64,000 bases of DNA from Accumulibacter sp. (GTDB lineage Bacteria > Pseudomonadota > Gammaproteobacteria > Burkholderiales > Rhodocyclaceae), in the NCBI GenBank assembly GCA_024235715.1, contig JACKLW010000010.1, forward strand, positions 124,001 to 188,000, written 5' to 3'. The translations under genes were made by a program, and so were the position numbers. Below, piece by piece: positions 1 to 64,000 of this stretch (position 1 is the stretch's first letter; every line of letters starts with the position of its first letter). The notes under the pieces are model-generated. The model was not told where the DNA came from, did no database searches, and saw only the letters and a list, made by a program, of their open reading frames with translations.

Positions 1-3000
1 TGCCGATCCGGATTTCCGACCCGCAAGGCTACGCCCCGGTCAGCGCGATTGCCGCGGGACTGGTGTGGGCAGCGGATCACGGCGCCAGAGTTGCCAGCAT
101 CAGCCATGAGTACGCCAGCAACGCCGCCACCATAGACAGTGCGGCGCAGTACTTCAAGGGCAAGGAGGGCCTGACCATCGCTGCCGCTGGGAATCGCGGC
201 CAGGGCGAGAACATTGCCTCCACCGGCAATATGGTGATCGTGTCGGCAACCGATCGGGATGACCGGGTCCCATCCTGGTCGAGCTTTGGCACTTACATTA
301 ACATCGCCGCACCTGGCCAAGACATCCTGACGACCACCCGTGGGGGCGGTTACGGCCACTGGTCTGGAACCTCTGTCGCCACCGCAGTGGTGGCCGGTAC
401 CGCGGCGCTGATGATTGCGGCCAATCCGGCGCTGTCGACCAGCCAGATCCAGAGCATCCTTTACTCGACAGCCGTTGACCTCGGAGGCGTCGGCAAAGAC
501 GAACACTACGGTGCCGGCCGCGTCGACGCGGCGCAGGCAACGCGATTGGCAGCAGCCACGCCGTCGGCGAACCCGCCGGCGCCGACCGTCACCATCTCCG
601 CACCCGCGGGAGGTACTGTCGGCGGGCTGGTGCTGGTCGATGTTGCGGCTAGCCACAGCGTCAGCGTCGCGCGGGTCGAACTCGCCGTCAATGGCAAGAC
701 CTACGCGACCGACACCACCTCGCCGCACGGCTTCGTTTGGGATACGACCGCTGTGCCCGATGGCGTTGTAACCCTGACTGCATACGCCTATGATGCGGCC
801 GGCAACTACACAAGCGCGCAGCCGGTGCGTGTGATGGTCGCCAACAGCAAGGCAGCGTCGCCGGACACTCCTTCACCGACGCAGGCAGCACAGTCGAAAT
901 CAATCGCGGCCCCCGCTCCGGCCGCAATGCCGGCGGCCGGCGCCAACGCTGCAGCACTCCCGCAGGCTGCCGCGATTGAGGGCGCCGCTGCCACGGTTAT
1001 CTCCGCAACCAGCTTCAGCGGACGCGGTTGGTATGTTGATTCCGTGCTCGGGAATGACCAGCAGGCCGGTACCCTGGCGCAGCCATGGAAGACGCTCGCG
1101 CGAGCCACGCAGAATGTCTACGCGGCGGGAGATGCGCTGCTGCTCAAGTGTGGCAGCACCTGGCGCGAGGCCACCGCCCTGAGCAACGCCAACGCGCCCG
1201 CCGGAGGTCTGGTCATCGGAAGCTATGGCAGCAACTGCTCGGCCAGTAACCGCCCGAAGGTGTCCGGCGCCGATCTGATCGGCGGCGTGACCTGGACCAT
1301 AGAGGCGGGCTTCGGTGGCCGCCCGGTATATGTGGCCACCTGGCCGAAAGCGGTGAAGACCCTTTACTGGAACGGAACGCCAATGGCGCCTGCCCGCCAC
1401 CCCAACTTTAACGGCGTCGGCCAGGAATTTGCGCTCGTCGCGAGCGTCCTCAACGCGTCGGCATTCAAGCGCGCGACGGGCGAGCTCGCAGCCATAGGCT
1501 CTGATCTCGTGGGTGCCACGGTATATGTGCGCAGCAACCCGTGGGCCATGGAATCGCGCGAAGTGCTGAGCAGCTCCAGCGATGGAACGATAGCAACGAC
1601 GGTACCGTTTTATGGTGGCGTCGACGCCGGCGAAGGCTATTTCTTCGAAGGCAAGCTGGCTTTGCTCGATAGCCCGGGGGAGTGGCACTATGACGCGGCG
1701 GCAAAACGTCTGTACGTGTGGACGCCTACCGGCCAGAGCCCGGTCACCGGCGTTCTGGAGAGCGGCCAGCGCCCCAACGGCCTGACCATCTGGCAGGCAA
1801 ATGGTACGCGCATCGAAAACATCGTCTTCGAGCGTCAGCTCGAACGCGGACTGTTCGTGATCGATGCGCCGAACACGCAGGTTACCGATGTCGTTGCGCA
1901 GGACGCCGGCCTCACCGGGATAGAGATCGTCAGCAGCACGGCCGACGGCTGGTCCGCCGACAGTCGCGTCACCCGTGCCCTGGTGCGCAATGCGGGCACC
2001 ACCGGCATCAGCATCACCGGCCCGCGGATCACCGTGACCGAAAGCGACGTCGAGGGCACAGGCATGGGGCCAATGACCACCGGCGTTTCCAGCGGCATTC
2101 ACGCGCAGGGTACCGGCATCACGCTGAGCAACAACCGCATCAGCGATTCGAGCTTTGCTGCCATCTCGCTGTCGAACGCTGGCGGCATGTCGATCACCGG
2201 CAACACCCTGTTGCGCGCCTGCCGGCGCCTGACCGACTGCGGCGCGCTCTACTCCGCTGGCACGCCGTCCGCAGCAGCGCGGACGCTGGTCAGCCATAAC
2301 ACCATCAAGGATATGACGGAAAACGTCGAAGGCGCTGTCGGCGGCGCGCCGGACCTGACCACCGGCATCTATCTCGACCAGTTCAGCGCCAACCACGATG
2401 TCACCGACAACATGATCAGCAACGTCGGCTTTGGTATCAAGCTGCACAACAGCGCCAACAATGTCGTCCGCGCCAATCGTGTCTGGCTTAGCCGCAACGC
2501 TTCCATCCGGGTGCACAACAGCAGCGCCAACGAGACCGTGCGTGGCAACATCATCGAGGACAACGAACTCTTCGCCTCGAGCCACTACGTACAAAAGCAA
2601 CCCAATGCATTGCCGGTGCAACAGCAGGTCTTCGCCCAGCAGTGGCTGCACTCGAGCAACGCTTCGCTGATGTTCAGCGGCAGCAACCCGAACATCGTGC
2701 GCCGCAATTCAGTTGGAACCCTGACCGCCGCCCGCGATGTGCGCTGGAACCTCGTCGACGGCTGGTCCTCGCGTCAGCTTGACGCATCGGGCTGGGCTGC
2801 CCTGACCACCGGCGAAACGGTCAGGAACCCGTTCCCCGCGCGCTTGGTGCTGCCCACCGGCAGTGCGCCGAATCTGGTGCCAAACGGCAACTTCCAGGCT
2901 CCCGGTGACCCGTGGTGGTTCTACGGTAGCGGCAGCATGTCTTACGGCGGTTGCAGCACGGGCTGCGGCAACTTCCAGTCCGCCAACAGCAACGACCTGT

Positions 3001-3620
3001 TGCTGGGTGGAGGCTTCCGCATGTCGACCTCGAGCGGTGCCAATCTGCACTACTTCCGGCTGCGTGCCGAGGCGGTATCTGCTCCCGCCTCGCTTACGGC
3101 GGTCGTGCTGGAGCGCGGTGGCAGCTGGCAGGCCATCGGCCCGGCGCACATGAACGTCCCGATCGCAACCGGTGCCGCCACGGTCATCGAAACGCTGTTC
3201 ACGCCGGGTTCCAGCGCCGAGGCGGCTCTCGTCTTTACCGTTCAGGCTGGACGCACGATGCGCATCCACGAGGTCTCGGTGGTGCCGTTGAGCAGCTTCG
3301 AACTATTTTCCCCGATGACCGAATCGACGCTGCTGACCAACGATACGTCGTCAACCAGGGCGGTGACCTGCGCCGAGGCCGGAATGCGCAGTTGCACAGC
3401 GCTTGACCTGGCAGGAAACAGCGTCAGCTGGCCGGTGACGCTACCCGCCTTCGCATCACGCGTCGTCGTCAGCGCCGACGCCAAGTGGCGGCAGCCGGCC
3501 GAACCGGTCAATGGCTCGCAGCTGCGCCACCGGCCGGCGGTTTCGGCGCGCATGTCGGGCGGTGCTCCATCAACTCCCCTTGTCGGTAAACTTTACACGC
3601 CACGACGCGGTAGCCGCTAG
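1..3620 (+). CDS. Secreted S8 (subtilisin-like) protease fused to Ig-like and right-handed beta-helix domains; 5' end outside window
   Basis: The reading frame is open from base 3, so the gene begins upstream of the window and the catalytic Asp and His are not visible. The visible part shows the oxyanion Asn block (AAAGNRGQ, nt 180-203) and the catalytic Ser in GTSVATAVVAG (Ser codon at 372-374; the family's usual Pro after the second Ala-x is Val here). An Ig-like segment follows at about 590-840, then a low-complexity Ala/Pro linker (to about 1000). A long parallel beta-helix begins with the typical DSVLGNDQQAGTLAQPW entry at about 1033 and runs to about 2700, and a beta-rich tail follows. 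Secretion is inferred from family; no PEP-CTERM tail is present. A protease joined to a polysaccharide-lyase-like fold next to an EPS operon suggests surface or matrix processing. The 3' end contains a regulatory element for the next operon. Domain calls are from sequence pattern only. Confidence 0.85.
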   Translation, partial: PIRISDPQGYAPVSAIAAGLVWAADHGARVASISHEYASNAATIDSAAQYFKGKEGLTIAAAGNRGQGENIASTGNMVIVSATDRDDRVPSWSSFGTYINIAAPGQDILTTTRGGGYGHWSGTSVATAVVAGTAALMIAANPALSTSQIQSILYSTAVDLGGVGKDEHYGAGRVDAAQATRLAAATPSANPPAPTVTISAPAGGTVGGLVLVDVAASHSVSVARVELAVNGKTYATDTTSPHGFVWDTTAVPDGVVTLTAYAYDAAGNYTSAQPVRVMVANSKAASPDTPSPTQAAQSKSIAAPAPAAMPAAGANAAALPQAAAIEGAAATVISATSFSGRGWYVDSVLGNDQQAGTLAQPWKTLARATQNVYAAGDALLLKCGSTWREATALSNANAPAGGLVIGSYGSNCSASNRPKVSGADLIGGVTWTIEAGFGGRPVYVATWPKAVKTLYWNGTPMAPARHPNFNGVGQEFALVASVLNASAFKRATGELAAIGSDLVGATVYVRSNPWAMESREVLSSSSDGTIATTVPFYGGVDAGEGYFFEGKLALLDSPGEWHYDAAAKRLYVWTPTGQSPVTGVLESGQRPNGLTIWQANGTRIENIVFERQLERGLFVIDAPNTQVTDVVAQDAGLTGIEIVSSTADGWSADSRVTRALVRNAGTTGISITGPRITVTESDVEGTGMGPMTTGVSSGIHAQGTGITLSNNRISDSSFAAISLSNAGGMSITGNTLLRACRRLTDCGALYSAGTPSAAARTLVSHNTIKDMTENVEGAVGGAPDLTTGIYLDQFSANHDVTDNMISNVGFGIKLHNSANNVVRANRVWLSRNASIRVHNSSANETVRGNIIEDNELFASSHYVQKQPNALPVQQQVFAQQWLHSSNASLMFSGSNPNIVRRNSVGTLTAARDVRWNLVDGWSSRQLDASGWAALTTGETVRNPFPARLVLPTGSAPNLVPNGNFQAPGDPWWFYGSGSMSYGGCSTGCGNFQSANSNDLLLGGGFRMSTSSGANLHYFRLRAEAVSAPASLTAVVLERGGSWQAIGPAHMNVPIATGAATVIETLFTPGSSAEAALVFTVQAGRTMRIHEVSVVPLSSFELFSPMTESTLLTNDTSSTRAVTCAEAGMRSCTALDLAGNSVSWPVTLPAFASRVVVSADAKWRQPAEPVNGSQLRHRPAVSARMSGGAPSTPLVGKLYTPRRGSR
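3581..3597 (+). promoter_or_regulatory. Candidate enhancer-binding-protein site (TGTCG-N6-TTTACA), copy 1
   Basis: The sequence TGTCGGTAAACTTTACA lies inside the last codons of the protease gene, 65 bp upstream of the sigma-54 -24 element at 3663. The same 5+6+6 pattern occurs upstream of two other sigma-54 promoters in this window (29209-29225 and 30665-30681), each time reading TGTCG to TTTACA toward its promoter. It is a partial dyad (TGT...ACA), as expected for a Fis-type DNA-binding dimer. That it binds a PrsR-like activator is inference. Confidence 0.6.
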
Positions 3621-3662
3621 CCGATCGCCTTAGTACATGTTTTTTCAGGACACCACGCATTC

Positions 3663-3678
3663 GGGCACGCTAATTGCT
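3663..3678 (+). promoter_or_regulatory. Sigma-54 (-24/-12) promoter of the EPS operon
   Basis: GGGCACG-CTAA-TTGCT matches the RpoN consensus TGGCACG-N4-TTGCW at all but the first base and keeps the invariant GG-N10-GC spacing. Predicted transcription start is about 3688, giving a leader of about 340 nt before the UDP-glucuronate decarboxylase start at 4028. The enhancer-like element at 3581-3597 sits 65 bp upstream. Confidence 0.65.
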
Positions 3679-4027
3679 TGCGCATCGTTCGTTCCAGAAA
3701 ATCCACCGCCTTTCTTCCGATCACCATGAATTAATGCGCATGCGACTAATGGGCGGCTGTTAGCATGTCCTAACGCCAGCGCCCGTGTACAACACAACAG
3801 CGAGGCGCGAGAGGCATCGCCACGCGTTCCCGCACAACAGAGACAAACCGTCATATGATACTGCCACCAACTCAGCTGACCATCGGCCCTGAGGGCCAGC
3901 TTTACGCCGACACCGCGGGTGCGCAAACTCGCCATACGCGAACCTCTGCCCCACGCTGGGGCGTGTGCCGCTCGTTTGTGGTGCCTGTTTTGCCGTGCTT
4001 TGCTCCTCACCGCAACGAGGTTGCCGC
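3679..4027 (+). other. Long 5' leader / intergenic region before the EPS operon
   Basis: No gene is supported between the protease stop (3620) and 4028. The region contains the sigma-54 promoter and then an untranslated leader. Within it I see one short perfect hairpin (GGCCCT-G-AGGGCC at about 3884-3896) and a weak TTAG/CTAA dyad near 3760-3772, but no recognised riboswitch or U-run terminator. Confidence 0.4.
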
Positions 4028-4990
4028 GTGAGAGACGCCACCCGCAAGGCTTGCCTGGTCGCCGGAGGCGCCGGATTCCTCGGCTCGCATCTGTGCGAGC
4101 GCCTGCTTGATCGCGGTCACGAGGTGGTCTGCCTGGACAATTTCTTTACCGGCAGCAAACGCAATATCGAGCACCTGCTGCATCATCCGCGTTTCGAGTT
4201 GATGCGCCATGACGTGACGTTTCCGCTTTATGTCGAGGTCGACGAGATCTTCAACCTGGCCTGTCCGGCATCTCCCGTGCACTACCAGCACGATCCCGTT
4301 CAAACGACCAAGACCAGCGTCCATGGCGCGATCAACATGCTCGGCCTGGCCAAGCGCCTGCGCGCGAAGATCCTGCAAGCGTCGACCAGCGAGGTCTATG
4401 GCGACCCGCAGGTCCACCCGCAGCGCGAGGATTACTGGGGCCACGTGAATCCCATCGGGCATCGTGCATGCTATGACGAAGGAAAGCGATGCGCCGAAAC
4501 GCTGTTTTTCGACTATCACCGGCAGCACAAGCTGCGCATCAAGGTGATGCGAATATTCAATACCTATGGCCCACGCATGCATCCGAACGACGGGCGCGTC
4601 GTGTCGAACTTCATCGTCCAGGCCCTCACCGGCAAGGACATTACCCTGTACGGAGACGGCTCGCAAACGCGCTCTTTCTGCTACGTGGACGACCTGGTCG
4701 AAGGCGCGCTGAAGCTGATGGACACCGACGATCTCATCATTGGCCCGGTCAACGTGGGCAATCCGGTGGAGTCGACGATCCGCGAGTTGGCCGAGCGTAT
4801 CGTTGAACTGACCAATTCACGCTCGGTGATCGTCTACCGTCCCCTGCCCAGCGACGATCCCATGCAGCGCTGCCCCGACATCGCTCGTGCGCGTGCGTGG
4901 CTGGATTGGGAGCCGCAGGTGCAACTCGAACAGGGGCTGCGCAGCACCATCGAGTACTTCGACCGCCTGCTCGGTCGGCCCGCCACCTGA
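4028..4990 (+). CDS. UDP-glucuronate decarboxylase (UDP-xylose synthase), SDR family
   Basis: Converts UDP-glucuronate to UDP-xylose with bound NAD+, supplying a pentose donor for EPS. The protein (320 aa) has the Rossmann motif GGAGFLGS near residue 13, followed by the UXS hallmark [15 protein letters not shown], and the catalytic Y-x3-K as YDEGK in the [13 protein letters not shown] block. NAD-sugar SDR landmarks such as [10 protein letters not shown] also match UXS. A GTG start at 4028 is chosen because it begins just before the conserved N-terminus and has AACGAGG upstream; an ATG at 3965 would add a non-conserved leader. First gene downstream of the sigma-54 promoter at 3663. Confidence 0.9.
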
Positions 4991-5518
4991 CCGCAACAAC
5001 GGAGGAATGCGTTCTGCCAGTTGACCCGCCGCCATGCGGCACGTCCCGGACCGAGATCATGCTTGCCCCGATCGGCACCTGTCTGAACGCCGGGTTCGGG
5101 GCCGCCAAGGACCTGACAGACATCATGGGCGTGGCCCTTAGCCAGGAGTGCTGGCGCAGACGGGTCCTTCGTGTTACGTCGCGCGGTCGATCGCTGAGGC
5201 GCTGCGGACTCGGCGGCATAACGAATACCTTCGCCACTTCGCCAGGATCTGCCGCACCGTCAGCCAGACCCACGCCACCCCGAGAGCACGATTTCGATTG
5301 GGAAACGATGCCCGTTGAACCTAGAATACGGATCGCCGCACGTGCCGTGGGCGAACCCGAGCACACTGCCGACCATGCTAAATTCATGCAAACGGCTGAG
5401 CTGCTCTGTCGGCAGACAGGTCGAGGCGCAGCGGCCTGGTGGGGCGAGAACCGCGACTCGGTGAAGGTCTCCTGATGGCCACCAGCCAGTCCATGAATTC
5501 GGAAAACGCGAAAAAAAG
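4991..5518 (+). other. 528-bp gap with no convincing gene
   Basis: No frame here gives a recognisable product; the open frames on both strands look like GC-driven shadows. It contains a small perfect inverted repeat (CTGTC-GGCA-GACAG, 5406-5419) and, at its end, a 15-codon ORF that overlaps the Wzz start. A decayed gene or regulatory leader is possible. Confidence 0.3.
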
Positions 5519-5522
5519 ATGA
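5475..5522 (+). CDS. Possible 15-aa leader peptide overlapping the Wzz start (ATGA)
   Basis: MATSQSMNSENAKKR begins at an ATG preceded by GAAGGT at Shine-Dalgarno distance, and its TGA overlaps the Wzz ATG (ATGA at 5519-5522). The Wzz gene itself has only an A-rich tract upstream, so coupled translation through this micro-ORF is plausible. Similarity cannot be judged at this length. Confidence 0.3.
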   Translation: MATSQSMNSENAKKR

Positions 5523-7579
5523 AACCATCAACCGCCCATTTCGGTCTGCGGGAGACTCTCGCCACGCTGTTTAGGCACAAGACCCTGATTATCGGCGTGG
5601 CGCTTGTCACCGCTGCCACGAGCTTCGCTGTCGCCCTGTTGCAGTCCAAGGTCTGGGAAAGCTCGGCGCACATGCTGGTGCAGCAAAATCGCCAGTCGGT
5701 GCACCTTGGCGCCTCGGCCAGTGGCTCCGATGCACAGATCGGTCTCAATCGCCTGGCCATCGTCCGGACGGAAATCGAGATCATGTCGAGTACGCCCGTG
5801 CTGGCGGAAACTGTGCGTCGCATCGGGCCCGAAAAGATCCTCGACACCATGCGCTGGCGCTGGGACTGGCTGCTCGACCTGCCAGACGAGGTCTACCAGG
5901 CCGTCAAGCGCTTCGTGCTGCAAGCGATCTTTGGAGATCCCCCTGGCGTCGGACTGACACCCGTACAGTTGGCGATGAGAAAGGTTGACGCGCACCTGAA
6001 GATCGATGCAGTGCGTGAGTCCGATGTCTTTGTCGTCACTGCCGAAAGTCCCGATCCGGAGTTCTCCGCCGAGTTGGTGAACACCCTGGTCGACGTCTAT
6101 CTCGGACATCATATCAAGGTGCGGCAGGGAGCGGCCACCGCAGGCGTATTCACGGCCGAGACCGAACGCCAAAAACTCGAGTTGCAGGCTGCCATCGATC
6201 GACAGCAGGCGTTCAAGGCCCGCACCGGAATTGTCGCCGTTGGTCCGCAGAAGCAACTCCTGATCCAGCGGCTCAGCGATGCTGAAGGCGCATTGCAACG
6301 TGCCGAGATCGAGGTCGCCGAAAGCCGGCAACGCATAGTCGAGGGCGAGCGGCAGTTGGCCAAACGTTCGCCCGAAACCCCGGCCCTGGATTCCCTGCGC
6401 CAGAAGCTGGCCAAACTGGAAATAGAGCGCGGGAACTACCAGCCGGGCAGCGATGCCGGACGCAGTATCGACCTCGAGGTCGCCAACGTAGAAGCGCGCA
6501 TTCAGGCCGAACAGGGACGCGCCGGAGCCCGGCAGGTCGCGGGCGTGGACGCCACCTACCAGGAAATCGAGCGTGACGTGCTGGCCGAACGGTCGAAAGT
6601 CAGCGCCCTGTCGTCGCGGATCGCAGACCTGAGCGCCGCAGTCGACGAATACCGGCGACAACTGAAAGAGCTGGACAGCCAGGAGACCATACTGCGTGAC
6701 ACGATGCGCGAAGTCGAACTGAAGGAGGAGGCACTGCGCGGCTCTCTCAAGAAGCAGGAGGAGGAGCGCTTGAGCGGTATCCTCAACGACTACAGGGTAA
6801 CCGACGTGGTACCCATCGAGCGCGCAACGCCTGCGGATCGCCCGTCGCGCCCGCGCAAGCTGCTCAACCTCGGACTTGGGCTTGCCGGCGGGCTCTTCGC
6901 CGGGCTGGTCCTGGCACAGCTCAGCGAATACTTTCGGCGTACCATCACCACTCGCGAAGAGGCGGAAAGCCAACTTGGACTGCCGGTGCTTGGCAGCCTG
7001 CCAGACGTCGGGCGCGCACCGGATTCAGTGGCTCTCCAGCAAATCGAGCTGCGTCGCATCGCCGAGGCCCTGCGACAACGACGCGGCGACGCCGACGGCG
7101 TGACGGTGCTGGTTACCAGCAGCAGCGCGGGAGAAGGCAAGAGCACGCTGATACGCGAGCTCTCGGCATTGCTCGGGCGTAGCGACGGCACCGGTGCGAC
7201 GGTCGACGCCAGCGACGGGCAACTGCACCTGCCCGGCGTTTCAACGTCGTCCGGCCCACCCTCACCGGTCAGCGCCAAGGGAATCGCCGCGTCGCGCGGC
7301 GCCCTCGAGGCCTTGCGGCGGGAGCACGGCATCGTGCTGATCGACGGACCGGCAATGGGCACCTCGGGCGAAGGCCTGTGGCTGCCAGAAATCGTCGACA
7401 CGGTGCTGCTGGTCGTCGAGGCCGAACGTACCACCGGCATCAATGCCATCCAGACCCGCCGCCTGATCGAAGGCGCCGGCGGAAGGCTGATCGGCGTGGT
7501 TCTCAACCGCCGCCGCTTCGTTATTCCCGGCTGGGTGTACGGCTGGCTGCTCTCGCCTCGCCACGCCATGCAAGGCTGA
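5519..7579 (+). CDS. Polysaccharide chain-length determinant (Wzz) fused to a BY-kinase-like ATPase domain
   Basis: Inner-membrane co-polymerase of Wzx/Wzy-dependent EPS assembly, 686 aa. A first membrane segment lies at about residues 22-41 and is followed by the periplasmic Wzz region. Long coiled-coil stretches follow (about 170-430), then a second membrane segment at about 447-465 with the family's LPVLGSLPD entry to the cytoplasmic domain. The P-loop is SSSAGEGKS (about 533-542) and a second acidic strand is IVLIDGPAMG. The domain looks degenerate. The usual hydrophobic-DxD-R block after the P-loop is replaced by ATVDASDG, and the C-terminal tyrosine cluster of BY-kinases is missing (only one Tyr near the end). 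It may therefore act as an ATP-responsive regulator and not as an autophosphorylating kinase. Confidence 0.88.
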   Translation: MKPSTAHFGLRETLATLFRHKTLIIGVALVTAATSFAVALLQSKVWESSAHMLVQQNRQSVHLGASASGSDAQIGLNRLAIVRTEIEIMSSTPVLAETVRRIGPEKILDTMRWRWDWLLDLPDEVYQAVKRFVLQAIFGDPPGVGLTPVQLAMRKVDAHLKIDAVRESDVFVVTAESPDPEFSAELVNTLVDVYLGHHIKVRQGAATAGVFTAETERQKLELQAAIDRQQAFKARTGIVAVGPQKQLLIQRLSDAEGALQRAEIEVAESRQRIVEGERQLAKRSPETPALDSLRQKLAKLEIERGNYQPGSDAGRSIDLEVANVEARIQAEQGRAGARQVAGVDATYQEIERDVLAERSKVSALSSRIADLSAAVDEYRRQLKELDSQETILRDTMREVELKEEALRGSLKKQEEERLSGILNDYRVTDVVPIERATPADRPSRPRKLLNLGLGLAGGLFAGLVLAQLSEYFRRTITTREEAESQLGLPVLGSLPDVGRAPDSVALQQIELRRIAEALRQRRGDADGVTVLVTSSSAGEGKSTLIRELSALLGRSDGTGATVDASDGQLHLPGVSTSSGPPSPVSAKGIAASRGALEALRREHGIVLIDGPAMGTSGEGLWLPEIVDTVLLVVEAERTTGINAIQTRRLIEGAGGRLIGVVLNRRRFVIPGWVYGWLLSPRHAMQG

Positions 7580-7621
7580 GTCCTTGCGCCCCTTTCCTTG
7601 CACCATTCACCGGAGGTCAAC

Positions 7622-8437
7622 ATGACGACCTATGCAGACTCACGCGATCACCCCGACTGGATTGGCGTAGATGGCTATTTCCAGCAGCACGACTACTGGC
7701 TCTCGCTATGCGGGCTGTATTCCCTCTACGACTTCGCCTGCGACAGGCTCGGCGATCTGCACGGGAAACGGCTGCTCGACTGCGGCTGCGGCAAGGGCCA
7801 TACCTCGGTGATGCTCGCCAAGCGCGGCGCTCAGGTGAGCGCATTCGACGCGTCCGGCCCGGACCTGGGCGTCGCCGGGCGGTTGGCGGAGGCGAACCGC
7901 CAGTCGGTCGAGTTCAAGACGCTGTTCTTCGAAGAGCTCGACTATCCCGACGCTTCCTTTGACAGGGCCTTCGGCGCCTGCGTCCTGCATCACGTGGATA
8001 TTCCACGGGCAGTGAAGGAACTCGGCCGCGTGCTGGCGCCGGGAGGCCGCGCAGTGTTCGTGGAGAACTCTGCGCGCAACCCGCTACTGATGCTGGCGCG
8101 GCGCCGGCTTGTCGGCAGGCTCGGCATTCCCCGCTATGGCGACGACCACGAGCACCCCCTGCGCCGGTCAGACTTCGACGCCATGCGCGCCGCCTTCGAT
8201 GGCACCGTCACCGTCCACTTTCCCGATTTCGTAGCCTTCCGGCTGCTTGACTTCTATGTGCTCCGCCGCCGCGTGCCATTGCTCAGCCGGCTGCTGCGAG
8301 GCGCCGACCGGCTCTGCCAGCGCATACCCTGGGTGCGCGAATTCAGCTATTTCCTGGTCGTGCAGTTCGACCGCGCCGGCGCACCGGCGGCGTCGCGCCC
8401 GGCCGAGCAACACACCCGACACGTAACCGACGCCTGA
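7622..8437 (+). CDS. Class I SAM-dependent methyltransferase
   Basis: 271 aa with SAM-binding motif I LLDCGCGKGH at residues 51-60 and a following acidic strand end (VSAFDAS), typical of the Methyltransf_11/25 group. Motif around DRAFGACVLHHV matches the post-II region. Likely methylates a sugar or lipid-linked intermediate of the EPS; the acceptor cannot be told from sequence. The ATG at 7622 is preceded by GGAGGT at ideal spacing. It sits between wzz and the GH26-like gene in the same orientation. Confidence 0.85.
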   Translation: MTTYADSRDHPDWIGVDGYFQQHDYWLSLCGLYSLYDFACDRLGDLHGKRLLDCGCGKGHTSVMLAKRGAQVSAFDASGPDLGVAGRLAEANRQSVEFKTLFFEELDYPDASFDRAFGACVLHHVDIPRAVKELGRVLAPGGRAVFVENSARNPLLMLARRRLVGRLGIPRYGDDHEHPLRRSDFDAMRAAFDGTVTVHFPDFVAFRLLDFYVLRRRVPLLSRLLRGADRLCQRIPWVREFSYFLVVQFDRAGAPAASRPAEQHTRHVTDA

Positions 8438-8440
8438 CAA

Positions 8441-9760
8441 ATGCCCCGAGCCACGCTACCCACTCGCAAGCACCATTGCGCTACTGCGGCGTTCTGCCTG
8501 CTCGCGGCACTGACCCAGCCGGCACCACCCGCGCATGCCAAGGAAAGAAACGAGTTCGCACTCAAGGATCCGAAAGCCGCCGCGTCGTGCAAACCCGACG
8601 CCCGGCCGCCATCGCCGAGAACCCGCAGTGCGGCGGATTCGGTCAAGGTGCTGCCGCCATTGCAGGGCATCTACGCCGGCGTGTACAGTATCGGCACCAC
8701 ACGCGCCGACGTCAGGGCATTCGAGCGCAAGACCGGCAAGCCGCCGGCGATCGTGTTCACCTTCCATGACTGGGTGCTCGACGACGACCTGATGAGGAAG
8801 GACCCTCCGCTGCGCACCCTGGACAGCGAAATGGAGGACAAGGGCATCACGGCGCTGCAGCTGGCGCAGCAACTCGCCGAGCGGGGGACAGTGCTGGCGC
8901 TGACCTGGGCAATCCAGTGCTGCGAATGGACGTCTACCGCCTGGTGGTTCGGCCTGAAGAAAACCGAGATCAGTGTGCCGCGACTGCTGAAAGGCGATTT
9001 CGACGACTACATTCGCCGGGTTGCACGCCAGACGAAGGGCTTCGGCAAACCGATCATGATGAGCCTCTTCTCCGAGTTCAACTGGCAGGGCGCCTTTGCC
9101 TTCGGCAAGGACGGCATGAGCGGCATCTCCCGGGTCGACGACATCTGCGGACAGTACGGCGACCCGGCCTGGCCCGACGGGCCGGAGCGGATACGCGACG
9201 CGCACATCCACGTGATCGACATCTTTCGCCAGGAAGGCGTCAAGAACGTCACGTGGTTCATGTACGCCAACAGCGGCTACATGGACCCCGCGGGCACGGA
9301 CTACAGCCCATGGCTGCATCCGAAGTTCTTCTATCCCGGCGATGACTACATGGACTGGGTCGGCCAGAGCACCTACTTCGTCGACCCGTCGTGGACGCAA
9401 CAGATCAGCGAGGACGCCGCCGTGATCGAGCGTGCGCTGGGCCCCGGTTACCGGGCCTGGGGCGAAGTCACGCAGAAACCGCTGTTACTTCCCGAGTTCG
9501 CCGCCGTCGGCGACAAGAAAGTCAACCGCGCACCGGTGCTGCGCGAGGTGATGGGCAAGGTGCTTCCCGGCATGCCGCGCGTCAAGGCCATCACCCTGGC
9601 CGACTTCCTGATTGCCGAGATCTGCTGCCAGGTCCCGCGGCTCGGCGAGCCGCATGCTGACGAGATAACGGCGTGGCGCCAGAGCGTCGGCGAAAACCCT
9701 GCATATCAATTCAAGGTCCGCACCGGCCCGCCATCAGCATCAAGCAACCAGAGAAATTGA
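8441..9760 (+). CDS. Secreted GH26-like glycoside hydrolase
   Basis: 439 aa with an N-terminal signal peptide (hydrophobic core around residues 14-26, likely cleavage after AHA at 31-33). The TIM-barrel landmarks resemble GH26 mannanase-type enzymes: MSLFSEFNWQG with Glu212 as probable acid/base, YPGDDYMDWVGQ (about 298-309), and LLLPEFAAVG with Glu352 as probable nucleophile. It begins three bases after the methyltransferase stop. In Wzy-type clusters, periplasmic hydrolases trim or control EPS length, or clear stray polymer; the substrate is unknown. The family call rests on motifs and is moderate. Confidence 0.75.
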   Translation: MPRATLPTRKHHCATAAFCLLAALTQPAPPAHAKERNEFALKDPKAAASCKPDARPPSPRTRSAADSVKVLPPLQGIYAGVYSIGTTRADVRAFERKTGKPPAIVFTFHDWVLDDDLMRKDPPLRTLDSEMEDKGITALQLAQQLAERGTVLALTWAIQCCEWTSTAWWFGLKKTEISVPRLLKGDFDDYIRRVARQTKGFGKPIMMSLFSEFNWQGAFAFGKDGMSGISRVDDICGQYGDPAWPDGPERIRDAHIHVIDIFRQEGVKNVTWFMYANSGYMDPAGTDYSPWLHPKFFYPGDDYMDWVGQSTYFVDPSWTQQISEDAAVIERALGPGYRAWGEVTQKPLLLPEFAAVGDKKVNRAPVLREVMGKVLPGMPRVKAITLADFLIAEICCQVPRLGEPHADEITAWRQSVGENPAYQFKVRTGPPSASSNQRN

Positions 9761-9764
9761 GCAA

Positions 9765-10745
9765 ATGGACCAAAACCAAGTAGACCTGGACGAATTCCGT
9801 GGCGCGCGCGTGCTGGTCACTGGAGCCTCAGGCTTTATCGGCGCTCATCTGACGCGCTCGCTCGTCGCCCACGGTGCGCGGGTCGGCGTCCTATTGCGGC
9901 CTTCCGGGTCGTTGGCCAAGTTGCAGCCCTTGCTGGAACACATCGAAGTGGTGCGCGCAGATCTATGCGACGAGCAGGCTCTTGAACAGGCGGTCGCGCG
10001 CATACGGCCACGCTACGCCTTCCACATGGCTGCGTTTACCAATGTCGACCGCGACCGCGGCAACGACGAACTGGCGTTGACGGTCAACCTCACCGGCACC
10101 GTCCGTCTGTTGAACTTCCTGGCCGACAACAAGGTGACGCGCATCGTCAATTCCGGCAGTTGCGAGGAGTACGGCGACATGTCTTCTGCGATTACCGAAA
10201 CAGCCGCGCCGCATCCGGTTTCGCCCTACTCCGTGTCCAAGGCAGCCGCGACGATGTGGTGCGAGATGGTGTACCGCACGCGCGGCGTGCCGGTGGTGAC
10301 GATGCGCCCGTTTCTCGGCTATGGACCCGAGCAGGAGGCGGTACGGCTGATTCCGCAGGCGATCCTCGCGGCACTGCAGGACCGCGAGTTTCCGATGACC
10401 CTCGGCGAGCAGACCCGCGAATTCACCTACGTCGACGACGTCGTCGACGGCTATTTGCGCGCTGCGCTGGTACCGGGTATCGACGGCGAAATCTTCAACC
10501 TGAGCAGCGGCGAGGAAAACCTGGTGCGCGACGCGGTGGACTTGATCTTCCGTCTCGCTGGCAGCCAAGGGAAACCCCTGTTCGGGGCCCTGCCCTATCG
10601 CAGCGCCGAGTTGTGGCGCTGTTGCGGCGACGCCAGCAAGGCCCGAGATCAACTCGGCTGGCGACCGAAAACCCCCTTCGCCCAGGGTATCGCCAGCGTT
10701 ATTCCCTGGTACCGCGAGGCGTTACGCAATGGACAACTGATATGA
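9765..10745 (+). CDS. NAD(P)-dependent nucleotide-sugar epimerase/dehydratase (SDR)
   Basis: 326 aa extended SDR: dinucleotide motif GASGFIG at residues 20-26 and catalytic Tyr155/Lys159 in YSVSK. SGSCEEYG and RPFLGYGP blocks are typical of sugar-nucleotide 4-epimerases, dehydratases and 4-reductases. Since rfbF and rfbG lie in the same operon, a CDP-4-keto-6-deoxyglucose reductase (CDP-abequose-synthase type) is an attractive role, but this is inference. Its TGA overlaps the next ATG (ATGA at 10742). Confidence 0.85.
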   Translation: MDQNQVDLDEFRGARVLVTGASGFIGAHLTRSLVAHGARVGVLLRPSGSLAKLQPLLEHIEVVRADLCDEQALEQAVARIRPRYAFHMAAFTNVDRDRGNDELALTVNLTGTVRLLNFLADNKVTRIVNSGSCEEYGDMSSAITETAAPHPVSPYSVSKAAATMWCEMVYRTRGVPVVTMRPFLGYGPEQEAVRLIPQAILAALQDREFPMTLGEQTREFTYVDDVVDGYLRAALVPGIDGEIFNLSSGEENLVRDAVDLIFRLAGSQGKPLFGALPYRSAELWRCCGDASKARDQLGWRPKTPFAQGIASVIPWYREALRNGQLI

Positions 10746-11197
10746 GTGAGCAAACAATGCAAGGATTTCAGATTCTTCCCGGTGTATCGCGCCGCGAATT
10801 GCGCAGGCGGGAAGATGCGCGTGGCTGGCTGCTCAAGCTGCTGATGCGCGAGCACATCAGCGGCCCGCTCGATTTCGGCGAGATCTACGTCACCGCTGCC
10901 ACCGCCGGGCAGGTCAAGGGCAACCATTTTCACGAAAAGGCCCGCGAGTGGTTCTGCGTCCTCCAGGGCCGCGCGCTGATGGCGGTGCAGGTGATGGCCA
11001 GCGGTGAATCGGCGCAGGTCGAATTGAGTGCCGACGCGCCGGCAATCGTCGAAGTCGCCCCCGGTGTGGCGCATGCGTTCAGAAACAGCGGCAGCGAAAC
11101 CATGCTCTTGCTGGCGTACGCCGACGATCCATACAACGCCGCGGCGCCCGACGAACAGCGCGTCGTGCTGCTCGAACCCGACACTGCGGCGCGCTGA
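10742..11197 (+). CDS. Cupin-fold sugar epimerase/isomerase-like protein
   Basis: 151 aa single cupin. The conserved block GNHFHEKAREWFCVLQG carries the metal-type His/Glu pattern and resembles the C-terminal cupin of WbjC/CapF and related 3-epimerases and ketoisomerases of nucleotide sugars. Later APGVAHAFRN gives the second cupin motif. Start at 10742 overlaps the SDR stop, suggesting coupled translation and joint action on one keto-sugar. Exact reaction not determined. Confidence 0.75.
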   Translation: MSEQTMQGFQILPGVSRRELRRREDARGWLLKLLMREHISGPLDFGEIYVTAATAGQVKGNHFHEKAREWFCVLQGRALMAVQVMASGESAQVELSADAPAIVEVAPGVAHAFRNSGSETMLLLAYADDPYNAAAPDEQRVVLLEPDTAAR

Positions 11198-11220
11198 GCC
11201 AGCGCCAGCCGTCGTCGATC

Positions 11221-12681
11221 ATGCTCGCCCAGCGTATCAGTCCGACCATTCCGGTCACCGTGACCGCAGGTATCCTGCTCGGTGCAGCTATCGGGGTCGT
11301 CGGAACCAGGGCCCTGCTGCTGATCGCCGGCGCGCCAGTACTTATGCTGCTGTTGTGGCAGCCGAAATGGAGTTTCTGGCTACTCGTGGCGACCATACCG
11401 GTGACCATCGACTTCGGCGGTGGACTGACCGTCACCCGCATCATCATCCCTCTGGTCGGGCTGTGCATCCTGAGCAATGCGCTGCTGCGCCGCTGCCCGT
11501 GGCCGAATCCCGTCGGCAACACCGCAGCCCGCATGGGCACGCTGTTCTTCCTCTCGGTTCTGCTGGCACTGACCGTCGCCTGGCTCAACCAGACGGTACC
11601 GCTGGATACCGTGGGCCTGAACACGGAACTCGCGGGATACGCGACGCGCCTGGCGTTGTTTTTCGTCACGCTGAGCTTCGTACAGCGCCCCAGGGACGTG
11701 CGACAGGTACTGATCGTGCTTGTGGTCTCTGGCGTCCTGGAGTCCCTGATCGTCGTCGCACAGATGCACTTCCGCCTGGTGCTGCCCGGCGACTGGCGCT
11801 TCTCCGCCTGGGCCAACGTCGCCAGCACCGGGGGAACCTTCCGCGCCGAGGGCACCACGCCGCATCCCGTCTTCCTGGCCGGTTTCCTGCAGATGGTGCT
11901 GCCGTTCGCGGTACTTTTCCTGCTGCGCGCGCGGCGCATCATCTTGAAGCTGGCGTTGGCCGCGGCCGTGGTGCTGATTCTGTATGCATGGTACGCCGCC
12001 TACTCGCGCAGTTCGCTGGTGGCCATCGCAGTGATGGTCGCGGTGGCGGTGTACCTCTTTTCCGGATGGGGCCGCGCCCTGGTCATCACAGGAGGGTTGG
12101 CTTTCCTCGTGGTGTTGGCCGCCCATGGCTGGAGCCTTCCCGACCTTGCGCAAACGTTCGAGGATATCCGCAACTTCGGCGCCGCCGTGCGTCGCGGGCA
12201 ACTTACGTCCGGCGCCGGCTCACTGCAATTTCGCCTAGAGTCGTCCGCCGGCGGCTGGAATCTGTTCATGGCCAATCCGCTCTTCGGTGTCGGACTGGCC
12301 CAGGCCATTCATCAGTACCTGCCCTACCTGCCGCACTGGGCAGTGACGCCCTTCCACCCGGTAGCGATCCACAATGCCTTCCTTGAGGTCGCCGCCGAGA
12401 GCGGAATCATGGCGTTGCTCTTTTTTTCATCGTTATGGCTACTGGCGTTCCGTGGCGTACTCAGCGCCTGGAACGATCGCCGACTGGCCCCCTATGCCCG
12501 TGCACTCTTCATTGCCCTTGTCGGCCAGTTCATGTTCGTGATCATGACCCCGATGGTTCGCGACGTCTGGTTCACCCTGCCGCTGGCTGCTGCCTGCGGC
12601 CAGATCATGGCGGCCAGGGCACGAGACCGCCAGCCGTCACCGCTGCCCGCAGCGCCGGACACCACCTTGAGCCCCGCATGA
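11221..12681 (+). CDS. Wzy-type O-antigen/EPS polymerase or ligase
   Basis: 486 aa, strongly hydrophobic with roughly ten to twelve membrane segments. The Wzy_C (O-antigen ligase family) signature appears as AYSRSSLVAI in the middle and IHNAFLEVAAESG at about residues 384-396, with a large periplasmic loop between. It probably polymerises undecaprenyl-linked repeat units at the periplasmic face, with Wzx and Wzz in the same operon. No clear Shine-Dalgarno is seen before the ATG, 24 nt after the cupin stop. Confidence 0.85.
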   Translation: MLAQRISPTIPVTVTAGILLGAAIGVVGTRALLLIAGAPVLMLLLWQPKWSFWLLVATIPVTIDFGGGLTVTRIIIPLVGLCILSNALLRRCPWPNPVGNTAARMGTLFFLSVLLALTVAWLNQTVPLDTVGLNTELAGYATRLALFFVTLSFVQRPRDVRQVLIVLVVSGVLESLIVVAQMHFRLVLPGDWRFSAWANVASTGGTFRAEGTTPHPVFLAGFLQMVLPFAVLFLLRARRIILKLALAAAVVLILYAWYAAYSRSSLVAIAVMVAVAVYLFSGWGRALVITGGLAFLVVLAAHGWSLPDLAQTFEDIRNFGAAVRRGQLTSGAGSLQFRLESSAGGWNLFMANPLFGVGLAQAIHQYLPYLPHWAVTPFHPVAIHNAFLEVAAESGIMALLFFSSLWLLAFRGVLSAWNDRRLAPYARALFIALVGQFMFVIMTPMVRDVWFTLPLAAACGQIMAARARDRQPSPLPAAPDTTLSPA

Positions 12682-12790
12682 ACATCGCACCAGGCCGCGC
12701 GCATCGACGGCACGACAACCGCACAGCCTCGTCACGGCCAGGCGTGGCGAGGCCCTATCGGCGACCCGCCCGCAAGGAAAAGCGTTCATC

Positions 12791-13546
12791 ATGAGTTTGG
12801 CCATCTACATACCCGCCTACAACGCCGAGCGATTCGTCGGCGACGTCCTGGCGCGAATTCCTGCCGACATCCTTGCTCGGACCGCCGAGATCGTGCTCGT
12901 AGACAACGCCAGCAGCGACCGCACCTCCGAGGTCGCCCAGCAAGCTGCCAAAGCGCTCGGACTGGCCAACTTCACACTGATCCGCAATGCCGAAAACCTT
13001 GGCTACGGGGGTAGCCAGAAGCTGGCCTACCGCCATTGCATCGCCCGCGGCCACAGCGTGGTGGTGATGCTGCATGCCGACGGGCAGTACGCGCCAGAAC
13101 TGCTCGAGCGCATCGTCGGTCCGGTCGAGCGCGGCGAAGCCGAGATGTGCTTCGGCTCGCGACTCGCGGGCGATGCGCTCGCCGGGAACATGCCCTTGCA
13201 TCGCTTCCTGGGCAACAAGTTTCTCACCGGGGTCGCCAACCTGGTGCTCGGCTGGCAGCTCAGCGAATTTCACTCCGGCTATCGCGCCTACAGCTGCGCC
13301 GCGCTTGCCCGCCTGCCGCTTGAACGCAACGCCGGTTACTATCATTTCGACGTTGAAATCCTTATCCAGTGCCGTGTCTTCGGCCTGCGCGTCGTCGAAG
13401 TGCCCATTCCCACGCACTATGGCGACGAGGAAAACCACCTCAACGTCTGGCGCACCGGCTTCTCGATCCTGGCGATCCTCGGCGAATACCTGCTGCACCG
13501 CCTCGGCCTGCGGCGCTGCGCAAAATACGTGGAATGTAGCGCATGA
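12791..13546 (+). CDS. GT2 glycosyltransferase (polyprenyl-phosphate sugar synthase-like)
   Basis: 251 aa GT-A enzyme starting IYIPAYNAERFVGDVLARIP, with VDNASSDRT and the metal-binding HADGQYAPE block equivalent to the DADGQH of dolichyl/polyprenyl-phosphate sugar synthases. No C-terminal membrane segment is seen. Its stop overlaps the next start (ATGA at 13543). The following gene is a GT39/ArnT-like membrane transferase, which normally uses a polyprenyl-phosphate sugar, so the pair may make and use such a donor. AAGGAAAAG lies upstream of the start. Confidence 0.85.
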   Translation: MSLAIYIPAYNAERFVGDVLARIPADILARTAEIVLVDNASSDRTSEVAQQAAKALGLANFTLIRNAENLGYGGSQKLAYRHCIARGHSVVVMLHADGQYAPELLERIVGPVERGEAEMCFGSRLAGDALAGNMPLHRFLGNKFLTGVANLVLGWQLSEFHSGYRAYSCAALARLPLERNAGYYHFDVEILIQCRVFGLRVVEVPIPTHYGDEENHLNVWRTGFSILAILGEYLLHRLGLRRCAKYVECSA

Positions 13547-15096
13547 AATCGGGTGCGTCCGCCACCATTCCTGCCGCGCAGTCACGATCGGGGATCCGCA
13601 GCCACGTGGCTCTGGGTGTGCTCGTGCTGGCGATCGTTCTGATACATGCCGCCGGCCTGCGGACGGGGCACGAATGGTCGGACGACTACGCCATGTACCT
13701 GTCGCATGCACTCAACCTGCTGTCAGGCCAGGCGTACGGCGATACCGGGTACATTCCCAACCCTTGGGCAGTCCCGGGCCCGGCCACCTACCCGCCGGTG
13801 TATCCGCTGCTGATCATGCCCTGGGTCGCCTGGTGGGGAACCGACCTGCAAATGCTGAAGCTGTTCGGCCTGCTGATGCTCGCCGCGGCCCTTCTCACCG
13901 GCTACGCGCTACTGCGGCCACGCATCGGAAGCACCGCGGCCCTGCTGGGCGTCGCGATACTCGGCCTGAATCCGTTCTTCCTGGAATTCCGCGACGAAAT
14001 ACGTCCGGACACGACCTTCCTTTTCTTCTTCCTGCTGACATTGTGGATCGGCGATCGCTGGACCGGAACGGCGCAGGCAATCGACCGGACACGGATCGCG
14101 CAGGGACTGCTGCTCGGGGTGGTCGCGTACTGTGCCTACGGCACGCGTAGCGTCGGCATCGTGCTCCTGCCGGCCCTTGCCTTGCTGGAGCTGTGGCGCC
14201 TGCGGCGGCTTGGGCCGGTGCTGCTCACCGCCGCCCTCGTCTGGCTGGCGTTAGCCGCGGCGCAGGCGCTGACGCTGCACTCGGATGCAGGCTACGCAAA
14301 GCTGCTGACACTCGATCCGCACACCCTGGTCTACAATGCCACCCGATACACCGGCAGCCTGTCACTGCTGTTCATCAACGGCCTGCCGGCCCCGGGCGCC
14401 TTCGTGCTGCGCGCGCTGATGTTCGGCGCCGCTTCGCTGCTGGCGGTGCTCGGCTACGTCACCTGCCTGCGCCGGGGACCGAGCGTGCTCGAAATCGTAC
14501 CCTGGCTGTACATGCTGCCTCTGGTCGTCTACTGGGTCGGCACGATGATCCAGCAGCGCTACATGCTGCCACTCTTCCCCCTCTACCTCTACTACGCCTG
14601 GATCGGCCTTGACCGCCTGCGGCAGTGCATGGCGCAACCCTGGCGGCGCGCCTTGGCCTGGGCCGCCACCCTGGCTCTGGCGATCAGCTACGTAACCGCC
14701 TACGCCGAATGGCCAGACACGGAGATACAACCGACCATCACCTCAGTCGCCGCGCAGCAGACTTTCGACTGGATACGCGAGAAGACGCCTTCCGATGCGG
14801 TCGTGCTCGTCGGACGGGCTCGCGCCTTTGCCTTGTACACTATGCGCCGCGGCGTCTCCCCGTACGGCTACCGGAGCGACGTCGAGCTATCGGACCTGCT
14901 GACTCGCCACCGCGTCACGCATGTCGTCGTCGGCCGGGGGAGGCTCGCCCGGGAAATGGACTATGAACACCCCGACGACCTGGCGCGCTTCGTCGCCGAT
15001 CATCCGCAGCGCCTGCGACTGGCCCTGCAAACCTCGGAGTTCGACGTCTACGAAGTCCGTCCCGCCTCATCCGGCCGCGAAGGCGACGTGCCTTGA
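13543..15096 (+). CDS. Integral-membrane glycosyltransferase, GT39/ArnT-like (GT-C fold)
   Basis: 517 aa with about ten membrane helices. The first periplasmic loop carries HEWSDDYAMYLSHA, with the paired acidic residues (DD) found at the catalytic site of GT-C enzymes, then TYPPVYPLLIMP. The soluble C-terminal part begins near residue 395. It likely transfers a sugar from a polyprenyl-phosphate donor on the periplasmic side of the membrane. It overlaps the preceding GT2 gene by four bases. Confidence 0.8.
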   Translation: MKSGASATIPAAQSRSGIRSHVALGVLVLAIVLIHAAGLRTGHEWSDDYAMYLSHALNLLSGQAYGDTGYIPNPWAVPGPATYPPVYPLLIMPWVAWWGTDLQMLKLFGLLMLAAALLTGYALLRPRIGSTAALLGVAILGLNPFFLEFRDEIRPDTTFLFFFLLTLWIGDRWTGTAQAIDRTRIAQGLLLGVVAYCAYGTRSVGIVLLPALALLELWRLRRLGPVLLTAALVWLALAAAQALTLHSDAGYAKLLTLDPHTLVYNATRYTGSLSLLFINGLPAPGAFVLRALMFGAASLLAVLGYVTCLRRGPSVLEIVPWLYMLPLVVYWVGTMIQQRYMLPLFPLYLYYAWIGLDRLRQCMAQPWRRALAWAATLALAISYVTAYAEWPDTEIQPTITSVAAQQTFDWIREKTPSDAVVLVGRARAFALYTMRRGVSPYGYRSDVELSDLLTRHRVTHVVVGRGRLAREMDYEHPDDLARFVADHPQRLRLALQTSEFDVYEVRPASSGREGDVP

Positions 15097-16391
15097 GCGC
15101 CGCTGCCGGAAAATCGATGCGCGCTTGGAACGTGGTGCGCGTGCAATTGCGTCAACCGGCCATGCTGGTGTTCGCCGCCAACATGATGCGCTCGGCACTC
15201 GCTTTCCTGGTCACACTGGTCGTCGCCCGCGGCCTGGGACCGGCCGAATTCGGGCTGTTTACCACGTTCGTGGTGGTCACCACGCTTGCGCATAACCTGA
15301 TTGGCGAAGGCTTCGACCCCAGCGTCGTTCGCCTCTACGCCAGGAAGCGCCACGACGACCCGACCCGCCTGCCACAGGTGCTCGGCTCTGCCATCGGCAT
15401 GCGTGCCCTGCTGGTCCTGCCGATGCTTCTGCTCATCCTGTTGGGCGGGCGGTGGCTGGCTCCGGCGCTGGGCGACGTGCTGCAACTGGCGTCACTGACG
15501 GCCGTGGCGGCGAGCTTCGCAACGCTTTCCCTGGCCGTCCTGCAGGCTCGCGAACGGTTCGTCGCCTACGCCTTGTTGATGCCGCTGACCAACGCACTAC
15601 GACTGCTATTCTTGCCAGTCCTCGCGCTAGCCGGTGCCTTGACCCTGGCGCCGCTGATGTGGACCCATGCCCTGTCCTTTGCCCTCGCCGGGGTACTCGG
15701 ATTGTGGCTGCTGCGCAATGAACTGCGGCGGGCACGCCTTGACCTGGCCACCATTCGCGAGTTGTTCCGCTTTGGCAAATGGACGGCGCTCGCCAACCTC
15801 AGCTTCGTGCTGCAGATCAATCTGGCGGTACCGGTCCTGACGCTTGTCAAGGGTGCCGCGCAGGCCGGACTGTACTCGGCGGCGGCAACACTACTGTTGG
15901 TCGTCGACCAATTCACAGCTGCCCTGCTGACGGTCAATCTGCCATCCACGTCGCGGATCCAGACCGCGACCGAGCTGCGCGCCTTCGCCAAGCGACTCGC
16001 ACCGCGGCTGCTCTCCGTGGGCCTCGCGCTGTCCCTGCTGGTGCCGCTGTCAGGCCAGATCATCGCCCTCGCCTTCGGGCCTGCATACGCCGAGAGCGCT
16101 ACGGTAATGCGCGTGTTGCTGCCAGGCTTCATCGCCACGCTGCTGAGCCACCCGCTCTACCTCGTGCTGTATACTTCCAATCGGCCGCACTGGTACACCG
16201 GCTCAGGCGTAGTTGCACTTGCCGCATGGTGCGCTCTCGCCTGGTGGCTGATCCCGCCGTACGGTGTCGTCGGTGCAGCCTGGGCGACGACGATCTCGCG
16301 CGTGCTGCAAGCGCTGCTGATCTCCACCATGGTCCTCCATACCCTGGTCCGCCGCCCGACTCCGCCGCCAGATCCGGGCCGCGCCGACTGA
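15093..16391 (+). CDS. Wzx-type oligosaccharide flippase (MOP superfamily)
   Basis: 432 aa, twelve or so membrane segments, with the N-terminal signature RSALAFLVTLVVARGLGPAEFGLF of polysaccharide flippases. It would move lipid-linked repeat units across the inner membrane. The frame can start at TTG 15093, overlapping the previous TGA, or at ATG 15117, which is closer to the conserved N-terminus. The overlap favours coupled translation from TTG but the choice is open. Confidence 0.85.
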   Translation: MSAAAGKSMRAWNVVRVQLRQPAMLVFAANMMRSALAFLVTLVVARGLGPAEFGLFTTFVVVTTLAHNLIGEGFDPSVVRLYARKRHDDPTRLPQVLGSAIGMRALLVLPMLLLILLGGRWLAPALGDVLQLASLTAVAASFATLSLAVLQARERFVAYALLMPLTNALRLLFLPVLALAGALTLAPLMWTHALSFALAGVLGLWLLRNELRRARLDLATIRELFRFGKWTALANLSFVLQINLAVPVLTLVKGAAQAGLYSAAATLLLVVDQFTAALLTVNLPSTSRIQTATELRAFAKRLAPRLLSVGLALSLLVPLSGQIIALAFGPAYAESATVMRVLLPGFIATLLSHPLYLVLYTSNRPHWYTGSGVVALAAWCALAWWLIPPYGVVGAAWATTISRVLQALLISTMVLHTLVRRPTPPPDPGRAD

Positions 16392-16441
16392 GCGATGCCC
16401 GAGCCAGGATCAATAGCCGACAGAAAGAGCTCCGACACCCC

Positions 16442-17683
16442 ATGAGCAAGAGCCCCATTCGCGTAATGTATTTCCGCAACGCGCGCGGCATCAGCGACGT
16501 CACTGGCGCCGAAAGTTACGTCTTTGCCCTGCTTCAGGCACTGGACCCGCGCGAGGTACGCGGCACCCTGCTCGCCGCAGTGCGCCCGGGCATGACACAG
16601 ACCCCCTGGATCGTCGAGGCGAAGCGCCGCGGCCTGCCCCTGGAATTGATCGAGGTAGGCTCCAAATTCGGCTTGCAGGACTACCAGTGCCTGCGCGAAC
16701 GGATTCGCAGCGTCGGCGCCGACATCGTGCACACGCTGGACCATCGCGCCGACATCGTCGGCACCCTGGCGGCGCGGCGCGAAAAATGCGCCGTGATCAA
16801 TGCCTTCTTCGGCTGGACCAATTTCAGTGGCCGCTTCTCGCGGGGCGCACTCTACGCGTGGCTGGACCGCAGGGCGCAAGCCAGGGCCGACGCGGTGATC
16901 ACCGATTCCGGCTACATGGCGAGCTTCGCTGGCGCCGGCGATCGCCGTTCGCCGGTGGTGGTCGTACACAACGGCGTCGACATTGCCCGCTTTCAGCCGG
17001 ATACGCCGCTTCCCGACTTGCGCCAGCGTTTCTTTGGGAGGTCGGACGTATTCGTTTTCGGGGTCGTCGGTCGCGTGCATCCGAACAAGGGACAGGTGGA
17101 GTTCCTGCACGCGGCGCGAGAGCTGGCCGGTCGCCATCCGCAGGTACGTTTCCTGATCATCGGCGACGCGCCACCGGGTTGGGAAGCGTACAGGGCCGAG
17201 GTCGCGAAAGCCATCACCGACCTCGGCCTGTCCGACCGCGCGCTGCTGACCAACGTCGCCTCGGCCGAGATACCCGCTGTGCTCGCCAGCGTTGACGTAT
17301 TGGTTTCACCGTCATTCGTCGAGAGTTTCAGCTACTCGCTGCTCGAAGCAATGAGCATGCGTCGGGCGATCATCGCCACCGACGTCGGCGGCAATCGCGA
17401 AATGATGATCGACCGCGAAAGCGGCGTGATCATCCCTGCCGGTGACATCAGCGCACTGGTACGCGAGGCGGACACATTGCTTGCCGACGCGGCCAAGCGG
17501 GAGCGTCTCGGCACCAATGCGCGCCTGCGGGTCGAAGAGCACTTCACGCTTCAGTGCATGGCCGAGCGCACCTGTGCCATCTACCGCGAGTTGCTGCAGG
17601 CACGCCACCAGGGTGTCGGACGCGCCGAGGCGCGACGGCGTGTGCAGCGGCTCAGCGCAGTGCCTGCCAGAAGCGCGCCATGA
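16442..17683 (+). CDS. GT4 glycosyltransferase
   Basis: 413 aa GT-B enzyme. N-terminal acceptor half (MSKSPIRVMYFRNARGISD) and C-terminal donor half with FGVVGRVHPNKGQVEFLHAA and the GT4 E-x7-E motif in SFVESFSYSLLEAMS, followed by ATDVGGNREMM. It adds a sugar to the lipid-linked oligosaccharide. The ATG at 16442 lies about 50 nt after the flippase stop with only a weak AGAG upstream. Confidence 0.88.
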   Translation: MSKSPIRVMYFRNARGISDVTGAESYVFALLQALDPREVRGTLLAAVRPGMTQTPWIVEAKRRGLPLELIEVGSKFGLQDYQCLRERIRSVGADIVHTLDHRADIVGTLAARREKCAVINAFFGWTNFSGRFSRGALYAWLDRRAQARADAVITDSGYMASFAGAGDRRSPVVVVHNGVDIARFQPDTPLPDLRQRFFGRSDVFVFGVVGRVHPNKGQVEFLHAARELAGRHPQVRFLIIGDAPPGWEAYRAEVAKAITDLGLSDRALLTNVASAEIPAVLASVDVLVSPSFVESFSYSLLEAMSMRRAIIATDVGGNREMMIDRESGVIIPAGDISALVREADTLLADAAKRERLGTNARLRVEEHFTLQCMAERTCAIYRELLQARHQGVGRAEARRRVQRLSAVPARSAP

Positions 17684-17775
17684 GTCGACCACCGCCTCGC
17701 CAGCCGCCACCCGACCCATCCTCGTCCAAGCGCTCGGTGCCAGTTGAGCGGCCAGCGCCCCTTTCGAGAACATAG

Positions 17776-18417
17776 ATGAAAACACCCTCCATGCCCCACG
17801 CATCCACCCGTCGCACCCGACCGGGCCGCGCCTTCTCCGCCATTGCGCTTCTGGCCGCCTTGGGCTGTGCGCCCTGGCCCGTCGTCGTGCAGGCCGCCAA
17901 CGCTAACGCCGGCAGTGCCGCGCCGGCCTCGTCTGCCGCGCCGTTCCGGCTAGGCCCAGGCGACGTGCTCAGCGTCACCGTCTGGCGACAGCCGGAGCTG
18001 AGCATGCAGTTGCCGGTCGCTCCCGATGGCTCCCTGCGCTATCCGCTGGCCGGGCACATCGACGCGCAGGGAAGGACCCTGGCCGAAGTCGAAGCCGAGT
18101 TGACACAAAAGCTGGGCGAACAAATCCGCGAGGCGGTGGTCACCGTCAGTCTCGTGCAGACCCACAGCTACCGTGTGTACGTCGTCGGCGAAGTCCTGCG
18201 GCCCGGCGAGTTCCAGCTGCCCGGCCCGGTCAGCGTGGTCCAGGCGATCGCCATGGCCAACAGCTTTACGCCTTTCGCCAAGCGCGACAGGTTGCTTGTC
18301 GTGCGCCGCAAGAACGGCCAGGAAACGCGACAGATCTTCGACTTCAATGCCTACGTCCGTGATGACGCCGGACAAGATCTTATCCTCGAACCAGGCGACA
18401 CGATCATCGTGCAATGA
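17776..18417 (+). CDS. Wza-type polysaccharide export protein (OPX), short form
   Basis: 213 aa, with a signal peptide (hydrophobic core about residues 20-40). The Poly_export block FRLGPGDVLSVTVWRQPELS follows, with an SLBB-like region (YRVYVVGEVLRPGEFQL) after it. This is the short OPX type that partners with a separate barrel rather than the full-length Wza. Cys31 lies in AALGC, not a canonical lipobox, so cleavage at VQA by signal peptidase I is equally possible. Overlaps the next gene by four bases. Confidence 0.85.
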   Translation: MKTPSMPHASTRRTRPGRAFSAIALLAALGCAPWPVVVQAANANAGSAAPASSAAPFRLGPGDVLSVTVWRQPELSMQLPVAPDGSLRYPLAGHIDAQGRTLAEVEAELTQKLGEQIREAVVTVSLVQTHSYRVYVVGEVLRPGEFQLPGPVSVVQAIAMANSFTPFAKRDRLLVVRRKNGQETRQIFDFNAYVRDDAGQDLILEPGDTIIVQ

Positions 18418-19712
18418 CCGTCCGTGCCCCCATACTCCTGCTCCTGGCGTGCGTGCTGCATTTCGCAGCCGCGCCCCTGCGCGCGGCCGCCGACGAGCGC
18501 GCCGACGCACCGCTGGAGGAGCGGGAGCAGCCACCAGCGCACCTGCCGGCCTTCGGCAGCCTGCGCACCTGGTTCAGCGCCGTGCCCATCGACCAGATAC
18601 CCATCGAACTGCGGCCGCTACGCCAGTCAGGCAAGCAGGCGCTGATACCGCCTCGCTCACGCCGCGACGGCTTGACGCCACGCGTCGCCGCCGCGTTGCA
18701 GTACGACGACAACCTGCTGCTGACGCCGAGCAACAAGCTGCGGGGTGGCGCAGCGACCGTCGCCCCGGGGCTGAACTGGCTCGACGAGAGCGCCCGACAC
18801 AGCATCGAAATCGATGCCTCGGCAGAAGCCCTCGGGGCACTGGGCAAGGGTTACGATGCCGTCGATTACAAGACGCTGAACGAAGCGACCCTGCAGGCCA
18901 TGGCGTCGGCGCGCCTGCTGCCGACGATGAGTATCGACTATGCCGGCCTCCTGTTCTACGCGCAGGAAGCGCCAGGCGACACCCTGCTGCCGCCAAGTGC
19001 GTCGAACGAGCTGTTCCCGACCTATTACCAGAACCACCAGTTCGGCGGCGTATGGCAACGCAGTCACACGACGGAATTCGAGACCCGCTGGAGCGGCAGC
19101 TGGGAGCGCTCGGACAATCCCGAATTCGTGCCTACACGCCTGCAGGACCTGGAACTGTCCACACGCATCCAGACCGGTGCCACGCAGCGCCTGGGGCTCA
19201 GGCTGCGGCAGCGTGCCGCCTCTTTCGATAGCCAGGCGTGGCAACGCTACAATTCGCTGTGGCTCGAATGGGAACAGCAATGGAGCCCGACGCTGCTGAC
19301 CCAGGCGTCCGTGGCCCCGACGCACGGTCCCGACGCCGATCAGCTTTCTCTGTGGCGCCTCGCTTTGACGAAGACCGCACGCTTCGGGCAATGGAACGTG
19401 GACGTCGGCTACGAGATCAGTCCCGCCGGCGGCATAGGCCTGATGTACGGGGTATACAGCGCCAACCTTGGCACCAGCTGGCGACTGCCGGCAAGAGCCG
19501 TGCTGGACCTGTCGGTGCAGGCCGCGCGCTACCTGGCGCTCGAGGGCGGCGACCCGTTCAGGACGCTGCGCCCGCTGCTCTCCCTGACCGTGCCGCTCGA
19601 AGACCGCTGGTGGTTGCGTTTTGGCTACGAGGGCACCCTGGACGAGGTTCCGGCTCAGGACTACAGGGTAGTGGGCAACCGCGTCAGGGCGACGCTGATT
19701 CGCAGTTTCTGA
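18414..19712 (+). CDS. Outer-membrane beta-barrel EPS protein (EpsL-like)
   Basis: 432 aa, signal peptide at the N-terminus, alternating amphipathic strands throughout and a C-terminal phenylalanine (RATLIRSF), the usual outer-membrane-barrel ending. The block LTPRVAAALQYDDNLLLTPS fits the EpsL-like barrels found in exosortase/PEP-CTERM-linked EPS loci, which would form the outer-membrane exit with the short OPX protein just upstream (ATGA overlap at 18414). Family assignment is by pattern only. Confidence 0.72.
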   Translation: MTVRAPILLLLACVLHFAAAPLRAAADERADAPLEEREQPPAHLPAFGSLRTWFSAVPIDQIPIELRPLRQSGKQALIPPRSRRDGLTPRVAAALQYDDNLLLTPSNKLRGGAATVAPGLNWLDESARHSIEIDASAEALGALGKGYDAVDYKTLNEATLQAMASARLLPTMSIDYAGLLFYAQEAPGDTLLPPSASNELFPTYYQNHQFGGVWQRSHTTEFETRWSGSWERSDNPEFVPTRLQDLELSTRIQTGATQRLGLRLRQRAASFDSQAWQRYNSLWLEWEQQWSPTLLTQASVAPTHGPDADQLSLWRLALTKTARFGQWNVDVGYEISPAGGIGLMYGVYSANLGTSWRLPARAVLDLSVQAARYLALEGGDPFRTLRPLLSLTVPLEDRWWLRFGYEGTLDEVPAQDYRVVGNRVRATLIRSF

Positions 19713-19741
19713 CTGGCATAAATGGACACACGGGAGCAGAC

Positions 19742-20512
19742 ATGAAGACAGTATTGCTGGCAGGCGGACGAGGGACGCGAATCTCGGAAGAGACCGTGGC
19801 ACGACCCAAGCCGATGATAGAAATCGGCGGCAAGCCGATTCTCTGGCACATCATGAAGAGCTATGCCCACCACGGCATTGACGAGTTCGTCATCGCCTGC
19901 GGTTACAAGGGCGAACTGATCAAGCACTATTTCCTGAACTTCAACCTGTTCCACAACGACTACCGCGTAAACCTGCGCGACGGCCAGCGCGAGTTGCTCA
20001 ACGCCAGCGACACCAGCTGGGACGTATCGGTGATCGATACCGGTCTGGAGACGCTGACCGGCGGCCGCCTGTTACGGCTCCGACAATGGCTGGATGGCGG
20101 CACCTTCATGCTCACCTACGGCGACGGGCTGTCGGATGTCGACATCCAGGCGCTGCTGGCATTTCACCGCGCCCACGGTAAGGTGGCCACCGTCACGGCC
20201 GTACGCCCGCCTGCGCGCTTTGGTGCCCTCGACATTCGCAACGGCAGAGTCGAGCGCTTCGCCGAAAAGCCGCTCACCGAGAGCGGCTGGATCAACGGCG
20301 GCTTCTTCGTTTTCGAGCAAGGCATCTTCGACTACCTGGAAGGCGACCACAGTACGCTGGAGCACGAGCCACTCGAGAAACTGGTTGGCGACGGGCAACT
20401 GATGGCCTTCACGCACGACGGCTTCTGGCAGCCCATGGACACCCTGCGCGACAAGCAAGCCATGGAGGCACTATGGGCACGCGGCGATGCGCCCTGGAAG
20501 AAGTGGCAATGA
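19742..20512 (+). CDS. rfbF: Glucose-1-phosphate cytidylyltransferase
   Basis: 256 aa. Makes CDP-glucose from glucose-1-phosphate and CTP. The N-terminus LAGGRGTRISEETVARPKPM is the nucleotidyltransferase signature in the RfbF/DdhA form, followed by GGKPILWHIMKSYAHHG and FMLTYGDGLSDVD. The ATG at 19742 begins the conserved motif. It overlaps rfbG by four bases, giving a classic CDP-6-deoxyhexose pair. Confidence 0.93.
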   Translation: MKTVLLAGGRGTRISEETVARPKPMIEIGGKPILWHIMKSYAHHGIDEFVIACGYKGELIKHYFLNFNLFHNDYRVNLRDGQRELLNASDTSWDVSVIDTGLETLTGGRLLRLRQWLDGGTFMLTYGDGLSDVDIQALLAFHRAHGKVATVTAVRPPARFGALDIRNGRVERFAEKPLTESGWINGGFFVFEQGIFDYLEGDHSTLEHEPLEKLVGDGQLMAFTHDGFWQPMDTLRDKQAMEALWARGDAPWKKWQ

Positions 20513-21594
20513 GTGAAAAACGCGATCCGCGGCGGCTGCCCTCGCCGTCGGCGTGGAAGGGACGGCGGGTGTTGGTCACCGGCCACACCGGTTTCAAGGG
20601 CGCGTGGCTGGTGCTGTGGCTGCAATCGATGGGTGCCGAAGTCACCGGCTACGCGCTGGCGCCGCCGAGCGAACCCAATCTGTTCACCGTCGCCGACGTC
20701 GGCCGTGGCATCGCCCACCATATCGGCGATGTTTGTGACCTCGACGCCCTACAGGAGTGCATGCGACAGGCACAACCGGAAATGGTGCTGCATCTTGCAG
20801 CGCAATCGCTGGTGCGACGGTCTTACCGCGAGCCGGTCCTGACCTACGCGACCAACGTTATGGGCACTGTGAACCTGCTCGAGGCGGTGCGTCAGGTGCG
20901 GGGCGTGCGCGCAGTCGTCGTCGTGACCAGCGACAAGTGCTACGAAAACCGCGAGTGGATTTGGGGCTACCGCGAAACCGACGCCATGGGCGGGCACGAT
21001 CCGTACAGCAACAGCAAGGGCTGTGCCGAACTGGTGACCAGCGCCTTGCGACGATCCTTCTTCGCCGACCGCAGCACGGCCATCGCGTCGGCGCGCGCTG
21101 GCAACGTGATCGGCGGCGGCGACTGGGCCGAAGACCGCTTGCTGCCCGACGCCATGCGCGCCTTCAGCGCCGGGCGTGCGCTCGAGGTGCGCTCACCGGA
21201 CGCAATTCGCCCCTGGCAGCATGTTTTCGAGCCCTTGCGCGGCTACCTGCTGTTGGCCGAAGCGCTGATCGAAGATCCGGACGCATTCTGCGAGGGCTGG
21301 AACTTCGGCCCCGAGGATGCCGACTGCCGCCCGGTACGGGAGGTGGTAGACCTGGCCGTGTCTTGCTGGCCAGGCGCGCGCGTCGAGTATCACACGCCCG
21401 TCGATGCACCGCATGAAGCACATTTCCTCAAGCTCGACTGCACCAAGGCACAGCAGCGGCTACCCTGGCAGCCGCGCTGGCGCCTGCCCGAGGCCGTCGC
21501 CCGCAGCGCCAGCTGGTATGGCGCCTACGCCCAGGCACACGACATGCGCGCCTTCAGTCTCGGACAGTTGGCCGCTTACGGATCAGGCGCATGA
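20509..21594 (+). CDS. rfbG: CDP-glucose 4,6-dehydratase
   Basis: 361 aa SDR that converts CDP-glucose to CDP-4-keto-6-deoxyglucose. Dinucleotide motif GHTGFKG near the N-terminus; the catalytic Tyr-x3-Lys is YSNSK in the [11 protein letters not shown] block; [16 protein letters not shown] is characteristic of RfbG. The start at 20509 (ATGA overlap with rfbF) is preferred over an in-frame ATG at 20473. No rfbH (3-dehydrase) is visible, so the product may be a simple 6-deoxy sugar or another branch made by the SDR, cupin and reductase genes nearby. Confidence 0.92.
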
Positions 21595-22733
21595 GCGAGC
21601 AAGCGCCAAGCATGGCAATGGACCCGATCCGCGTCCTCCTGGTCAGTCCGGCACCGCGGGCCGGCACGGTGCAGTACGCCCACAACCTGGCCTCGCACCT
21701 CGGCCGCCGCGGCCACCGCGTGAGTCTGCTGACCGGCGTCGGCTACGAACTCTCGGCGTATGCCAGGGACTACACCGTGATCGAGGCCATCGACCGCTTC
21801 CGCCCGCGCCCGGCACGGCTGTGGCAACTCTGGCGGCACCTGCGCGCGCTGCGCCCGCAGATCATCCACTATCAGGGCGGCCAGCATCCCGACATGCTGC
21901 TGCTGCTCGACACCCTGCTGCGGCGTCGCCGCGAAACACTGGCCGTCTACACGCCGCAGGAGTTGCACTCGAACACCCGGCGCGCACACCACGACGCCGC
22001 CGCCAGGCGCCTGCTGGCGCGCATGCGCCACGTCTTCTACAACTCCGAGGACAATCGCGCGTTCGTGGATGAGTCGTGGAAGCTGGACGTCGAGCACTCG
22101 AGCGTCATTCCGGTGCCCGACCTGATGGAGTTCGTCCGCAGCGACCTGCGTGCCGAGGCGCCGAGCATCCCCGGCGACCGACGCCTGCTGCTCTGTTTCG
22201 GACTGATCGAACCGCGCAAGGGCATCGGCACCCTGCTCGAAGCCTTTGCACTGCTTCACCATCGCTGCCCCGATGCACACCTTGCGGTCGTCGGCAAGGC
22301 GCTGATGGACACCGCGCCGCTGCAGGCGGCGATCGAGCATCACGGCATGGCTTCGCATGTCGACCTGGTTCCGCACTACGTCTCGTTCGAGCGCATGGCC
22401 GGTTATTTCGAGCGCGCCGAATGCGTCGTACTGCCCTACGAGTCCGGCTGGAACAGCGGCGTGATCCCGGTCGCCCACGGCTATCGCCAACCGGTGGTGG
22501 CAACCACTGTCGCCGGCGCTGGCGAGGTGGTTCGCGATGGCGAGACAGGGCTGCTGGTGCCACCGGCCAACCCGCAGGCTTTGGCGGCCGCGCTGCAGCG
22601 CATGCTTGACGAGCCTGCCCTGCGCGAAGCGATGCGCCCGCATCTGGAACAGGCTGCCCACGATTGCGCCTGGCAGCGCGCCGTGGATGTCACCGAGTCC
22701 GTCTACCGGCAGATCCTCGCAGGCACGCGATGA
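21591..22733 (+). CDS. GT4 glycosyltransferase
   Basis: 380 aa GT-B enzyme. Starts with [20 protein letters not shown] and has [20 protein letters not shown] and [19 protein letters not shown], the donor-site half with a GT4-like acidic motif. Likely attaches the CDP-derived 6-deoxy sugar, since it directly follows rfbG with a four-base overlap. Donor and acceptor are inferred from position only. Confidence 0.85.
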
Positions 22734-23638
22734 GCGACCTTGGTATGACAGCGCTGGGCGCCACCGATCTGCATGTATCGCGGCTGGGTTTTGGCTGTTC
22801 GACAATCGCCTCGCTGACAACGCGCCACAGCGCTGCCGAGGTCAGGGCGACGCTGCTCGCCGCAGTCGACGCTGGCGTGAACTTCTTCGACACCGCCGAT
22901 GTGTACGGCCAGGGCGACAGCGAACGACTGCTCGGCAGCCTGTTTGCCGGCCGTCGTGAGCGCGTCGTGATCGCCACCAAAGCCGGCACGCTGCTCGCCC
23001 ATTCGCAACAGGCGATCCGCTTCGCCAAGCCACTGCTGCAACCCCTGCTGCGCCGCTGGAGCGCGGGCCGCGAGCGCAGCGCGCGCGCGCGCCGGGCCAG
23101 CGAGCGCCAGTGTTTCGACCCGGCCTACTTGCGCGGTCGTGTCGAGCAAAGCCTGCGGCGGCTGCGTACCGATCGACTCGACCTGCTGCTGCTGCACAGC
23201 CCACCGCTCGAGGTGGCCCAGCACGAGGAGGTGCTGACCTTGCTGCAGCGCCTGCGCCATAACGGTACAGTGCGCGAATTCGGCGTCTCTGCCGCGGAAC
23301 TGTCGCATGCGCGCCAGTGGGCCGCGTGGCCTGGACTGACTTGCCTGCAGCTGCCATTGACGCCGGTACCCGTCGCCCCCGGCGAGCAGCCGTCCTTGCC
23401 TGCCGCAACACTCGACCTGCTTGCCGATCTGAGCGCGCGCGGCATCGGCGTGATCGCGCGCGAGATTTTTGGCGGTGGCCTGTCGGCAACGGACCACGCA
23501 GCCCGTAGCGGCGCACTGCGGGCGCTGCTTGGCGCCGAGGGGGTCTCGGTGGCGCTGGCGGGAATGGGTTGCCGCGCTCACCTGCGTGACAACCTGAGCG
23601 CCTTCGCCGAAGCCTCTCTCGCCGGGTCGCGACGATGA
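22730..23638 (+). CDS. Aldo/keto reductase
   Basis: 302 aa AKR. The tetrad is visible: Asp in FFDTADVYG, Tyr in the same block, Lys in VIATKAG, and His in [13 protein letters not shown](P)H-dependent reduction of a keto group is expected. Placed between a glycosyltransferase and a GMC oxidoreductase, with four-base overlaps on both sides, it probably modifies a sugar of the EPS. The start at 22730 overlaps the GT4 stop. Confidence 0.87.
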
Positions 23639-25293
23639 TCAGCCGCAGTCGCGACGTCGTAGAGGGCAGTACCATGACGTGTGATGTTTGCGTCATCGGC
23701 GCGGGCGCAGCCGGTATCGCACTGGCCCTCGAACTCGAGAGCCAGGGTCGCTCGGTACTGCTGCTCGAGGCCGGTCGGCGGCGCAACGCCGGTCCAGCGC
23801 AGGCCCTGTACCAGGGCACACTCAACGACCCGCAAAGGCACCTGCCGCTCGACCAGGCGCGCTACCGCCAACTCGGCGGTACGACCGCCTTGTGGGGCGG
23901 CCGCTGCCTGCCCTACGACGGCATCGACTTCGAGTCGCGGCCGTGGGTGCCGCATAGTGGCTGGCCGCTGACTCGCGCTGAGCTCGACCCCTGGTACGCC
24001 CGGGCCCACCACTACCTGGAGTGCGGCGCCTTCGACTACCGCGCCGCCAGCGCGCTGGGCACGACAGCCGGCGAGATGGTGCCGGGCTTCCGGGACGGTG
24101 CGATCGACACCGGTTCGCTGGAACGTTGGAGCCCGCCGACGCACTTCGGCAAGGTGTACCACGACGCGCTGAAGAAGTCGTCGCGCGTGCAGGTGATGCT
24201 CGACGCCGTGGCGACGGCCCTCCACACCGACGACAGCGGCAGCTCTGTCACTGCCATCGAAGTCAAGCATCCGTCCGGCACGCGGGGCTTTCGCATACAG
24301 CCTCACGAAGTGGTGCTGGCCGGCGGCGGACTCGAGACCACGCGCCTGTTGATGACTTCGCGACAAGGAACGCGGGACGGCATCGGCGCCGCGTCGGGCT
24401 GGCTGGGCCGTGGCTACATGGCACACATCCACGGCGTCATCGCGCGCGTCCGCTTTCGCGCCGGCACGCCGGTCATCTCGGGCTACGAACAGGATGCGCA
24501 GGGGGTCTACGTTCGGCGCCGGCTGTGGGTATCCGAGCGCGCGCAACGCGAGTTGGAACTGCTGAACATCTATATGCTTCTCGATCGGCCCCTGCTCGAC
24601 GACCCTAGCCACGGCAGCGCCGTGCTGTCGGCCGCCTTCCTCGCGAAAAAGCTCTTTCAACGCGGCCGCGACGAGAACCTGGGCAGCGGCAAGTACGCGA
24701 TCTACTGGTCGCATCTTCGCAACATCCTCTCCGGATCTCCCGAGGTGGTATCCTTCCTGCCGCCCTTCGCGCGCAATCGTTTTCTGCAGAAGCGCCGCGT
24801 TCCGTCGATGGTCGTCAAGGCGAAGAGCAACGAGTTTCACCTCTATTTCCAGAGCGAGCAGGTGCCGCATATCGACGCCGGGCTGCGCCTCGCAGACGGC
24901 CGCGATGCACTGGGGCAGCGGCAGCTGCACCTTGATTTCAGGGTGCAGCCACAGGACACCGACTCGGTATGGCGTGTCCACCAGCTGGTGGATCGTGAAC
25001 TGCGCGCGCAAGACCGGGGGGAACTGCTTTTCGATGACCACGCAGTCGAAAAACTCACCCAATCGAAGGCCGTACTCGGCCACCACGTGGGCACCACGCG
25101 CATGGCCGGCGACCCGGCAAACGGTGTGGTCGACGCCGACTGCCGCGTGCACGGGTTGCGCAACCTGCATGTGGCCAGCGCGTCGGTCCTGCCCACCAGC
25201 AGTCACGCCAACCCTACCCTGACCGTCGTCGCCCTGGCACTGCGTCTGGCACACAGCTTGAGCGCCAGGAGCGCTGGTGCTGCCGGTTCGTAA
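23635..25293 (+). CDS. FAD-dependent GMC-family oxidoreductase
   Basis: 552 aa. FAD motif GAGAAGIALALELE at about residues 22-35 and the GMC C-terminal block HHVGTTRMAG followed by NLHVASASVLPTSSHANPTL, containing the catalytic His/Asn region. Family members oxidise alcohols or sugars (glucose, choline, pyranose). Its place inside an EPS operon, directly after an aldo/keto reductase, points to oxidation of a sugar or glycan precursor; this is inference. Start is 23635 (overlapping) or ATG 23674. Confidence 0.87.
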   Translation: MISRSRDVVEGSTMTCDVCVIGAGAAGIALALELESQGRSVLLLEAGRRRNAGPAQALYQGTLNDPQRHLPLDQARYRQLGGTTALWGGRCLPYDGIDFESRPWVPHSGWPLTRAELDPWYARAHHYLECGAFDYRAASALGTTAGEMVPGFRDGAIDTGSLERWSPPTHFGKVYHDALKKSSRVQVMLDAVATALHTDDSGSSVTAIEVKHPSGTRGFRIQPHEVVLAGGGLETTRLLMTSRQGTRDGIGAASGWLGRGYMAHIHGVIARVRFRAGTPVISGYEQDAQGVYVRRRLWVSERAQRELELLNIYMLLDRPLLDDPSHGSAVLSAAFLAKKLFQRGRDENLGSGKYAIYWSHLRNILSGSPEVVSFLPPFARNRFLQKRRVPSMVVKAKSNEFHLYFQSEQVPHIDAGLRLADGRDALGQRQLHLDFRVQPQDTDSVWRVHQLVDRELRAQDRGELLFDDHAVEKLTQSKAVLGHHVGTTRMAGDPANGVVDADCRVHGLRNLHVASASVLPTSSHANPTLTVVALALRLAHSLSARSAGAAGS

Positions 25294-25319
25294 TCCAAAC
25301 CAGACCCAAGGAGGAAAGC

Positions 25320-26321
25320 ATGACTTTCAGAGGTAAACGAATTCTCGTCACCGGCGGTGCCGGGCAGATCGGATCACACCTCGTGGCAGCATTGCACGAC
25401 GCCGGCGCCGAGGTCCTGGTCGCCGACAACCTGTGGCGCGGAAAACGCGAAAACCTGATCCGCCAGGGATCGCCATTGATCGGTCCCGAGCACTTTCACA
25501 AACTTGACCTCACCGATGCCGAAGCGTGCCGGCAGGTGACACGAAACTGTGATCTCGTCTACCACCTCGCTGACGTCGTGGCCGGCATCAACTACGTGTT
25601 CGGAAACCAGTTCTCGCTGTTCAACGTCAACCTGCGCATCGACTCCAACATGCTGGCTGCGGCCGTGGCCAACAAGGTGCCTCGCTACATCTACGTGGGC
25701 ACCGCCTGCAGCTACCCGGCGTCGCGCCAGACGCTGGCCAGCAACGGCACGACGCCGCTGTTTCGCGAGGAGGAAGTCTACCCCGCGATGCCCGAATCGT
25801 CGTACGGATGGTCGAAGCTGATGGGTGAGTACCAGGCCGAACTGGCGATGAACGAAGAACTGCTCGATGTCGGCCTGTTACGCCTGCACAACGTTTACGG
25901 TCCGCACTGTGAAACATCGGCCGAGAAGTCGCAGGTGATTCCGTCGCTTATTCGCAAAGCCATCCGTCACCCCCAGGAGCCGTTCGTCGTCTGGGGCACC
26001 GGCCGGCAGCGACGCGCTTTCGTATACGTCAGCGATATCGTGGACGCGCTGCTGGCAGTGGCCGATCGCGGCATGAACCGTGGAGTCATCCAGATCGGTC
26101 CTGATTACAGCACCTCGATCCGAGAGTTGGCGGAAGCGGTGGTGAAGCTCGCGGGCAAGCCGATCGACATCACGTACGATCCTACACGCCGCGAGGGAGA
26201 CGGCGACCGGGCCGCCGACTACGCCAAGGCACGCGCAGTTCTCGACTGGCAGCCACGCGTCCCGCTCAGCGAAGGCCTGCGCCGCACCTATCAATGGTGC
26301 CAGCAGCAACTCGCCCCATGA
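25320..26321 (+). CDS. NAD-dependent sugar epimerase/dehydratase (SDR)
   Basis: 333 aa extended SDR with GGAGQIGS at about residues 12-19 and catalytic YGWSK. The active-site region GTACSYPASRQ has Cys where most epimerases have Ser/Thr, as in GDP-mannose 3,5-epimerases (SACIYP); the substrate remains uncertain. A very strong AAGGAGGAAAGC precedes the ATG, the best ribosome site in the operon. Likely provides a further NDP-sugar for the EPS. Confidence 0.85.
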   Translation: MTFRGKRILVTGGAGQIGSHLVAALHDAGAEVLVADNLWRGKRENLIRQGSPLIGPEHFHKLDLTDAEACRQVTRNCDLVYHLADVVAGINYVFGNQFSLFNVNLRIDSNMLAAAVANKVPRYIYVGTACSYPASRQTLASNGTTPLFREEEVYPAMPESSYGWSKLMGEYQAELAMNEELLDVGLLRLHNVYGPHCETSAEKSQVIPSLIRKAIRHPQEPFVVWGTGRQRRAFVYVSDIVDALLAVADRGMNRGVIQIGPDYSTSIRELAEAVVKLAGKPIDITYDPTRREGDGDRAADYAKARAVLDWQPRVPLSEGLRRTYQWCQQQLAP

Positions 26322-26352
26322 TGCCCCCTAAACCCGGACGGAAGCCGCTCTC

Positions 26353-26727
26353 GTGACCCTGACCAACCTGCTGCTGGTCCTCACCAGCGTGTCGATTACC
26401 GCTCTGGGCCAGATCGCCCTGAAGATGGGCACCTCCAACCCACAGATCCGCAGCGCCATGGAGGGCGCAGGTCTGGCCGACAGTTACTGGCTGATGCTGA
26501 CCTCGCCGCTGGTGATCGCCGGACTCGCCGCCTATGGGGTCGGCGCGATGATCTGGCTCAAGGCAATTTCGTCGCTCGACGTGAGCCAAGCCTATCCATT
26601 CGTGGCCCTTGGCTTCGTCATTACGATGACCATCGGTATTCTCTGGCTTGGCGAGCCGGTCCTCGGCAACCGCCTGCTCGGCGGCGCGCTGATCATCGTC
26701 GGGGTGACACTGATCGGGCTGCGCTGA
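26353..26727 (+). CDS. Small four-helix DMT/SMR-type membrane protein (ArnE/F-like)
   Basis: 124 aa, four predicted membrane segments, GTG start. The SMR-type blocks ALGQIALKMG, YPFVALGFV and LWLGEPVLGNRLLGGALIIVG match EamA/EmrE-type small multidrug or lipid-sugar flippases such as ArnE/ArnF. As the last gene of the EPS operon it may flip a polyprenyl-phosphate sugar for the GT39-like transferase; this is inference. Confidence 0.8.
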   Translation: MTLTNLLLVLTSVSITALGQIALKMGTSNPQIRSAMEGAGLADSYWLMLTSPLVIAGLAAYGVGAMIWLKAISSLDVSQAYPFVALGFVITMTIGILWLGEPVLGNRLLGGALIIVGVTLIGLR

Positions 26728-26934
26728 CTTTCGGGCGGTGCCGAATCGCTCCGCGTGGAATCAACTGCATCAGCGAGCGCGCGACAGCGGACGAGTCGCA
26801 AGCTGCGCGGCGGCGGCAAGCAGACAATGCCGTTTGCAGCGCCGCGCCAGTCAAAGGGCACCTGCCCGCCAACCACCGAAGCGCACGAAACGCCACGCCC
26901 TCCGGAGGCCTCTCGTCGCGTGCCGAATCACGAC

Positions 26935-27771
26935 CTACACGTCGGCCGCACGGCAAATCGCCTGCGGGCCGAACTTGGCGAGAAAGCATTGGGCATCTTC
27001 CACGGTCAGCGGCTTCATCAAACGCAACTGAATCAACACCGTGAAAAGCAATATCTGGAAGTCCATGCTTGCCGCGTAGTGGCTGCCGACGATGTGACAG
27101 TAGCGCGTCTCGAGTGCCAGGCGGTCAGCGTCTTCGAGACTGTCCCGACCAACCAGTTGCGGCAAACCCGTGAGCCCGCTCGGCGTGGCAAAGCGCGCCT
27201 CTGTATTCGGATAGCGTTCCTTCAGTGCCGCGATTACGTTCTCGGGCAGAGGGCGATTGCCCACGATTGTCAACGTGCCCGTAATGACCTGGAGCACTTG
27301 CGGCAGTTCGGTGAATTGGCAGCGCTCGATGAGACGGCCAACCCGGGTGTACATCGGCGAATCGATTGGCGTGTTGAGGAAACGCTTGTCGCTGACCGGC
27401 ACCGTCGCGCGGTTGTAGATCTTTTCCGCGTCGCGCACCATGGTCCTGAACTTGAGCACGCGCGCCTGCTCTTTACCCCACACGCGTCGCACGGACACGT
27501 AGAAGATCGGCCGTCCCTCGAACAGCAGTTGGACAATCGTGCAAACCAGCAGCGCGACCAGCCACACCGGTGCCGTGAGCAGACACAGGCTCAGGTCGAA
27601 GAGTCGCTTCCGCAGCGGGGGTGTCATCCGTGCCGCGGCCGGGTTCTCGAAAAGGCCACCCGGACCGGAGCGCTGACGCTCTTGCGGCGGTGCGTTCGTC
27701 AGCGTCGCAGCCGAACTTGCGACGCCATCATGCGGGTCCAGCCGCGTGCGCTTCTTTGTTGGGGGGTTCAT
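26935..27771 (-). CDS. Priming polyprenyl-phosphate sugar transferase (monotopic PGT) with atypical catalytic dyad
   Basis: 278 aa. After a variable N-terminus, one hydrophobic reentrant helix is followed by KFRTM and the block TELPQVLQVITGTLTIVGNRPLP typical of bacterial sugar transferases. It should load the first sugar-phosphate on undecaprenyl phosphate. Odd: the catalytic Asp-Glu of DELPQ is Thr-Glu here, so the nucleophilic Asp is missing. The gene is the second of a minus-strand pair behind the sigma-54 promoter at 29118-29133, and is convergent with the EPS operon end. Confidence 0.85.
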   Translation of the reverse strand: MNPPTKKRTRLDPHDGVASSAATLTNAPPQERQRSGPGGLFENPAAARMTPPLRKRLFDLSLCLLTAPVWLVALLVCTIVQLLFEGRPIFYVSVRRVWGKEQARVLKFRTMVRDAEKIYNRATVPVSDKRFLNTPIDSPMYTRVGRLIERCQFTELPQVLQVITGTLTIVGNRPLPENVIAALKERYPNTEARFATPSGLTGLPQLVGRDSLEDADRLALETRYCHIVGSHYAASMDFQILLFTVLIQLRLMKPLTVEDAQCFLAKFGPQAICRAADV

Positions 27772-27865
27772 AGTTGTTCGTCCTCGTCAGAACCATCGCG
27801 GCGCACCGGTGGCGCCGCCAAACATCGGAAAAAAGCCCATCTTCAGTGAGATCGAAGCGAAGGGC

Positions 27866-28939
27866 TTAAGCACGGATGACCTCGGCCTTCTTGCCGCCGA
27901 CACGATAATCCTCGATCCTGCCAAACATGCCCCGGAACGCGCCCCAGCCGATGGACATCGCCTGGACGACCATGAAGAACGGAGCCAGCAGCTTCAGCGA
28001 CAGCGACCCGTTCATCCGCAGCACGAACGGAATCGTGCTCGCGAAAAGCGCTAACCAGGCGGTCACGGCGGCTATGCCGAGCCATGCAACACCACTGAGC
28101 GCCAGAATGGAGAGCGACGGGGCCAGTGCTGAGAGGAGGATCTGAAACTTCAGCGTCTGCGGCGTGTAGCTGTCCCGCACGAGCTTTTCTGGATAGCGCT
28201 TGAAGACCAGCGTGCGCCAATAGCCGCGCCCTATCTTCTTGCTGATGTAGTCGCCCCAGGTCGCGGGATGGCGATGATAGACCAATCCCTTCGGTGCGAA
28301 GACGATACGGTGCCCGTGTTGCGCGAGACGGTACGATAGCTCGAGATCGTCCGCATTGTTCGGTATGCGCTCGTCGAAGCCCTGTGTATCCAGAAAAGCC
28401 TGGCGACGCACCGCGCAAGAATGCGTAAACGCGATATCGATAAAACGATGTCTGGCAACATAGCGGTAACGATCTTCGAACTCCGTCTGCGCCAACCGCG
28501 CAACCGCACTCTGTTGCTTGGTCAGATAACCTCCAGCCACTGCCTGAATCTCCTCGTCCGCAAGAGGTTTCATCATCTCTTCGACCCAGTTCAGGGTTGG
28601 CTCGCAGTCGGCGTCGGTGAATAGCACGACATCGCCCTCTGCCTCCTGGACCCCACGATTGCGGGCCGCACCGGCGCCGCCCCAAGGCTTCTGTATCAAG
28701 CGCAGGCGGGGCGACGACCCCTCCTTCGACCAGGCATCCATCTCTGCCTGCACCATCGCGGCTGTATCGTCCGTGGACTCGTCGTCGATTACGATCACCT
28801 CCAGTTTGGCGCTCGGGTAGCTCTGCTGGCGCAGTGCCGCAAGACAGTCCGGCAGCACTGCCATGCCATTTCGGACCGGGATGATGACGGTGACGCTGGG
28901 TTGTTCCATTCGTTCATTCTCCACTGCGTGTTCCGACAC
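27866..28939 (-). CDS. GT2 glycosyltransferase with C-terminal membrane segments
   Basis: 357 aa. GT-A motifs TVIIPVRNG, IDDESTDDT and FTDADCEP (DxD) in the N-terminal half; two or three hydrophobic helices near the C-terminus (about 265-330) should anchor it to the inner membrane. Start at 28939 or at the in-frame ATG 28909, which begins closer to the conserved motif. Transcribed with the priming transferase from the sigma-54 promoter about 180 nt upstream. Confidence 0.87.
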   Translation of the reverse strand: MSEHAVENERMEQPSVTVIIPVRNGMAVLPDCLAALRQQSYPSAKLEVIVIDDESTDDTAAMVQAEMDAWSKEGSSPRLRLIQKPWGGAGAARNRGVQEAEGDVVLFTDADCEPTLNWVEEMMKPLADEEIQAVAGGYLTKQQSAVARLAQTEFEDRYRYVARHRFIDIAFTHSCAVRRQAFLDTQGFDERIPNNADDLELSYRLAQHGHRIVFAPKGLVYHRHPATWGDYISKKIGRGYWRTLVFKRYPEKLVRDSYTPQTLKFQILLSALAPSLSILALSGVAWLGIAAVTAWLALFASTIPFVLRMNGSLSLKLLAPFFMVVQAMSIGWGAFRGMFGRIEDYRVGGKKAEVIRA

Positions 28940-29117
28940 GCGACATGTGCAAGCCTACCGGGACAGCGAAACAGCACACGCAAAAAAAGACACGCTTGGG
29001 TACAAAGAGTTTCCGGCAAGGTCCGGCGCACTGGCGGCAACCGGCCCGGAGAACCTCTGCCCGGAACCCTGTTGCGCGCGGCAAAAAGAAAAGCAGCGGG
29101 GCCTACAAAAAAAAGCA

Positions 29118-29133
29118 AGCATATACCGTGCCA
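29118..29133 (-). promoter_or_regulatory. Sigma-54 promoter of the GT2/priming transferase pair
   Basis: On the minus strand: TGGCACG-GTAT-ATGCT, a full -24 element and a near-consensus -12 with the required GG-N10-GC spacing. Predicted start about 29107. It is almost identical to the promoter at 30585-30600, including the GTAT spacer. Confidence 0.72.
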
Positions 29134-29208
29134 GAAGAGGTCTGTGAGTGCTATATCAACCGCTTGCACTGCCTCTTGCCCCGGCAAGCCGGACGCAGGC
29201 AGGCCTGC

Positions 29209-29225
29209 TGTAAATATCCTCGACA
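29209..29225 (-). promoter_or_regulatory. Candidate enhancer-binding-protein site (TGTCG-N6-TTTACA), copy 2
   Basis: On the minus strand TGTCGAGGATATTTACA, 75 bp upstream of the -24 element at 29133. Same orientation and pattern as copies at 3581 and 30665; the gap is longer by about one DNA helical turn. Confidence 0.6.
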
Positions 29226-29595
29226 AATTCGCACACGTGCTCGCGACCAACCCGCCTGTCAAGGCATTCGCTATCTGCTTCTTCTTCCCGAGTGTCAATG
29301 GGCTGAAGTCTCTGCTTGTAATGCGACCACGCTTTGCTACCGCGAATAACGCCGCGAGACTTCCGGCCGAACAGGTTTCCTCCTGCTCTTCGCAAAGACT
29401 GGCAGGCAAGCCCGGTAACGACCACCAACGATTAACGCGGAGAACAGCGCTGACGTCGTCCAGTTGCGCACACCGGACGACGCAGGGCAGGCACGCTTCT
29501 TGGGCACGTCTGGCCGCGTCGCGCCCAGAACCTGTGCCGCGGGTCCCAGGCGCCGCGATGTCGGTTCTCGTACAGACGCACGCAAACCCGGTCCC

Positions 29596-29624
29596 AAAAA
29601 AAACACGGCGCAAATCGCCGTGTT
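29596..29624 (-). terminator. Rho-independent terminator after the PEP-CTERM gene
   Basis: Perfect 9-bp stem (AACACGGCG / CGCCGTGTT) with a 5-base loop, followed on the minus strand by a run of eight T. It lies about 100 nt beyond the PEP-CTERM stop and before the GT2 promoter, so the two minus-strand units are separate transcripts. Confidence 0.85.
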
Positions 29625-29724
29625 GTGCCCTTCAAAGGTCCTTGGCCACTTGGCGCGACCCGCTTCACAAATAGGAAGTGAGGGCGGCGGCACTTGCGGA
29701 GGGGAAAAGCGAGAGCGCTACCGA

Positions 29725-30438
29725 TCAAGCCAGTTTTTTGCGCCCCACCCTCCAGCCGAAAGCAAGCAGGCCCAAGCCGATCAGACTGAGGACGGTTGGC
29801 TCCGGCGTGTTGTTGACCTGCAGGCGCTGCACACCACTGCCGGGAACCTGGGAATCGTAGACCGCCGAAAAATACGAAACGTCGGCGCCCCTGTAGTAAT
29901 ACCAGCCGGCCTCACCCGTATCGCCGGCCTGCAACGAGTAGTCGATGACCTGCGTAAAATCGGCAGCTGGAATAAACATGTTGGAGGCGCTGGAAACAGA
30001 CTGGAGTGCAACCACGACATCCGCACCCGTTTCGCCGAAGTCAGTGGTAGCCGCGGCATCGAACAAGGGCAGTCCCTGACTGAGGTAGCTCGCCAGATAC
30101 TGAAAATTCCCGAACCCGGCCCCGGCAGTCGATGACACCGACGAGAAGGACAAACCGTCAACAGTAACCGTGGTCGTGAACGAGGGCCCCGATCCCTCCG
30201 ACTGGATGGCATAAGGAGGATCGGTAGTGATCAACGGGTTGAGGTCTGGATCGATCGTGACCTGCATGCTGAAAGCCTTACCCGCCAATGAGCCACCACC
30301 AACAAGCCCGAGCGGATCGTCGCCCGTGGTGATCGTGCCGCTGGTGGCAATTGTCCAGGGTATTGCATGCGCTACGGGCGCGACCAAGGTAAACGCTGCT
30401 GCGCAGAGGAGCAGCGAAAGTTTGGTTGCAACTGACAT
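29725..30438 (-). CDS. PEP-CTERM sorting-domain protein
   Basis: 237 aa. Signal peptide (KLSLLLCAAAFTLVAPVAHA), a beta-rich middle of about 180 residues with no known catalytic motif, and a C-terminal tail with PEPTVLSLIGLGLLAFGW then basic residues: the PEP-CTERM signal cut by exosortase (XrtA-type) in EPS-producing bacteria. The ATG at 30438 is preceded by AAAAGGAGAA; an upstream in-frame start at 30492 would hide the signal peptide. It is driven from the sigma-54 promoter at 30585-30600 and ends at a strong terminator. No exosortase gene lies in this window. Such proteins are surface or matrix components in floc-forming bacteria. Confidence 0.9.
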   Translation of the reverse strand: MSVATKLSLLLCAAAFTLVAPVAHAIPWTIATSGTITTGDDPLGLVGGGSLAGKAFSMQVTIDPDLNPLITTDPPYAIQSEGSGPSFTTTVTVDGLSFSSVSSTAGAGFGNFQYLASYLSQGLPLFDAAATTDFGETGADVVVALQSVSSASNMFIPAADFTQVIDYSLQAGDTGEAGWYYYRGADVSYFSAVYDSQVPGSGVQRLQVNNTPEPTVLSLIGLGLLAFGWRVGRKKLA

Positions 30439-30584
30439 AGTCGATTCTCCTTTTTTGCGATGGCGACTTGACCAACCTGGCCAACCGGGCAATACGGCAA
30501 CCTACCGACCAGCAACCCGAAAGGCCCCGAGCGGTTCGCCCGAGCGCGATTCGCGCCCTGCCGTTGCACCTTATACGATACAAA

Positions 30585-30600
30585 AGCACATACTGTGCCA
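30585..30600 (-). promoter_or_regulatory. Sigma-54 promoter of the PEP-CTERM gene
   Basis: On the minus strand: TGGCACA-GTAT-GTGCT, with GG-N10-GC spacing and a 14/16 match to the GT2 promoter. Predicted start about 30573. RpoN control of PEP-CTERM genes with the PrsK/PrsR two-component pair is known in floc-forming betaproteobacteria. Confidence 0.72.
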
Positions 30601-30664
30601 GTCCTGTCAAGCCAATGATTACTCAGACAATTTGAAATATTTCCCGGCGATCGAAGCTGCTCGG

Positions 30665-30681
30665 TGTAAAAAATTCCGACA
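30665..30681 (-). promoter_or_regulatory. Candidate enhancer-binding-protein site (TGTCG-N6-TTTACA), copy 3
   Basis: On the minus strand TGTCGGAATTTTTTACA, 64 bp upstream of the -24 element at 30600, matching the 65-bp gap of copy 1. Confidence 0.6.
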
Positions 30682-30976
30682 CCTGCGCGGCGGTTCAGGA
30701 GGGCGGCAAGCTCAGAAGTGGCGTTCGGCTTGACCCTCCGTGTACGCCATGCGACAAAAAAAGAGATGCGCGAACCCAGCCAGATGATTCCGCCTCGACG
30801 AGCAAGCAGCGTATCGCGCCCTCGGCGATCGCGCAGAGGCCGCTGGCAAACTTCGTTCCACCGTTGGCCAGGACCACGGAAACCAAAACGGGCCCCGTGG
30901 CCCGCGTCGTCGAGCATCATAGCGACCATCAGTTCGTCGGCTGCCATTCGTTGGACGATCGACGATTTCCGACAGA

Positions 30977-31714
30977 TCAAGATGAACCAACAACATTCAA
31001 GCGCCTGCCACCTGACACGAGCAAACCGGACTCCAGCAGCACATCGACGCCCGCCGCCGGCCTGACCGCCCGTGCCGGAATATCCTTGCCGGCACGCCAG
31101 TCCGCTACCGCCCGGTGTTTGGCGTCGCCGCCGACCAGAAACAACACCTGCCGCGCACGGGCCAGGCGCGCTGCGCTCAGCGACACCCTTCGTGGCGGTG
31201 GCTTCGGTGCGTCGAACACCGCCAGGGTGTCCGGCGAGCCGGACGCGCTCCCCCACTCGCGACCCGGAAACAGGCTTGCGGTGTGGCCGTCCTCGCCAAG
31301 CCCGAGCAGGACGAGGTCGAATTCGCCAACGTCATGCAGCACTTCGGCATAACTGCGCGCGGCCTGAACGGCGCCCGATTCCCCGGCTATCGCATGCACC
31401 TGCGCCGTGGGGATCGACACCTGGTCGAGCCAGGCGTCGGCGGCCATCCGCGAGTTGCGCTCGGGATCGTCGGCCGGCAGGCAGCGCTCGTCGCCAAAGT
31501 AGATGTGCCATGCGCTCCAGTCGGTGCTGGCCGTGCGCAAGCGCTGATAAACGGCGCGCGGCGTGTTGCCGCCGGCGAGGACGATGTGAAACCGGCCGCG
31601 TGCCGCAATCGCCTGCGCGGCACTCGTGAGAATGGCCTCGAGCGCCGCCTGCTGCAAGGCGCGCTCGTCGGCAACGGCGTGCCAGCGCGGTTGCGCCGGA
31701 GCCGCGCTATGCAT
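30977..31714 (-). CDS. pgl: 6-phosphogluconolactonase (DevB/SOL type)
   Basis: 245 aa. Hydrolyses 6-phosphogluconolactone, the product of Zwf. Family blocks ARGRFHIVLAGGNTPRAVYQ, YFGDERCLPADDPERNSRMA and LVLLGLGEDGHTASLFPG are intact. The ATG at 31714 opens the conserved region; further in-frame starts upstream add a non-conserved tail. Divergent from gnd-zwf across about 270 bp, so all three oxidative pentose-phosphate steps are clustered. Confidence 0.93.
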   Translation of the reverse strand: MHSAAPAQPRWHAVADERALQQAALEAILTSAAQAIAARGRFHIVLAGGNTPRAVYQRLRTASTDWSAWHIYFGDERCLPADDPERNSRMAADAWLDQVSIPTAQVHAIAGESGAVQAARSYAEVLHDVGEFDLVLLGLGEDGHTASLFPGREWGSASGSPDTLAVFDAPKPPPRRVSLSAARLARARQVLFLVGGDAKHRAVADWRAGKDIPARAVRPAAGVDVLLESGLLVSGGRRLNVVGSS

Positions 31715-31984
31715 CGCCCTGGAACCGACCGCCGGTACGCCATGCACCGGGAGCGGGCCGATTCCGCCCCACTGCAGTTTGAATGCGCATGAACTTTCCC
31801 TGCCTGAGCATGCCTCCCCCTCTGTTTTCAAGTGATCGCGCCTGGCGCCATGGACGCAGGTCGTCCAGTATAGTGGCGGACGAGCAGTGCTTCCACCTGG
31901 CCGCAGACGGAGCAACTCGCGATGCACAACGACGACGCGCAAGCGCCGTCACCAACGAGTGACCTCAGTGAGGAGAGAATCGCA

Positions 31985-33019
31985 ATGCAGATTGGCATGA
32001 TCGGACTGGGACGAATGGGCGCTTTCATGGCACAACGCCTGCTGCGCGGCGGCCATGACTGCGTCGTCCATGACCACGACCCGGCAGCTGTTGACCGCTT
32101 GGCCTTGCTGGGTGCCAGCGGCGCGGCGTCCTTGCGGGAAATGGTCGCGGCGCTGGCCCGACCGCGCGCGATCTGGCTGATGCTGCCGGCGGCAATTGTC
32201 GACCAGGTGCTGGCGGCACTGACCCCGCTACTCGACAAGGGCGATATCGTCATCGACGGCGGCAACTCGCATTACCACGACGACCTTCGCCGCGCGAGCG
32301 CGCTGCGTGCGCTTGAGCTTCACCACGTCGACGTCGGCACGAGCGGCGGCGTCGCCGGGCTCGATCGCGGTTATTGTCTGATGATCGGCGGCGAAGATGC
32401 GGTCGTGCGGCACCTCCAGCCACTGTTCGCGACGCTGGCGCCAGGCGCCGGCAGCACGACGCCGACGCCGGGTCGAAGCGAGAAGAACGGCAGCGCCGAT
32501 CAAGGCTATCTGCATTGCGGAGCAAACGGCGCCGGCCACTTCGTCAAGATGGTACACAACGGCATCGAGTACGGCATCATGGCCGCCTACGCGGAGGGGC
32601 TGAACATCCTGCGTCACGCCAACATCGGCAAACGGACACATGCCGTCGACGCCGAAACCACCCCCCTGCGCCAGCCCGAGCTCTATCAATACGACATGGA
32701 CCTGCCCGAGATCGCCGAAGTCTGGCGGCGCGGCAGCGTCATCGGCTCCTGGCTGCTCGACCTGACCGCGACCGCGCTCGCCGCCGACCCGGCCCTCGCC
32801 GGCTTCCAGGGCCGCGTCTCGGACTCCGGCGAAGGGCGGTGGACGATCCAGGCGGCGATCGACGAGGCGGTGCCGGCACCGGTACTGAGCGCGGCACTCT
32901 ATGCGCGCTTCAGTTCGCGCGGCGAAGAGGACTTCGCGAATCGCATCCTTTCGGCGATGCGCCATCAATTCGGCGGCCACGTCGAAAAGCCTGCGGATGA
33001 ATCCGCAGCGGAGGGTTGA
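31985..33019 (+). CDS. gnd: 6-phosphogluconate dehydrogenase, short (YqeC/NAD-type) form
   Basis: 344 aa, against about 470 for the common long enzyme. Rossmann start [19 protein letters not shown], substrate block [21 protein letters not shown], and catalytic [15 protein letters not shown]. Oxidative decarboxylation of 6-phosphogluconate to ribulose-5-phosphate. The start at 31985 follows AGGAGAG and opens the Rossmann motif. Separated by one base from zwf, so co-transcribed. Confidence 0.92.
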
Positions 33020-33020
33020 A

Positions 33021-34424
33021 ATGAGCGACTCGACCGCGACCCCCATGGCGTCGGACGCACTGGTCGTCTTCGGCGTCAGTGGCGACCTGGCCTACAAGAA
33101 GATCTTTCCGGCGCTCTATGGCATGTGCCGGGACGGCGAACTGGACGTGCCGGTGATCGGCGTCGCATCGTCGCCCTGGGACATCGAACAACTGCGCGGG
33201 CGCGCGAAAGAGAGCATCGCGAATCATGGCGCGGACAGCGACCCGCGCATCCTCGAACGGCTCCTGCCGCTGCTGCGCTACGTCAGCGGCGACTACAACG
33301 ACCCGGCGACCTTTGCCGCGATCAGGCAGGCGCTCGGCGACGCCCGCCGGCCGGCGCACTACCTGGCGATTCCGCCAACGCTCTTTCCCACCGTGATCAA
33401 GGGCCTCGGCGCGGAAGGCCTGGCGACACAGGCGAGGGTCATCGTCGAGAAGCCTTTTGGCCGTGACCTGGCCTCGGCGCGCGAACTCAACCGCATCGCG
33501 CGGGAGGTATTTCCCGACGACGCGATTTTCCGCATCGATCACTTCCTCGGCAAGGAAGCGATCATGAACATCCTCTACTTCCGCTTCGCCAACTCCTTCC
33601 TCGAGCCGATCTGGAACCGCAACCATGTGGCCAGCGTGCAGATCACGCTGGCCGAGCAGTTCGGCGTTCAGGGTCGTGGCGCCTTCTACGAGAGCGCCGG
33701 CTGCCTGCGCGACGTGATCCAGAACCATCTCTTCCAGATCGTCGCACTGCTGGCCATGGAGCCGCCCGCGTACCGCGGCTTCGAAGCGGTGCACAGCGAG
33801 AAGGCCAGCGTCCTGCGCGCCATGCGCCAGCTGCAACCCGACGACCTGGTGCGCGGCCAGTACGCCGGCTATCGTGACGAGGCGCAGGTGGCGAAGGACT
33901 CGGACGTCGAGACCTACTGTGCGCTGCGACTGCAGATCGACTCATGGCGCTGGGCGGGCGTGCCCTGGTATCTGCGCTCGGGCAAGCTGCTGCCACAGAC
34001 GGTCAGCGAGGTGCGCGTCCAGCTCAAGCCGCCGCCGCAGAAGCTGTTCGCCGATTCTGCGCCGGCCGACGGGAGCAGCAACTACCTGCGTTTCCATCTC
34101 GCGCCATGCTCGTCGATCGCCCTCGCGGCGCGCGTCAAGCGTGCCGGCAAGGAATTCACCGGCGAGCAGCGAGAGCTCCTGGTGATCGAGGAAGAGGCCA
34201 ACATCGATTCGCCCTACCAGCGACTGCTCGCCGACGCCATGTCCGGTGCCGGTGCGCTTTTTGCCCATGAGGCTTCGATAGAGGCCGCGTGGGCGATCGT
34301 TCAGCCGGTGCTGGACCATCCGCATCCGGTGCGCCCCTACGAGCCAGGCAGCTGGGGACCGCCGGAAGCCGATGCGCTGATCGCTGCCGATGGCGGCTGG
34401 CACAACCCGCAGGCAGCTTGCTGA
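33021..34424 (+). CDS. zwf: Glucose-6-phosphate 1-dehydrogenase
   Basis: 467 aa. NADP motif [17 protein letters not shown] at the N-terminus; active-site [15 protein letters not shown]; further [19 protein letters not shown]. Makes 6-phosphogluconolactone and NADPH. Shine-Dalgarno GGAGGG precedes the ATG at 33021, and gnd ends at 33019. Convergent with the ABC transporter ATPase gene 28 bp downstream. Confidence 0.94.
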
Positions 34425-34452
34425 CACGCTGCCGCCCGCCAGCCGCAAGGCA

Positions 34453-35595
34453 TCAGGGAAACGCGGAGTGCGCCGGATCGGCTGGTTGCTGTGCAGCGTA
34501 GCGCGCTTGTGCGACGCCATCACTGCGAAAAAGATGCATCGCCTGCGGCGGCAAGTCGAACGGCAGCAGTTCGTCGGTGGCGATGTCGTCACGCGGGCTC
34601 TTGGCAAGCAGTGCTGTTCCGCTGCCCGGCAGCTCGAGATAGACGTGGCTCAGTTCGCCAAGACGCTCGACATGGCTGACGCGGGCGCGCTGCGTCCCCT
34701 GCCCGAGCAGCACATGTTCGGGACGAATGCCCAGCGTCACCGCCTCGCCCGGCATCAGCCCCCGTGACGACACCCGGGCGTCCCAGATCGTGCCGAGCAC
34801 GTCGACAGCCACCCCCGGGTGGCACAGCGATTTCACCGTCGCCTCGACGAAGTTCATCGCCGGCGAACCGATGAAGCCGGCGACGAAGCGGTTCGCCGGG
34901 TGGTGGTAGAGGTCCAGCGGCGGACCCGACTGTGCGACGCTGAGGGCGTCGGTACGGCCGGCAAGCGGCTGCAGCAGGACGATGCGGTCAGCCAGCGTCA
35001 TCGCCTCGACCTGATCATGCGTCACATAGACCATGCTCGCCGAACCGAGCGCGCGGTGCAGCCTGGCGATCTCGAGGCGCGTCTGCACGCGCAGGGCGGC
35101 GTCGAGATTGGACAGCGGTTCGTCGAACAGGAACACCTTCGGCTGGCGCACGATGGCACGCGCAATCGCCACCCGCTGCCGCTGTCCGCCCGACAGCTCC
35201 CTCGGCCGCCGCTGCAACAGGCCGTCGAGCTGCAGAATGCGTACCGCCCCGGCGATGCGTTGCTCGATCTCGCCGGCCGCCAGCTTGCGGTGCTGCAGAC
35301 CGAAGGCCATGTTCTGGTAGACGCTCATGTGCGGATACAGGGCATAGCTCTGGAAGACCATCGCCACGTTGCGCTGCGCCGGCGGCAGCTGATTGACCAG
35401 CAGGCCGTCGATCTCGATCTCGCCGGCACTGACCTCTTCGAGACCGGCCAGCAGGCGCAGCAGCGTCGATTTCCCACATCCGGAAGGCCCGACGAAGACG
35501 CAGAACTCGCCCGACGCGATGTCCAGATCGATGTCCTTCAACACCGGGATGTTGCCGAAAAACTTGCTGACGCCGCGCAGCGCGATGCGGCTCAT
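34453..35595 (-). CDS. Sugar ABC transporter ATP-binding protein (MalK/UgpC type)
   Basis: 380 aa. Walker A FVGPSGCGKSTLLRLLAGLE, Q-loop VFQSYALYPHMSV, signature LSGGQRQRVAIARA, Walker B VFLFDEPLSNLD, switch His in VYVTHDQVEAM, and the C-terminal TOBE-like regulatory half typical of MalK/UgpC. Energises import through the two permeases just upstream. Last gene of the minus-strand transporter unit. Confidence 0.92.
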   Translation of the reverse strand: MSRIALRGVSKFFGNIPVLKDIDLDIASGEFCVFVGPSGCGKSTLLRLLAGLEEVSAGEIEIDGLLVNQLPPAQRNVAMVFQSYALYPHMSVYQNMAFGLQHRKLAAGEIEQRIAGAVRILQLDGLLQRRPRELSGGQRQRVAIARAIVRQPKVFLFDEPLSNLDAALRVQTRLEIARLHRALGSASMVYVTHDQVEAMTLADRIVLLQPLAGRTDALSVAQSGPPLDLYHHPANRFVAGFIGSPAMNFVEATVKSLCHPGVAVDVLGTIWDARVSSRGLMPGEAVTLGIRPEHVLLGQGTQRARVSHVERLGELSHVYLELPGSGTALLAKSPRDDIATDELLPFDLPPQAMHLFRSDGVAQARYAAQQPADPAHSAFP

Positions 35596-35626
35596 CGTCC
35601 CGCTCCTGTCTGCCCGTGCATGGCCT

Positions 35627-36520
35627 TCACCCTTTCACTGCACCGGCCGACAGGCCGGCGACGATGCGCCGCTGGAAGACCACCACCAGCGCGACCAGCG
35701 GCAGGGTCACGATCACCGACGCGGCCATGATCCTGCCCCACGGCAGCTCGAAGCCGCTGGCGGTACTGATCAGCGCAATCGCCACCGGCACCGTGCGCGC
35801 CTCGGTCGACAGGGTGAAAGTCAGCGCGAAGAGGAATTCGTTCCAGGCGGCGATGAAGGCGAGCAGACCGGTGGCGACCATCGCCGGCCAGAGCAGCGGC
35901 ATGAAAACCCTGAAGACCAGCGTCAGCACGCCGACGCCGTCCATCGCCGCAGCCTCTTCCAGCTCTTTGGGCAACTGGCGCACGAACGTCACCAGCACCC
36001 ACACCGTGAACGGCAAGGTCAGTACCAGGTCGGCGATGACCAGCGCGCCGAGCGAGTCGTAGAGGCCAAAAAAGCGCACCAGCTCGAACATTCCCGACAG
36101 CACCGCCACCTGCGGCAGCATCGATGCCGACAGGATCAGCATCAGCAGCAAGCCGCGGCCGCGAAACTGGACCCGCCCGAAGGCCCAGGCGGCCATCAGG
36201 CTCAGGCCCAGCGACAGCGCGACGACACAGCCGGCAACGAGCAGCGAATTGAGCAGGTTCTGCGCAAACGGCTGCTCGGCAAAGACGCCGCTGTAGTTGG
36301 CCAGGGTCGGCGCCGCGGGCCACAGCGTCGGCGAGAAGAGTCCGGCACCCTGCTTGAATGAACTCGACAGCGCGTAGAGCAGCGGAAATACCGAGACGAA
36401 GACGAACAGCAGCGAGGCCGCCCAGTAGCCGATCCGGCCCCGGGGGAAGCGACGACGCCCGGGCGCCTGGCGCCGAGGCGAGGCCGCCGGGGCTTCGCGA
36501 GCTTCAGTCAGCCCGCTCAT
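35627..36520 (-). CDS. Sugar ABC transporter permease (MalG type)
   Basis: 297 aa, six membrane segments, with the EAA loop as EEAAAMDGVGVLTLVFRVFMP. The ATG at 36520 overlaps the stop of the MalF-type gene (ATGA), which sets the start; the long upstream frame is non-coding in this reading. Forms the transmembrane channel with the MalF-type partner. Confidence 0.9.
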   Translation of the reverse strand: MSGLTEAREAPAASPRRQAPGRRRFPRGRIGYWAASLLFVFVSVFPLLYALSSSFKQGAGLFSPTLWPAAPTLANYSGVFAEQPFAQNLLNSLLVAGCVVALSLGLSLMAAWAFGRVQFRGRGLLLMLILSASMLPQVAVLSGMFELVRFFGLYDSLGALVIADLVLTLPFTVWVLVTFVRQLPKELEEAAAMDGVGVLTLVFRVFMPLLWPAMVATGLLAFIAAWNEFLFALTFTLSTEARTVPVAIALISTASGFELPWGRIMAASVIVTLPLVALVVVFQRRIVAGLSAGAVKG

Positions 36521-37461
36521 GCCGCCGCCCGTTCGAAGGTCTTGCGCATCAGTCCCATGGCGACGATGCTCAGCAGCGCGACCATGAAGAACAGGCAGCT
36601 CGCCGCGGCCGAACCGTAGCCGACCAGGCCGAAGTCGATCAGTTGCTCGCGAACGAACACCGACATGCTCTGCGTGTCGCGGCTGTTCGAAGTCATCACG
36701 TAGATCAGGTCGAATACGCGCAGCGCGTCCAGCGTGCGAAAGACCACCGCCACCAGGATGCCGGGCAGGATCAGCGGCAGCGTGACGCGGCGAAACACCT
36801 GCCAGCGCGGCACGCCGTCCACCCGCGCAGCCTCGTAACAGTCCACCGGCACCATCTGCAGCGCCGCCAGGATCAGCAACGCCATGTAGGGCGTCGCCTT
36901 CCAGACGTCGACCAGCACGATGCTGAACAGCGCCAGCTGCGGGTCGGCGGTCCACGCCAGCGGCGTGGCGATCAGGCCGAGCGCCAGCAGCTGGTGATTG
37001 ACGATACCGAACTGGTCGTGCAGCATCCAGCTCCACATCTTGGCGGACACCACCGTCGGTATCGCCCAGGGCACCAGCAGTGCCGCGCGCAACAGCGTGC
37101 GCAGCCGCGAGGGCTGATTCAGCAGCAGCGCCACGCCAAGGCCGAGCAGGGTCTCGAGCGACACCGAAAGGCCGGTGAATAGCAGGGTGTTGGCCACCGC
37201 CTGCCACCAGTCGGCGCTGGCCAGCAAACCGTATTCGCCGATGTAATTCTCGAGGCCTATGAACGCGTAGTCGTCGAGGCGCGACAACTCGCTGTCGGTC
37301 AGACTGAGCCAGATCGTGCGCAGCAGCGGCCAGCCGCCGACCGCGGCCAGAACGAGCAGCATCGGTGCCGCCATCCACCACGCACGGCGTACGCGCTGCG
37401 CCGCCAGACCGCCGCGCAGCGGCACGGCCGAGAACGTCGATCGAATTACCTTCTCAGGCAT
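36517..37461 (-). CDS. Sugar ABC transporter permease (MalF type)
   Basis: 314 aa, six membrane segments, EAA loop as YEAARVDGVPRWQVFRRVTLP. Closest in layout to the trehalose/maltose ThuF/LacF group. Overlaps the MalG-type gene by four bases; a 188-bp gap with a hairpin repeat separates it from the DUF3014 gene upstream. Confidence 0.9.
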   Translation of the reverse strand: MPEKVIRSTFSAVPLRGGLAAQRVRRAWWMAAPMLLVLAAVGGWPLLRTIWLSLTDSELSRLDDYAFIGLENYIGEYGLLASADWWQAVANTLLFTGLSVSLETLLGLGVALLLNQPSRLRTLLRAALLVPWAIPTVVSAKMWSWMLHDQFGIVNHQLLALGLIATPLAWTADPQLALFSIVLVDVWKATPYMALLILAALQMVPVDCYEAARVDGVPRWQVFRRVTLPLILPGILVAVVFRTLDALRVFDLIYVMTSNSRDTQSMSVFVREQLIDFGLVGYGSAAASCLFFMVALLSIVAMGLMRKTFERAAA

Positions 37462-37520
37462 TGCTTTTCCAGGGTGGCTCGCATGTCCGGCGAAAAGTGT
37501 TCAGGACAGTGATACGGGCT

Positions 37521-37552
37521 ATTGCCCCTCTCCCCTCGCGGGAGAGGGCAAT
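37521..37552. repeat. GC-rich palindromic intergenic repeat (REP-like hairpin)
   Basis: Left arm ATTGCCC(C)TCTCCC and right arm GGGAGAGGGCAAT pair perfectly apart from one bulged C, with a CTCGC loop. CCTCTCCC/GGGAGAGG palindromes of this kind occur as dispersed extragenic repeats in many proteobacteria. There is no T-run, so simple Rho-independent termination is unlikely; it could protect the transcript 3' end of the DUF3014 gene. Confidence 0.6.
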
Positions 37553-37649
37553 CCGCCAACACGAACTCGTCGAATCATCTCGAAAAAGCCCGAGTTCCCG
37601 CCGTGCCGACCTGCCGACAGGATCCGCGCCCAACAACCCCAGCCACGAG

Positions 37650-38486
37650 TCAGCCGGTGACACCGCCGCTGGCAACGCGCTGGCGAAACTCGCGCAACTT
37701 GCCTTTCAGTTGGCGTGCATTCTCGGACCCCATGCGCAACAGGATCTTCTGGCCTGCCGGGCGCCCCTCCAGCGACGTATCCGCGTATTCGTAGCGCACC
37801 CAGGGTCGCGGCAGCTCGTGCGTGCCTTTCACCTCGGTCAGCGTCAGGCGAACCGGGGCCTTCGACTCCGGAGTCGCCAGCAGCAGGTCGATGACCTGGA
37901 CCAGGCGGTCGTTGAAGTACTTTCCCGGATACCCGAGTTCCTCGTACGCTTTTTGCAGCATCGGGTACATCCGCACATACAAGGCAACGGCGTCTTCGCT
38001 GTTGATTGCCGACACGAAGCGCACAAAGGGCGCATAGCGCTTCGCGTTGTCGTCGGCGATATAGGTCGCGCCGTCGTGCTCGCTCACCTGGAATCGGCCC
38101 GGCGCCGGCACCACCGGCCACAATCGCGACGCGGCATGGGCGCGTGCGAGGTTGTCAACGGTGGCCACGACGCGGTGCGCAAAATCACCCACGTCGAGAA
38201 ACGACAACACCCCCTGCCGTCCAAGCAAGTCGCTGAGCGCATCGCTCACCTCGCTCCCCGTGTCCGTCAAAGGCGGCAGTGCTGCCTCTGGCAGTGGTGG
38301 CGTGATGGCTTCGATGGCGTGGTGGAGCGGCGCAGTGGCCTGCGCTGCCGGTTCGGCCACCGCTGCTGCCGACGCAGCCGCTGGAGGCTCGCCCGCAGCC
38401 TGTCGTTCCTGCCACCACAGGTAAGCACTGCCGCCGACGACCAACAGGACCACGCCGGCTATCAGCGCGCGCAAAAAGTCATTCAT
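37650..38486 (-). CDS. DUF3014 protein, membrane-anchored
   Basis: 278 aa. One N-terminal membrane helix (ALIAGVVLLVVGGSAYLWW), an Ala/Pro-rich linker to about residue 75, then the DUF3014 domain with LLGRQGVLSFLDVGDFAHRV, FVRFVSAINSEDAV and YPMLQKAYEELGYP. Function unknown; topology predicts a periplasmic domain. AGAGAGG precedes the ATG. It sits between the binding-protein gene and the permeases of a sugar transporter, an unusual place. Confidence 0.85.
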   Translation of the reverse strand: MNDFLRALIAGVVLLVVGGSAYLWWQERQAAGEPPAAASAAAVAEPAAQATAPLHHAIEAITPPLPEAALPPLTDTGSEVSDALSDLLGRQGVLSFLDVGDFAHRVVATVDNLARAHAASRLWPVVPAPGRFQVSEHDGATYIADDNAKRYAPFVRFVSAINSEDAVALYVRMYPMLQKAYEELGYPGKYFNDRLVQVIDLLLATPESKAPVRLTLTEVKGTHELPRPWVRYEYADTSLEGRPAGQKILLRMGSENARQLKGKLREFRQRVASGGVTG

Positions 38487-38619
38487 CGAGGCCTCTCTGT
38501 ATTGTTGGTAGTCATCGCTTCGCTATTGTAGCGAGCCATCGCCCGAGGCATCGTGCTCCGGCAACGACAGTGACTCGCCTGCCTCCTGGCGCCGCGGTAA
38601 GCGAGGAAAATGGCATGGG

Positions 38620-39906
38620 TCAGCGCCACGTGCCGCGCCGGCTCAACCGCTTCAGCGAAGTTTCGAGCCGGGCCAGCGCCTGCGCGGGCGTCGCCCTGCC
38701 TGACAGCGCATCGTGCGCGGCGTTCCAGAACTGATGGCTGACCTGGTTGTAGCGCACGCCGGTGGCGCTCGTCGGCCGTGCGACGGCGCTGGTGAAGGCG
38801 CCGAGCAGTTCGCCCATGAAGGGGTTGGCGTGCAGGATCTCGGCGTCCCGGTAGAGGGCGCTGATTGTCGGGTTGAACGAGCCGCGCAGGGCGCGGTCCT
38901 TCTGCACCGCCGCGCTGGTCATGTACAGCACCAGATCGGCCGCGGCCGCCGGATGCAGCGAATACTTCGATACCGCCAGCGATTCACCGCCCAGCGTCGC
39001 CGCATGCCGGCCCTCGTCGCCGCCCTTGGGCAGGACGGCCACGCCGACCTTGCCGCGGATCGCGCTTCCTTCGGCCTGCGCCAGCGCCCAGGCATAGGGC
39101 CAGTTGCGCATGAACACCGCGTTTCCAGCCTGAAACACGCCGCGCGACTCCTCTTCGGCGTAGTTGAGCACCGCCGCCGGCGTGATGCGGCCGACCCACG
39201 CGGCAGCGGTCTGCAGCGCCAGCTCGGCACGCGGGTTGTCGATGCTGATCCTGCCATCGGCCTCGACGATGCTGCCGCCGTCATGGCTCACGACCCACTC
39301 CAGCGCATTGCAGCTCAGGCCCTCGTAGGCGCGGCCCTGCCAGACGTAGCCCCACATGCGTTCGTTGCCGGCGGCACGCTCGGCGTCCTGGATCGTGCGC
39401 GCACTGGCGGTCAGCGCATCCCACGTTTCCGGCACCTGCTGCCCGTATTTCTGCAGCAGGTCGCTGCGGTAGAAAAGCAGGCCGGCGTTGGCAAACCAGG
39501 GCATGGCGACGAGCCGGCCGTGGCTGGTGTTGTTGGCGATGAAGCCGGGGAAGTGCTGCTGCTGCGCGCCTTTGGCGTAAGGCCGCAGGTCGAGCAGGTG
39601 GCTGCCCAGCAGGCCTGGCCAGATCACGTCGATCTGCAGGACATCGACCCTGTCCGAGCCGGCCGAGAGCAACTGCTGGTAAAGCGCCAGTCGCTCGCTG
39701 GCGTCGTTCGGCGGCGTGATGATCTTCACCTCGTTGCCTGTCTTCCTCGCCCAGATCTCGGCCGCCCCTTTGCAGAATTCGAGCTCCTGGCCGACGCCCG
39801 AGCAGGCGATGCTGATCGTCGCCGCGCGCGCCGTGCAGCAGGCACCCGCCAACAGGGCGCCCGCCAACAGCAGGGCGCGGGCAGCGCGCATCAGAGGCCG
39901 CTTCAT
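38620..39906 (-). CDS. Sugar ABC transporter periplasmic substrate-binding protein
   Basis: 428 aa with a signal peptide (RALLLAGALLAGACCTARA). The hinge and ligand-lobe pattern ISIACSGVGQELEFCKGAAE and VLQIDVIWPGLLGSHLLDL matches the trehalose/maltose-type (ThuE-like) family 1 binding proteins. LAGAC could be a lipobox (Cys22/23), so it may be a lipoprotein. Overlaps the MscK-like gene by four bases (ATGA). Confidence 0.88.
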   Translation of the reverse strand: MKRPLMRAARALLLAGALLAGACCTARAATISIACSGVGQELEFCKGAAEIWARKTGNEVKIITPPNDASERLALYQQLLSAGSDRVDVLQIDVIWPGLLGSHLLDLRPYAKGAQQQHFPGFIANNTSHGRLVAMPWFANAGLLFYRSDLLQKYGQQVPETWDALTASARTIQDAERAAGNERMWGYVWQGRAYEGLSCNALEWVVSHDGGSIVEADGRISIDNPRAELALQTAAAWVGRITPAAVLNYAEEESRGVFQAGNAVFMRNWPYAWALAQAEGSAIRGKVGVAVLPKGGDEGRHAATLGGESLAVSKYSLHPAAAADLVLYMTSAAVQKDRALRGSFNPTISALYRDAEILHANPFMGELLGAFTSAVARPTSATGVRYNQVSHQFWNAAHDALSGRATPAQALARLETSLKRLSRRGTWR

Positions 39907-42900
39907 GCGCTTTCTGCACTTTCTGCGCCGTGTTTGCCGGGCCGGAAATCGTCGATGCTGATACGCAAGGGCCCGTTGGTATCGAGATGCAGGTCACGCT
40001 GCGGGAACGCGATGACGATGCCTGCCTCGTTGAAGCGACGATTGATTTCCTTGTGCAGCGCGGTGATCGTCGACAGGCGGTAGTCGATCGAGTCGATATA
40101 GACGCGTAGATTCAAGCTCAGGGAATTGTCGCCGAAGCCTTCGAAACTCAGCACCGGCGCCGGATCGTCGAGCACATGCTCCTGCTCCTCGGCGATCTCC
40201 TTCATCAAGGCCATCGCCCGGTCCACGTCGCTGCCGTAAGCGACTCCGACCGCGACGATGGCGCGCGTGATCGAGTCGGACAGCGACCAGTTGAGCAAAC
40301 GGCCGGTGATGAATTCCTTGTTCGGCACCACCAGTTCCTTGCGGTCCCAGTTGCGGATGGTGGTGGCGCGGATGCGGATCTTGGTCACCACCCCGTCGGT
40401 GTCGCCGACCGTGACGATGTCGCCGACCCGGATCGGACGCTCGAAGAGGAGAATCAGCCCGCTGATGAAGTTGGCTACGATCTCCTGCAGGCCAAAGCCG
40501 ATACCGACGCTCAGTGCCGCCACCAGCCACTGCAGCTGCGACCACTGCGCGCCGAGTGTATTCAGCACCAGCAGGAGACCGACGGCGATGATCGCATAAC
40601 TGCTGATCGTCGTCACCGTATAGCGACTACCCGACGACATCTCGAAGCGGTGCAAAAGGATGATCTCCAGCACCGCCGGCAGCCGCTTGACCAGAACCAT
40701 GCTGCCGATGGCGTAGAGCGCGGCCAGACCGAGATCGCCGACGGTAATCGGCAGACGCGTGTCCTCGCCGTCGACGGTGACCGTCTGGTGCCAGAGCGTG
40801 ATGTCGTCAAAGATACGCAGTGCCGGCAATAGCGGCGACCAGATCAGGTAGAGAGCGACCAGGGCGGCGGCGATGATGGTGACTTTGAGAAGCTGCCGGC
40901 TGGCTTCACTCAGTGCCGCCAGGTCCACTTCGGGCTCCTCGTAAAGGGCGCCCATCCCCTCATCGCCGCTTTCCTCCTCGCCGCTACGCCTTGCGGCAAG
41001 CGCCGCCCGCCGGCGTTCGAGAGCCGCCGCGTAGGCCAGACGCCGACGCGTAAGCAGCAGCCAGCGCAGGGCGAGCGCGTGCAGCAGCAGCAGACCGACG
41101 ACGGTCCCCAGGGTATGCAGAAACAGGTTTATCTCGGTAGAGGCAGAATAGACATAGCCACCCAGCGCCGACACCACAGTCACCACGGGAACAAGCAACA
41201 GCAACGGGAACCAGAGCGGATAGCCAAGAAACAACATCCCCCTCTCGTGGCCGGTCCGCAGGTGCGCCAGCACGCCTTTCTGGGGATGGAACACCCGATA
41301 GAGAAAGCGGGCAAGTGCGGCCGCGAAGACCAGATAACTCAATCGGGCGACGACGTGGCTGGTCTCGGTCGGGTGCAGGGCGATGGCCAGCATGACGATC
41401 AGCGCGGCCGGTACATAGATCCAGGTCAGCCGGCGGAGTTCGACCCGCAACAAGCGGGTAACAGCTGCCGGCCAGCAGAAATGCACGTCGGCCAGTCCGC
41501 CGGGAATGCACGCCATGAACAAGGCGCGCAGACAATAGAAATGCACCGACAGGCGCAGCAGCGCCGAGCCCACGGCATCCGACCGATCACCGCCCTGATC
41601 GGCCATCAGCAACTGCCAACCCACGCCAGCCAGGAGCAGCGGCGCGGGCGCCGCTGCCAGCAGGCTCAATACGACGGTGCGCAGGGTGTAGCTGAAGCGG
41701 TCAGCAGACGGTTTGCCGACTCGCTCGCCGATTTCCCTGATCGCCGCGATCAGCGCGCGCCTTTTCCACAAAAGGCCGAAGACCAGCAGCAGGACAAGGA
41801 CGAAACTCGGCGACTCAGTAACCTGATCCCGAAAAAGCCTTCCCATGTCCAACCAGATCGCTGGCGAAAACAACTTCCGCACATCCTCGGGCAGTCGTCT
41901 GACATCCTCCAGACGCGTCGGATTGCTGGTACGCAGCCAAAACAGATGCTCGTCGAGGAAATCGACATAGGCGCCGGTTACCTCAAGCAGTCTGGCCTCG
42001 GCAGCGTCAAGGTCGCGCAACCGGCTCAGGTAGAACTCGTCGTCCTGCAGAGCCTTTTCCAGCAGCGCGCTACGCTTCGCCAGCAGTTCGGCGAGTTGGC
42101 CACGCAACAGCGGTGTATTCTCGACGTCCAATTTCGCGACGAGCTCGTTGACGGCTTGCTTGATATCGGCGAGCTGTCGCGCTTCGGCACCATGACGCAG
42201 GCGCCGCACGCCGACTTCCGCGATCTCCTGCTTGCGCGCGCTCGCCTTGCGCGAATAGATCTTGAAATCAGGCAGCAAGCTGCGCTGCCTGATCAACACT
42301 TGGCCCAGTCCCTCGGTCAGCCCGCCTGCTTCCAGCGTGCTCGCAGCATCCTTGAATCCGACCGCAATCCTTGCCGCGAGCTGCTCTGCCTGCGCCCGTT
42401 CGCGGTCCAGCGTTTCAAGCCGGACAGCCATGGCGTGCAGCTCTTCGGTAATTTCTGCGTTCTGCCTGGTCAGATCGACGATCACCGGCAAGGCACCAAG
42501 CGCCTTGCGCTGCGCTTCTTCCGCTTCGCGCCGCGCTTCTTCCGCTGCCAGCTGGCGCTTTCGGTTGACCAGCTCCCCCAACAGCTTGATGCGCGCGCCA
42601 ATCCACTCCGCGTTGGCCACTTCCTGGTCCCGCTGGGCTTCGAGCAGGCCTAGGCGCATGCGCTGACTGAGAAGCTCCTGATCGAGCATCCTGATCTCGG
42701 TGCTCAAGGCCGCATAGCCGGTTTCCAGAACCCAGCGTCGGGCCTGACTGAGCACCGGTCCTTCGCCGGCGGCGGATTGAGCGCCGAGCCTGGCGACGAT
42801 TTCTTCCTGCTGCTGTTTCGCTTCGGCGAGGCGCTGGCTGATCGATGCCGGACGGTTCTGCTGATAGTTCAGGCGCCTCTCGAAGTCACTGCTGCGTGCT

Positions 42901-43355
42901 GTGACAGCAGCCAGGTCAACCTGCTCCTTCTCGAGCTGCCGCTCGATGCGCTCCAGCGGTGCATCGACGCCGAGCTCGAGCGTTTCCGTCGGGTCGCGCC
43001 GCCCTATTGCCGCGATCTCGTCGCGGATCCTCTGCGTCTCCAACGGGGCGGTTCGAGTCGATTCCTCGAACGCGTTGGCACGCGCAGTGTTCGCGCTCAC
43101 CTCCTCCAGCTTGCTCAAGGCCTGGCGGTAAAGGGCGACGAGTCGGGCCTTGACCTCTGCCTGCACGTCGGTCGCTGTCTCAATCTCATTGATCCTGGAC
43201 TCGAGAACCCCCTTCGTCACCGATATCGAGGGCAGTGTCTCCGAAGCGCCCTTCTCCGTGGCGGTCGCCGGTCTGCTCGGCGCGACCAGGGACAGGGCGC
43301 CAGCGAGCAGCGCAAGAACGAGCAGCTGGTTGATGACCCTCGCGGGAAACTGCAT
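39903..43355 (-). CDS. Large MscK/KefA-type mechanosensitive channel
   Basis: 1150 aa. Signal peptide (1-33), a long coiled-coil MscS-porin-like periplasmic domain (about 50-510), several membrane segments (about 520-905), then the pore and MscS core with GFGLQEIVANFISGLILLFE, IGDIV-like RVGDIVTVGDTDGVV and the beta domain (VVPNKEFITGRLLNWS). Relieves turgor on osmotic downshift. Good GGAG site before the ATG at 43355. It heads the sugar transporter transcript by a four-base overlap with the binding-protein gene. Confidence 0.9.
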   Translation of the reverse strand: MQFPARVINQLLVLALLAGALSLVAPSRPATATEKGASETLPSISVTKGVLESRINEIETATDVQAEVKARLVALYRQALSKLEEVSANTARANAFEESTRTAPLETQRIRDEIAAIGRRDPTETLELGVDAPLERIERQLEKEQVDLAAVTARSSDFERRLNYQQNRPASISQRLAEAKQQQEEIVARLGAQSAAGEGPVLSQARRWVLETGYAALSTEIRMLDQELLSQRMRLGLLEAQRDQEVANAEWIGARIKLLGELVNRKRQLAAEEARREAEEAQRKALGALPVIVDLTRQNAEITEELHAMAVRLETLDRERAQAEQLAARIAVGFKDAASTLEAGGLTEGLGQVLIRQRSLLPDFKIYSRKASARKQEIAEVGVRRLRHGAEARQLADIKQAVNELVAKLDVENTPLLRGQLAELLAKRSALLEKALQDDEFYLSRLRDLDAAEARLLEVTGAYVDFLDEHLFWLRTSNPTRLEDVRRLPEDVRKLFSPAIWLDMGRLFRDQVTESPSFVLVLLLVFGLLWKRRALIAAIREIGERVGKPSADRFSYTLRTVVLSLLAAAPAPLLLAGVGWQLLMADQGGDRSDAVGSALLRLSVHFYCLRALFMACIPGGLADVHFCWPAAVTRLLRVELRRLTWIYVPAALIVMLAIALHPTETSHVVARLSYLVFAAALARFLYRVFHPQKGVLAHLRTGHERGMLFLGYPLWFPLLLLVPVVTVVSALGGYVYSASTEINLFLHTLGTVVGLLLLHALALRWLLLTRRRLAYAAALERRRAALAARRSGEEESGDEGMGALYEEPEVDLAALSEASRQLLKVTIIAAALVALYLIWSPLLPALRIFDDITLWHQTVTVDGEDTRLPITVGDLGLAALYAIGSMVLVKRLPAVLEIILLHRFEMSSGSRYTVTTISSYAIIAVGLLLVLNTLGAQWSQLQWLVAALSVGIGFGLQEIVANFISGLILLFERPIRVGDIVTVGDTDGVVTKIRIRATTIRNWDRKELVVPNKEFITGRLLNWSLSDSITRAIVAVGVAYGSDVDRAMALMKEIAEEQEHVLDDPAPVLSFEGFGDNSLSLNLRVYIDSIDYRLSTITALHKEINRRFNEAGIVIAFPQRDLHLDTNGPLRISIDDFRPGKHGAESAESA

Positions 43356-43512
43356 GTAAGGTCTCCGGGATTCACGCGCGCCGGCGCGTGGCGACGATCA
43401 GGGGACGGCCTGGCCCCTGGCTGCGAGCATTGTAGCCGATGCGCCGGGGCGCTCGGGCGACAGCCGGCCGGCACGGTAGAATGCAGGACGTCAAGGACTG
43501 TGGAAGGTGAGA

Positions 43513-44628
43513 ATGAACATCCCCTGGCTGGAGAAAGCGCTCCCCGGTCTGGTCGGTGGCGATGAGACCACGCTGCTGATCCTCAAGGTCTTCCTGGTTG
43601 TGCTCACGGTGGTGGTCGCGAACTTCCTCCTGCGGCGGCTGCTCGCCAGACTGGAAGCGCACACGCTGCTGACCTCCACACCCTGGGACAACGCCCTGAT
43701 TTCGGCCGCACGCCAACCGCTGACAGTGGTGGCCTGGGTGCTTGGCCTGAGTTTTGCCGCGCGCATCGTCGAGGCCGGCACCGAGTCAACCGCGTTCGAA
43801 CTCGTAGACCCGCTGCGCATCATTGGCGTCATTGCATGTATCGCCTGGTTTCTGGTGCGCTTCATCGGCAAGGTGCAGGAGGCCATCGTCGCCCGGCGTC
43901 TGGCTCGTGCCGAGCCGATCGACCGCACCACGGTCGACGCGATCGGCAAGCTGCTGCGCGTATCCGTACTTATCACTGCGGTCCTTGTCGGGCTGCAAAG
44001 CCTGGGCTTTTCGATCTCCGGCGTGCTTGCCTTCGGCGGCATAGGCGGTATCGCCGTCGGCTTTGCCGCCAAGGACATGCTGGCCAACTTTTTTGGCGGC
44101 CTGATGGTGTACCTCGACCGGCCCTTCGAAGTCGGCGACTGGATCCGCTCGCCGGACAAGGAAATCGAAGGCACGGTCGAAGAAATCGGCTGGCGGCTGA
44201 CACGTATCCGCACTTTCGACAAACGGCCACTCTATATTCCGAACGGGATCTTCACGCAGATCGCGGTCGAGAACCCGTCGCGCATGAGCAACCGCCGCAT
44301 CAAGGAAACGGTCGGCGTGCGTTACGACGATGTCGGCAAGGTCGCCGCCATCGTGGCCGACATCAAGGCGATGTTGCGCGCCCACTCCGAGATCGATCAG
44401 CAGCAGACGCTGATCGTCAACTTCGACCGGTTTTCGGCGAGTTCCCTGGACATCCTCGTCTATACCTTCACCAGGACCACCGTCTGGGTGGACTACCACC
44501 AGATCAAACAGGACGTGATGCTGAAAATAGCCGAGATCGTCGCCCGGCACGGTGCCGAAATGGCTTTCCCGACGCGCACGCTGTACGTCGCAGGCGGCCA
44601 GGAGCGTTTGCCCGCGGCGGATCGCTGA
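43513..44628 (+). CDS. Small MscS-family channel
   Basis: 371 aa. Four N-terminal membrane helices, then the pore helix GIGGIAVGFAAKDMLANFFGG, PFEVGDWI and YIPNGIFTQIAVENPSR of the MscS beta domain. The ATG at 43513 has GGAAGG at ideal distance; a GTG two codons earlier is less likely. Divergent from the MscK-like gene, so both channels share a 157-bp promoter region. Confidence 0.9.
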   Translation: MNIPWLEKALPGLVGGDETTLLILKVFLVVLTVVVANFLLRRLLARLEAHTLLTSTPWDNALISAARQPLTVVAWVLGLSFAARIVEAGTESTAFELVDPLRIIGVIACIAWFLVRFIGKVQEAIVARRLARAEPIDRTTVDAIGKLLRVSVLITAVLVGLQSLGFSISGVLAFGGIGGIAVGFAAKDMLANFFGGLMVYLDRPFEVGDWIRSPDKEIEGTVEEIGWRLTRIRTFDKRPLYIPNGIFTQIAVENPSRMSNRRIKETVGVRYDDVGKVAAIVADIKAMLRAHSEIDQQQTLIVNFDRFSASSLDILVYTFTRTTVWVDYHQIKQDVMLKIAEIVARHGAEMAFPTRTLYVAGGQERLPAADR

Positions 44629-44689
44629 GCAGCCCTCTGGGCAGAGACGGCGAAGCGGCGGAACTGGCCCAGGAAGAGCCAGACGCAAG

Positions 44690-44711
44690 AACGGGGGCCT
44701 GAGCCCCCGTT
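44690..44711. terminator. Bidirectional terminator-like hairpin between convergent mscS and nirS
   Basis: Perfect 9-bp stem AACGGGGGC / GCCCCCGTT with a CTGA loop, placed between two convergent stops. No T-run on either side, so it is a strong stem rather than a canonical intrinsic terminator. Confidence 0.6.
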
Positions 44712-44734
44712 CGTCGTGTTGCGCCTGGCTATGT

Positions 44735-46516
<1,782 letters not shown>

Positions 46517-46560
46517 CTAGCCTCGGTGGCAATTGTCGCGCCTCGGCCGCCAAGCAGTCC

Positions 46561-46574
46561 TTGACCAATGTTAA
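46561..46574 (-). promoter_or_regulatory. FNR/DNR/NnrR-type box upstream of nirS
   Basis: TTGAC-CAAT-GTTAA: a dyad of the CRP/FNR family (TTGAC-N4-GTCAA type) with one mismatch, centred about 93 bp before the nirS ATG. It fits activation under low oxygen and/or nitric oxide, as known for nir promoters. Confidence 0.65.
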
Positions 46575-46811
46575 AGAATCCGAAGTCTGCCGTGCGAACC
46601 GGCGGCAGTTGATCTGCAGGCGTGCGGATTGGCAACAGCGGCGGCTGTCCGACTGTTCGCAGGTCTCCTGGGACCGGGAAGCGTGGGCCGATCGCAGGAA
46701 ATTTGCAATGCGTCTTTCGGCTGATGGTTCCGGTGCCGTCTCCTTGTCGAGCAGTGCCGGGCGGGGATGATTTGACCCTCGCCTCGACGTTGATGCGAGG
46801 GAAAAGGCCGG

Positions 46812-48017
46812 CTAGCCCGGTTTGCCGTCGAGCCGCGCCCTCGACAGTACCGGCCAGTAGCGAACTGCATATAGGGCAAGTGCCAGCGACCAGCAAGTCC
46901 CCGAGGCGATGACCGTGATCAGGTAGACGCCGGGTGCGATCATGCCACCGAAGACCCGGATCAGCGCGGCGCACTGCACGAGGACGTAGCATGTGACCTC
47001 GAAGCGATCGGCAAGCAGCGGCCGACCGGTGTGACCACGCGCGGTACGGGTCATCATGCCGACGGTCATGCCGCCAATCGCGCCGATCGTCAGTGCGTGC
47101 AGCGCCAGCGGCTCGGCGACAACTCCGAGCGCCGCGAGGGCACGCAGCACGAGGTACACGACAATCCAGCCGTAAGCCGCATGCAGCACCCACACCAGCG
47201 GCGTTGCGGTGGTCCGCCAGGGCTGCCAGAGATAGAGCCGCACGGCGTGGGCAAGCGCCGCGACCAGCGCCACGGTCGCGATCGCTGTGGCCGGTACCGG
47301 CAGGATATCCGCGACGAGCAGAGCGAGGATGCTTGCCAGTGCGAATCTCTCGACGAACGGACGCCGAGTGGCTTGCGTGCCGGGGATGCCGTTGTTGGTG
47401 AACATCGGAATGACGCGTCCGCCCATCACGGCGATGATGAACAGCACCACATCCAGTCCGGCCTGCAAACTCGCCCGCTCGGGCCAGGCCAGCATTCCCT
47501 GCCAGGAGAGGTGAATCGCCAGAACCGCCATGCCGAGCAGCAGGAGCAGTGGAACGAAGAAGTAGTTGCGCCGGTTGCGGCTGTTCCACAACGGGATGGC
47601 GAGCGCGATCGCGACGGCCACCGGGAAGGCGGCATTGACCAGCGCTGCCGCCATCGCATAGGGGGTCAGCATCAGGATCCGACCGGCGACCCAGAGCAGG
47701 GCAAAGGCCTGCAGCGCGGCGCCCGTCGGTGTCGGCTGCCCGGTCCAGTTGCGGCCTGCCGTGAACAGGAAACCGGCAATCACCGCCAGCGTGTACCCGA
47801 ACAGCATTTCGTGACCGTGCCAGACCGGGCCGGGCACAATGGGGGCCGGCAGGTAGCCTGAATACTGGGCGACCCAGAGCGGAATCGACAGCGCGGCGAA
47901 GGCGCTGGCCAGCAGATAGAACGGTCGAAAGCCCAGATCCCAGAGCGCGAATCCTGGGGCCGGAGTGGCGCCCTGTGGGCCGGGTTTCTCGAACGCGGGC
48001 GGTTTTGCCATGCTCAT
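46812..48017 (-). CDS. nnrS: NnrS family membrane protein
   Basis: About 401 aa, twelve predicted helices, with DLGFRPFYLLASAFAALSI, WHGHEMLFGYTLAVIAGFL and NNGIPGTQATRRPFVE, hallmark blocks of the heme/copper NnrS proteins that lower nitrosative stress during denitrification. Several close ATGs (48023, 48017, 48011) make the start uncertain; the conserved part begins near residue 20. Same strand as nirS, about 340 bp upstream; the gap holds nirS's own regulatory site, so it is likely a separate transcript. Confidence 0.9.
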   Translation of the reverse strand: MSMAKPPAFEKPGPQGATPAPGFALWDLGFRPFYLLASAFAALSIPLWVAQYSGYLPAPIVPGPVWHGHEMLFGYTLAVIAGFLFTAGRNWTGQPTPTGAALQAFALLWVAGRILMLTPYAMAAALVNAAFPVAVAIALAIPLWNSRNRRNYFFVPLLLLLGMAVLAIHLSWQGMLAWPERASLQAGLDVVLFIIAVMGGRVIPMFTNNGIPGTQATRRPFVERFALASILALLVADILPVPATAIATVALVAALAHAVRLYLWQPWRTTATPLVWVLHAAYGWIVVYLVLRALAALGVVAEPLALHALTIGAIGGMTVGMMTRTARGHTGRPLLADRFEVTCYVLVQCAALIRVFGGMIAPGVYLITVIASGTCWSLALALYAVRYWPVLSRARLDGKPG

Positions 48018-48220
48018 CGTCATCCAGAAGAAGGTCAGTATTCGGCCAGCTTTCGGCCGCGGGTTGGCTATTGCCGCCACGGGTAGCCGGCAGTCGCAAG
48101 CCGTCATCGAGTGCTATCGCGTGCAGGAACTGCGCATGCGATGGCTTCGTCGGACGAGCAGCGCCAGCACCAATACGCCACGGCCCCGCTTCCAACGCAC
48201 CCCGGCCCGACGCGGTGGCC

Positions 48221-50329
48221 TCAGTTCACGTCGCCTTCCCGCCGCTCGGCCAGGTCCGCGAATTCGGGGTGACGTTCGATGAAGCTGGCCACATACGAAC
48301 AGCGCGGGACGATCTTCCAGTGCCGTTGCCGCGCCTCGTTCAGCGCGAATCTGACCAGTTCAGCGGCTATCCCATGTCCACGAAGTTCGTCGGGCACGAA
48401 GGTGCGATTGAGAATCACGCGGTCTCCCTCGAAAAGGTAGCTCACCGATGCCGGACGGCCATCGCCTACCTGCGATTCGAAGCGCTGGCGCGCAACATCG
48501 TGCGCAACCGGAGGCAGTGGCGTGTTGGTGGTCGATGTCGGCGTGCCGATTTCGGGGGAGGCAACCGGTCTGCGGCGGTTCCAGTCGTCCTGCACCTGCG
48601 CCCTGAGCGCACGCGCCGAGCACAGCAACAGAATCTGTTGCGCGAGCTTTTCTGCCTGCTTTACGTCGATCGAGCGGATCGCGTGCCTGATTTCCAGAAG
48701 CCGGCCGACACTGACGCTGAAACTTCGGAAACCCAGGCCGATCAGTAGCTTGGTATAGGCGGGGTCACTGGCAATTTCGCCGCACAGGGAGATCGGAGTT
48801 CCCTTGCTCCCGGCCACACTTGCCAGGTTGGCGAGCACCCGGACGACCGCCGGATGCAGGGGATCGTAGGTGGACGCCATTTCGCCGCGAATCCGGTCAG
48901 CCGCCAGCAGGAACTGGACGAGGTCGTTGGTGCCGACGCTGAAGAAATCGACTTCGTCGGCGAGGTGCCCGACGAGGATTGCCGCGGACGGCGTTTCGAT
49001 CATCGCGCCGATGGGAATGCGACCATCGAAGGCATCACCCGCGGCGGCGAGTTCCTCTTTGGCCTTATCGATTGCCGCCTTGGCCGCGCGGAGTTCGTCG
49101 ATGCCGTCGATCATCGGCAGGAGAATGGAGACGCGATGCGAGGCACTCAGTCGAAGGATGGCCCGCAGTTGCGTATGCAGCAGGGTCGGATGGGCGAGCA
49201 GCAGCCTGGTGCCCCGACAGCCCATCGCCGGATTGGCTTCGCGTGGCAGCGGGAAATAGCTGAGCGGTTTGTCACTGCCGACATCGAGAACACGGATCAC
49301 CGTTTCCGCTCCTTGCAGGTGATCGGCCGTGGCGCGGTAGAACTGGTACTGCTCATCTTCCGAAGGGAAATGATCCTGCACCAGGAAGACGAACTCGGTA
49401 CGGTACAATCCGGCGCCATCGGCCTTGACGTTCGCCGCCGCCAGCGCATCGGCGGTCTGTCCGATGTTGGCGCAGAGCCTGATTTCGACGCCATCGCGGG
49501 TGACCGTCGGAAGACCGACCAGGCTCTTCAAGACACCCTGATGCGCCTGCAGATCGGCCTCCAGTTGATCGTACTTGCGTAGAATGCTGGCCTGCGGGTT
49601 GATGAAGGCGCGTCCGGCCAGAGCATCGACCAGCACCAGATCGCCCGCGCGGATCTTCCGGGTGGCGTCCGGCACCTGCACCAGCGTGGCGATGCCGAGC
49701 GAGCGGGCAAGAATGGTGGCGTGCGCCGTGAGCCCGCCTCGTTCGACAATCAAGCCACGCACGCCCTGGCCTTCCAGGCGCGCAACCACCGAGGCGAGAA
49801 TTTCGCTGGTGACGATTACGCATCCCTCGTGAACAACGGGAACATCTGGCAGCCCGCTTTCGGCCAGGTGATCGAGGAGGCGTCTGCCGACGTCGTACAG
49901 ATCGGCGGCGCGCTCGCGGAAGTAGGGATCTTCGAGGCGACGGAAAAATTCCATCAATTGCTTGATCGCTTTCTCGACCGCCGCCTCGACGTTCATCCGG
50001 TCTTCGACGCAAAGCGCGCGCACCGCATCGCGCAGTTGCACATCACGCAGGAGGAGGATCTGCGCTTCGAAGATGTCGGCCTCATCCTTCCCCAAGGTCC
50101 GCCGGACGCTCTCCTGGACTTCCCGCAGTTTCCCCTCGGCAGCGACCACCGCGGCATCGAAACGGTCGACCTCACCTTGTGCCTCCGCCTCGCTCACCTG
50201 CCGCACCGGAACGGCGGTCTGCGTTCGGGCGCAATCGCAAAGCAGCGCTGGTCCGCGGGCAAGACCCGACGACGCCACCTCGCCGAGGAGCATCAGTGGG
50301 GAGGGCTGCGTGTCGTCAGTGCTGTTCAT
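48221..50329 (-). CDS. ptsI: PTS enzyme I (PEP-protein phosphotransferase) with a C-terminal GNAT domain
   Basis: About 702 aa. Residues 15-575 are a complete enzyme I: swivelling phospho-His in GGLTAHATILAR (His about 203), PEP-binding barrel with DGAGLYRTEFVFL, RVLDVGSDKPLSYFP, FFSVGTNDLVQFLLA, and active Cys in ISLCGEIASDP. No N-terminal GAF, so PtsI- rather than PtsP-type. The last ~90 residues (about 610-698) are an Acetyltransf_CG-like GNAT fold: YLFEGDRVILNRTFVPDELR, GHGIAAELVRFAL, then IVPRCSYVASFIERHPEFADL. The ATG at 50329 is preferred over GTG 50341 because GAGGTG sits upstream. No HPr or EII gene is adjacent. Confidence 0.9.
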   Translation of the reverse strand: MNSTDDTQPSPLMLLGEVASSGLARGPALLCDCARTQTAVPVRQVSEAEAQGEVDRFDAAVVAAEGKLREVQESVRRTLGKDEADIFEAQILLLRDVQLRDAVRALCVEDRMNVEAAVEKAIKQLMEFFRRLEDPYFRERAADLYDVGRRLLDHLAESGLPDVPVVHEGCVIVTSEILASVVARLEGQGVRGLIVERGGLTAHATILARSLGIATLVQVPDATRKIRAGDLVLVDALAGRAFINPQASILRKYDQLEADLQAHQGVLKSLVGLPTVTRDGVEIRLCANIGQTADALAAANVKADGAGLYRTEFVFLVQDHFPSEDEQYQFYRATADHLQGAETVIRVLDVGSDKPLSYFPLPREANPAMGCRGTRLLLAHPTLLHTQLRAILRLSASHRVSILLPMIDGIDELRAAKAAIDKAKEELAAAGDAFDGRIPIGAMIETPSAAILVGHLADEVDFFSVGTNDLVQFLLAADRIRGEMASTYDPLHPAVVRVLANLASVAGSKGTPISLCGEIASDPAYTKLLIGLGFRSFSVSVGRLLEIRHAIRSIDVKQAEKLAQQILLLCSARALRAQVQDDWNRRRPVASPEIGTPTSTTNTPLPPVAHDVARQRFESQVGDGRPASVSYLFEGDRVILNRTFVPDELRGHGIAAELVRFALNEARQRHWKIVPRCSYVASFIERHPEFADLAERREGDVN

Positions 50330-50365
50330 GGGCGTGATCACCTCGTGGACGCCGGGGAATGACGA

Positions 50366-51517
50366 TCATTCCGCCGCGAGTGCTTCGGAAAAGTCTTCGA
50401 GCAGGTCTTGCGCATCCTCGATGCCTGCAGAAACGCGCAACAGGCCGTCGCTGATGCCGGCGCGCTCTCGCTCGGCCGCCGTCATGGTGCGGTGCGTACT
50501 GCGACTGGGAACGCAGATCAGGCTTTCCACGCCGCCGAGGCTCAAGGCCGGCATGACGATACGCAGCCGGCTCAACAAGCGATCCAGCTGTTCGGGTTGA
50601 CGCAGCTCGAACGACAGCATGCCGCCAAACCCGCGCATCTGGCGCGCCGCGACGGCGTGATCGGGATGTGCGGCCAGGCCCGGATAATTGACTTTGGACA
50701 CCGCCGGATGCGAGACGAGGAAACGTGCCAGCGCCTCGGCATTCTCATTATGCCGTTGCACGCGCAGGGCCAGCGTCTTCAGTCCACGTTCCAGCAGGGA
50801 ACAGGCGTGCGCATCCAGCATGCCGCCGAAGTTGACGGCACTCGCAGTCACGCGGCTGACGATTTCTGCGCTGGCGACGACCACGCCCGCGTTCACGTCG
50901 CTGTGGCCGTTGAGATACTTGGTCGCGCTGTGGATGACCGCATCGATTCCCAGCGGAATCGGGTTCTGGTTGATCGGCGTGGCGAAAGTGTTGTCGATGA
51001 CCGTCAAGACGCCGTGGTGTTTGCCGAGCGCAGCCAGCTCGGCCAGATCCACACAATGGAGCAGCGGATTCGACGGCGATTCGACGTAGATCAGCCGCGT
51101 CTCGGGTCGCAAGGCAGCGGCGAACTCGGCCACGTTCGCCCCCCAGGAAAGCTGCACGCCGAGCCGCGGCAGTTCGCTGCCGATCAGCCGCATGCTGCCG
51201 CCGTAGAGATCGTTCTGGAAGATTGCATGCTCGCCAGGTTTCAGATACGCGAGCAGCAAGGTGGAGATCGCCGCCATGCCCGAGGCGAAGACGAGCGCCG
51301 CCTCGCCTTTTTCGAGCGCTGCCAGCTTGCGGTTGATCACCTGCTGGTTGGGCGTGTTGAAGTAACGCGGGTAGATGTTCGCATTGGCCGGATTGGGGAA
51401 CGCGTAGGCCGTGGACGTGAAGATGGGGCTGCACGCGCCGCCAGTGGCCTGATCCCGATGCGTGCCGGCGTGGACGCAGAGTGTCGACAGGCCGTGGGTA
51501 TGTGGGTCAGAAGTCAT
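50366..51517 (-). CDS. Gamma-class PLP transsulfuration enzyme (cystathionine gamma-synthase/lyase or methionine gamma-lyase type)
   Basis: 383 aa. PLP-binding Lys200 in SATKYLNGHSDV, phosphate-loop block FASGMAAIS, ESPSNPLL and C-terminal LGGVESLICVPSRSTHR. The exact reaction (synthesis or cleavage of a C-S bond in cystathionine, homocysteine or methionine) cannot be assigned from motifs. Divergent from a MarR-type regulator. Confidence 0.87.
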   Translation of the reverse strand: MTSDPHTHGLSTLCVHAGTHRDQATGGACSPIFTSTAYAFPNPANANIYPRYFNTPNQQVINRKLAALEKGEAALVFASGMAAISTLLLAYLKPGEHAIFQNDLYGGSMRLIGSELPRLGVQLSWGANVAEFAAALRPETRLIYVESPSNPLLHCVDLAELAALGKHHGVLTVIDNTFATPINQNPIPLGIDAVIHSATKYLNGHSDVNAGVVVASAEIVSRVTASAVNFGGMLDAHACSLLERGLKTLALRVQRHNENAEALARFLVSHPAVSKVNYPGLAAHPDHAVAARQMRGFGGMLSFELRQPEQLDRLLSRLRIVMPALSLGGVESLICVPSRSTHRTMTAAERERAGISDGLLRVSAGIEDAQDLLEDFSEALAAE

Positions 51518-51631
51518 CGGGTTCAGTCGAGTCGCCTTTGCCGGTGGTTACCGCGGGATGAGGCATTTGTTGCCCGGAGAAGTTCGCGAGATGACGCGCC
51601 CGGGCAACTTGCCATTGCGTCCAGCCAACTA

Positions 51632-51646
51632 TATCATGCCGTGATA
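51632..51646. promoter_or_regulatory. Dyad operator between the transsulfuration gene and marR
   Basis: TATCA-TGCCG-TGATA, a perfect 5-bp inverted repeat with a 5-base centre, 28 bp before the MarR-type start. Its size and position fit a MarR-family site controlling the regulator and perhaps the divergent enzyme gene. Confidence 0.5.
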
Positions 51647-51674
51647 CAAAACGCGGAAAGGCGACTCGCAGGAA

Positions 51675-52094
51675 ATGTCGGAGCAACGCATATCCAAGGC
51701 GGATTTCGAAACGCTGGCCCACTTCCGCTACCAGCTGCGCCGCTACCTGCGTTTCAGCGAAGATCTGACGCAGCGGGCTGGAATCACGCCCTTGCAGTAC
51801 CTGTTGATGCTCCAGATAAAAGGCTTTCCCGGGCGCGAGTCGGCGAACGTCGGCGAACTCGCCGAACGCCTGCAGGCGAAGCATCATGGCGTCGTGTCGC
51901 TGATTTCTCGGTGCGAGGTCGCCGGACTGGTACGACGTAGCGTCAGCAGCAGCGACCGGCGACAGGTGGACGTGCAGCTGACAAGGAAAGGCAACGAATG
52001 CGTTGAGCAGCTGGCAGGCCTTCATCGGCGTGAGCTCCTGTCCTTGCAGGGAACATTCACCGTGCCCGACGTGACGACGCTCGGCCGGGAGTAG
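51675..52094 (+). CDS. MarR-family transcriptional regulator
   Basis: 139 aa winged-helix protein. LTPLQYLLMLQI-like recognition region (ITPLQYLLMLQIKGFPG), NVGELAERLQAKHHGVVSLISRC as the helix-turn-helix and SSSDRRQVDVQLTRKG as the wing. Probably an autoregulated repressor; the divergent PLP enzyme is the likely partner. Confidence 0.87.
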   Translation: MSEQRISKADFETLAHFRYQLRRYLRFSEDLTQRAGITPLQYLLMLQIKGFPGRESANVGELAERLQAKHHGVVSLISRCEVAGLVRRSVSSSDRRQVDVQLTRKGNECVEQLAGLHRRELLSLQGTFTVPDVTTLGRE

Positions 52095-52239
52095 CCATGA
52101 GCAACCGCGAATTGGCACAGCCGCCAGCGATCGCCCCCGGTTTTGCACAGTCTGGCGGCGGCGCTGCAAACCGTCGGGCAAGGACCGGCGACCTGCCGTC
52201 GGCTGGCTTAATTCGACCAACTGGAAAAGGAGTTCGAGG

Positions 52240-52686
52240 ATGCAGGCGACAGCCGACTTGGCACAGGTAAAGTTTGATCTGTTCCGAGCGATCGTGGCAC
52301 AAGCAGCGGACGTGATCATCTTCGCCGACTGCCAGGGCGCGATCCGCGTCTGGAATCGCGGCGCTGAAACCGTGTTCGGCCATTCCGCTGCCGAAGTTCT
52401 CGGCGAGAGCCTGGACCTGATCATCCCGGAGCGGCTCCGGAAAGCACATTGGGACGGCTTTCACAAAGCCGTCAACAGCGGCCAGACAAAGTACCAGAAT
52501 CAGGTACTTACGACCAGGTCGATGCACAAGGACGGGAGCAGGCTCTACGTGGAACTGAGCTTCGGACTGGTCAGGGACGGCAACGGCGGGATCGTCGGTT
52601 CGCTGGCCATCGGCCGCGATTGTACGGCCCGCCACCTCAAGACAGTCGCGCAGTCTGCCGCGAGCTGCGCGAAGCAAGCCGAGTGA
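52240..52686 (+). CDS. Single PAS-domain protein
   Basis: 148 aa. One PAS fold: ADVIIFADCQGAIRVWNRGA, EVLGESLDLIIPERLR, and SRLYVELSFGLVRD with a PAC-like end (GIVGSLAIGRDCTARH). No output domain. AAAGGAG precedes the ATG. The TGA overlaps the GTG start of the hemerythrin gene, so the two likely act together in redox or oxygen sensing. Confidence 0.85.
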   Translation: MQATADLAQVKFDLFRAIVAQAADVIIFADCQGAIRVWNRGAETVFGHSAAEVLGESLDLIIPERLRKAHWDGFHKAVNSGQTKYQNQVLTTRSMHKDGSRLYVELSFGLVRDGNGGIVGSLAIGRDCTARHLKTVAQSAASCAKQAE

Positions 52687-53231
52687 CCGCCAACATTCCG
52701 GGGTGGGCCGCGCCGACCGTCGCAAGGGAGGCGCCTCTGGAGATGCTGTCTGCGTGCCACGGCAGGATTGGAGCGCAATGCGCGACCTTGCGGCGCCTGC
52801 TTCCGCACCTGCTCGCCCACGGTGTCGACGGCGAGGCGCGCAGGGCTGCAATCAGGGTAATGCGCTACTTCGACACCGCCGCCGTGCAACATCATGCCGA
52901 TGAGGAAGATGATCTCTTCCCGGCGCTGATCGAGTCCATGGCCGGATCGGACGCCATCTGCCTGCGCGAAATGATCGACGGCCTGAAAACCGAGCACCGT
53001 GCGCTCGAAGCGTGCTGGCAACAGCTGCGCGGCATCCTCGAACGACTGGCGGCAGGAGAGTGCGTGTCACTCGTCGCCGACGACGTCGAAGCTCTGGCAG
53101 TTCGCTATGCGCGCCACATCGAGTACGAGGAAAAGGAACTCCTGCCAATGGCGGCGCGTTTGCTGAGCGACGATGATCTGGATCGCATCGGACGCGCGAT
53201 GCGCGCGCGGCGCGGAATCGACGAGGTTTAG
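52683..53231 (+). CDS. Hemerythrin-like diiron protein
   Basis: 182 aa from GTG 52683 (GTGA overlap with the PAS gene); an internal start would drop the conserved PLEMLSACHGRI block with His26. Further ligands: HHADEEDDLFP (His70/71, Glu74/75), TEHRALE (His105) and RHIEYEEKELLP. This matches the DUF-type hemerythrin domain proteins linked to oxygen, NO or redox sensing, fitting the nearby nirS/nnrS. Confidence 0.85.
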   Translation: MTANIPGWAAPTVAREAPLEMLSACHGRIGAQCATLRRLLPHLLAHGVDGEARRAAIRVMRYFDTAAVQHHADEEDDLFPALIESMAGSDAICLREMIDGLKTEHRALEACWQQLRGILERLAAGECVSLVADDVEALAVRYARHIEYEEKELLPMAARLLSDDDLDRIGRAMRARRGIDEV

Positions 53232-53429
53232 GCGATAAGCTCGGGTACGCGCGCGCAATGCCCGGCTGCCAACAAGCGCCGAGCGTTTCGTCTGCGCATC
53301 CGCCGCGGATCAAGCGGCCCGCCGCTCCCCCTGCTTCCACCGATCGCCGACTGTCACCGTTTGATCATCCCTCCTGTCAATGCCTGCCCGACGCCTGCCA
53401 CCGGCCTGCAGCCGCGTGCGAACGCTTGT

Positions 53430-53861
53430 TCACTTCAATAGTGATGGGGCCACAGACCGAATTTCATGCCCGTTGTCAGCGCGTGGTCTGCCAACACGAT
53501 TGACCCTGGCCAGACGTGCTTCACTGCGACTCCCTCGCGAAGTACGCCGCCGCCCTTTTTTTACGATCTCGTTGTCCACCCGCAGCGGTGCCAAGCCGCT
53601 GCGCAGGCGGCTCAGTTCGGCCTGTGCCTCTTCAACCTGCACAGCTGTCGTCCGCTTGACCAGCGGATTGCCACGCCGTGCCCGCCGTACCCAGTTGCCC
53701 AGCGTCTTCGGCGAAATATCCAGGCTGTGCGACACATCGGTCGCCGTTCGCCCGACTTCGATCGCTTGCCGAACCGCCGCGTCCCGGAACTGCGTCGTAT
53801 GGGTGCGCTGCGGTATCCTCGTTGTCATCTCGCGTTCCTCCATGAAGCCGTAGAACCGCAC
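53430..53861 (-). pseudogene. IS3-family orfA remnant, frameshifted, with no orfB
   Basis: The first ~100 residues show an IS3-type orfA helix-turn-helix (TTQFRDAAVRQAIEVGRTAT, DISPKTLGNWVRRAR) and the start of its leucine-zipper part (AQAELSRLRSGLAPLRVDNE). At a run of seven T (53556-53562, A7 on the coding strand) two extra G bases follow, so the normal ending (RAAAYFARESQ, then stop) is in another frame. Only about 28 codons follow before a stop where orfB should be; the element is truncated. Confidence 0.7.
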
Positions 53862-53946
53862 TTCATGACGTCCGCTTTATGGGGGCAAGCTCAAACTGCC
53901 AAGGCCGGCGCCCGTTGCACACGAAACGGCATAGACCCACGCACGG

Positions 53947-55605
53947 TCACGCCCATGATCCGACCTGTGGAATGGCATACCCGAGGTCAGCCAGCATTTC
54001 ACTCAACTCGGGCAGTGCCGTCGCGAAGCATTCGCCGCGATCATCGTCGAGCTCTTGGGTATACCTCAGGAATGACGACAGCGCCCTCTCATCGTGATGT
54101 GCATCCAAGTTGGCTTGCAGACGCGCAACATACAGGTTCAGTGTTGGGAGTTCACGGGGACAGGCGGGCATTTCTCGGCGTTCGCGAAGCCGGTGCAGCG
54201 CGACTTCACGAATCCGCCGCGGCAAGACCTCAACTGCCAGAAAAGACGGGTGATCGAGGACAGTTCCGCCGGGAGAGATGCCGCGCTCTCGAGCAAAGTC
54301 AAACAGCGCACAAATATCGAGCAAATTGTATGCTTGCAAGGTTGGCGCCATCCTCATCGCAATATTTGGCAACTCCCGAAGTCGAGCTATCGCATCCACA
54401 ACGACTGTCTGCTTGCAGCCGTGGCGGATGTACTCTCCTGTTCGACCGACGCCGTCTAGGCTCAAGGCGATATCTGCCCGCTTAAAGCGTCTCAATCTAT
54501 CGAAATCCGCTTCTTCGAACTTCGTTCCGTTCGTCGTAATATTAAGAAACAGATTATCTGCGCGGCCATCCGAGATAAGCATGTCCAGAATGTCACGAGT
54601 CTGCTTCGAGGCCATCGGCTCGCCGCCGACCAGAACCAGTCGGCCAAGTTCCTGCGCATTGGCTATTAACTGCGCCTCCACGTTGGAGGCCATATTATAC
54701 CAACGCCTGGTTTTTTTCGGAAAAGAGACCGCAATCGCTATAGAATATGTTCGAATACGTCGTACAGTCTTTTCATCGTTGGGTCTGCCAAGTGCAACGA
54801 GCGTAAGGCTTAGGAGTCCTCCATAGTCCGCAATCGAGGAAAAATTCATTCTTGCCGGACTTCTGGCGAGCGAAATCTGGCCTATCAAGATGTTATCTGC
54901 TTTGATATTCAGCACCCATTCACCAGCAAGCGACGGCTGGTGGACGACGACTATTTCCCGAACAATGGCACCCTCAGGGAGTCGAATCTGCGTCCCGTTC
55001 ATCACGTCAATATAAGGTGCGCCATTTTCATCGTTCTCGACGCTGCCGAGATGCTTGTAGATCGCACCGACGCGACGTGTGAGCAACACTTCCTGTGGCT
55101 TGGCCATGATTTCGAACGGCGCTGTCTCGCGAGGACGCCACCGAGACTGCACCTTGTCCGCCGCAATACTGGAACTATAAAGACCGCTACACATTCGACA
55201 CCGGAGATTGCAGGCGTTACCAAGATGCAGGTCAAAATCAACCGGGTAGTCCGCCAGAAAGTTCCTCCTGTTGGCGTCAGCGACGAGTTCATCGAGAGTC
55301 ATCTTCCCAGGATTGAGGAAACCATTACGCCAATCGGCGAGGGTTCTGGTCCTCACAGAACCACCGACCAGTTCTTCATCACGATAGCAACTCGAGCATT
55401 CGGGAATGGTTTCACCGGAAAGCATCTTTTGGCGTATCTGCTTGTAATAGTCGCCATTCCAAATACCGCTGAAGTCTCGCGACTCGATCGACTCGACAGC
55501 ACCGTCGCGTTTTGCATATCCCAAAGCGCGACAACACAGTTTGACTGCGCCATTTGGAGCGATTGCCACGTGGTTGAATGCTCTGATGCAGAATGACCGG
55601 TTCAT
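53947..55605 (-). CDS. Twitch-domain radical SAM protein with a large internal insert
   Basis: 552 aa from the ATG at 55605 (AGAGAGAA upstream); an in-frame start at 55710 is possible. N-terminal twitch-like cluster site: Cys6, Cys24/25, and CSSCYRDE (70-77). Radical SAM motif C132-N-L-R-C136-R-M-C139, then GGEP at 327-330, about 190 residues later, with beta-rich sequence (about 180-295) in between. Such proteins modify peptides or proteins through a 5'-deoxyadenosyl radical; the substrate is unknown and no precursor peptide is evident. Base composition is clearly lower in GC than its neighbours, and it lies between two insertion-sequence remnants, suggesting transfer. Confidence 0.8.
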   Translation of the reverse strand: MNRSFCIRAFNHVAIAPNGAVKLCCRALGYAKRDGAVESIESRDFSGIWNGDYYKQIRQKMLSGETIPECSSCYRDEELVGGSVRTRTLADWRNGFLNPGKMTLDELVADANRRNFLADYPVDFDLHLGNACNLRCRMCSGLYSSSIAADKVQSRWRPRETAPFEIMAKPQEVLLTRRVGAIYKHLGSVENDENGAPYIDVMNGTQIRLPEGAIVREIVVVHQPSLAGEWVLNIKADNILIGQISLARSPARMNFSSIADYGGLLSLTLVALGRPNDEKTVRRIRTYSIAIAVSFPKKTRRWYNMASNVEAQLIANAQELGRLVLVGGEPMASKQTRDILDMLISDGRADNLFLNITTNGTKFEEADFDRLRRFKRADIALSLDGVGRTGEYIRHGCKQTVVVDAIARLRELPNIAMRMAPTLQAYNLLDICALFDFARERGISPGGTVLDHPSFLAVEVLPRRIREVALHRLRERREMPACPRELPTLNLYVARLQANLDAHHDERALSSFLRYTQELDDDRGECFATALPELSEMLADLGYAIPQVGSWA

Positions 55606-55791
55606 TTTCTCTCTGCTAGTGTTTCGCGAGACATGCGCTTGTTGGAGGACGTATGTCGTTTCGTGGGGAGTCGCGTTCCCAATGCTCTGAACCTGGCGCG
55701 CGATTAGCATATTCGCGGCGGTGGACCAGGAAAGGTGGCCGCACCTTGCAGCGGCACTGGGCAGGATCCATATCTCGATGATGTCGAATAA

Positions 55792-55819
55792 ATTGTATAT
55801 GCTATGACCTTCGTGTCAA
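55792..55819 (-). promoter_or_regulatory. Sigma-70 type promoter upstream of the radical SAM gene
   Basis: On the minus strand: TTGACA at 55819-55814, 16 bp, then TACAAT at 55797-55792, close to consensus. Predicted start near 55785, about 180 nt before the ATG at 55605. Confidence 0.55.
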
Positions 55820-55826
55820 CAACGTT

Positions 55827-55846
55827 TAGTAATCGCTGATTTACTA
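55827..55846. repeat. Inverted repeat TAGTAA-N8-TTACTA at the IS630 border
   Basis: Perfect 6-bp arms with an 8-base centre in an AT-rich stretch between the radical SAM promoter and the IS630 element. It may be an operator or part of the insertion end; I cannot decide. Confidence 0.4.
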
Positions 55847-55849
55847 ATT

Positions 55850-56930
55850 TTTGCATATGAAATGTCACAGAGCAGCATATTGACACTCGGGCTGGCGAAA
55901 GAACGAACTCACCAGTTGTGGCAATTTCTGGATTCGGCGCAAGGCGCCGAGGGCAAGTCTCTTCATTTCATCCTTGTGTTGCACCAACTGCCGGGCAACC
56001 TGCCGCTTCACGTGCGTCCAGACCTGCTCGTCGGGATTCAACTGCGGCGAATAAGGCGGCAGGTAGAACAGTTTGAGGCGTCCCTGTTGCGCCTCGACGA
56101 AAGCCTTGATCAGCCTGGCCTTGTGAATCGGGTGGCCATCAACGATCAGAAAGACCGGTTTGTCGGCCCCGATCAGCAAGCGCATGACGAATTCCCGGAA
56201 GACTTCGGCATTGACCCACCCATCATGCAGCATTAAGAAAAAATTGCCGCGCGGACTCACCGCCGAGATCATGTTCAACGAGAAACGCCGCCCGGTGACT
56301 TCAACCACCGGCGTTTGGCGTTTCGGCGCCCAAGTGCTCCCCGTCTGGCAGTCCGAGCGAATGCCCGATTCATCCGCGACGTAGATCGTTGCTCCCAGCG
56401 CCTGGGCTTCGGCCCGAATAGCCGGGTAGGTTTCGGCTTCCCACTGCCGAACCAGCGTGGCATCCTGTTGCCAGGCTTGGTACAGCGGTTTTGGGCGCTG
56501 AAGCCAAGAATCTTCATGATGCGGCTCACCGAAGCCGGGGAGAGCTTCTTGCCGAACTCGCGCTCAATCAGGGCTGCGATCAGCGAAAGCGTCCACAAGC
56601 CAGAAGCAAACTTGAACTGCATTGGAGTGTTGTCACGAACCGCTTTTGCCAGCCAACGCAATTCATCGGTACTGACCTTCGGCGGCCGTCCCGGAATCGG
56701 TTTGGCAAGCAAAGCATTCCGGCCGCCATTGGCGAGGTCCGCCAACCAGCGAAATACGCTGCGCACATTGACGCCACAGGCTGCCGCAACACTCGTCACG
56801 TCCTGCCCCTCACGAATTGCCTTGATCGCTTGCTGACGCAGTACCTGCAAGGCACCGTGATCCAGCTTGCGGCCATCCGAAGTTCTCTTGCATTTCATGG
56901 CCGTTTTGTCTCATGGTTATGACAACACTT
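55850..56930 (-). mobile_element. IS630-family insertion sequence, transposase split by a frameshift
   Basis: The transposase is present in two minus-strand frames (56275-56898 and 55865-56308). The ends show imperfect similarity as inverted repeats (left near 55853, right near 56930), roughly ATG-N2-ACA-NAN-C in common after a CATA. The exact ends are not fixed. Confidence 0.6.
55865..56898 (-). pseudogene. IS630 transposase, frame broken once
   Basis: N-terminal half: helix-turn-helix (DVTSVAAACGVNVRSVFRWL), then LSPASVSRIMKILGFSAQ. After that the normal sequence (KPLYQAWQQDATLV..., VADESGI with the first catalytic Asp) continues only in the neighbouring frame. The switch fits one missing A in an A-run (T4 on the + strand at 56489-56492). 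The C-terminal half holds FLIVDGHPIHKA and LPPYSPQLNPDE, giving the remaining DDE residues. Either inactivated or made by programmed frameshifting, which some IS630 elements use. Confidence 0.75.
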
Positions 56931-57131
56931 TCTAACCACTTGGTAACAGCGCCAGCAGGCCGAGGCTCGCCGTACCTGCCAGTTCTTCAATGCCTGCAGC
57001 GCGACGCCTGCCTCGCTGAGGACAATCGGTCAGCAGGAGGCATCACGACAGCGAAGGTTGGGCTGGCGCGAAGTACGGCAGACCGACGCGGAACCCGCGG
57101 TTCGACTCGACTGCCGGTCGCTCCGATCATT

Positions 57132-58028
57132 TCAGCGAAACACCGCGCAGACGTCCCTGACGTGGCCACGCAGCCATCGATGCGCGGGATCGGCATCCAG
57201 CCTTGGGTGCCAAAGCAATGAAACCGTGAGTTCCGGCATGGTGACGGGAAGGGGAAAGCTATGCATCCCGGCACGCAGATTTCCCGTGTGTCGTTCGGGA
57301 ACGCTGACGATCAGGTCGGAGGCCCGCGCCAAGGCCAGCGCGGTCGAAAAGCCTCCGACAATCGTGACGATCTGCCGTCGCAGCCCAAGTGGCTTCAATG
57401 CTTCGTCAATCGGGCCTTCCTCGAGCCCCCTGCGCGAAACGCCGATGTGCCTGCCGGCCGCAAAACGAGAGGGCGACACGTCACCCTGGCTCAGCGGGTG
57501 CCCCATTCGCACAACGCCAATGAAGCGGTCTCGGAATAATGTCTGCACACGCAGTTCCTGGGCCGTCGTCTTTCCCACAACGCCAGTTTCCAGATCGACG
57601 ACCCCGTCGCGCAGTGCCCTGCTGTCCTTGTCGGGCTTATGCACGAAGCACAGCCGTGCACCCGGAGCTTCCTCGCCCACGCGGGCAATGAGCTGCGGTC
57701 CGAAGTTCTCCACGAAGCCCTCGCTGCTCCGAAGCGTGAACGTCCTGACCAGCTGCTGGAGCTTGAGCGTCTCGGTGGGGCGCAGGACGGCTTTGCCATC
57801 CTGCACCAGCTGACTGACCCGCTCGCGCAGTTCGATCGCCCGTGGCGTGGGGACAAGGCCGCGTCCGGCCCTGACCAGCAACGGATCGCCCAGCGTCTCT
57901 CGCAATCGCGCCAGAGCCCGGCTCATCGCCGACGGGCTGAGCCGAAGCCGTCGCGCGGCGCCCGCGACGCTGCCTTCGGCGAGCAAGACATCAAGAGTGA
58001 CAAGGAGGTTGAGATCGGGTGTCGACAT
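57132..58028 (-). CDS. LysR-family transcriptional regulator
   Basis: 298 aa. N-terminal winged helix LNLLVTLDVLLAEGSVAGAA, RLRLSPSAMSRALARLRETL, and the LysR substrate domain (about 90-290). The ATG at 58028 opens the conserved DLNLL start; a longer frame upstream is not conserved. Divergent from an MFS efflux gene, with a long inverted repeat between them, so it is the likely regulator of that pump. Confidence 0.9.
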   Translation of the reverse strand: MSTPDLNLLVTLDVLLAEGSVAGAARRLRLSPSAMSRALARLRETLGDPLLVRAGRGLVPTPRAIELRERVSQLVQDGKAVLRPTETLKLQQLVRTFTLRSSEGFVENFGPQLIARVGEEAPGARLCFVHKPDKDSRALRDGVVDLETGVVGKTTAQELRVQTLFRDRFIGVVRMGHPLSQGDVSPSRFAAGRHIGVSRRGLEEGPIDEALKPLGLRRQIVTIVGGFSTALALARASDLIVSVPERHTGNLRAGMHSFPLPVTMPELTVSLLWHPRLDADPAHRWLRGHVRDVCAVFR

Positions 58029-58089
58029 GGCTAGTTCTGACACGGCCTGATTTTCATATGGCGTCCAGCGCACGAATAAAGTGCAAATG

Positions 58090-58122
58090 ATGCGCCTTCC
58101 GCCGTACCAAGTGAAGGCGTAT
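58090..58122. promoter_or_regulatory. Inverted repeat operator between lysR and the MFS gene
   Basis: Arms ATGCGCCTTC and GAAGGCGTAT match at 9 of 10 positions around a 13-base centre. It is midway between the divergent starts, as expected for a LysR-type recognition site controlling both genes. Confidence 0.55.
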
Positions 58123-58166
58123 GTTTGTGACAGCTCCGATCGAGGAGTCGTCACGACAAGGGGTTC

Positions 58167-59810
58167 ATGATGAGCACAATCATTGCAGGGCACGACGAAG
58201 CGGTATTTCGAAGTGCGGAACAGGCACCCAGGTTTCGCTGGGCGCTCGCCAGCCTTTCGCTAGCTGTCTTGCTGTCGTCACTCGGCACCAGCATCGCCAA
58301 TGTGGCTTTGCCAAACCTGGCAGGGGCGTTTGCCGCGTCCTTTCAGGAAGTCCAGTGGATCGTTCTCGCTTATCTTCTCGCCGTCACCACCACGATCGTC
58401 AGCGTCGGACGGCTCGGCGACCTTACCGGCCGCAAACGGCTTCTGTCAGCCGGAATCGTCCTGTTTACGGTGGCGTCAGGCCTGAGCGGCGCTGCTCCCA
58501 CGCTGTGGCTGCTGATTGCTGCGCGAGCACTGCAGGGCCTTGGCGCAGCAATCATGATGGCTCTCACCATGGCGTTTGTCGGTGAAACGGTTCCAAAGGC
58601 AAAGACCGGTAGCGCCATTGGGCTGCTCGGAACGATGTCCGCGGTCGGTACGGCGCTCGGCCCACCACTCGGCGGCGTCCTGATCGCCGGACCCGGTTGG
58701 CGGGCAATCTTCTTGATCAACCTTCCACTGGGCATCCTGACTCTGCTTCTCGCACGGCGCTACCTGCCGAATGATCGAAACGGGCTGAAAGCAGAGCGCC
58801 CCGGTTTCGACAATCTGGGCACGCTGCTGCTGGGGCTGATACTCGCAGCCTATGCACTGGCCATGACGACCGGGCGCGGCGGTTTTGGCCCGCTCAACGT
58901 CGCTCTGCTGTTGGCTGCAGTGTTTGGCGTCGGCCTCTTCGTGCTCGTCGAGAAAAACACCGCGTCACCTTTGATCCGAATGGCGGTGTTCCGCAATCCG
59001 GTGCTGAGTGCGAGTCTCGTCACGAGCATGCTCGTCTCGACGGTGATGATGGCGACGCTGGTCGTCGGGCCGTTCTATCTCTATCGTGCTCTCGGACTCG
59101 ACGCCACACTTGCTGGACTCGTCTTGTCCATCGGCCCGCTGGTTGCTGGGCTGACCGCCGCGCCCGCCGGACGCATTGCCGACCGCAATGGACCACAGCA
59201 CATTGCCGCCATCGGGCTCCTTGGAATGGCAGCGGGCGCCTTCACACTGTCCATGCTGCCAACGAATTTCGGCGTCCCTGGCTACATCGCCCCCATCGTC
59301 GTCATCACCTCCAGCTACGCGCTGTTCCAGACGGCCAATAACACCACGGTCATGACGGATGTCAGCGCAGACCAGCGCGGCGTCGCCGCCGGCATGCTCA
59401 GCTTGTCGCGCAATCTGGGGCTGATCACCGGGGCATCGGTCATGGGCGCGGTGTTCGCCCTCGCAGCGGCGGCGACCGACATGACAACGGCACGGCCTGA
59501 GGCCGTTGCCAGCGGTATGCGCGTCACCTTCCTGGTCGCGGCGGCTCTGCTCGTCGTCGCGCTCGCCATCGCCACTGGCGCGTACCGTCGCACAATGCGC
59601 AATCAGAACTTCGTTCCGCAAGCCCGGTCGCGCGCCGGCATGCGGAGTGCAGCTGACGCTCAGGGCGCGTGCCCCCCACCAACGGTCATGGCATGCCCGG
59701 ATACCCAAGCTCATGCCAGTCACGGCCGCCCCCTCTTCCTCGACCCTCCTGCGGCGAGAAGCTTCGTGAACCGCGTACATGGCTTTCACATTAACCGAGG
59801 CGGTCGATGA
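58167..59810 (+). CDS. MFS efflux transporter, DHA2 (14-TM, EmrB/QacA-like)
   Basis: 547 aa, about fourteen membrane helices. Motif A GRLGDLTGRKRLL, motif C-like GTALGPPLGGVLIAGPGWRAIF and the DHA2 start LSSLGTSIANVALPNLA. Exports drugs or other organics with protons. The last ~70 residues after the final helix are Pro/Ala/His-rich and unlike the family, so the natural stop may have been lost or the tail may be a local frame slip. AAGGGG lies before the start. Confidence 0.88.
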   Translation: MMSTIIAGHDEAVFRSAEQAPRFRWALASLSLAVLLSSLGTSIANVALPNLAGAFAASFQEVQWIVLAYLLAVTTTIVSVGRLGDLTGRKRLLSAGIVLFTVASGLSGAAPTLWLLIAARALQGLGAAIMMALTMAFVGETVPKAKTGSAIGLLGTMSAVGTALGPPLGGVLIAGPGWRAIFLINLPLGILTLLLARRYLPNDRNGLKAERPGFDNLGTLLLGLILAAYALAMTTGRGGFGPLNVALLLAAVFGVGLFVLVEKNTASPLIRMAVFRNPVLSASLVTSMLVSTVMMATLVVGPFYLYRALGLDATLAGLVLSIGPLVAGLTAAPAGRIADRNGPQHIAAIGLLGMAAGAFTLSMLPTNFGVPGYIAPIVVITSSYALFQTANNTTVMTDVSADQRGVAAGMLSLSRNLGLITGASVMGAVFALAAAATDMTTARPEAVASGMRVTFLVAAALLVVALAIATGAYRRTMRNQNFVPQARSRAGMRSAADAQGACPPPTVMACPDTQAHASHGRPLFLDPPAARSFVNRVHGFHINRGGR

Positions 59811-60331
59811 GCGGGCCGAGCCGCCTCGGATCCGACCGGCCGGCAGCCGGGGAGTTACGTGCCGGTCGTGCGGCTCGATTCATCGAGGCCGCTACGGCCG
59901 GTTGCTGTCGAGTTTGCGCACCGCGGTTTTGCACCCAAAGCGGCGGCCGGTCGGTGAGGACAACAACCAGACTTCGCGCAGACGCGGAGGCGCCTGAAAC
60001 GGACTCCAGTCACACTCTGGCACCCTGGAGCAAGGCAGGCTGCGCGGTCTCGTATCGGACTGGATTCGCCGGCGGGCTGACGTGCTACCATGCCGATGAC
60101 GTCGAAGCAGCGCAAACGATCGGTCCCGCTGACCAGCACGACCGGGTTGCTCTTGCCGACTCTGGCCGCCCGGCCGCACTGCTGACCGGCTGGTCCCCGT
60201 TCTTATCGCCGCACGTCCGCTACTCTCCTGGCCGTAACCGGAATCTCCGCCCGAGGAATGGCCGCTGGATTCGGGGACCACAAAGTGCGGCGCGCGTTGC
60301 CGCTTTCTTAACGACTCACAAGGAGATCTCC
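59811..60331 (+). other. 521-bp region between MFS and ferritin-like genes, no gene seen
   Basis: One frame is open through this stretch into the ferritin-like gene, but its sequence is Arg/Ala-rich with no conserved pattern and no ribosome site. No promoter with both elements was recognised; the last bases carry the strong AAGGAG of the next gene. Confidence 0.4.
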
Positions 60332-60619
60332 ATGTCAAGCGTCGGCTATCACGAACCCGTTGAAGAACTATCGGACGAAACCCGCGACATGCATCGAGCA
60401 ATCGTGTCGCTGATGGAGGAACTGGAGGCCGTCGATTGGTACAACCAACGCGCCGATGCCTGCAGGGATCAGGAACTGAAAGCCATCCTCGAACACAATC
60501 GGGACGAGGAAAAGGAGCACGCCTCGATGGTACTTGAATGGATTCGTCGCAAGGATCACGCATTCTCGAAAGAACTGCAGGATTACCTCTTCACCGACAA
60601 GCCCATCGCGCACAAGTAG
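60332..60619 (+). CDS. Encapsulated-ferritin-like (EncFtn) protein without cargo peptide
   Basis: 95 aa, two helices. Ferroxidase pattern of EncFtn: MEELEAVDWYNQR with Glu30/Glu32/Trp36, and HNRDEEKEHASM with Glu60/His63. The YLFTDKPIAHK ending is the family's, but the C-terminal targeting peptide that docks EncFtn inside encapsulin shells is absent, and no encapsulin gene lies beside it. AAGGAG is six bases before the ATG. Should oxidise Fe(II) as an annular decamer; a role outside a shell is inference. Confidence 0.9.
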   Translation: MSSVGYHEPVEELSDETRDMHRAIVSLMEELEAVDWYNQRADACRDQELKAILEHNRDEEKEHASMVLEWIRRKDHAFSKELQDYLFTDKPIAHK

Positions 60620-60680
60620 CAGCAGGCGGCCGTTGGCCTTCCACCGGCGCTGTCCGGGGTAGGCGCGCGCAGCGCATGAT

Positions 60681-61634
60681 CTAGTTCGCTGCGTTTTCCG
60701 ATCCCAGTTGCAGCACGTCGCCGTTGCCCAGGAAGAGATCCGTCTGGGAACCGTTTCGCGCGCTTCCCCGCAGGACCGGCAGCCCGCTGGCCAGCATCTT
60801 CTCGACCGCCGTACGCCCGGTGCAGTGGTTGCAAGCGATCCTGGCGATGCCGTAGCGGGCCAGGCTGTTGACGATTTCATCGCGCTGGCTGTCCCAGTCT
60901 TCCAGAGGCGAGAGATGCAGCCCGCCATAGATCGCGTGGATCTTCTCGCCACCGGCGAAGGTACGACGAGCGTAGTCGAGCAGGTTGAGGACCCCACCGT
61001 GGCCGCAGCCGGTGATCATCGTCAAACCCTGATCCTGCAGCCTCGCATAGAGGACATTCTCGCCCTGCACCTGCAGCAGGGTACTCATCGGGAAGCTGGC
61101 CAGCGCCAGGCCGGGAAAGAGCACCAGCGGCTGCCCGGTGGGCACGGTGATCACCGTGCCCTCATGGCCCTGTTGCCGGATGAACGCCAGTCCGGCTGGA
61201 TGGAAGCCTTCCGGCAGGTAGATCGGAATGTCCGGACAGTGCTTGAGCGTCGAGCCGATCCCCCAGAAGTGGTCGAAATGTTCGTGGCTGACGATCAGCG
61301 CCTCGATCCTGCGCTCCTGCAACAGCCGGTCGACGCCCTCCTCGGCGAAGCGGCGGTCCATCCAGTCGGGGTTCCAGCCGGTATCGAACAGCAGGCGGCG
61401 CACGCTGCCATCGATGGCTTCTGCTTCCAGCAGCGCCGAGAAGCCGGCGGCATTATCAGCGTGCAGTCGCCCGAACGGTGGCCAGGGGATGCTGTATTGA
61501 TCGGTCTGGGCACCGCCGGCGGCGCGGATGTCGCCGAAGACAGTGGCCGTATCGAACCAGCCGGTTTCCGAAACACAGAGAATCCGCAGGCCCTTCAGGG
61601 CGCCAATATCAAGCGCTGGAGCAGTCGTGGCCAT
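60681..61634 (-). CDS. Metallo-beta-lactamase fold hydrolase
   Basis: 317 aa from ATG 61634. Metal motif HEHFDH with the following CGHGGVLNLLDYA and final CNHCTG; resembles the MBL subgroup of DHMPTR-synthase-like proteins. Substrate unknown. Its Shine-Dalgarno GGAGGTGA overlaps the end of the NifX-like gene, so the two are translated together. Confidence 0.85.
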   Translation of the reverse strand: MATTAPALDIGALKGLRILCVSETGWFDTATVFGDIRAAGGAQTDQYSIPWPPFGRLHADNAAGFSALLEAEAIDGSVRRLLFDTGWNPDWMDRRFAEEGVDRLLQERRIEALIVSHEHFDHFWGIGSTLKHCPDIPIYLPEGFHPAGLAFIRQQGHEGTVITVPTGQPLVLFPGLALASFPMSTLLQVQGENVLYARLQDQGLTMITGCGHGGVLNLLDYARRTFAGGEKIHAIYGGLHLSPLEDWDSQRDEIVNSLARYGIARIACNHCTGRTAVEKMLASGLPVLRGSARNGSQTDLFLGNGDVLQLGSENAAN

Positions 61635-61639
61635 GCTCG

Positions 61640-62020
61640 TCACCTCCCGATGCGGGAGAAATCACCGTGCTCGCGACAGTGCAAACCCCTTGCAACCGGC
61701 AGCCGTTCGAGGCGATTGCCGAGCATCGCCGATACGGCGGCATCGGGATCTTTCTCCATCGTCACCACGGGAAGGATTCCGCTCTGCATCAGGCGTTCAT
61801 AGAGGCCGGGCCCCATGCCGCCGGTTATCAGCGTATTGATTCCGGCCAGCGGTTCCGCAAGGCGCCCGGTGCTGGCGTGCAAGCTCTGCTCGACGGCAAT
61901 CTCGACGAGGCGCTTTCCGGTCAGCAAACCCTTTTCAACATCGTAGATCCAGAACTTGCGGCACGTCCCGGCGTGCTCGGTAATCGTCTTGCGGTTCTGG
62001 CTGGTGACGGCGATTTGCAT
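61640..62020 (-). CDS. NifX/NifB-C-type dinitrogenase iron-molybdenum cofactor family protein
   Basis: 126 aa. MQIAVTSQNRKTITEHAGTC, FWIYDVEKG and INTLITGGMGPGLYERL are the Nitro_FeMo-Co domain pattern (NifX, MTH1175 and ORP-type proteins). AAAGGA precedes the ATG at 62020. No nitrogenase genes are in view, so it more likely belongs to an Mo/Fe-S cluster-handling group than to nitrogen fixation. Divergent from the sigma-54 activator. Confidence 0.87.
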   Translation of the reverse strand: MQIAVTSQNRKTITEHAGTCRKFWIYDVEKGLLTGKRLVEIAVEQSLHASTGRLAEPLAGINTLITGGMGPGLYERLMQSGILPVVTMEKDPDAAVSAMLGNRLERLPVARGLHCREHGDFSRIGR

Positions 62021-62212
62021 GAGTGTCCTTTCATGGCAGTTTGCTGGCGCCAGGGCAAGGCTGCGGCGTGCAGCGCAGCGACGCGCCATGTCAGTGAACA
62101 CCTTAACAAGATTCATGCCAGCCCACGTACGGCAGAAAATACCGCGCAAACGCAATGGCTTGCGGATTATACGCCCCCTGCGGAGGGCGCCTCCCGCCGG
62201 TCGACTGCCGAC

Positions 62213-62253
62213 ATGGCAGCCGATATGGCAGAATACGGCAGTCGATCTGGCAG
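62213..62253 (+). repeat. Four tandem TGGCAG-type repeats before the sigma-54 activator
   Basis: TGGCAG at 62214, 62226 and 62248, with CGGCAG at 62236; spacings 12, 10 and 12 bp, about one helical turn each. They lie 16-55 bp before the activator's ATG, and a further TGGCAG overlaps that start (62270). Possible binding-site array for a divergent control region. Confidence 0.45.
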
Positions 62254-62268
62254 TAGCCGTGGTACACG

Positions 62269-63597
62269 ATGGCAGGCAATCAGCAATCGCTGGCGGAACT
62301 GGTCTCATTTCTGGAAAGCTTCCCGGAACCGCACATCCTGTGCGACCGCAGCTATCGGATCCTGGCGGCCAATGCCGCTTACCGGGCCAGTTGCCGGGAT
62401 CAGGCCGAGGTCACTGGCCGCAAGTGTTTCGAGGTGTCGCATCGATACGGCGTCCCCTGCGATCAGGCGGGCGAGTCGTGTCCACTACAGCGCAGCCTGC
62501 AATCGGGGCAGCGCGAGCGCGTGCTGCACCTTCATTACACGGCGCACGGCGAGAGTTTCGAGAACATCGAGCTGTCGCCGATCCGCGATGCCAGCGGCGA
62601 CATCGTCTATTACATCGAGAAGCTGGAGCCCTTGCCCGGAGCGACAGGTCTGGCCGACATCAAGGGGCTGATCGGTCGGTCACCGGCCTTCATCGCGATG
62701 ATGGAACTGATCGCCCGGGTGGCGCCTTCGGACGCGTCGGTGTTGCTGCAAGGGGAGTCGGGCACCGGCAAGGAACTCGTTGCCAATGCCATCCATCAGC
62801 TCAGCCGGCGCGCAAAACAGCCCTTCGTTGCCGTCGATTGCTCAGGATTGCCGGAAACGCTGTTCGAGAGCGCCCTGTTTGGCCACGAGCGCGGTGCCTT
62901 CACCGGCGCCACGACACGAACGACCGGCTTGGTTGAGGCGGCATCGGGAGGCACGCTCTTTCTCGACGAACTGGGCGACATCCCGCTTTCGATCCAGGTC
63001 AAGCTGTTGCGGCTGCTGGAAACCGGCACCTATCGCCGGGTGGGTTCCCCGGGACTGCGCAAGTCCGAAGTCCGGGTCGTCTCCGCCACCCATCGCCCGC
63101 TGGCCGAAATGGTGGGCGAGGGGCTTTTCCGGCAGGATCTGTTCTACCGCCTCAACATCTTCCCGATCCACCTGCCGCCGCTGCGGCAACGCGATGATGA
63201 TGTACTGCTGCTGGCGGAGACTCTTCTTGAGCGGCTCTCCGCCGGCCGCAGCCCTCGTCGCCTGTCTCCGGAGGCCGCCAGCTGGCTGCGTCGCTACCAC
63301 TACCCTGGAAACGTGCGTGAACTGCGCAACATCCTCGAACGTGCCTGCCTGTTGTGCGACGGCGATGAAATCCGCCGGCAACACCTGCCCCTCGAGTTGG
63401 CGACTACGGGAGCGCAGCCGTCTTCCGCCAAGAGCTTACCGCCGACAAGGCGCGACTTCCCCGATGGCGATGCGGATTCGCTCGCAAAGTCCGTACGTGA
63501 CTTCAAGGGTAGCCGGCAAGCGCTGGCCAGCCACCTCGGCCTGTCGGAACGGACACTCTACCGCCGCCTGAAGGCGCTGGCCGGCCAGCGGGACTGA
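62269..63597 (+). CDS. Sigma-54-dependent activator with N-terminal PAS domain
   Basis: 442 aa. PAS domain (about 15-120) carrying a Cys-rich loop (KCFEVSH, then VPCDQAGESCPL: three Cys). AAA+ domain follows with GESGTGKE, GAFTGA (sigma-54 contact) and FLDELGDI, and the C-terminal Fis-type helix-turn-helix is QALASHLGLSERTLYRRL. The loop could hold a redox or metal sensor. Divergent from the NifX-like/MBL pair, which is its likely target by analogy with ORP-type loci. No strong ribosome site before the ATG. Confidence 0.9.
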   Translation: MAGNQQSLAELVSFLESFPEPHILCDRSYRILAANAAYRASCRDQAEVTGRKCFEVSHRYGVPCDQAGESCPLQRSLQSGQRERVLHLHYTAHGESFENIELSPIRDASGDIVYYIEKLEPLPGATGLADIKGLIGRSPAFIAMMELIARVAPSDASVLLQGESGTGKELVANAIHQLSRRAKQPFVAVDCSGLPETLFESALFGHERGAFTGATTRTTGLVEAASGGTLFLDELGDIPLSIQVKLLRLLETGTYRRVGSPGLRKSEVRVVSATHRPLAEMVGEGLFRQDLFYRLNIFPIHLPPLRQRDDDVLLLAETLLERLSAGRSPRRLSPEAASWLRRYHYPGNVRELRNILERACLLCDGDEIRRQHLPLELATTGAQPSSAKSLPPTRRDFPDGDADSLAKSVRDFKGSRQALASHLGLSERTLYRRLKALAGQRD

Positions 63598-64000
63598 GCC
63601 ATGCGCAGAACAGCGCCCGTTAGTTTCCGCGCCGTACGGCAAGGCCGGCAAGGCCGGGAAGCCGGCGTGACATGGCCGGCGCCCGTCATGCTGATGCCGG
63701 AATCATGGCGCGCCGACGATCTCCCGGGCGACGTCGGTTGGGGGGTGGCAGAAAGACGATCGCCGCGCGCTCCATGAAGCCGGCAGTCGCGCCACACTGC
63801 ACAGCCGGCAGCGAGTGGTTGCCGACCAGTCGCTCGTCGCCCGGCAGCACGCAAGCGCGCTCGCTCAACCCGTCGAAACGCAAGTCGGGCTCGCAATTGC
63901 AGGGAAGGCTGCGGAGTTTCTCCTGCCACTGTGCAAGGGTCTGAGCGCTCGTCGGCGGTCACGCTCGACAGGCAGGTGGAAGTGACGACACCGCCCGGTC
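63598..64000. other. 403-bp end region, no confident gene
   Basis: On the minus strand a frame from about 63970 to 63686 (about 95 codons) contains EKLRSLPCNCEPDLRFDG, then DERLVGNHSLPAVQCGATAG. It looks somewhat protein-like and Cys-containing, but has no good start or known family. Other frames look like GC-driven shadows. The gene content may continue beyond the window. Confidence 0.25.

Follow-up and report, generated by a model that had tools for sequence, protein, structure and literature searches.

The window, the whole 64-kb stretch of Accumulibacter DNA that was analysed, contains three exact matches to TGTCGN6TTTACA and no others, and all three point toward a sigma-54-like promoter. 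One copy precedes a PEP-CTERM gene (PF07589) and the other two precede exopolysaccharide genes. Sites resembling those of integration host factor (IHF) were searched for with the gapped patterns YAAN4TTGATW and WATCAAN4TTR, which we take to be the IHF consensus in its two orientations. The features are listed below, the gap being the distance from the end of the box to the first base of the -24 element.

3581..3597, + strand: PEP-CTERM box copy 1, exact match; fits motif 1 of Haft et al., predicted PrsR site
3630..3642, + strand: weak IHF-like stretch at the usual place (copy 1), 3 mismatches to the consensus
3663..3679, + strand: sigma-54-like -24/-12 promoter of copy 1, GGGCACGCTAATTGCTT, gap 65 bp
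3965..4990, + strand: NAD-dependent sugar epimerase/dehydratase gene, head of the exopolysaccharide cluster (Pfam Epimerase, 2.7e-50; NCBIfam); its true start may lie further downstream
27866..28939, - strand: family 2 glycosyltransferase gene behind copy 2 (Pfam Glycos_transf_2, 3e-30)
29117..29133, - strand: sigma-54-like -24/-12 promoter of copy 2, TGGCACGGTATATGCTT, gap 75 bp
29154..29166, - strand: IHF-like site of copy 2, matching YAAN4TTGATW without mismatch; its start lies 33 bp upstream of -24
29209..29225, - strand: PEP-CTERM box copy 2, exact match
29725..30438, - strand: gene for a 237-aa PEP-CTERM protein behind copy 3 (Pfam PF07589, 26 bits, cut-off 20.7; no NCBIfam match)
30584..30600, - strand: sigma-54-like -24/-12 promoter of copy 3, TGGCACAGTATGTGCTT, gap 64 bp
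30608..30620, - strand: IHF-like site of copy 3, reversed relative to that of copy 2 (WATCAAN4TTR with 1 mismatch); its start lies 20 bp upstream of -24
30665..30681, - strand: PEP-CTERM box copy 3, exact match

The earlier note had reported three exact copies that read in the same direction relative to their promoters at gaps of 65, 75 and 64 bp, all of which was confirmed. Dinucleotide shuffles of the window yielded a mean of 0.01 exact matches, and three were reached in none of 100 shuffles. When two mismatches were allowed, 9 matches were found and 6.8 expected, so that the box stands out in its exact form alone. The -24/-12 boxes taken alone are weak evidence, because such patterns match many other places in the window: a loose pattern gave 56 matches versus 37 expected, and a stricter pattern allowing 1 mismatch gave 8 versus 2.8 expected, five of the eight lying outside the three promoters. 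The box does stand before the promoters that had been called "all three sigma-54 promoters", but the window may contain further ones.

The exopolysaccharide locus looks strain-variable when compared at the DNA level with 27 other members of the genus. For positions 28700–30500, which include copy 2 together with its promoter and, for copy 3, the gene without the promoter, four genomes matched, with nothing longer than ~33 bp. The copy 1 region matched in 11 of the 27, nine of them only by stretches of ~36–120 bp; G730 and G737 shared a long part of the epimerase gene, and the locus searched contained no box at up to 1 mismatch. There was little scope to assess conservation at orthologous loci, since the exopolysaccharide DNA of the window was mostly absent from the genus members searched.

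Across the whole genome, 18 exact copies of the box were found versus none of the backwards control, which lifted the concern that the pattern had been chosen after the fact. For 16 of the 18 copies, the best sigma-54 box lay at 63–65, 74–75, 84–87 or 96–97 bp. Two were off pattern: C6:91426 (L007), whose sole -24/-12 candidate was at 37 bp and out of phase, and C11:152683 (L015), with a candidate at 199 bp, a promoter that has a 2-mismatch box 64 bp from it. Scores of the sigma-54 boxes in this genome overlapped those of the control (12.0–14.0 downstream versus 9.5–13.0 for the best upstream match, with 1 tie in 18). By eye, PEP-CTERM-type genes were identified behind 11 of the 18 boxes. Home-made tests for a C-terminal sorting domain encoded downstream were positive for 101 of 156 sites in the relaxed version, as compared with 7 of 156 for the opposite strand, and for 78 of 156 in the strict version. 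The enrichment before PEP-CTERM-type genes that had been proposed as a check was thus found.

The distance between box and promoter was quantised. Gaps of 49–55, 60–66 or 71–77 bp accounted for 270 of 274 sites from 82 genera, which extends the remark on helical phase in the earlier note far beyond three sites. These teeth held 149 of the 150 listed sites from the same order; in other orders, for which the teeth had been fixed beforehand, they held 120 of 124. With one site retained per genus and gap, 196 of 200 were still on the teeth, the three teeth being present in 22, 69 and 37 genera, respectively. Merging sites of equal gap and 60% identity left 152 of 156, as the spacers were mostly dissimilar, and the Accumulibacter genome alone displayed four teeth. 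The box positions were ~52, 63 and 74 bp, with additional ones at 85 and 96 bp in this genome. The slope over the teeth gave a period of 11.0 bp (genus bootstrap 10.6–11.4) and of 10.8 bp for the Accumulibacter genome. We rejected a phase-concentration fit over gaps of 49–79 bp, which drifts to ~11.5 bp because these gaps cover few turns; the slope over the teeth is the better figure.

Orientation of the box was also nearly uniform, with 173 modules versus three with the reversed motif in the same 58 genomes. Allowing two mismatches, we found no second box inside the spacers, and second boxes upstream lay at scattered distances (three at 111 bp, two at 122 bp, and the rest once each).

Between box and promoter, two of the three window promoters carry an IHF-like site (copies 2 and 3, with 0 and 1 mismatches), a feature that the earlier note had overlooked. 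With up to 2 mismatches, an IHF-like site occurred at the fixed positions in 107 of 156 sites versus 9.9 expected, these positions having been picked on those very sites. In the independent, held-out set of 107 sites from other orders, the preset positions gave 69 matches versus 6.7 expected. A 5-bp upstream shift reduced the matches to 11 versus 10.3 expected in the 156 sites and to 5 versus 7.3 in the held-out set; a 5-bp downstream shift left a mild excess in both (18 versus 10.8 and 12 versus 6.0, respectively). About one third of the sites had no match within 2 mismatches at that place. The IHF-like sites occurred both ways round, mirrored on one axis ~20 bp upstream of the -24 element. 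A shift of the site by one turn in the 71–77 bp class was seen in 8 of 26 sites and in 2 of 34 in the held-out set, and was not clearly replicated. The genome encodes ihfA, over the cut-off, at C5:180915.

Outside the window, the genome encodes adjacent prsR and prsK genes, both over their cut-offs (TIGR02915, 736 bits versus 502.6; TIGR02916, 686 bits versus 300). Nine further NtrC-type proteins matched the PrsR model with at least 269 bits, and the one encoded in the window (62653–63573) reached 296 bits versus the cut-off of 502.6. In 349 genomes of the same order, the mean number of box copies was 7.1 per genome in the 84 with PrsR and 0.97 in the 265 others, which were called PrsR-negative from four scored candidates per genome (control, 0.88; Mann-Whitney p = 2.7e-33). 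At least four copies were present in 56 of the 84 PrsR-positive genomes versus 11 of the 265 others, and 10 of the 84 carried just 0–1. In 16 motif-bearing PrsR-negative genomes, a second search that scored most or all candidates found no PrsR over the cut-off; nine of them nevertheless hold modules, 19 in total, and either the gene is missing from the assemblies or another regulator reads the box there. The 80 named PrsR loci, none longer than 9.4 kb, added just one box, with a gap of 63 bp. With copy number tracking PrsR and both prsR and prsK in the genome, the earlier proposal of a PrsR-like regulator's binding site is very probably right as a prediction.

The view that the motif had not been described was wrong. 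In 2006, Haft et al. (PMC1569441) described as motif 1 a 17-nt sequence with TTTACA at its end, followed by a spacer and a sigma-54 motif, and the element fits it. According to the accessible part of that paper, the spacer is 62.8 ± 10.6 nt (range 32–92), within which the window gaps of 65, 75 and 64 bp fall, and PrsR was derived from the distribution of the motif. That system (motif 1/motif 2, the PEP-CTERM box with PrsR-PrsK-PrsT) and ours have in common the TTTACA end, the ~63-nt spacer, the sigma-54 box, the PEP-CTERM genes downstream and the co-occurrence with PrsR (PMC1569441). They differ in that the spacer was given there as mean, SD and range and is a quantised comb here, and in that exopolysaccharide genes make up two of the three window targets. 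The main text, in its accessible part, does not contain "IHF", "integration host factor", "phase" or "looping", and has "helical" solely in a reference title (PMC1569441).

Natural loop lengths ~11 bp apart are likewise found, in the accessible text, at the LuxO/qrr sigma-54 enhancers of Vibrio, for 61 qrr genes of one genus (PMC4740811), whereas our 274 sites come from 82 genera and involve another regulator and a placed IHF-like site. At IHF-assisted sigma-54 promoters, the IHF site also lies between enhancer and promoter, and the bending of DNA has been proposed to let the activator reach the polymerase (PMC7057263, PMC7962754). The usual separations there are 100–140 bp (PMC7962754), in contrast to mostly 49–97 bp here, and the IHF-like sites described here differ from those accounts, as far as available, in being regulon-wide and mirrored about one axis. 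A Geobacter IHF-mutant RNA-seq table includes a PEP-motif exosortase substrate (PMC7962754, accessible part). In the open-licence PMC literature, nothing was found on IHF or helical spacing at PrsR promoters, and within that literature the gap comb and the placed IHF-like site are apparently undescribed.

We give a probability of about 0.86 to the reading that the PEP-CTERM box is the PrsR site and acts through a short, IHF-bent, phase-constrained loop to the sigma-54 polymerase. PrsR would be a response regulator of the NtrC type of enhancer-binding proteins, with PrsK as its partner kinase, and in its phosphorylated form would bind the box. A bend made by IHF ~20 bp upstream of the -24 element would carry PrsR onto the sigma-54 RNA polymerase, leading to promoter opening and, we infer, expression. 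The loop would be short, and the box would for that reason have to stay on the same face of the helix as seen from the polymerase; its gap would therefore change in whole turns, with the IHF site free to face either way. What the sequence statistics themselves show is the motif, its orientation, the gap comb, the placed IHF-like site, the link to PrsR and the kind of gene downstream. The regulon in this genome would comprise PEP-CTERM proteins plus, in the window, exopolysaccharide genes. It is likely, if less so than this core reading, that PrsR promoters across the regulon share a looping device of three parts, built to a strict helical rule: a box that faces almost always one way, an IHF site of either orientation on the same axis and mostly fixed to the promoter, and a sigma-54 promoter, with whole-turn moves across dozens of genera.

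The most serious competitor, itself unlikely, keeps the box of Haft et al. and assigns the middle element to another bender (HU, Fis-like) or to an upstream element that the alpha subunit of RNA polymerase contacts. The spacer is indeed A/T-rich near the -24 element, and a mild excess was seen at one wrong shift; however, the gapped IHF consensus was matched both ways round on a mirrored axis and upheld in the held-out set, a gapped YAAN4TTGATW is not expected from a plain A/T-rich contact, and ihfA is in the genome. Still less probable is recognition of the box, in all or part of the genomes, by an NtrC-type regulator other than PrsR. The module-bearing genomes without a PrsR over the cut-off and the nine further NtrC-type matches here speak for it, but above-background copies are on average confined to PrsR-positive genomes, and the in-window protein scores far below the PrsR cut-off.

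Shared ancestry of a few promoters, in place of selection on helical phase, is a very improbable source of the comb. Sites within a genus are related and gap classes are heritable, yet the comb survived the genus-and-gap collapse, each tooth is spread over many genera, the spacers are mostly dissimilar, and one genome holds four teeth. As for a chance coincidence of three copies in a pattern defined once the sites had been seen, the shuffles, the 18 genomic copies versus 0 and the recurrence of the geometry in 82 genera have already refuted it.

PEP-CTERM proteins have been implicated in floc formation in activated sludge (PMC9850573, PMC9012009) and identified in an Accumulibacter granule secretome (PMC12019908), and in Zoogloea prsK and prsR mutants EPS biosynthesis was reported to be unaffected (PMC9012009), as far as the accessible parts of these papers go. 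The box before exopolysaccharide genes predicts that, unlike in Zoogloea, PrsR controls polysaccharide synthesis here. The system is reported from Zoogloea resiniphila MMB and Aquincola tertiaricarbonis RN12, both tractable in the laboratory. Knowing the box, its spacing rule and the accompanying IHF-like site makes it practical to catalogue PrsR-type promoters in any genome and to design a simple phasing experiment; the comb is also a large natural data set on the constraints that enhancer looping places on DNA. Should promoter strength be tuned by the turn number, the regulon could be ranked directly from the comb, starting with coat proteins and ending with polysaccharide synthesis.

The earlier note reported three exact copies of TGTCG-N6-TTTACA (the PEP-CTERM box), and all three were recovered with no further ones in the window, whereas shuffled windows held 0.01 copies on average and none of 100 shuffles reached three. 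Each copy faces a -24/-12 box, with gaps (from the box end to the first base of the -24 element) of 65, 75, and 64 bp for copies 1, 2, and 3, as had been described.

Features of the window
3581-3597 (+), PEP-CTERM box, copy 1
3965-4990, sugar epimerase gene heading an exopolysaccharide cluster, behind copy 1
27866-28939, family 2 glycosyltransferase gene, behind copy 2
29154-29166, perfect reverse IHF-like site, copy 2 promoter
29209-29225 (-), PEP-CTERM box, copy 2
29725-30438, PEP-CTERM protein gene (PF07589), behind copy 3
30608-30620, forward IHF-like site with one mismatch, copy 3 promoter
30665-30681 (-), PEP-CTERM box, copy 3
62269-63597 (+), second NtrC-type enhancer-binding protein, 442 aa

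The IHF-like stretch at the copy 1 promoter was weak. The protein encoded at 62269-63597 is not PrsR, the NtrC-type response regulator, scoring 296 bits against the PrsR model cut-off of 502.6; its HMM matches began near residue 129, and no receiver domain was matched.

The motif had been thought undescribed, but it matches one that Haft et al. 2006 (PMC1569441) give as a 17-nt motif ending in TTTACA, followed after a spacer of 62.8 ± 10.6 nt by a sigma-54 motif. The pair precedes 99 of 167 proteobacterial PEP-CTERM genes, and PrsR was predicted as the binder (PMC1569441). The motif is thus already known, and the three window copies are new members. For one such gene, a later paper maps a start site with -24/-12 motifs and remarks on the predicted enhancer (PMC9850573). 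A search of the open-licence literature found no report of IHF or helical spacing at PrsR promoters.

Across the Accumulibacter assembly (4.14 Mb, 25 contigs, 90.5% complete), the proposed genome-wide search yielded 18 exact boxes, compared with none for the pattern read backwards. Within 383 bp, the best sigma-54 box lay at gaps of 63–65 (6 boxes), 74–75 (2), 84–87 (5), and 96–97 bp (3) for 16 of the 18. When gap sets of the same size were drawn 20,000 times from a uniform distribution, not one was as concentrated in phase as these 16, from which the misfits L015 and L007 are excluded. Sigma-54 scores were higher downstream than the best upstream for 17 of 18 boxes, with one tie, although the ranges overlapped (12.0–14.0 downstream, 9.5–13.0 upstream). 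The misfit L015 (G000:C11:152683-152699) is a perfect box 199 bp upstream of a promoter that also has a two-mismatch box at 64 bp and a perfect forward IHF-like site, possibly a two-box promoter. The only -24/-12 candidate of L007 (G000:C6:91426-91442) lies out of phase at 37 bp; this exact box precedes a PEP-CTERM-type gene. By eye, a PEP-CTERM-type tail was found on the downstream gene for 11 of the 18 boxes. Box L010 (G000:C7:76031-76047) precedes a 157-aa gene and then a small gene, not a PEP-CTERM gene; by eye, the small gene looks like one for a PqqD-type chaperone. The genes prsK (the partner kinase) and prsR are adjacent on contig 19, each above its family cut-off; ihfA is also present. 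This PrsR shares 91% identity with the Candidatus Accumulibacter meliphilus protein, which makes the genome probably that of a Candidatus Accumulibacter.

PrsR exceeded the cut-off, among the four best candidates per genome, in 84 of 349 genomes of the order. These averaged 7.07 boxes (control 0.88), compared with 0.97 (control 0.88) in the other 265, and at least four copies occurred in 56/84 and 11/265 genomes, respectively. Counting against a PrsR reading, 10 of the 84 had 0–1 copies. A second search, in which all or most candidates were scored, took in 19 genomes. Sixteen carry the motif but had been PrsR-negative (including 10 of the 11 with at least four copies, G255 being left out), and the other three have a broken or partial PrsR. 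Only G303 exceeded the cut-off, with a frame (G303:C1:2610633-2611634) matching 336 of 445 model positions and holding four internal stop codons; its regulator is apparently decaying. Nine of the 16 PrsR-negatives nevertheless carried 19 modules (box, gap, and sigma-54-like promoter), 18 at the usual gap classes and one at 70 bp. Four of these genomes (G005, G137, G103, G100) had 2–6 such in-class modules each. Either missing contigs or another regulator would suffice to explain modules without PrsR.

The order search (box, 50–80 bp, GGCN8TGCW) covered 58 of the 84 PrsR-positive genomes; the remaining 26 were 25 with 0–3 copies and G303 with four exact boxes. It found 173 modules in 53 genomes, and among the 150 listed, 24 gaps fell at 50–55, 100 at 60–65, 25 at 72–77, one at 68, and none elsewhere. 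A class-wide set (369 genomes, 69 with a match) gave 124 sites in 66 genomes after the Accumulibacter genome and two of its order were removed, and 120 fell on teeth fixed before the count (50–55, 60–66, 71–77; p = 2e-18 against an even spread), the exceptions being 49, 68, 69, and 79. With edges drawn with the data in view (first tooth widened to 49), 270 of 274 pooled sites were on teeth; when each gap was counted once within a genus, 196 of 200 were (p = 5e-28 against an expected fraction of 0.677). Teeth were 11.0 bp apart (genus bootstrap 10.6–11.4; 10.8 in the Accumulibacter genome). Both searches see gaps of 49–79 only; it was the Accumulibacter genome that supplied the teeth near 85 and 96. 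Reversing the box gave three modules compared with 173 forward in the same 58 genomes, and two of the three involve boxes with a forward promoter as well. Because TGT-N11-ACA resembles an NtrC-kind dimer site, symmetry does not account for so strict an orientation. Across the middle of the box, the base preference runs from R through A/T to Y.

Of 170 distinct box sites in the loci retrieved, 156 had a strict sigma-54 match at 45–105 bp and were kept, the other 14 being set aside; at two sites that offered a choice of two sigma-54 boxes, the on-tooth one was used. A strict home-made test found a PEP tail in 78 downstream regions. The predicted enrichment before PEP-CTERM-type genes was borne out by a relaxed test, with 101/156 (30 without, 25 undecidable because the ORF ran off or was absent) compared with 7/156 on the opposite strand. 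By eye, a ~182-aa signal-peptide protein without a sorting tail, possibly a second target family, follows the module at L086, L131, L138, and L192, and proteins with twin-arginine-like N-termini follow it at L079, L176, and L180.

Spacers matched the IHF consensus, with at most one mismatch, in reverse (YAAN4TTGATW) at 60 sites and forward (WATCAAN4TTR) at 43, compared with 13.7 and 12.4 in shuffles. Matches clustered 31–33 bp (reverse) and 19–20 bp (forward) upstream of -24. The two placements are mirror images around a shared axis near 20 bp upstream, the pattern expected of an asymmetric bender that can bind in either direction. With at most two mismatches, 107/156 had a site at these positions (9.9 expected), compared with 11 (10.3) and 18 (10.8) at 5-bp shifts upstream and downstream. 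In an independent test with positions fixed beforehand, sites of other orders gave 69/107 (6.7 expected), and 5 (7.3) and 12 (6.0) at the shifts. The sites also occurred in 14 of the 19 modules of PrsR-negative genomes (0.8 expected), and at 14 of 1103 boxless sigma-54-like matches, a loose control, since many of these probably match by chance in richer G+C. In the 71–77 class (one mismatch in the first set), sites lay at the usual place in 10/26 and one turn further up in 8/26, but the held-out set gave 11/34 and only 2/34. A one-turn move is therefore not established, and we withdrew the idea that the site itself shifts by whole turns; it mostly stays with the promoter.

Our best reading of these sequence patterns is that PrsR would sit on the box, its predicted site, IHF would bend the DNA near -24, and PrsR would contact the sigma-54 polymerase through a loop so short and torsionally stiff that gaps would change by whole turns. 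Such a device would work like the IHF-assisted sigma-54 promoters described in PMC7057263 and PMC7962754, and the teeth resemble the loop lengths of qrr genes in Vibrio, which step by ~11 bp (PMC4740811).
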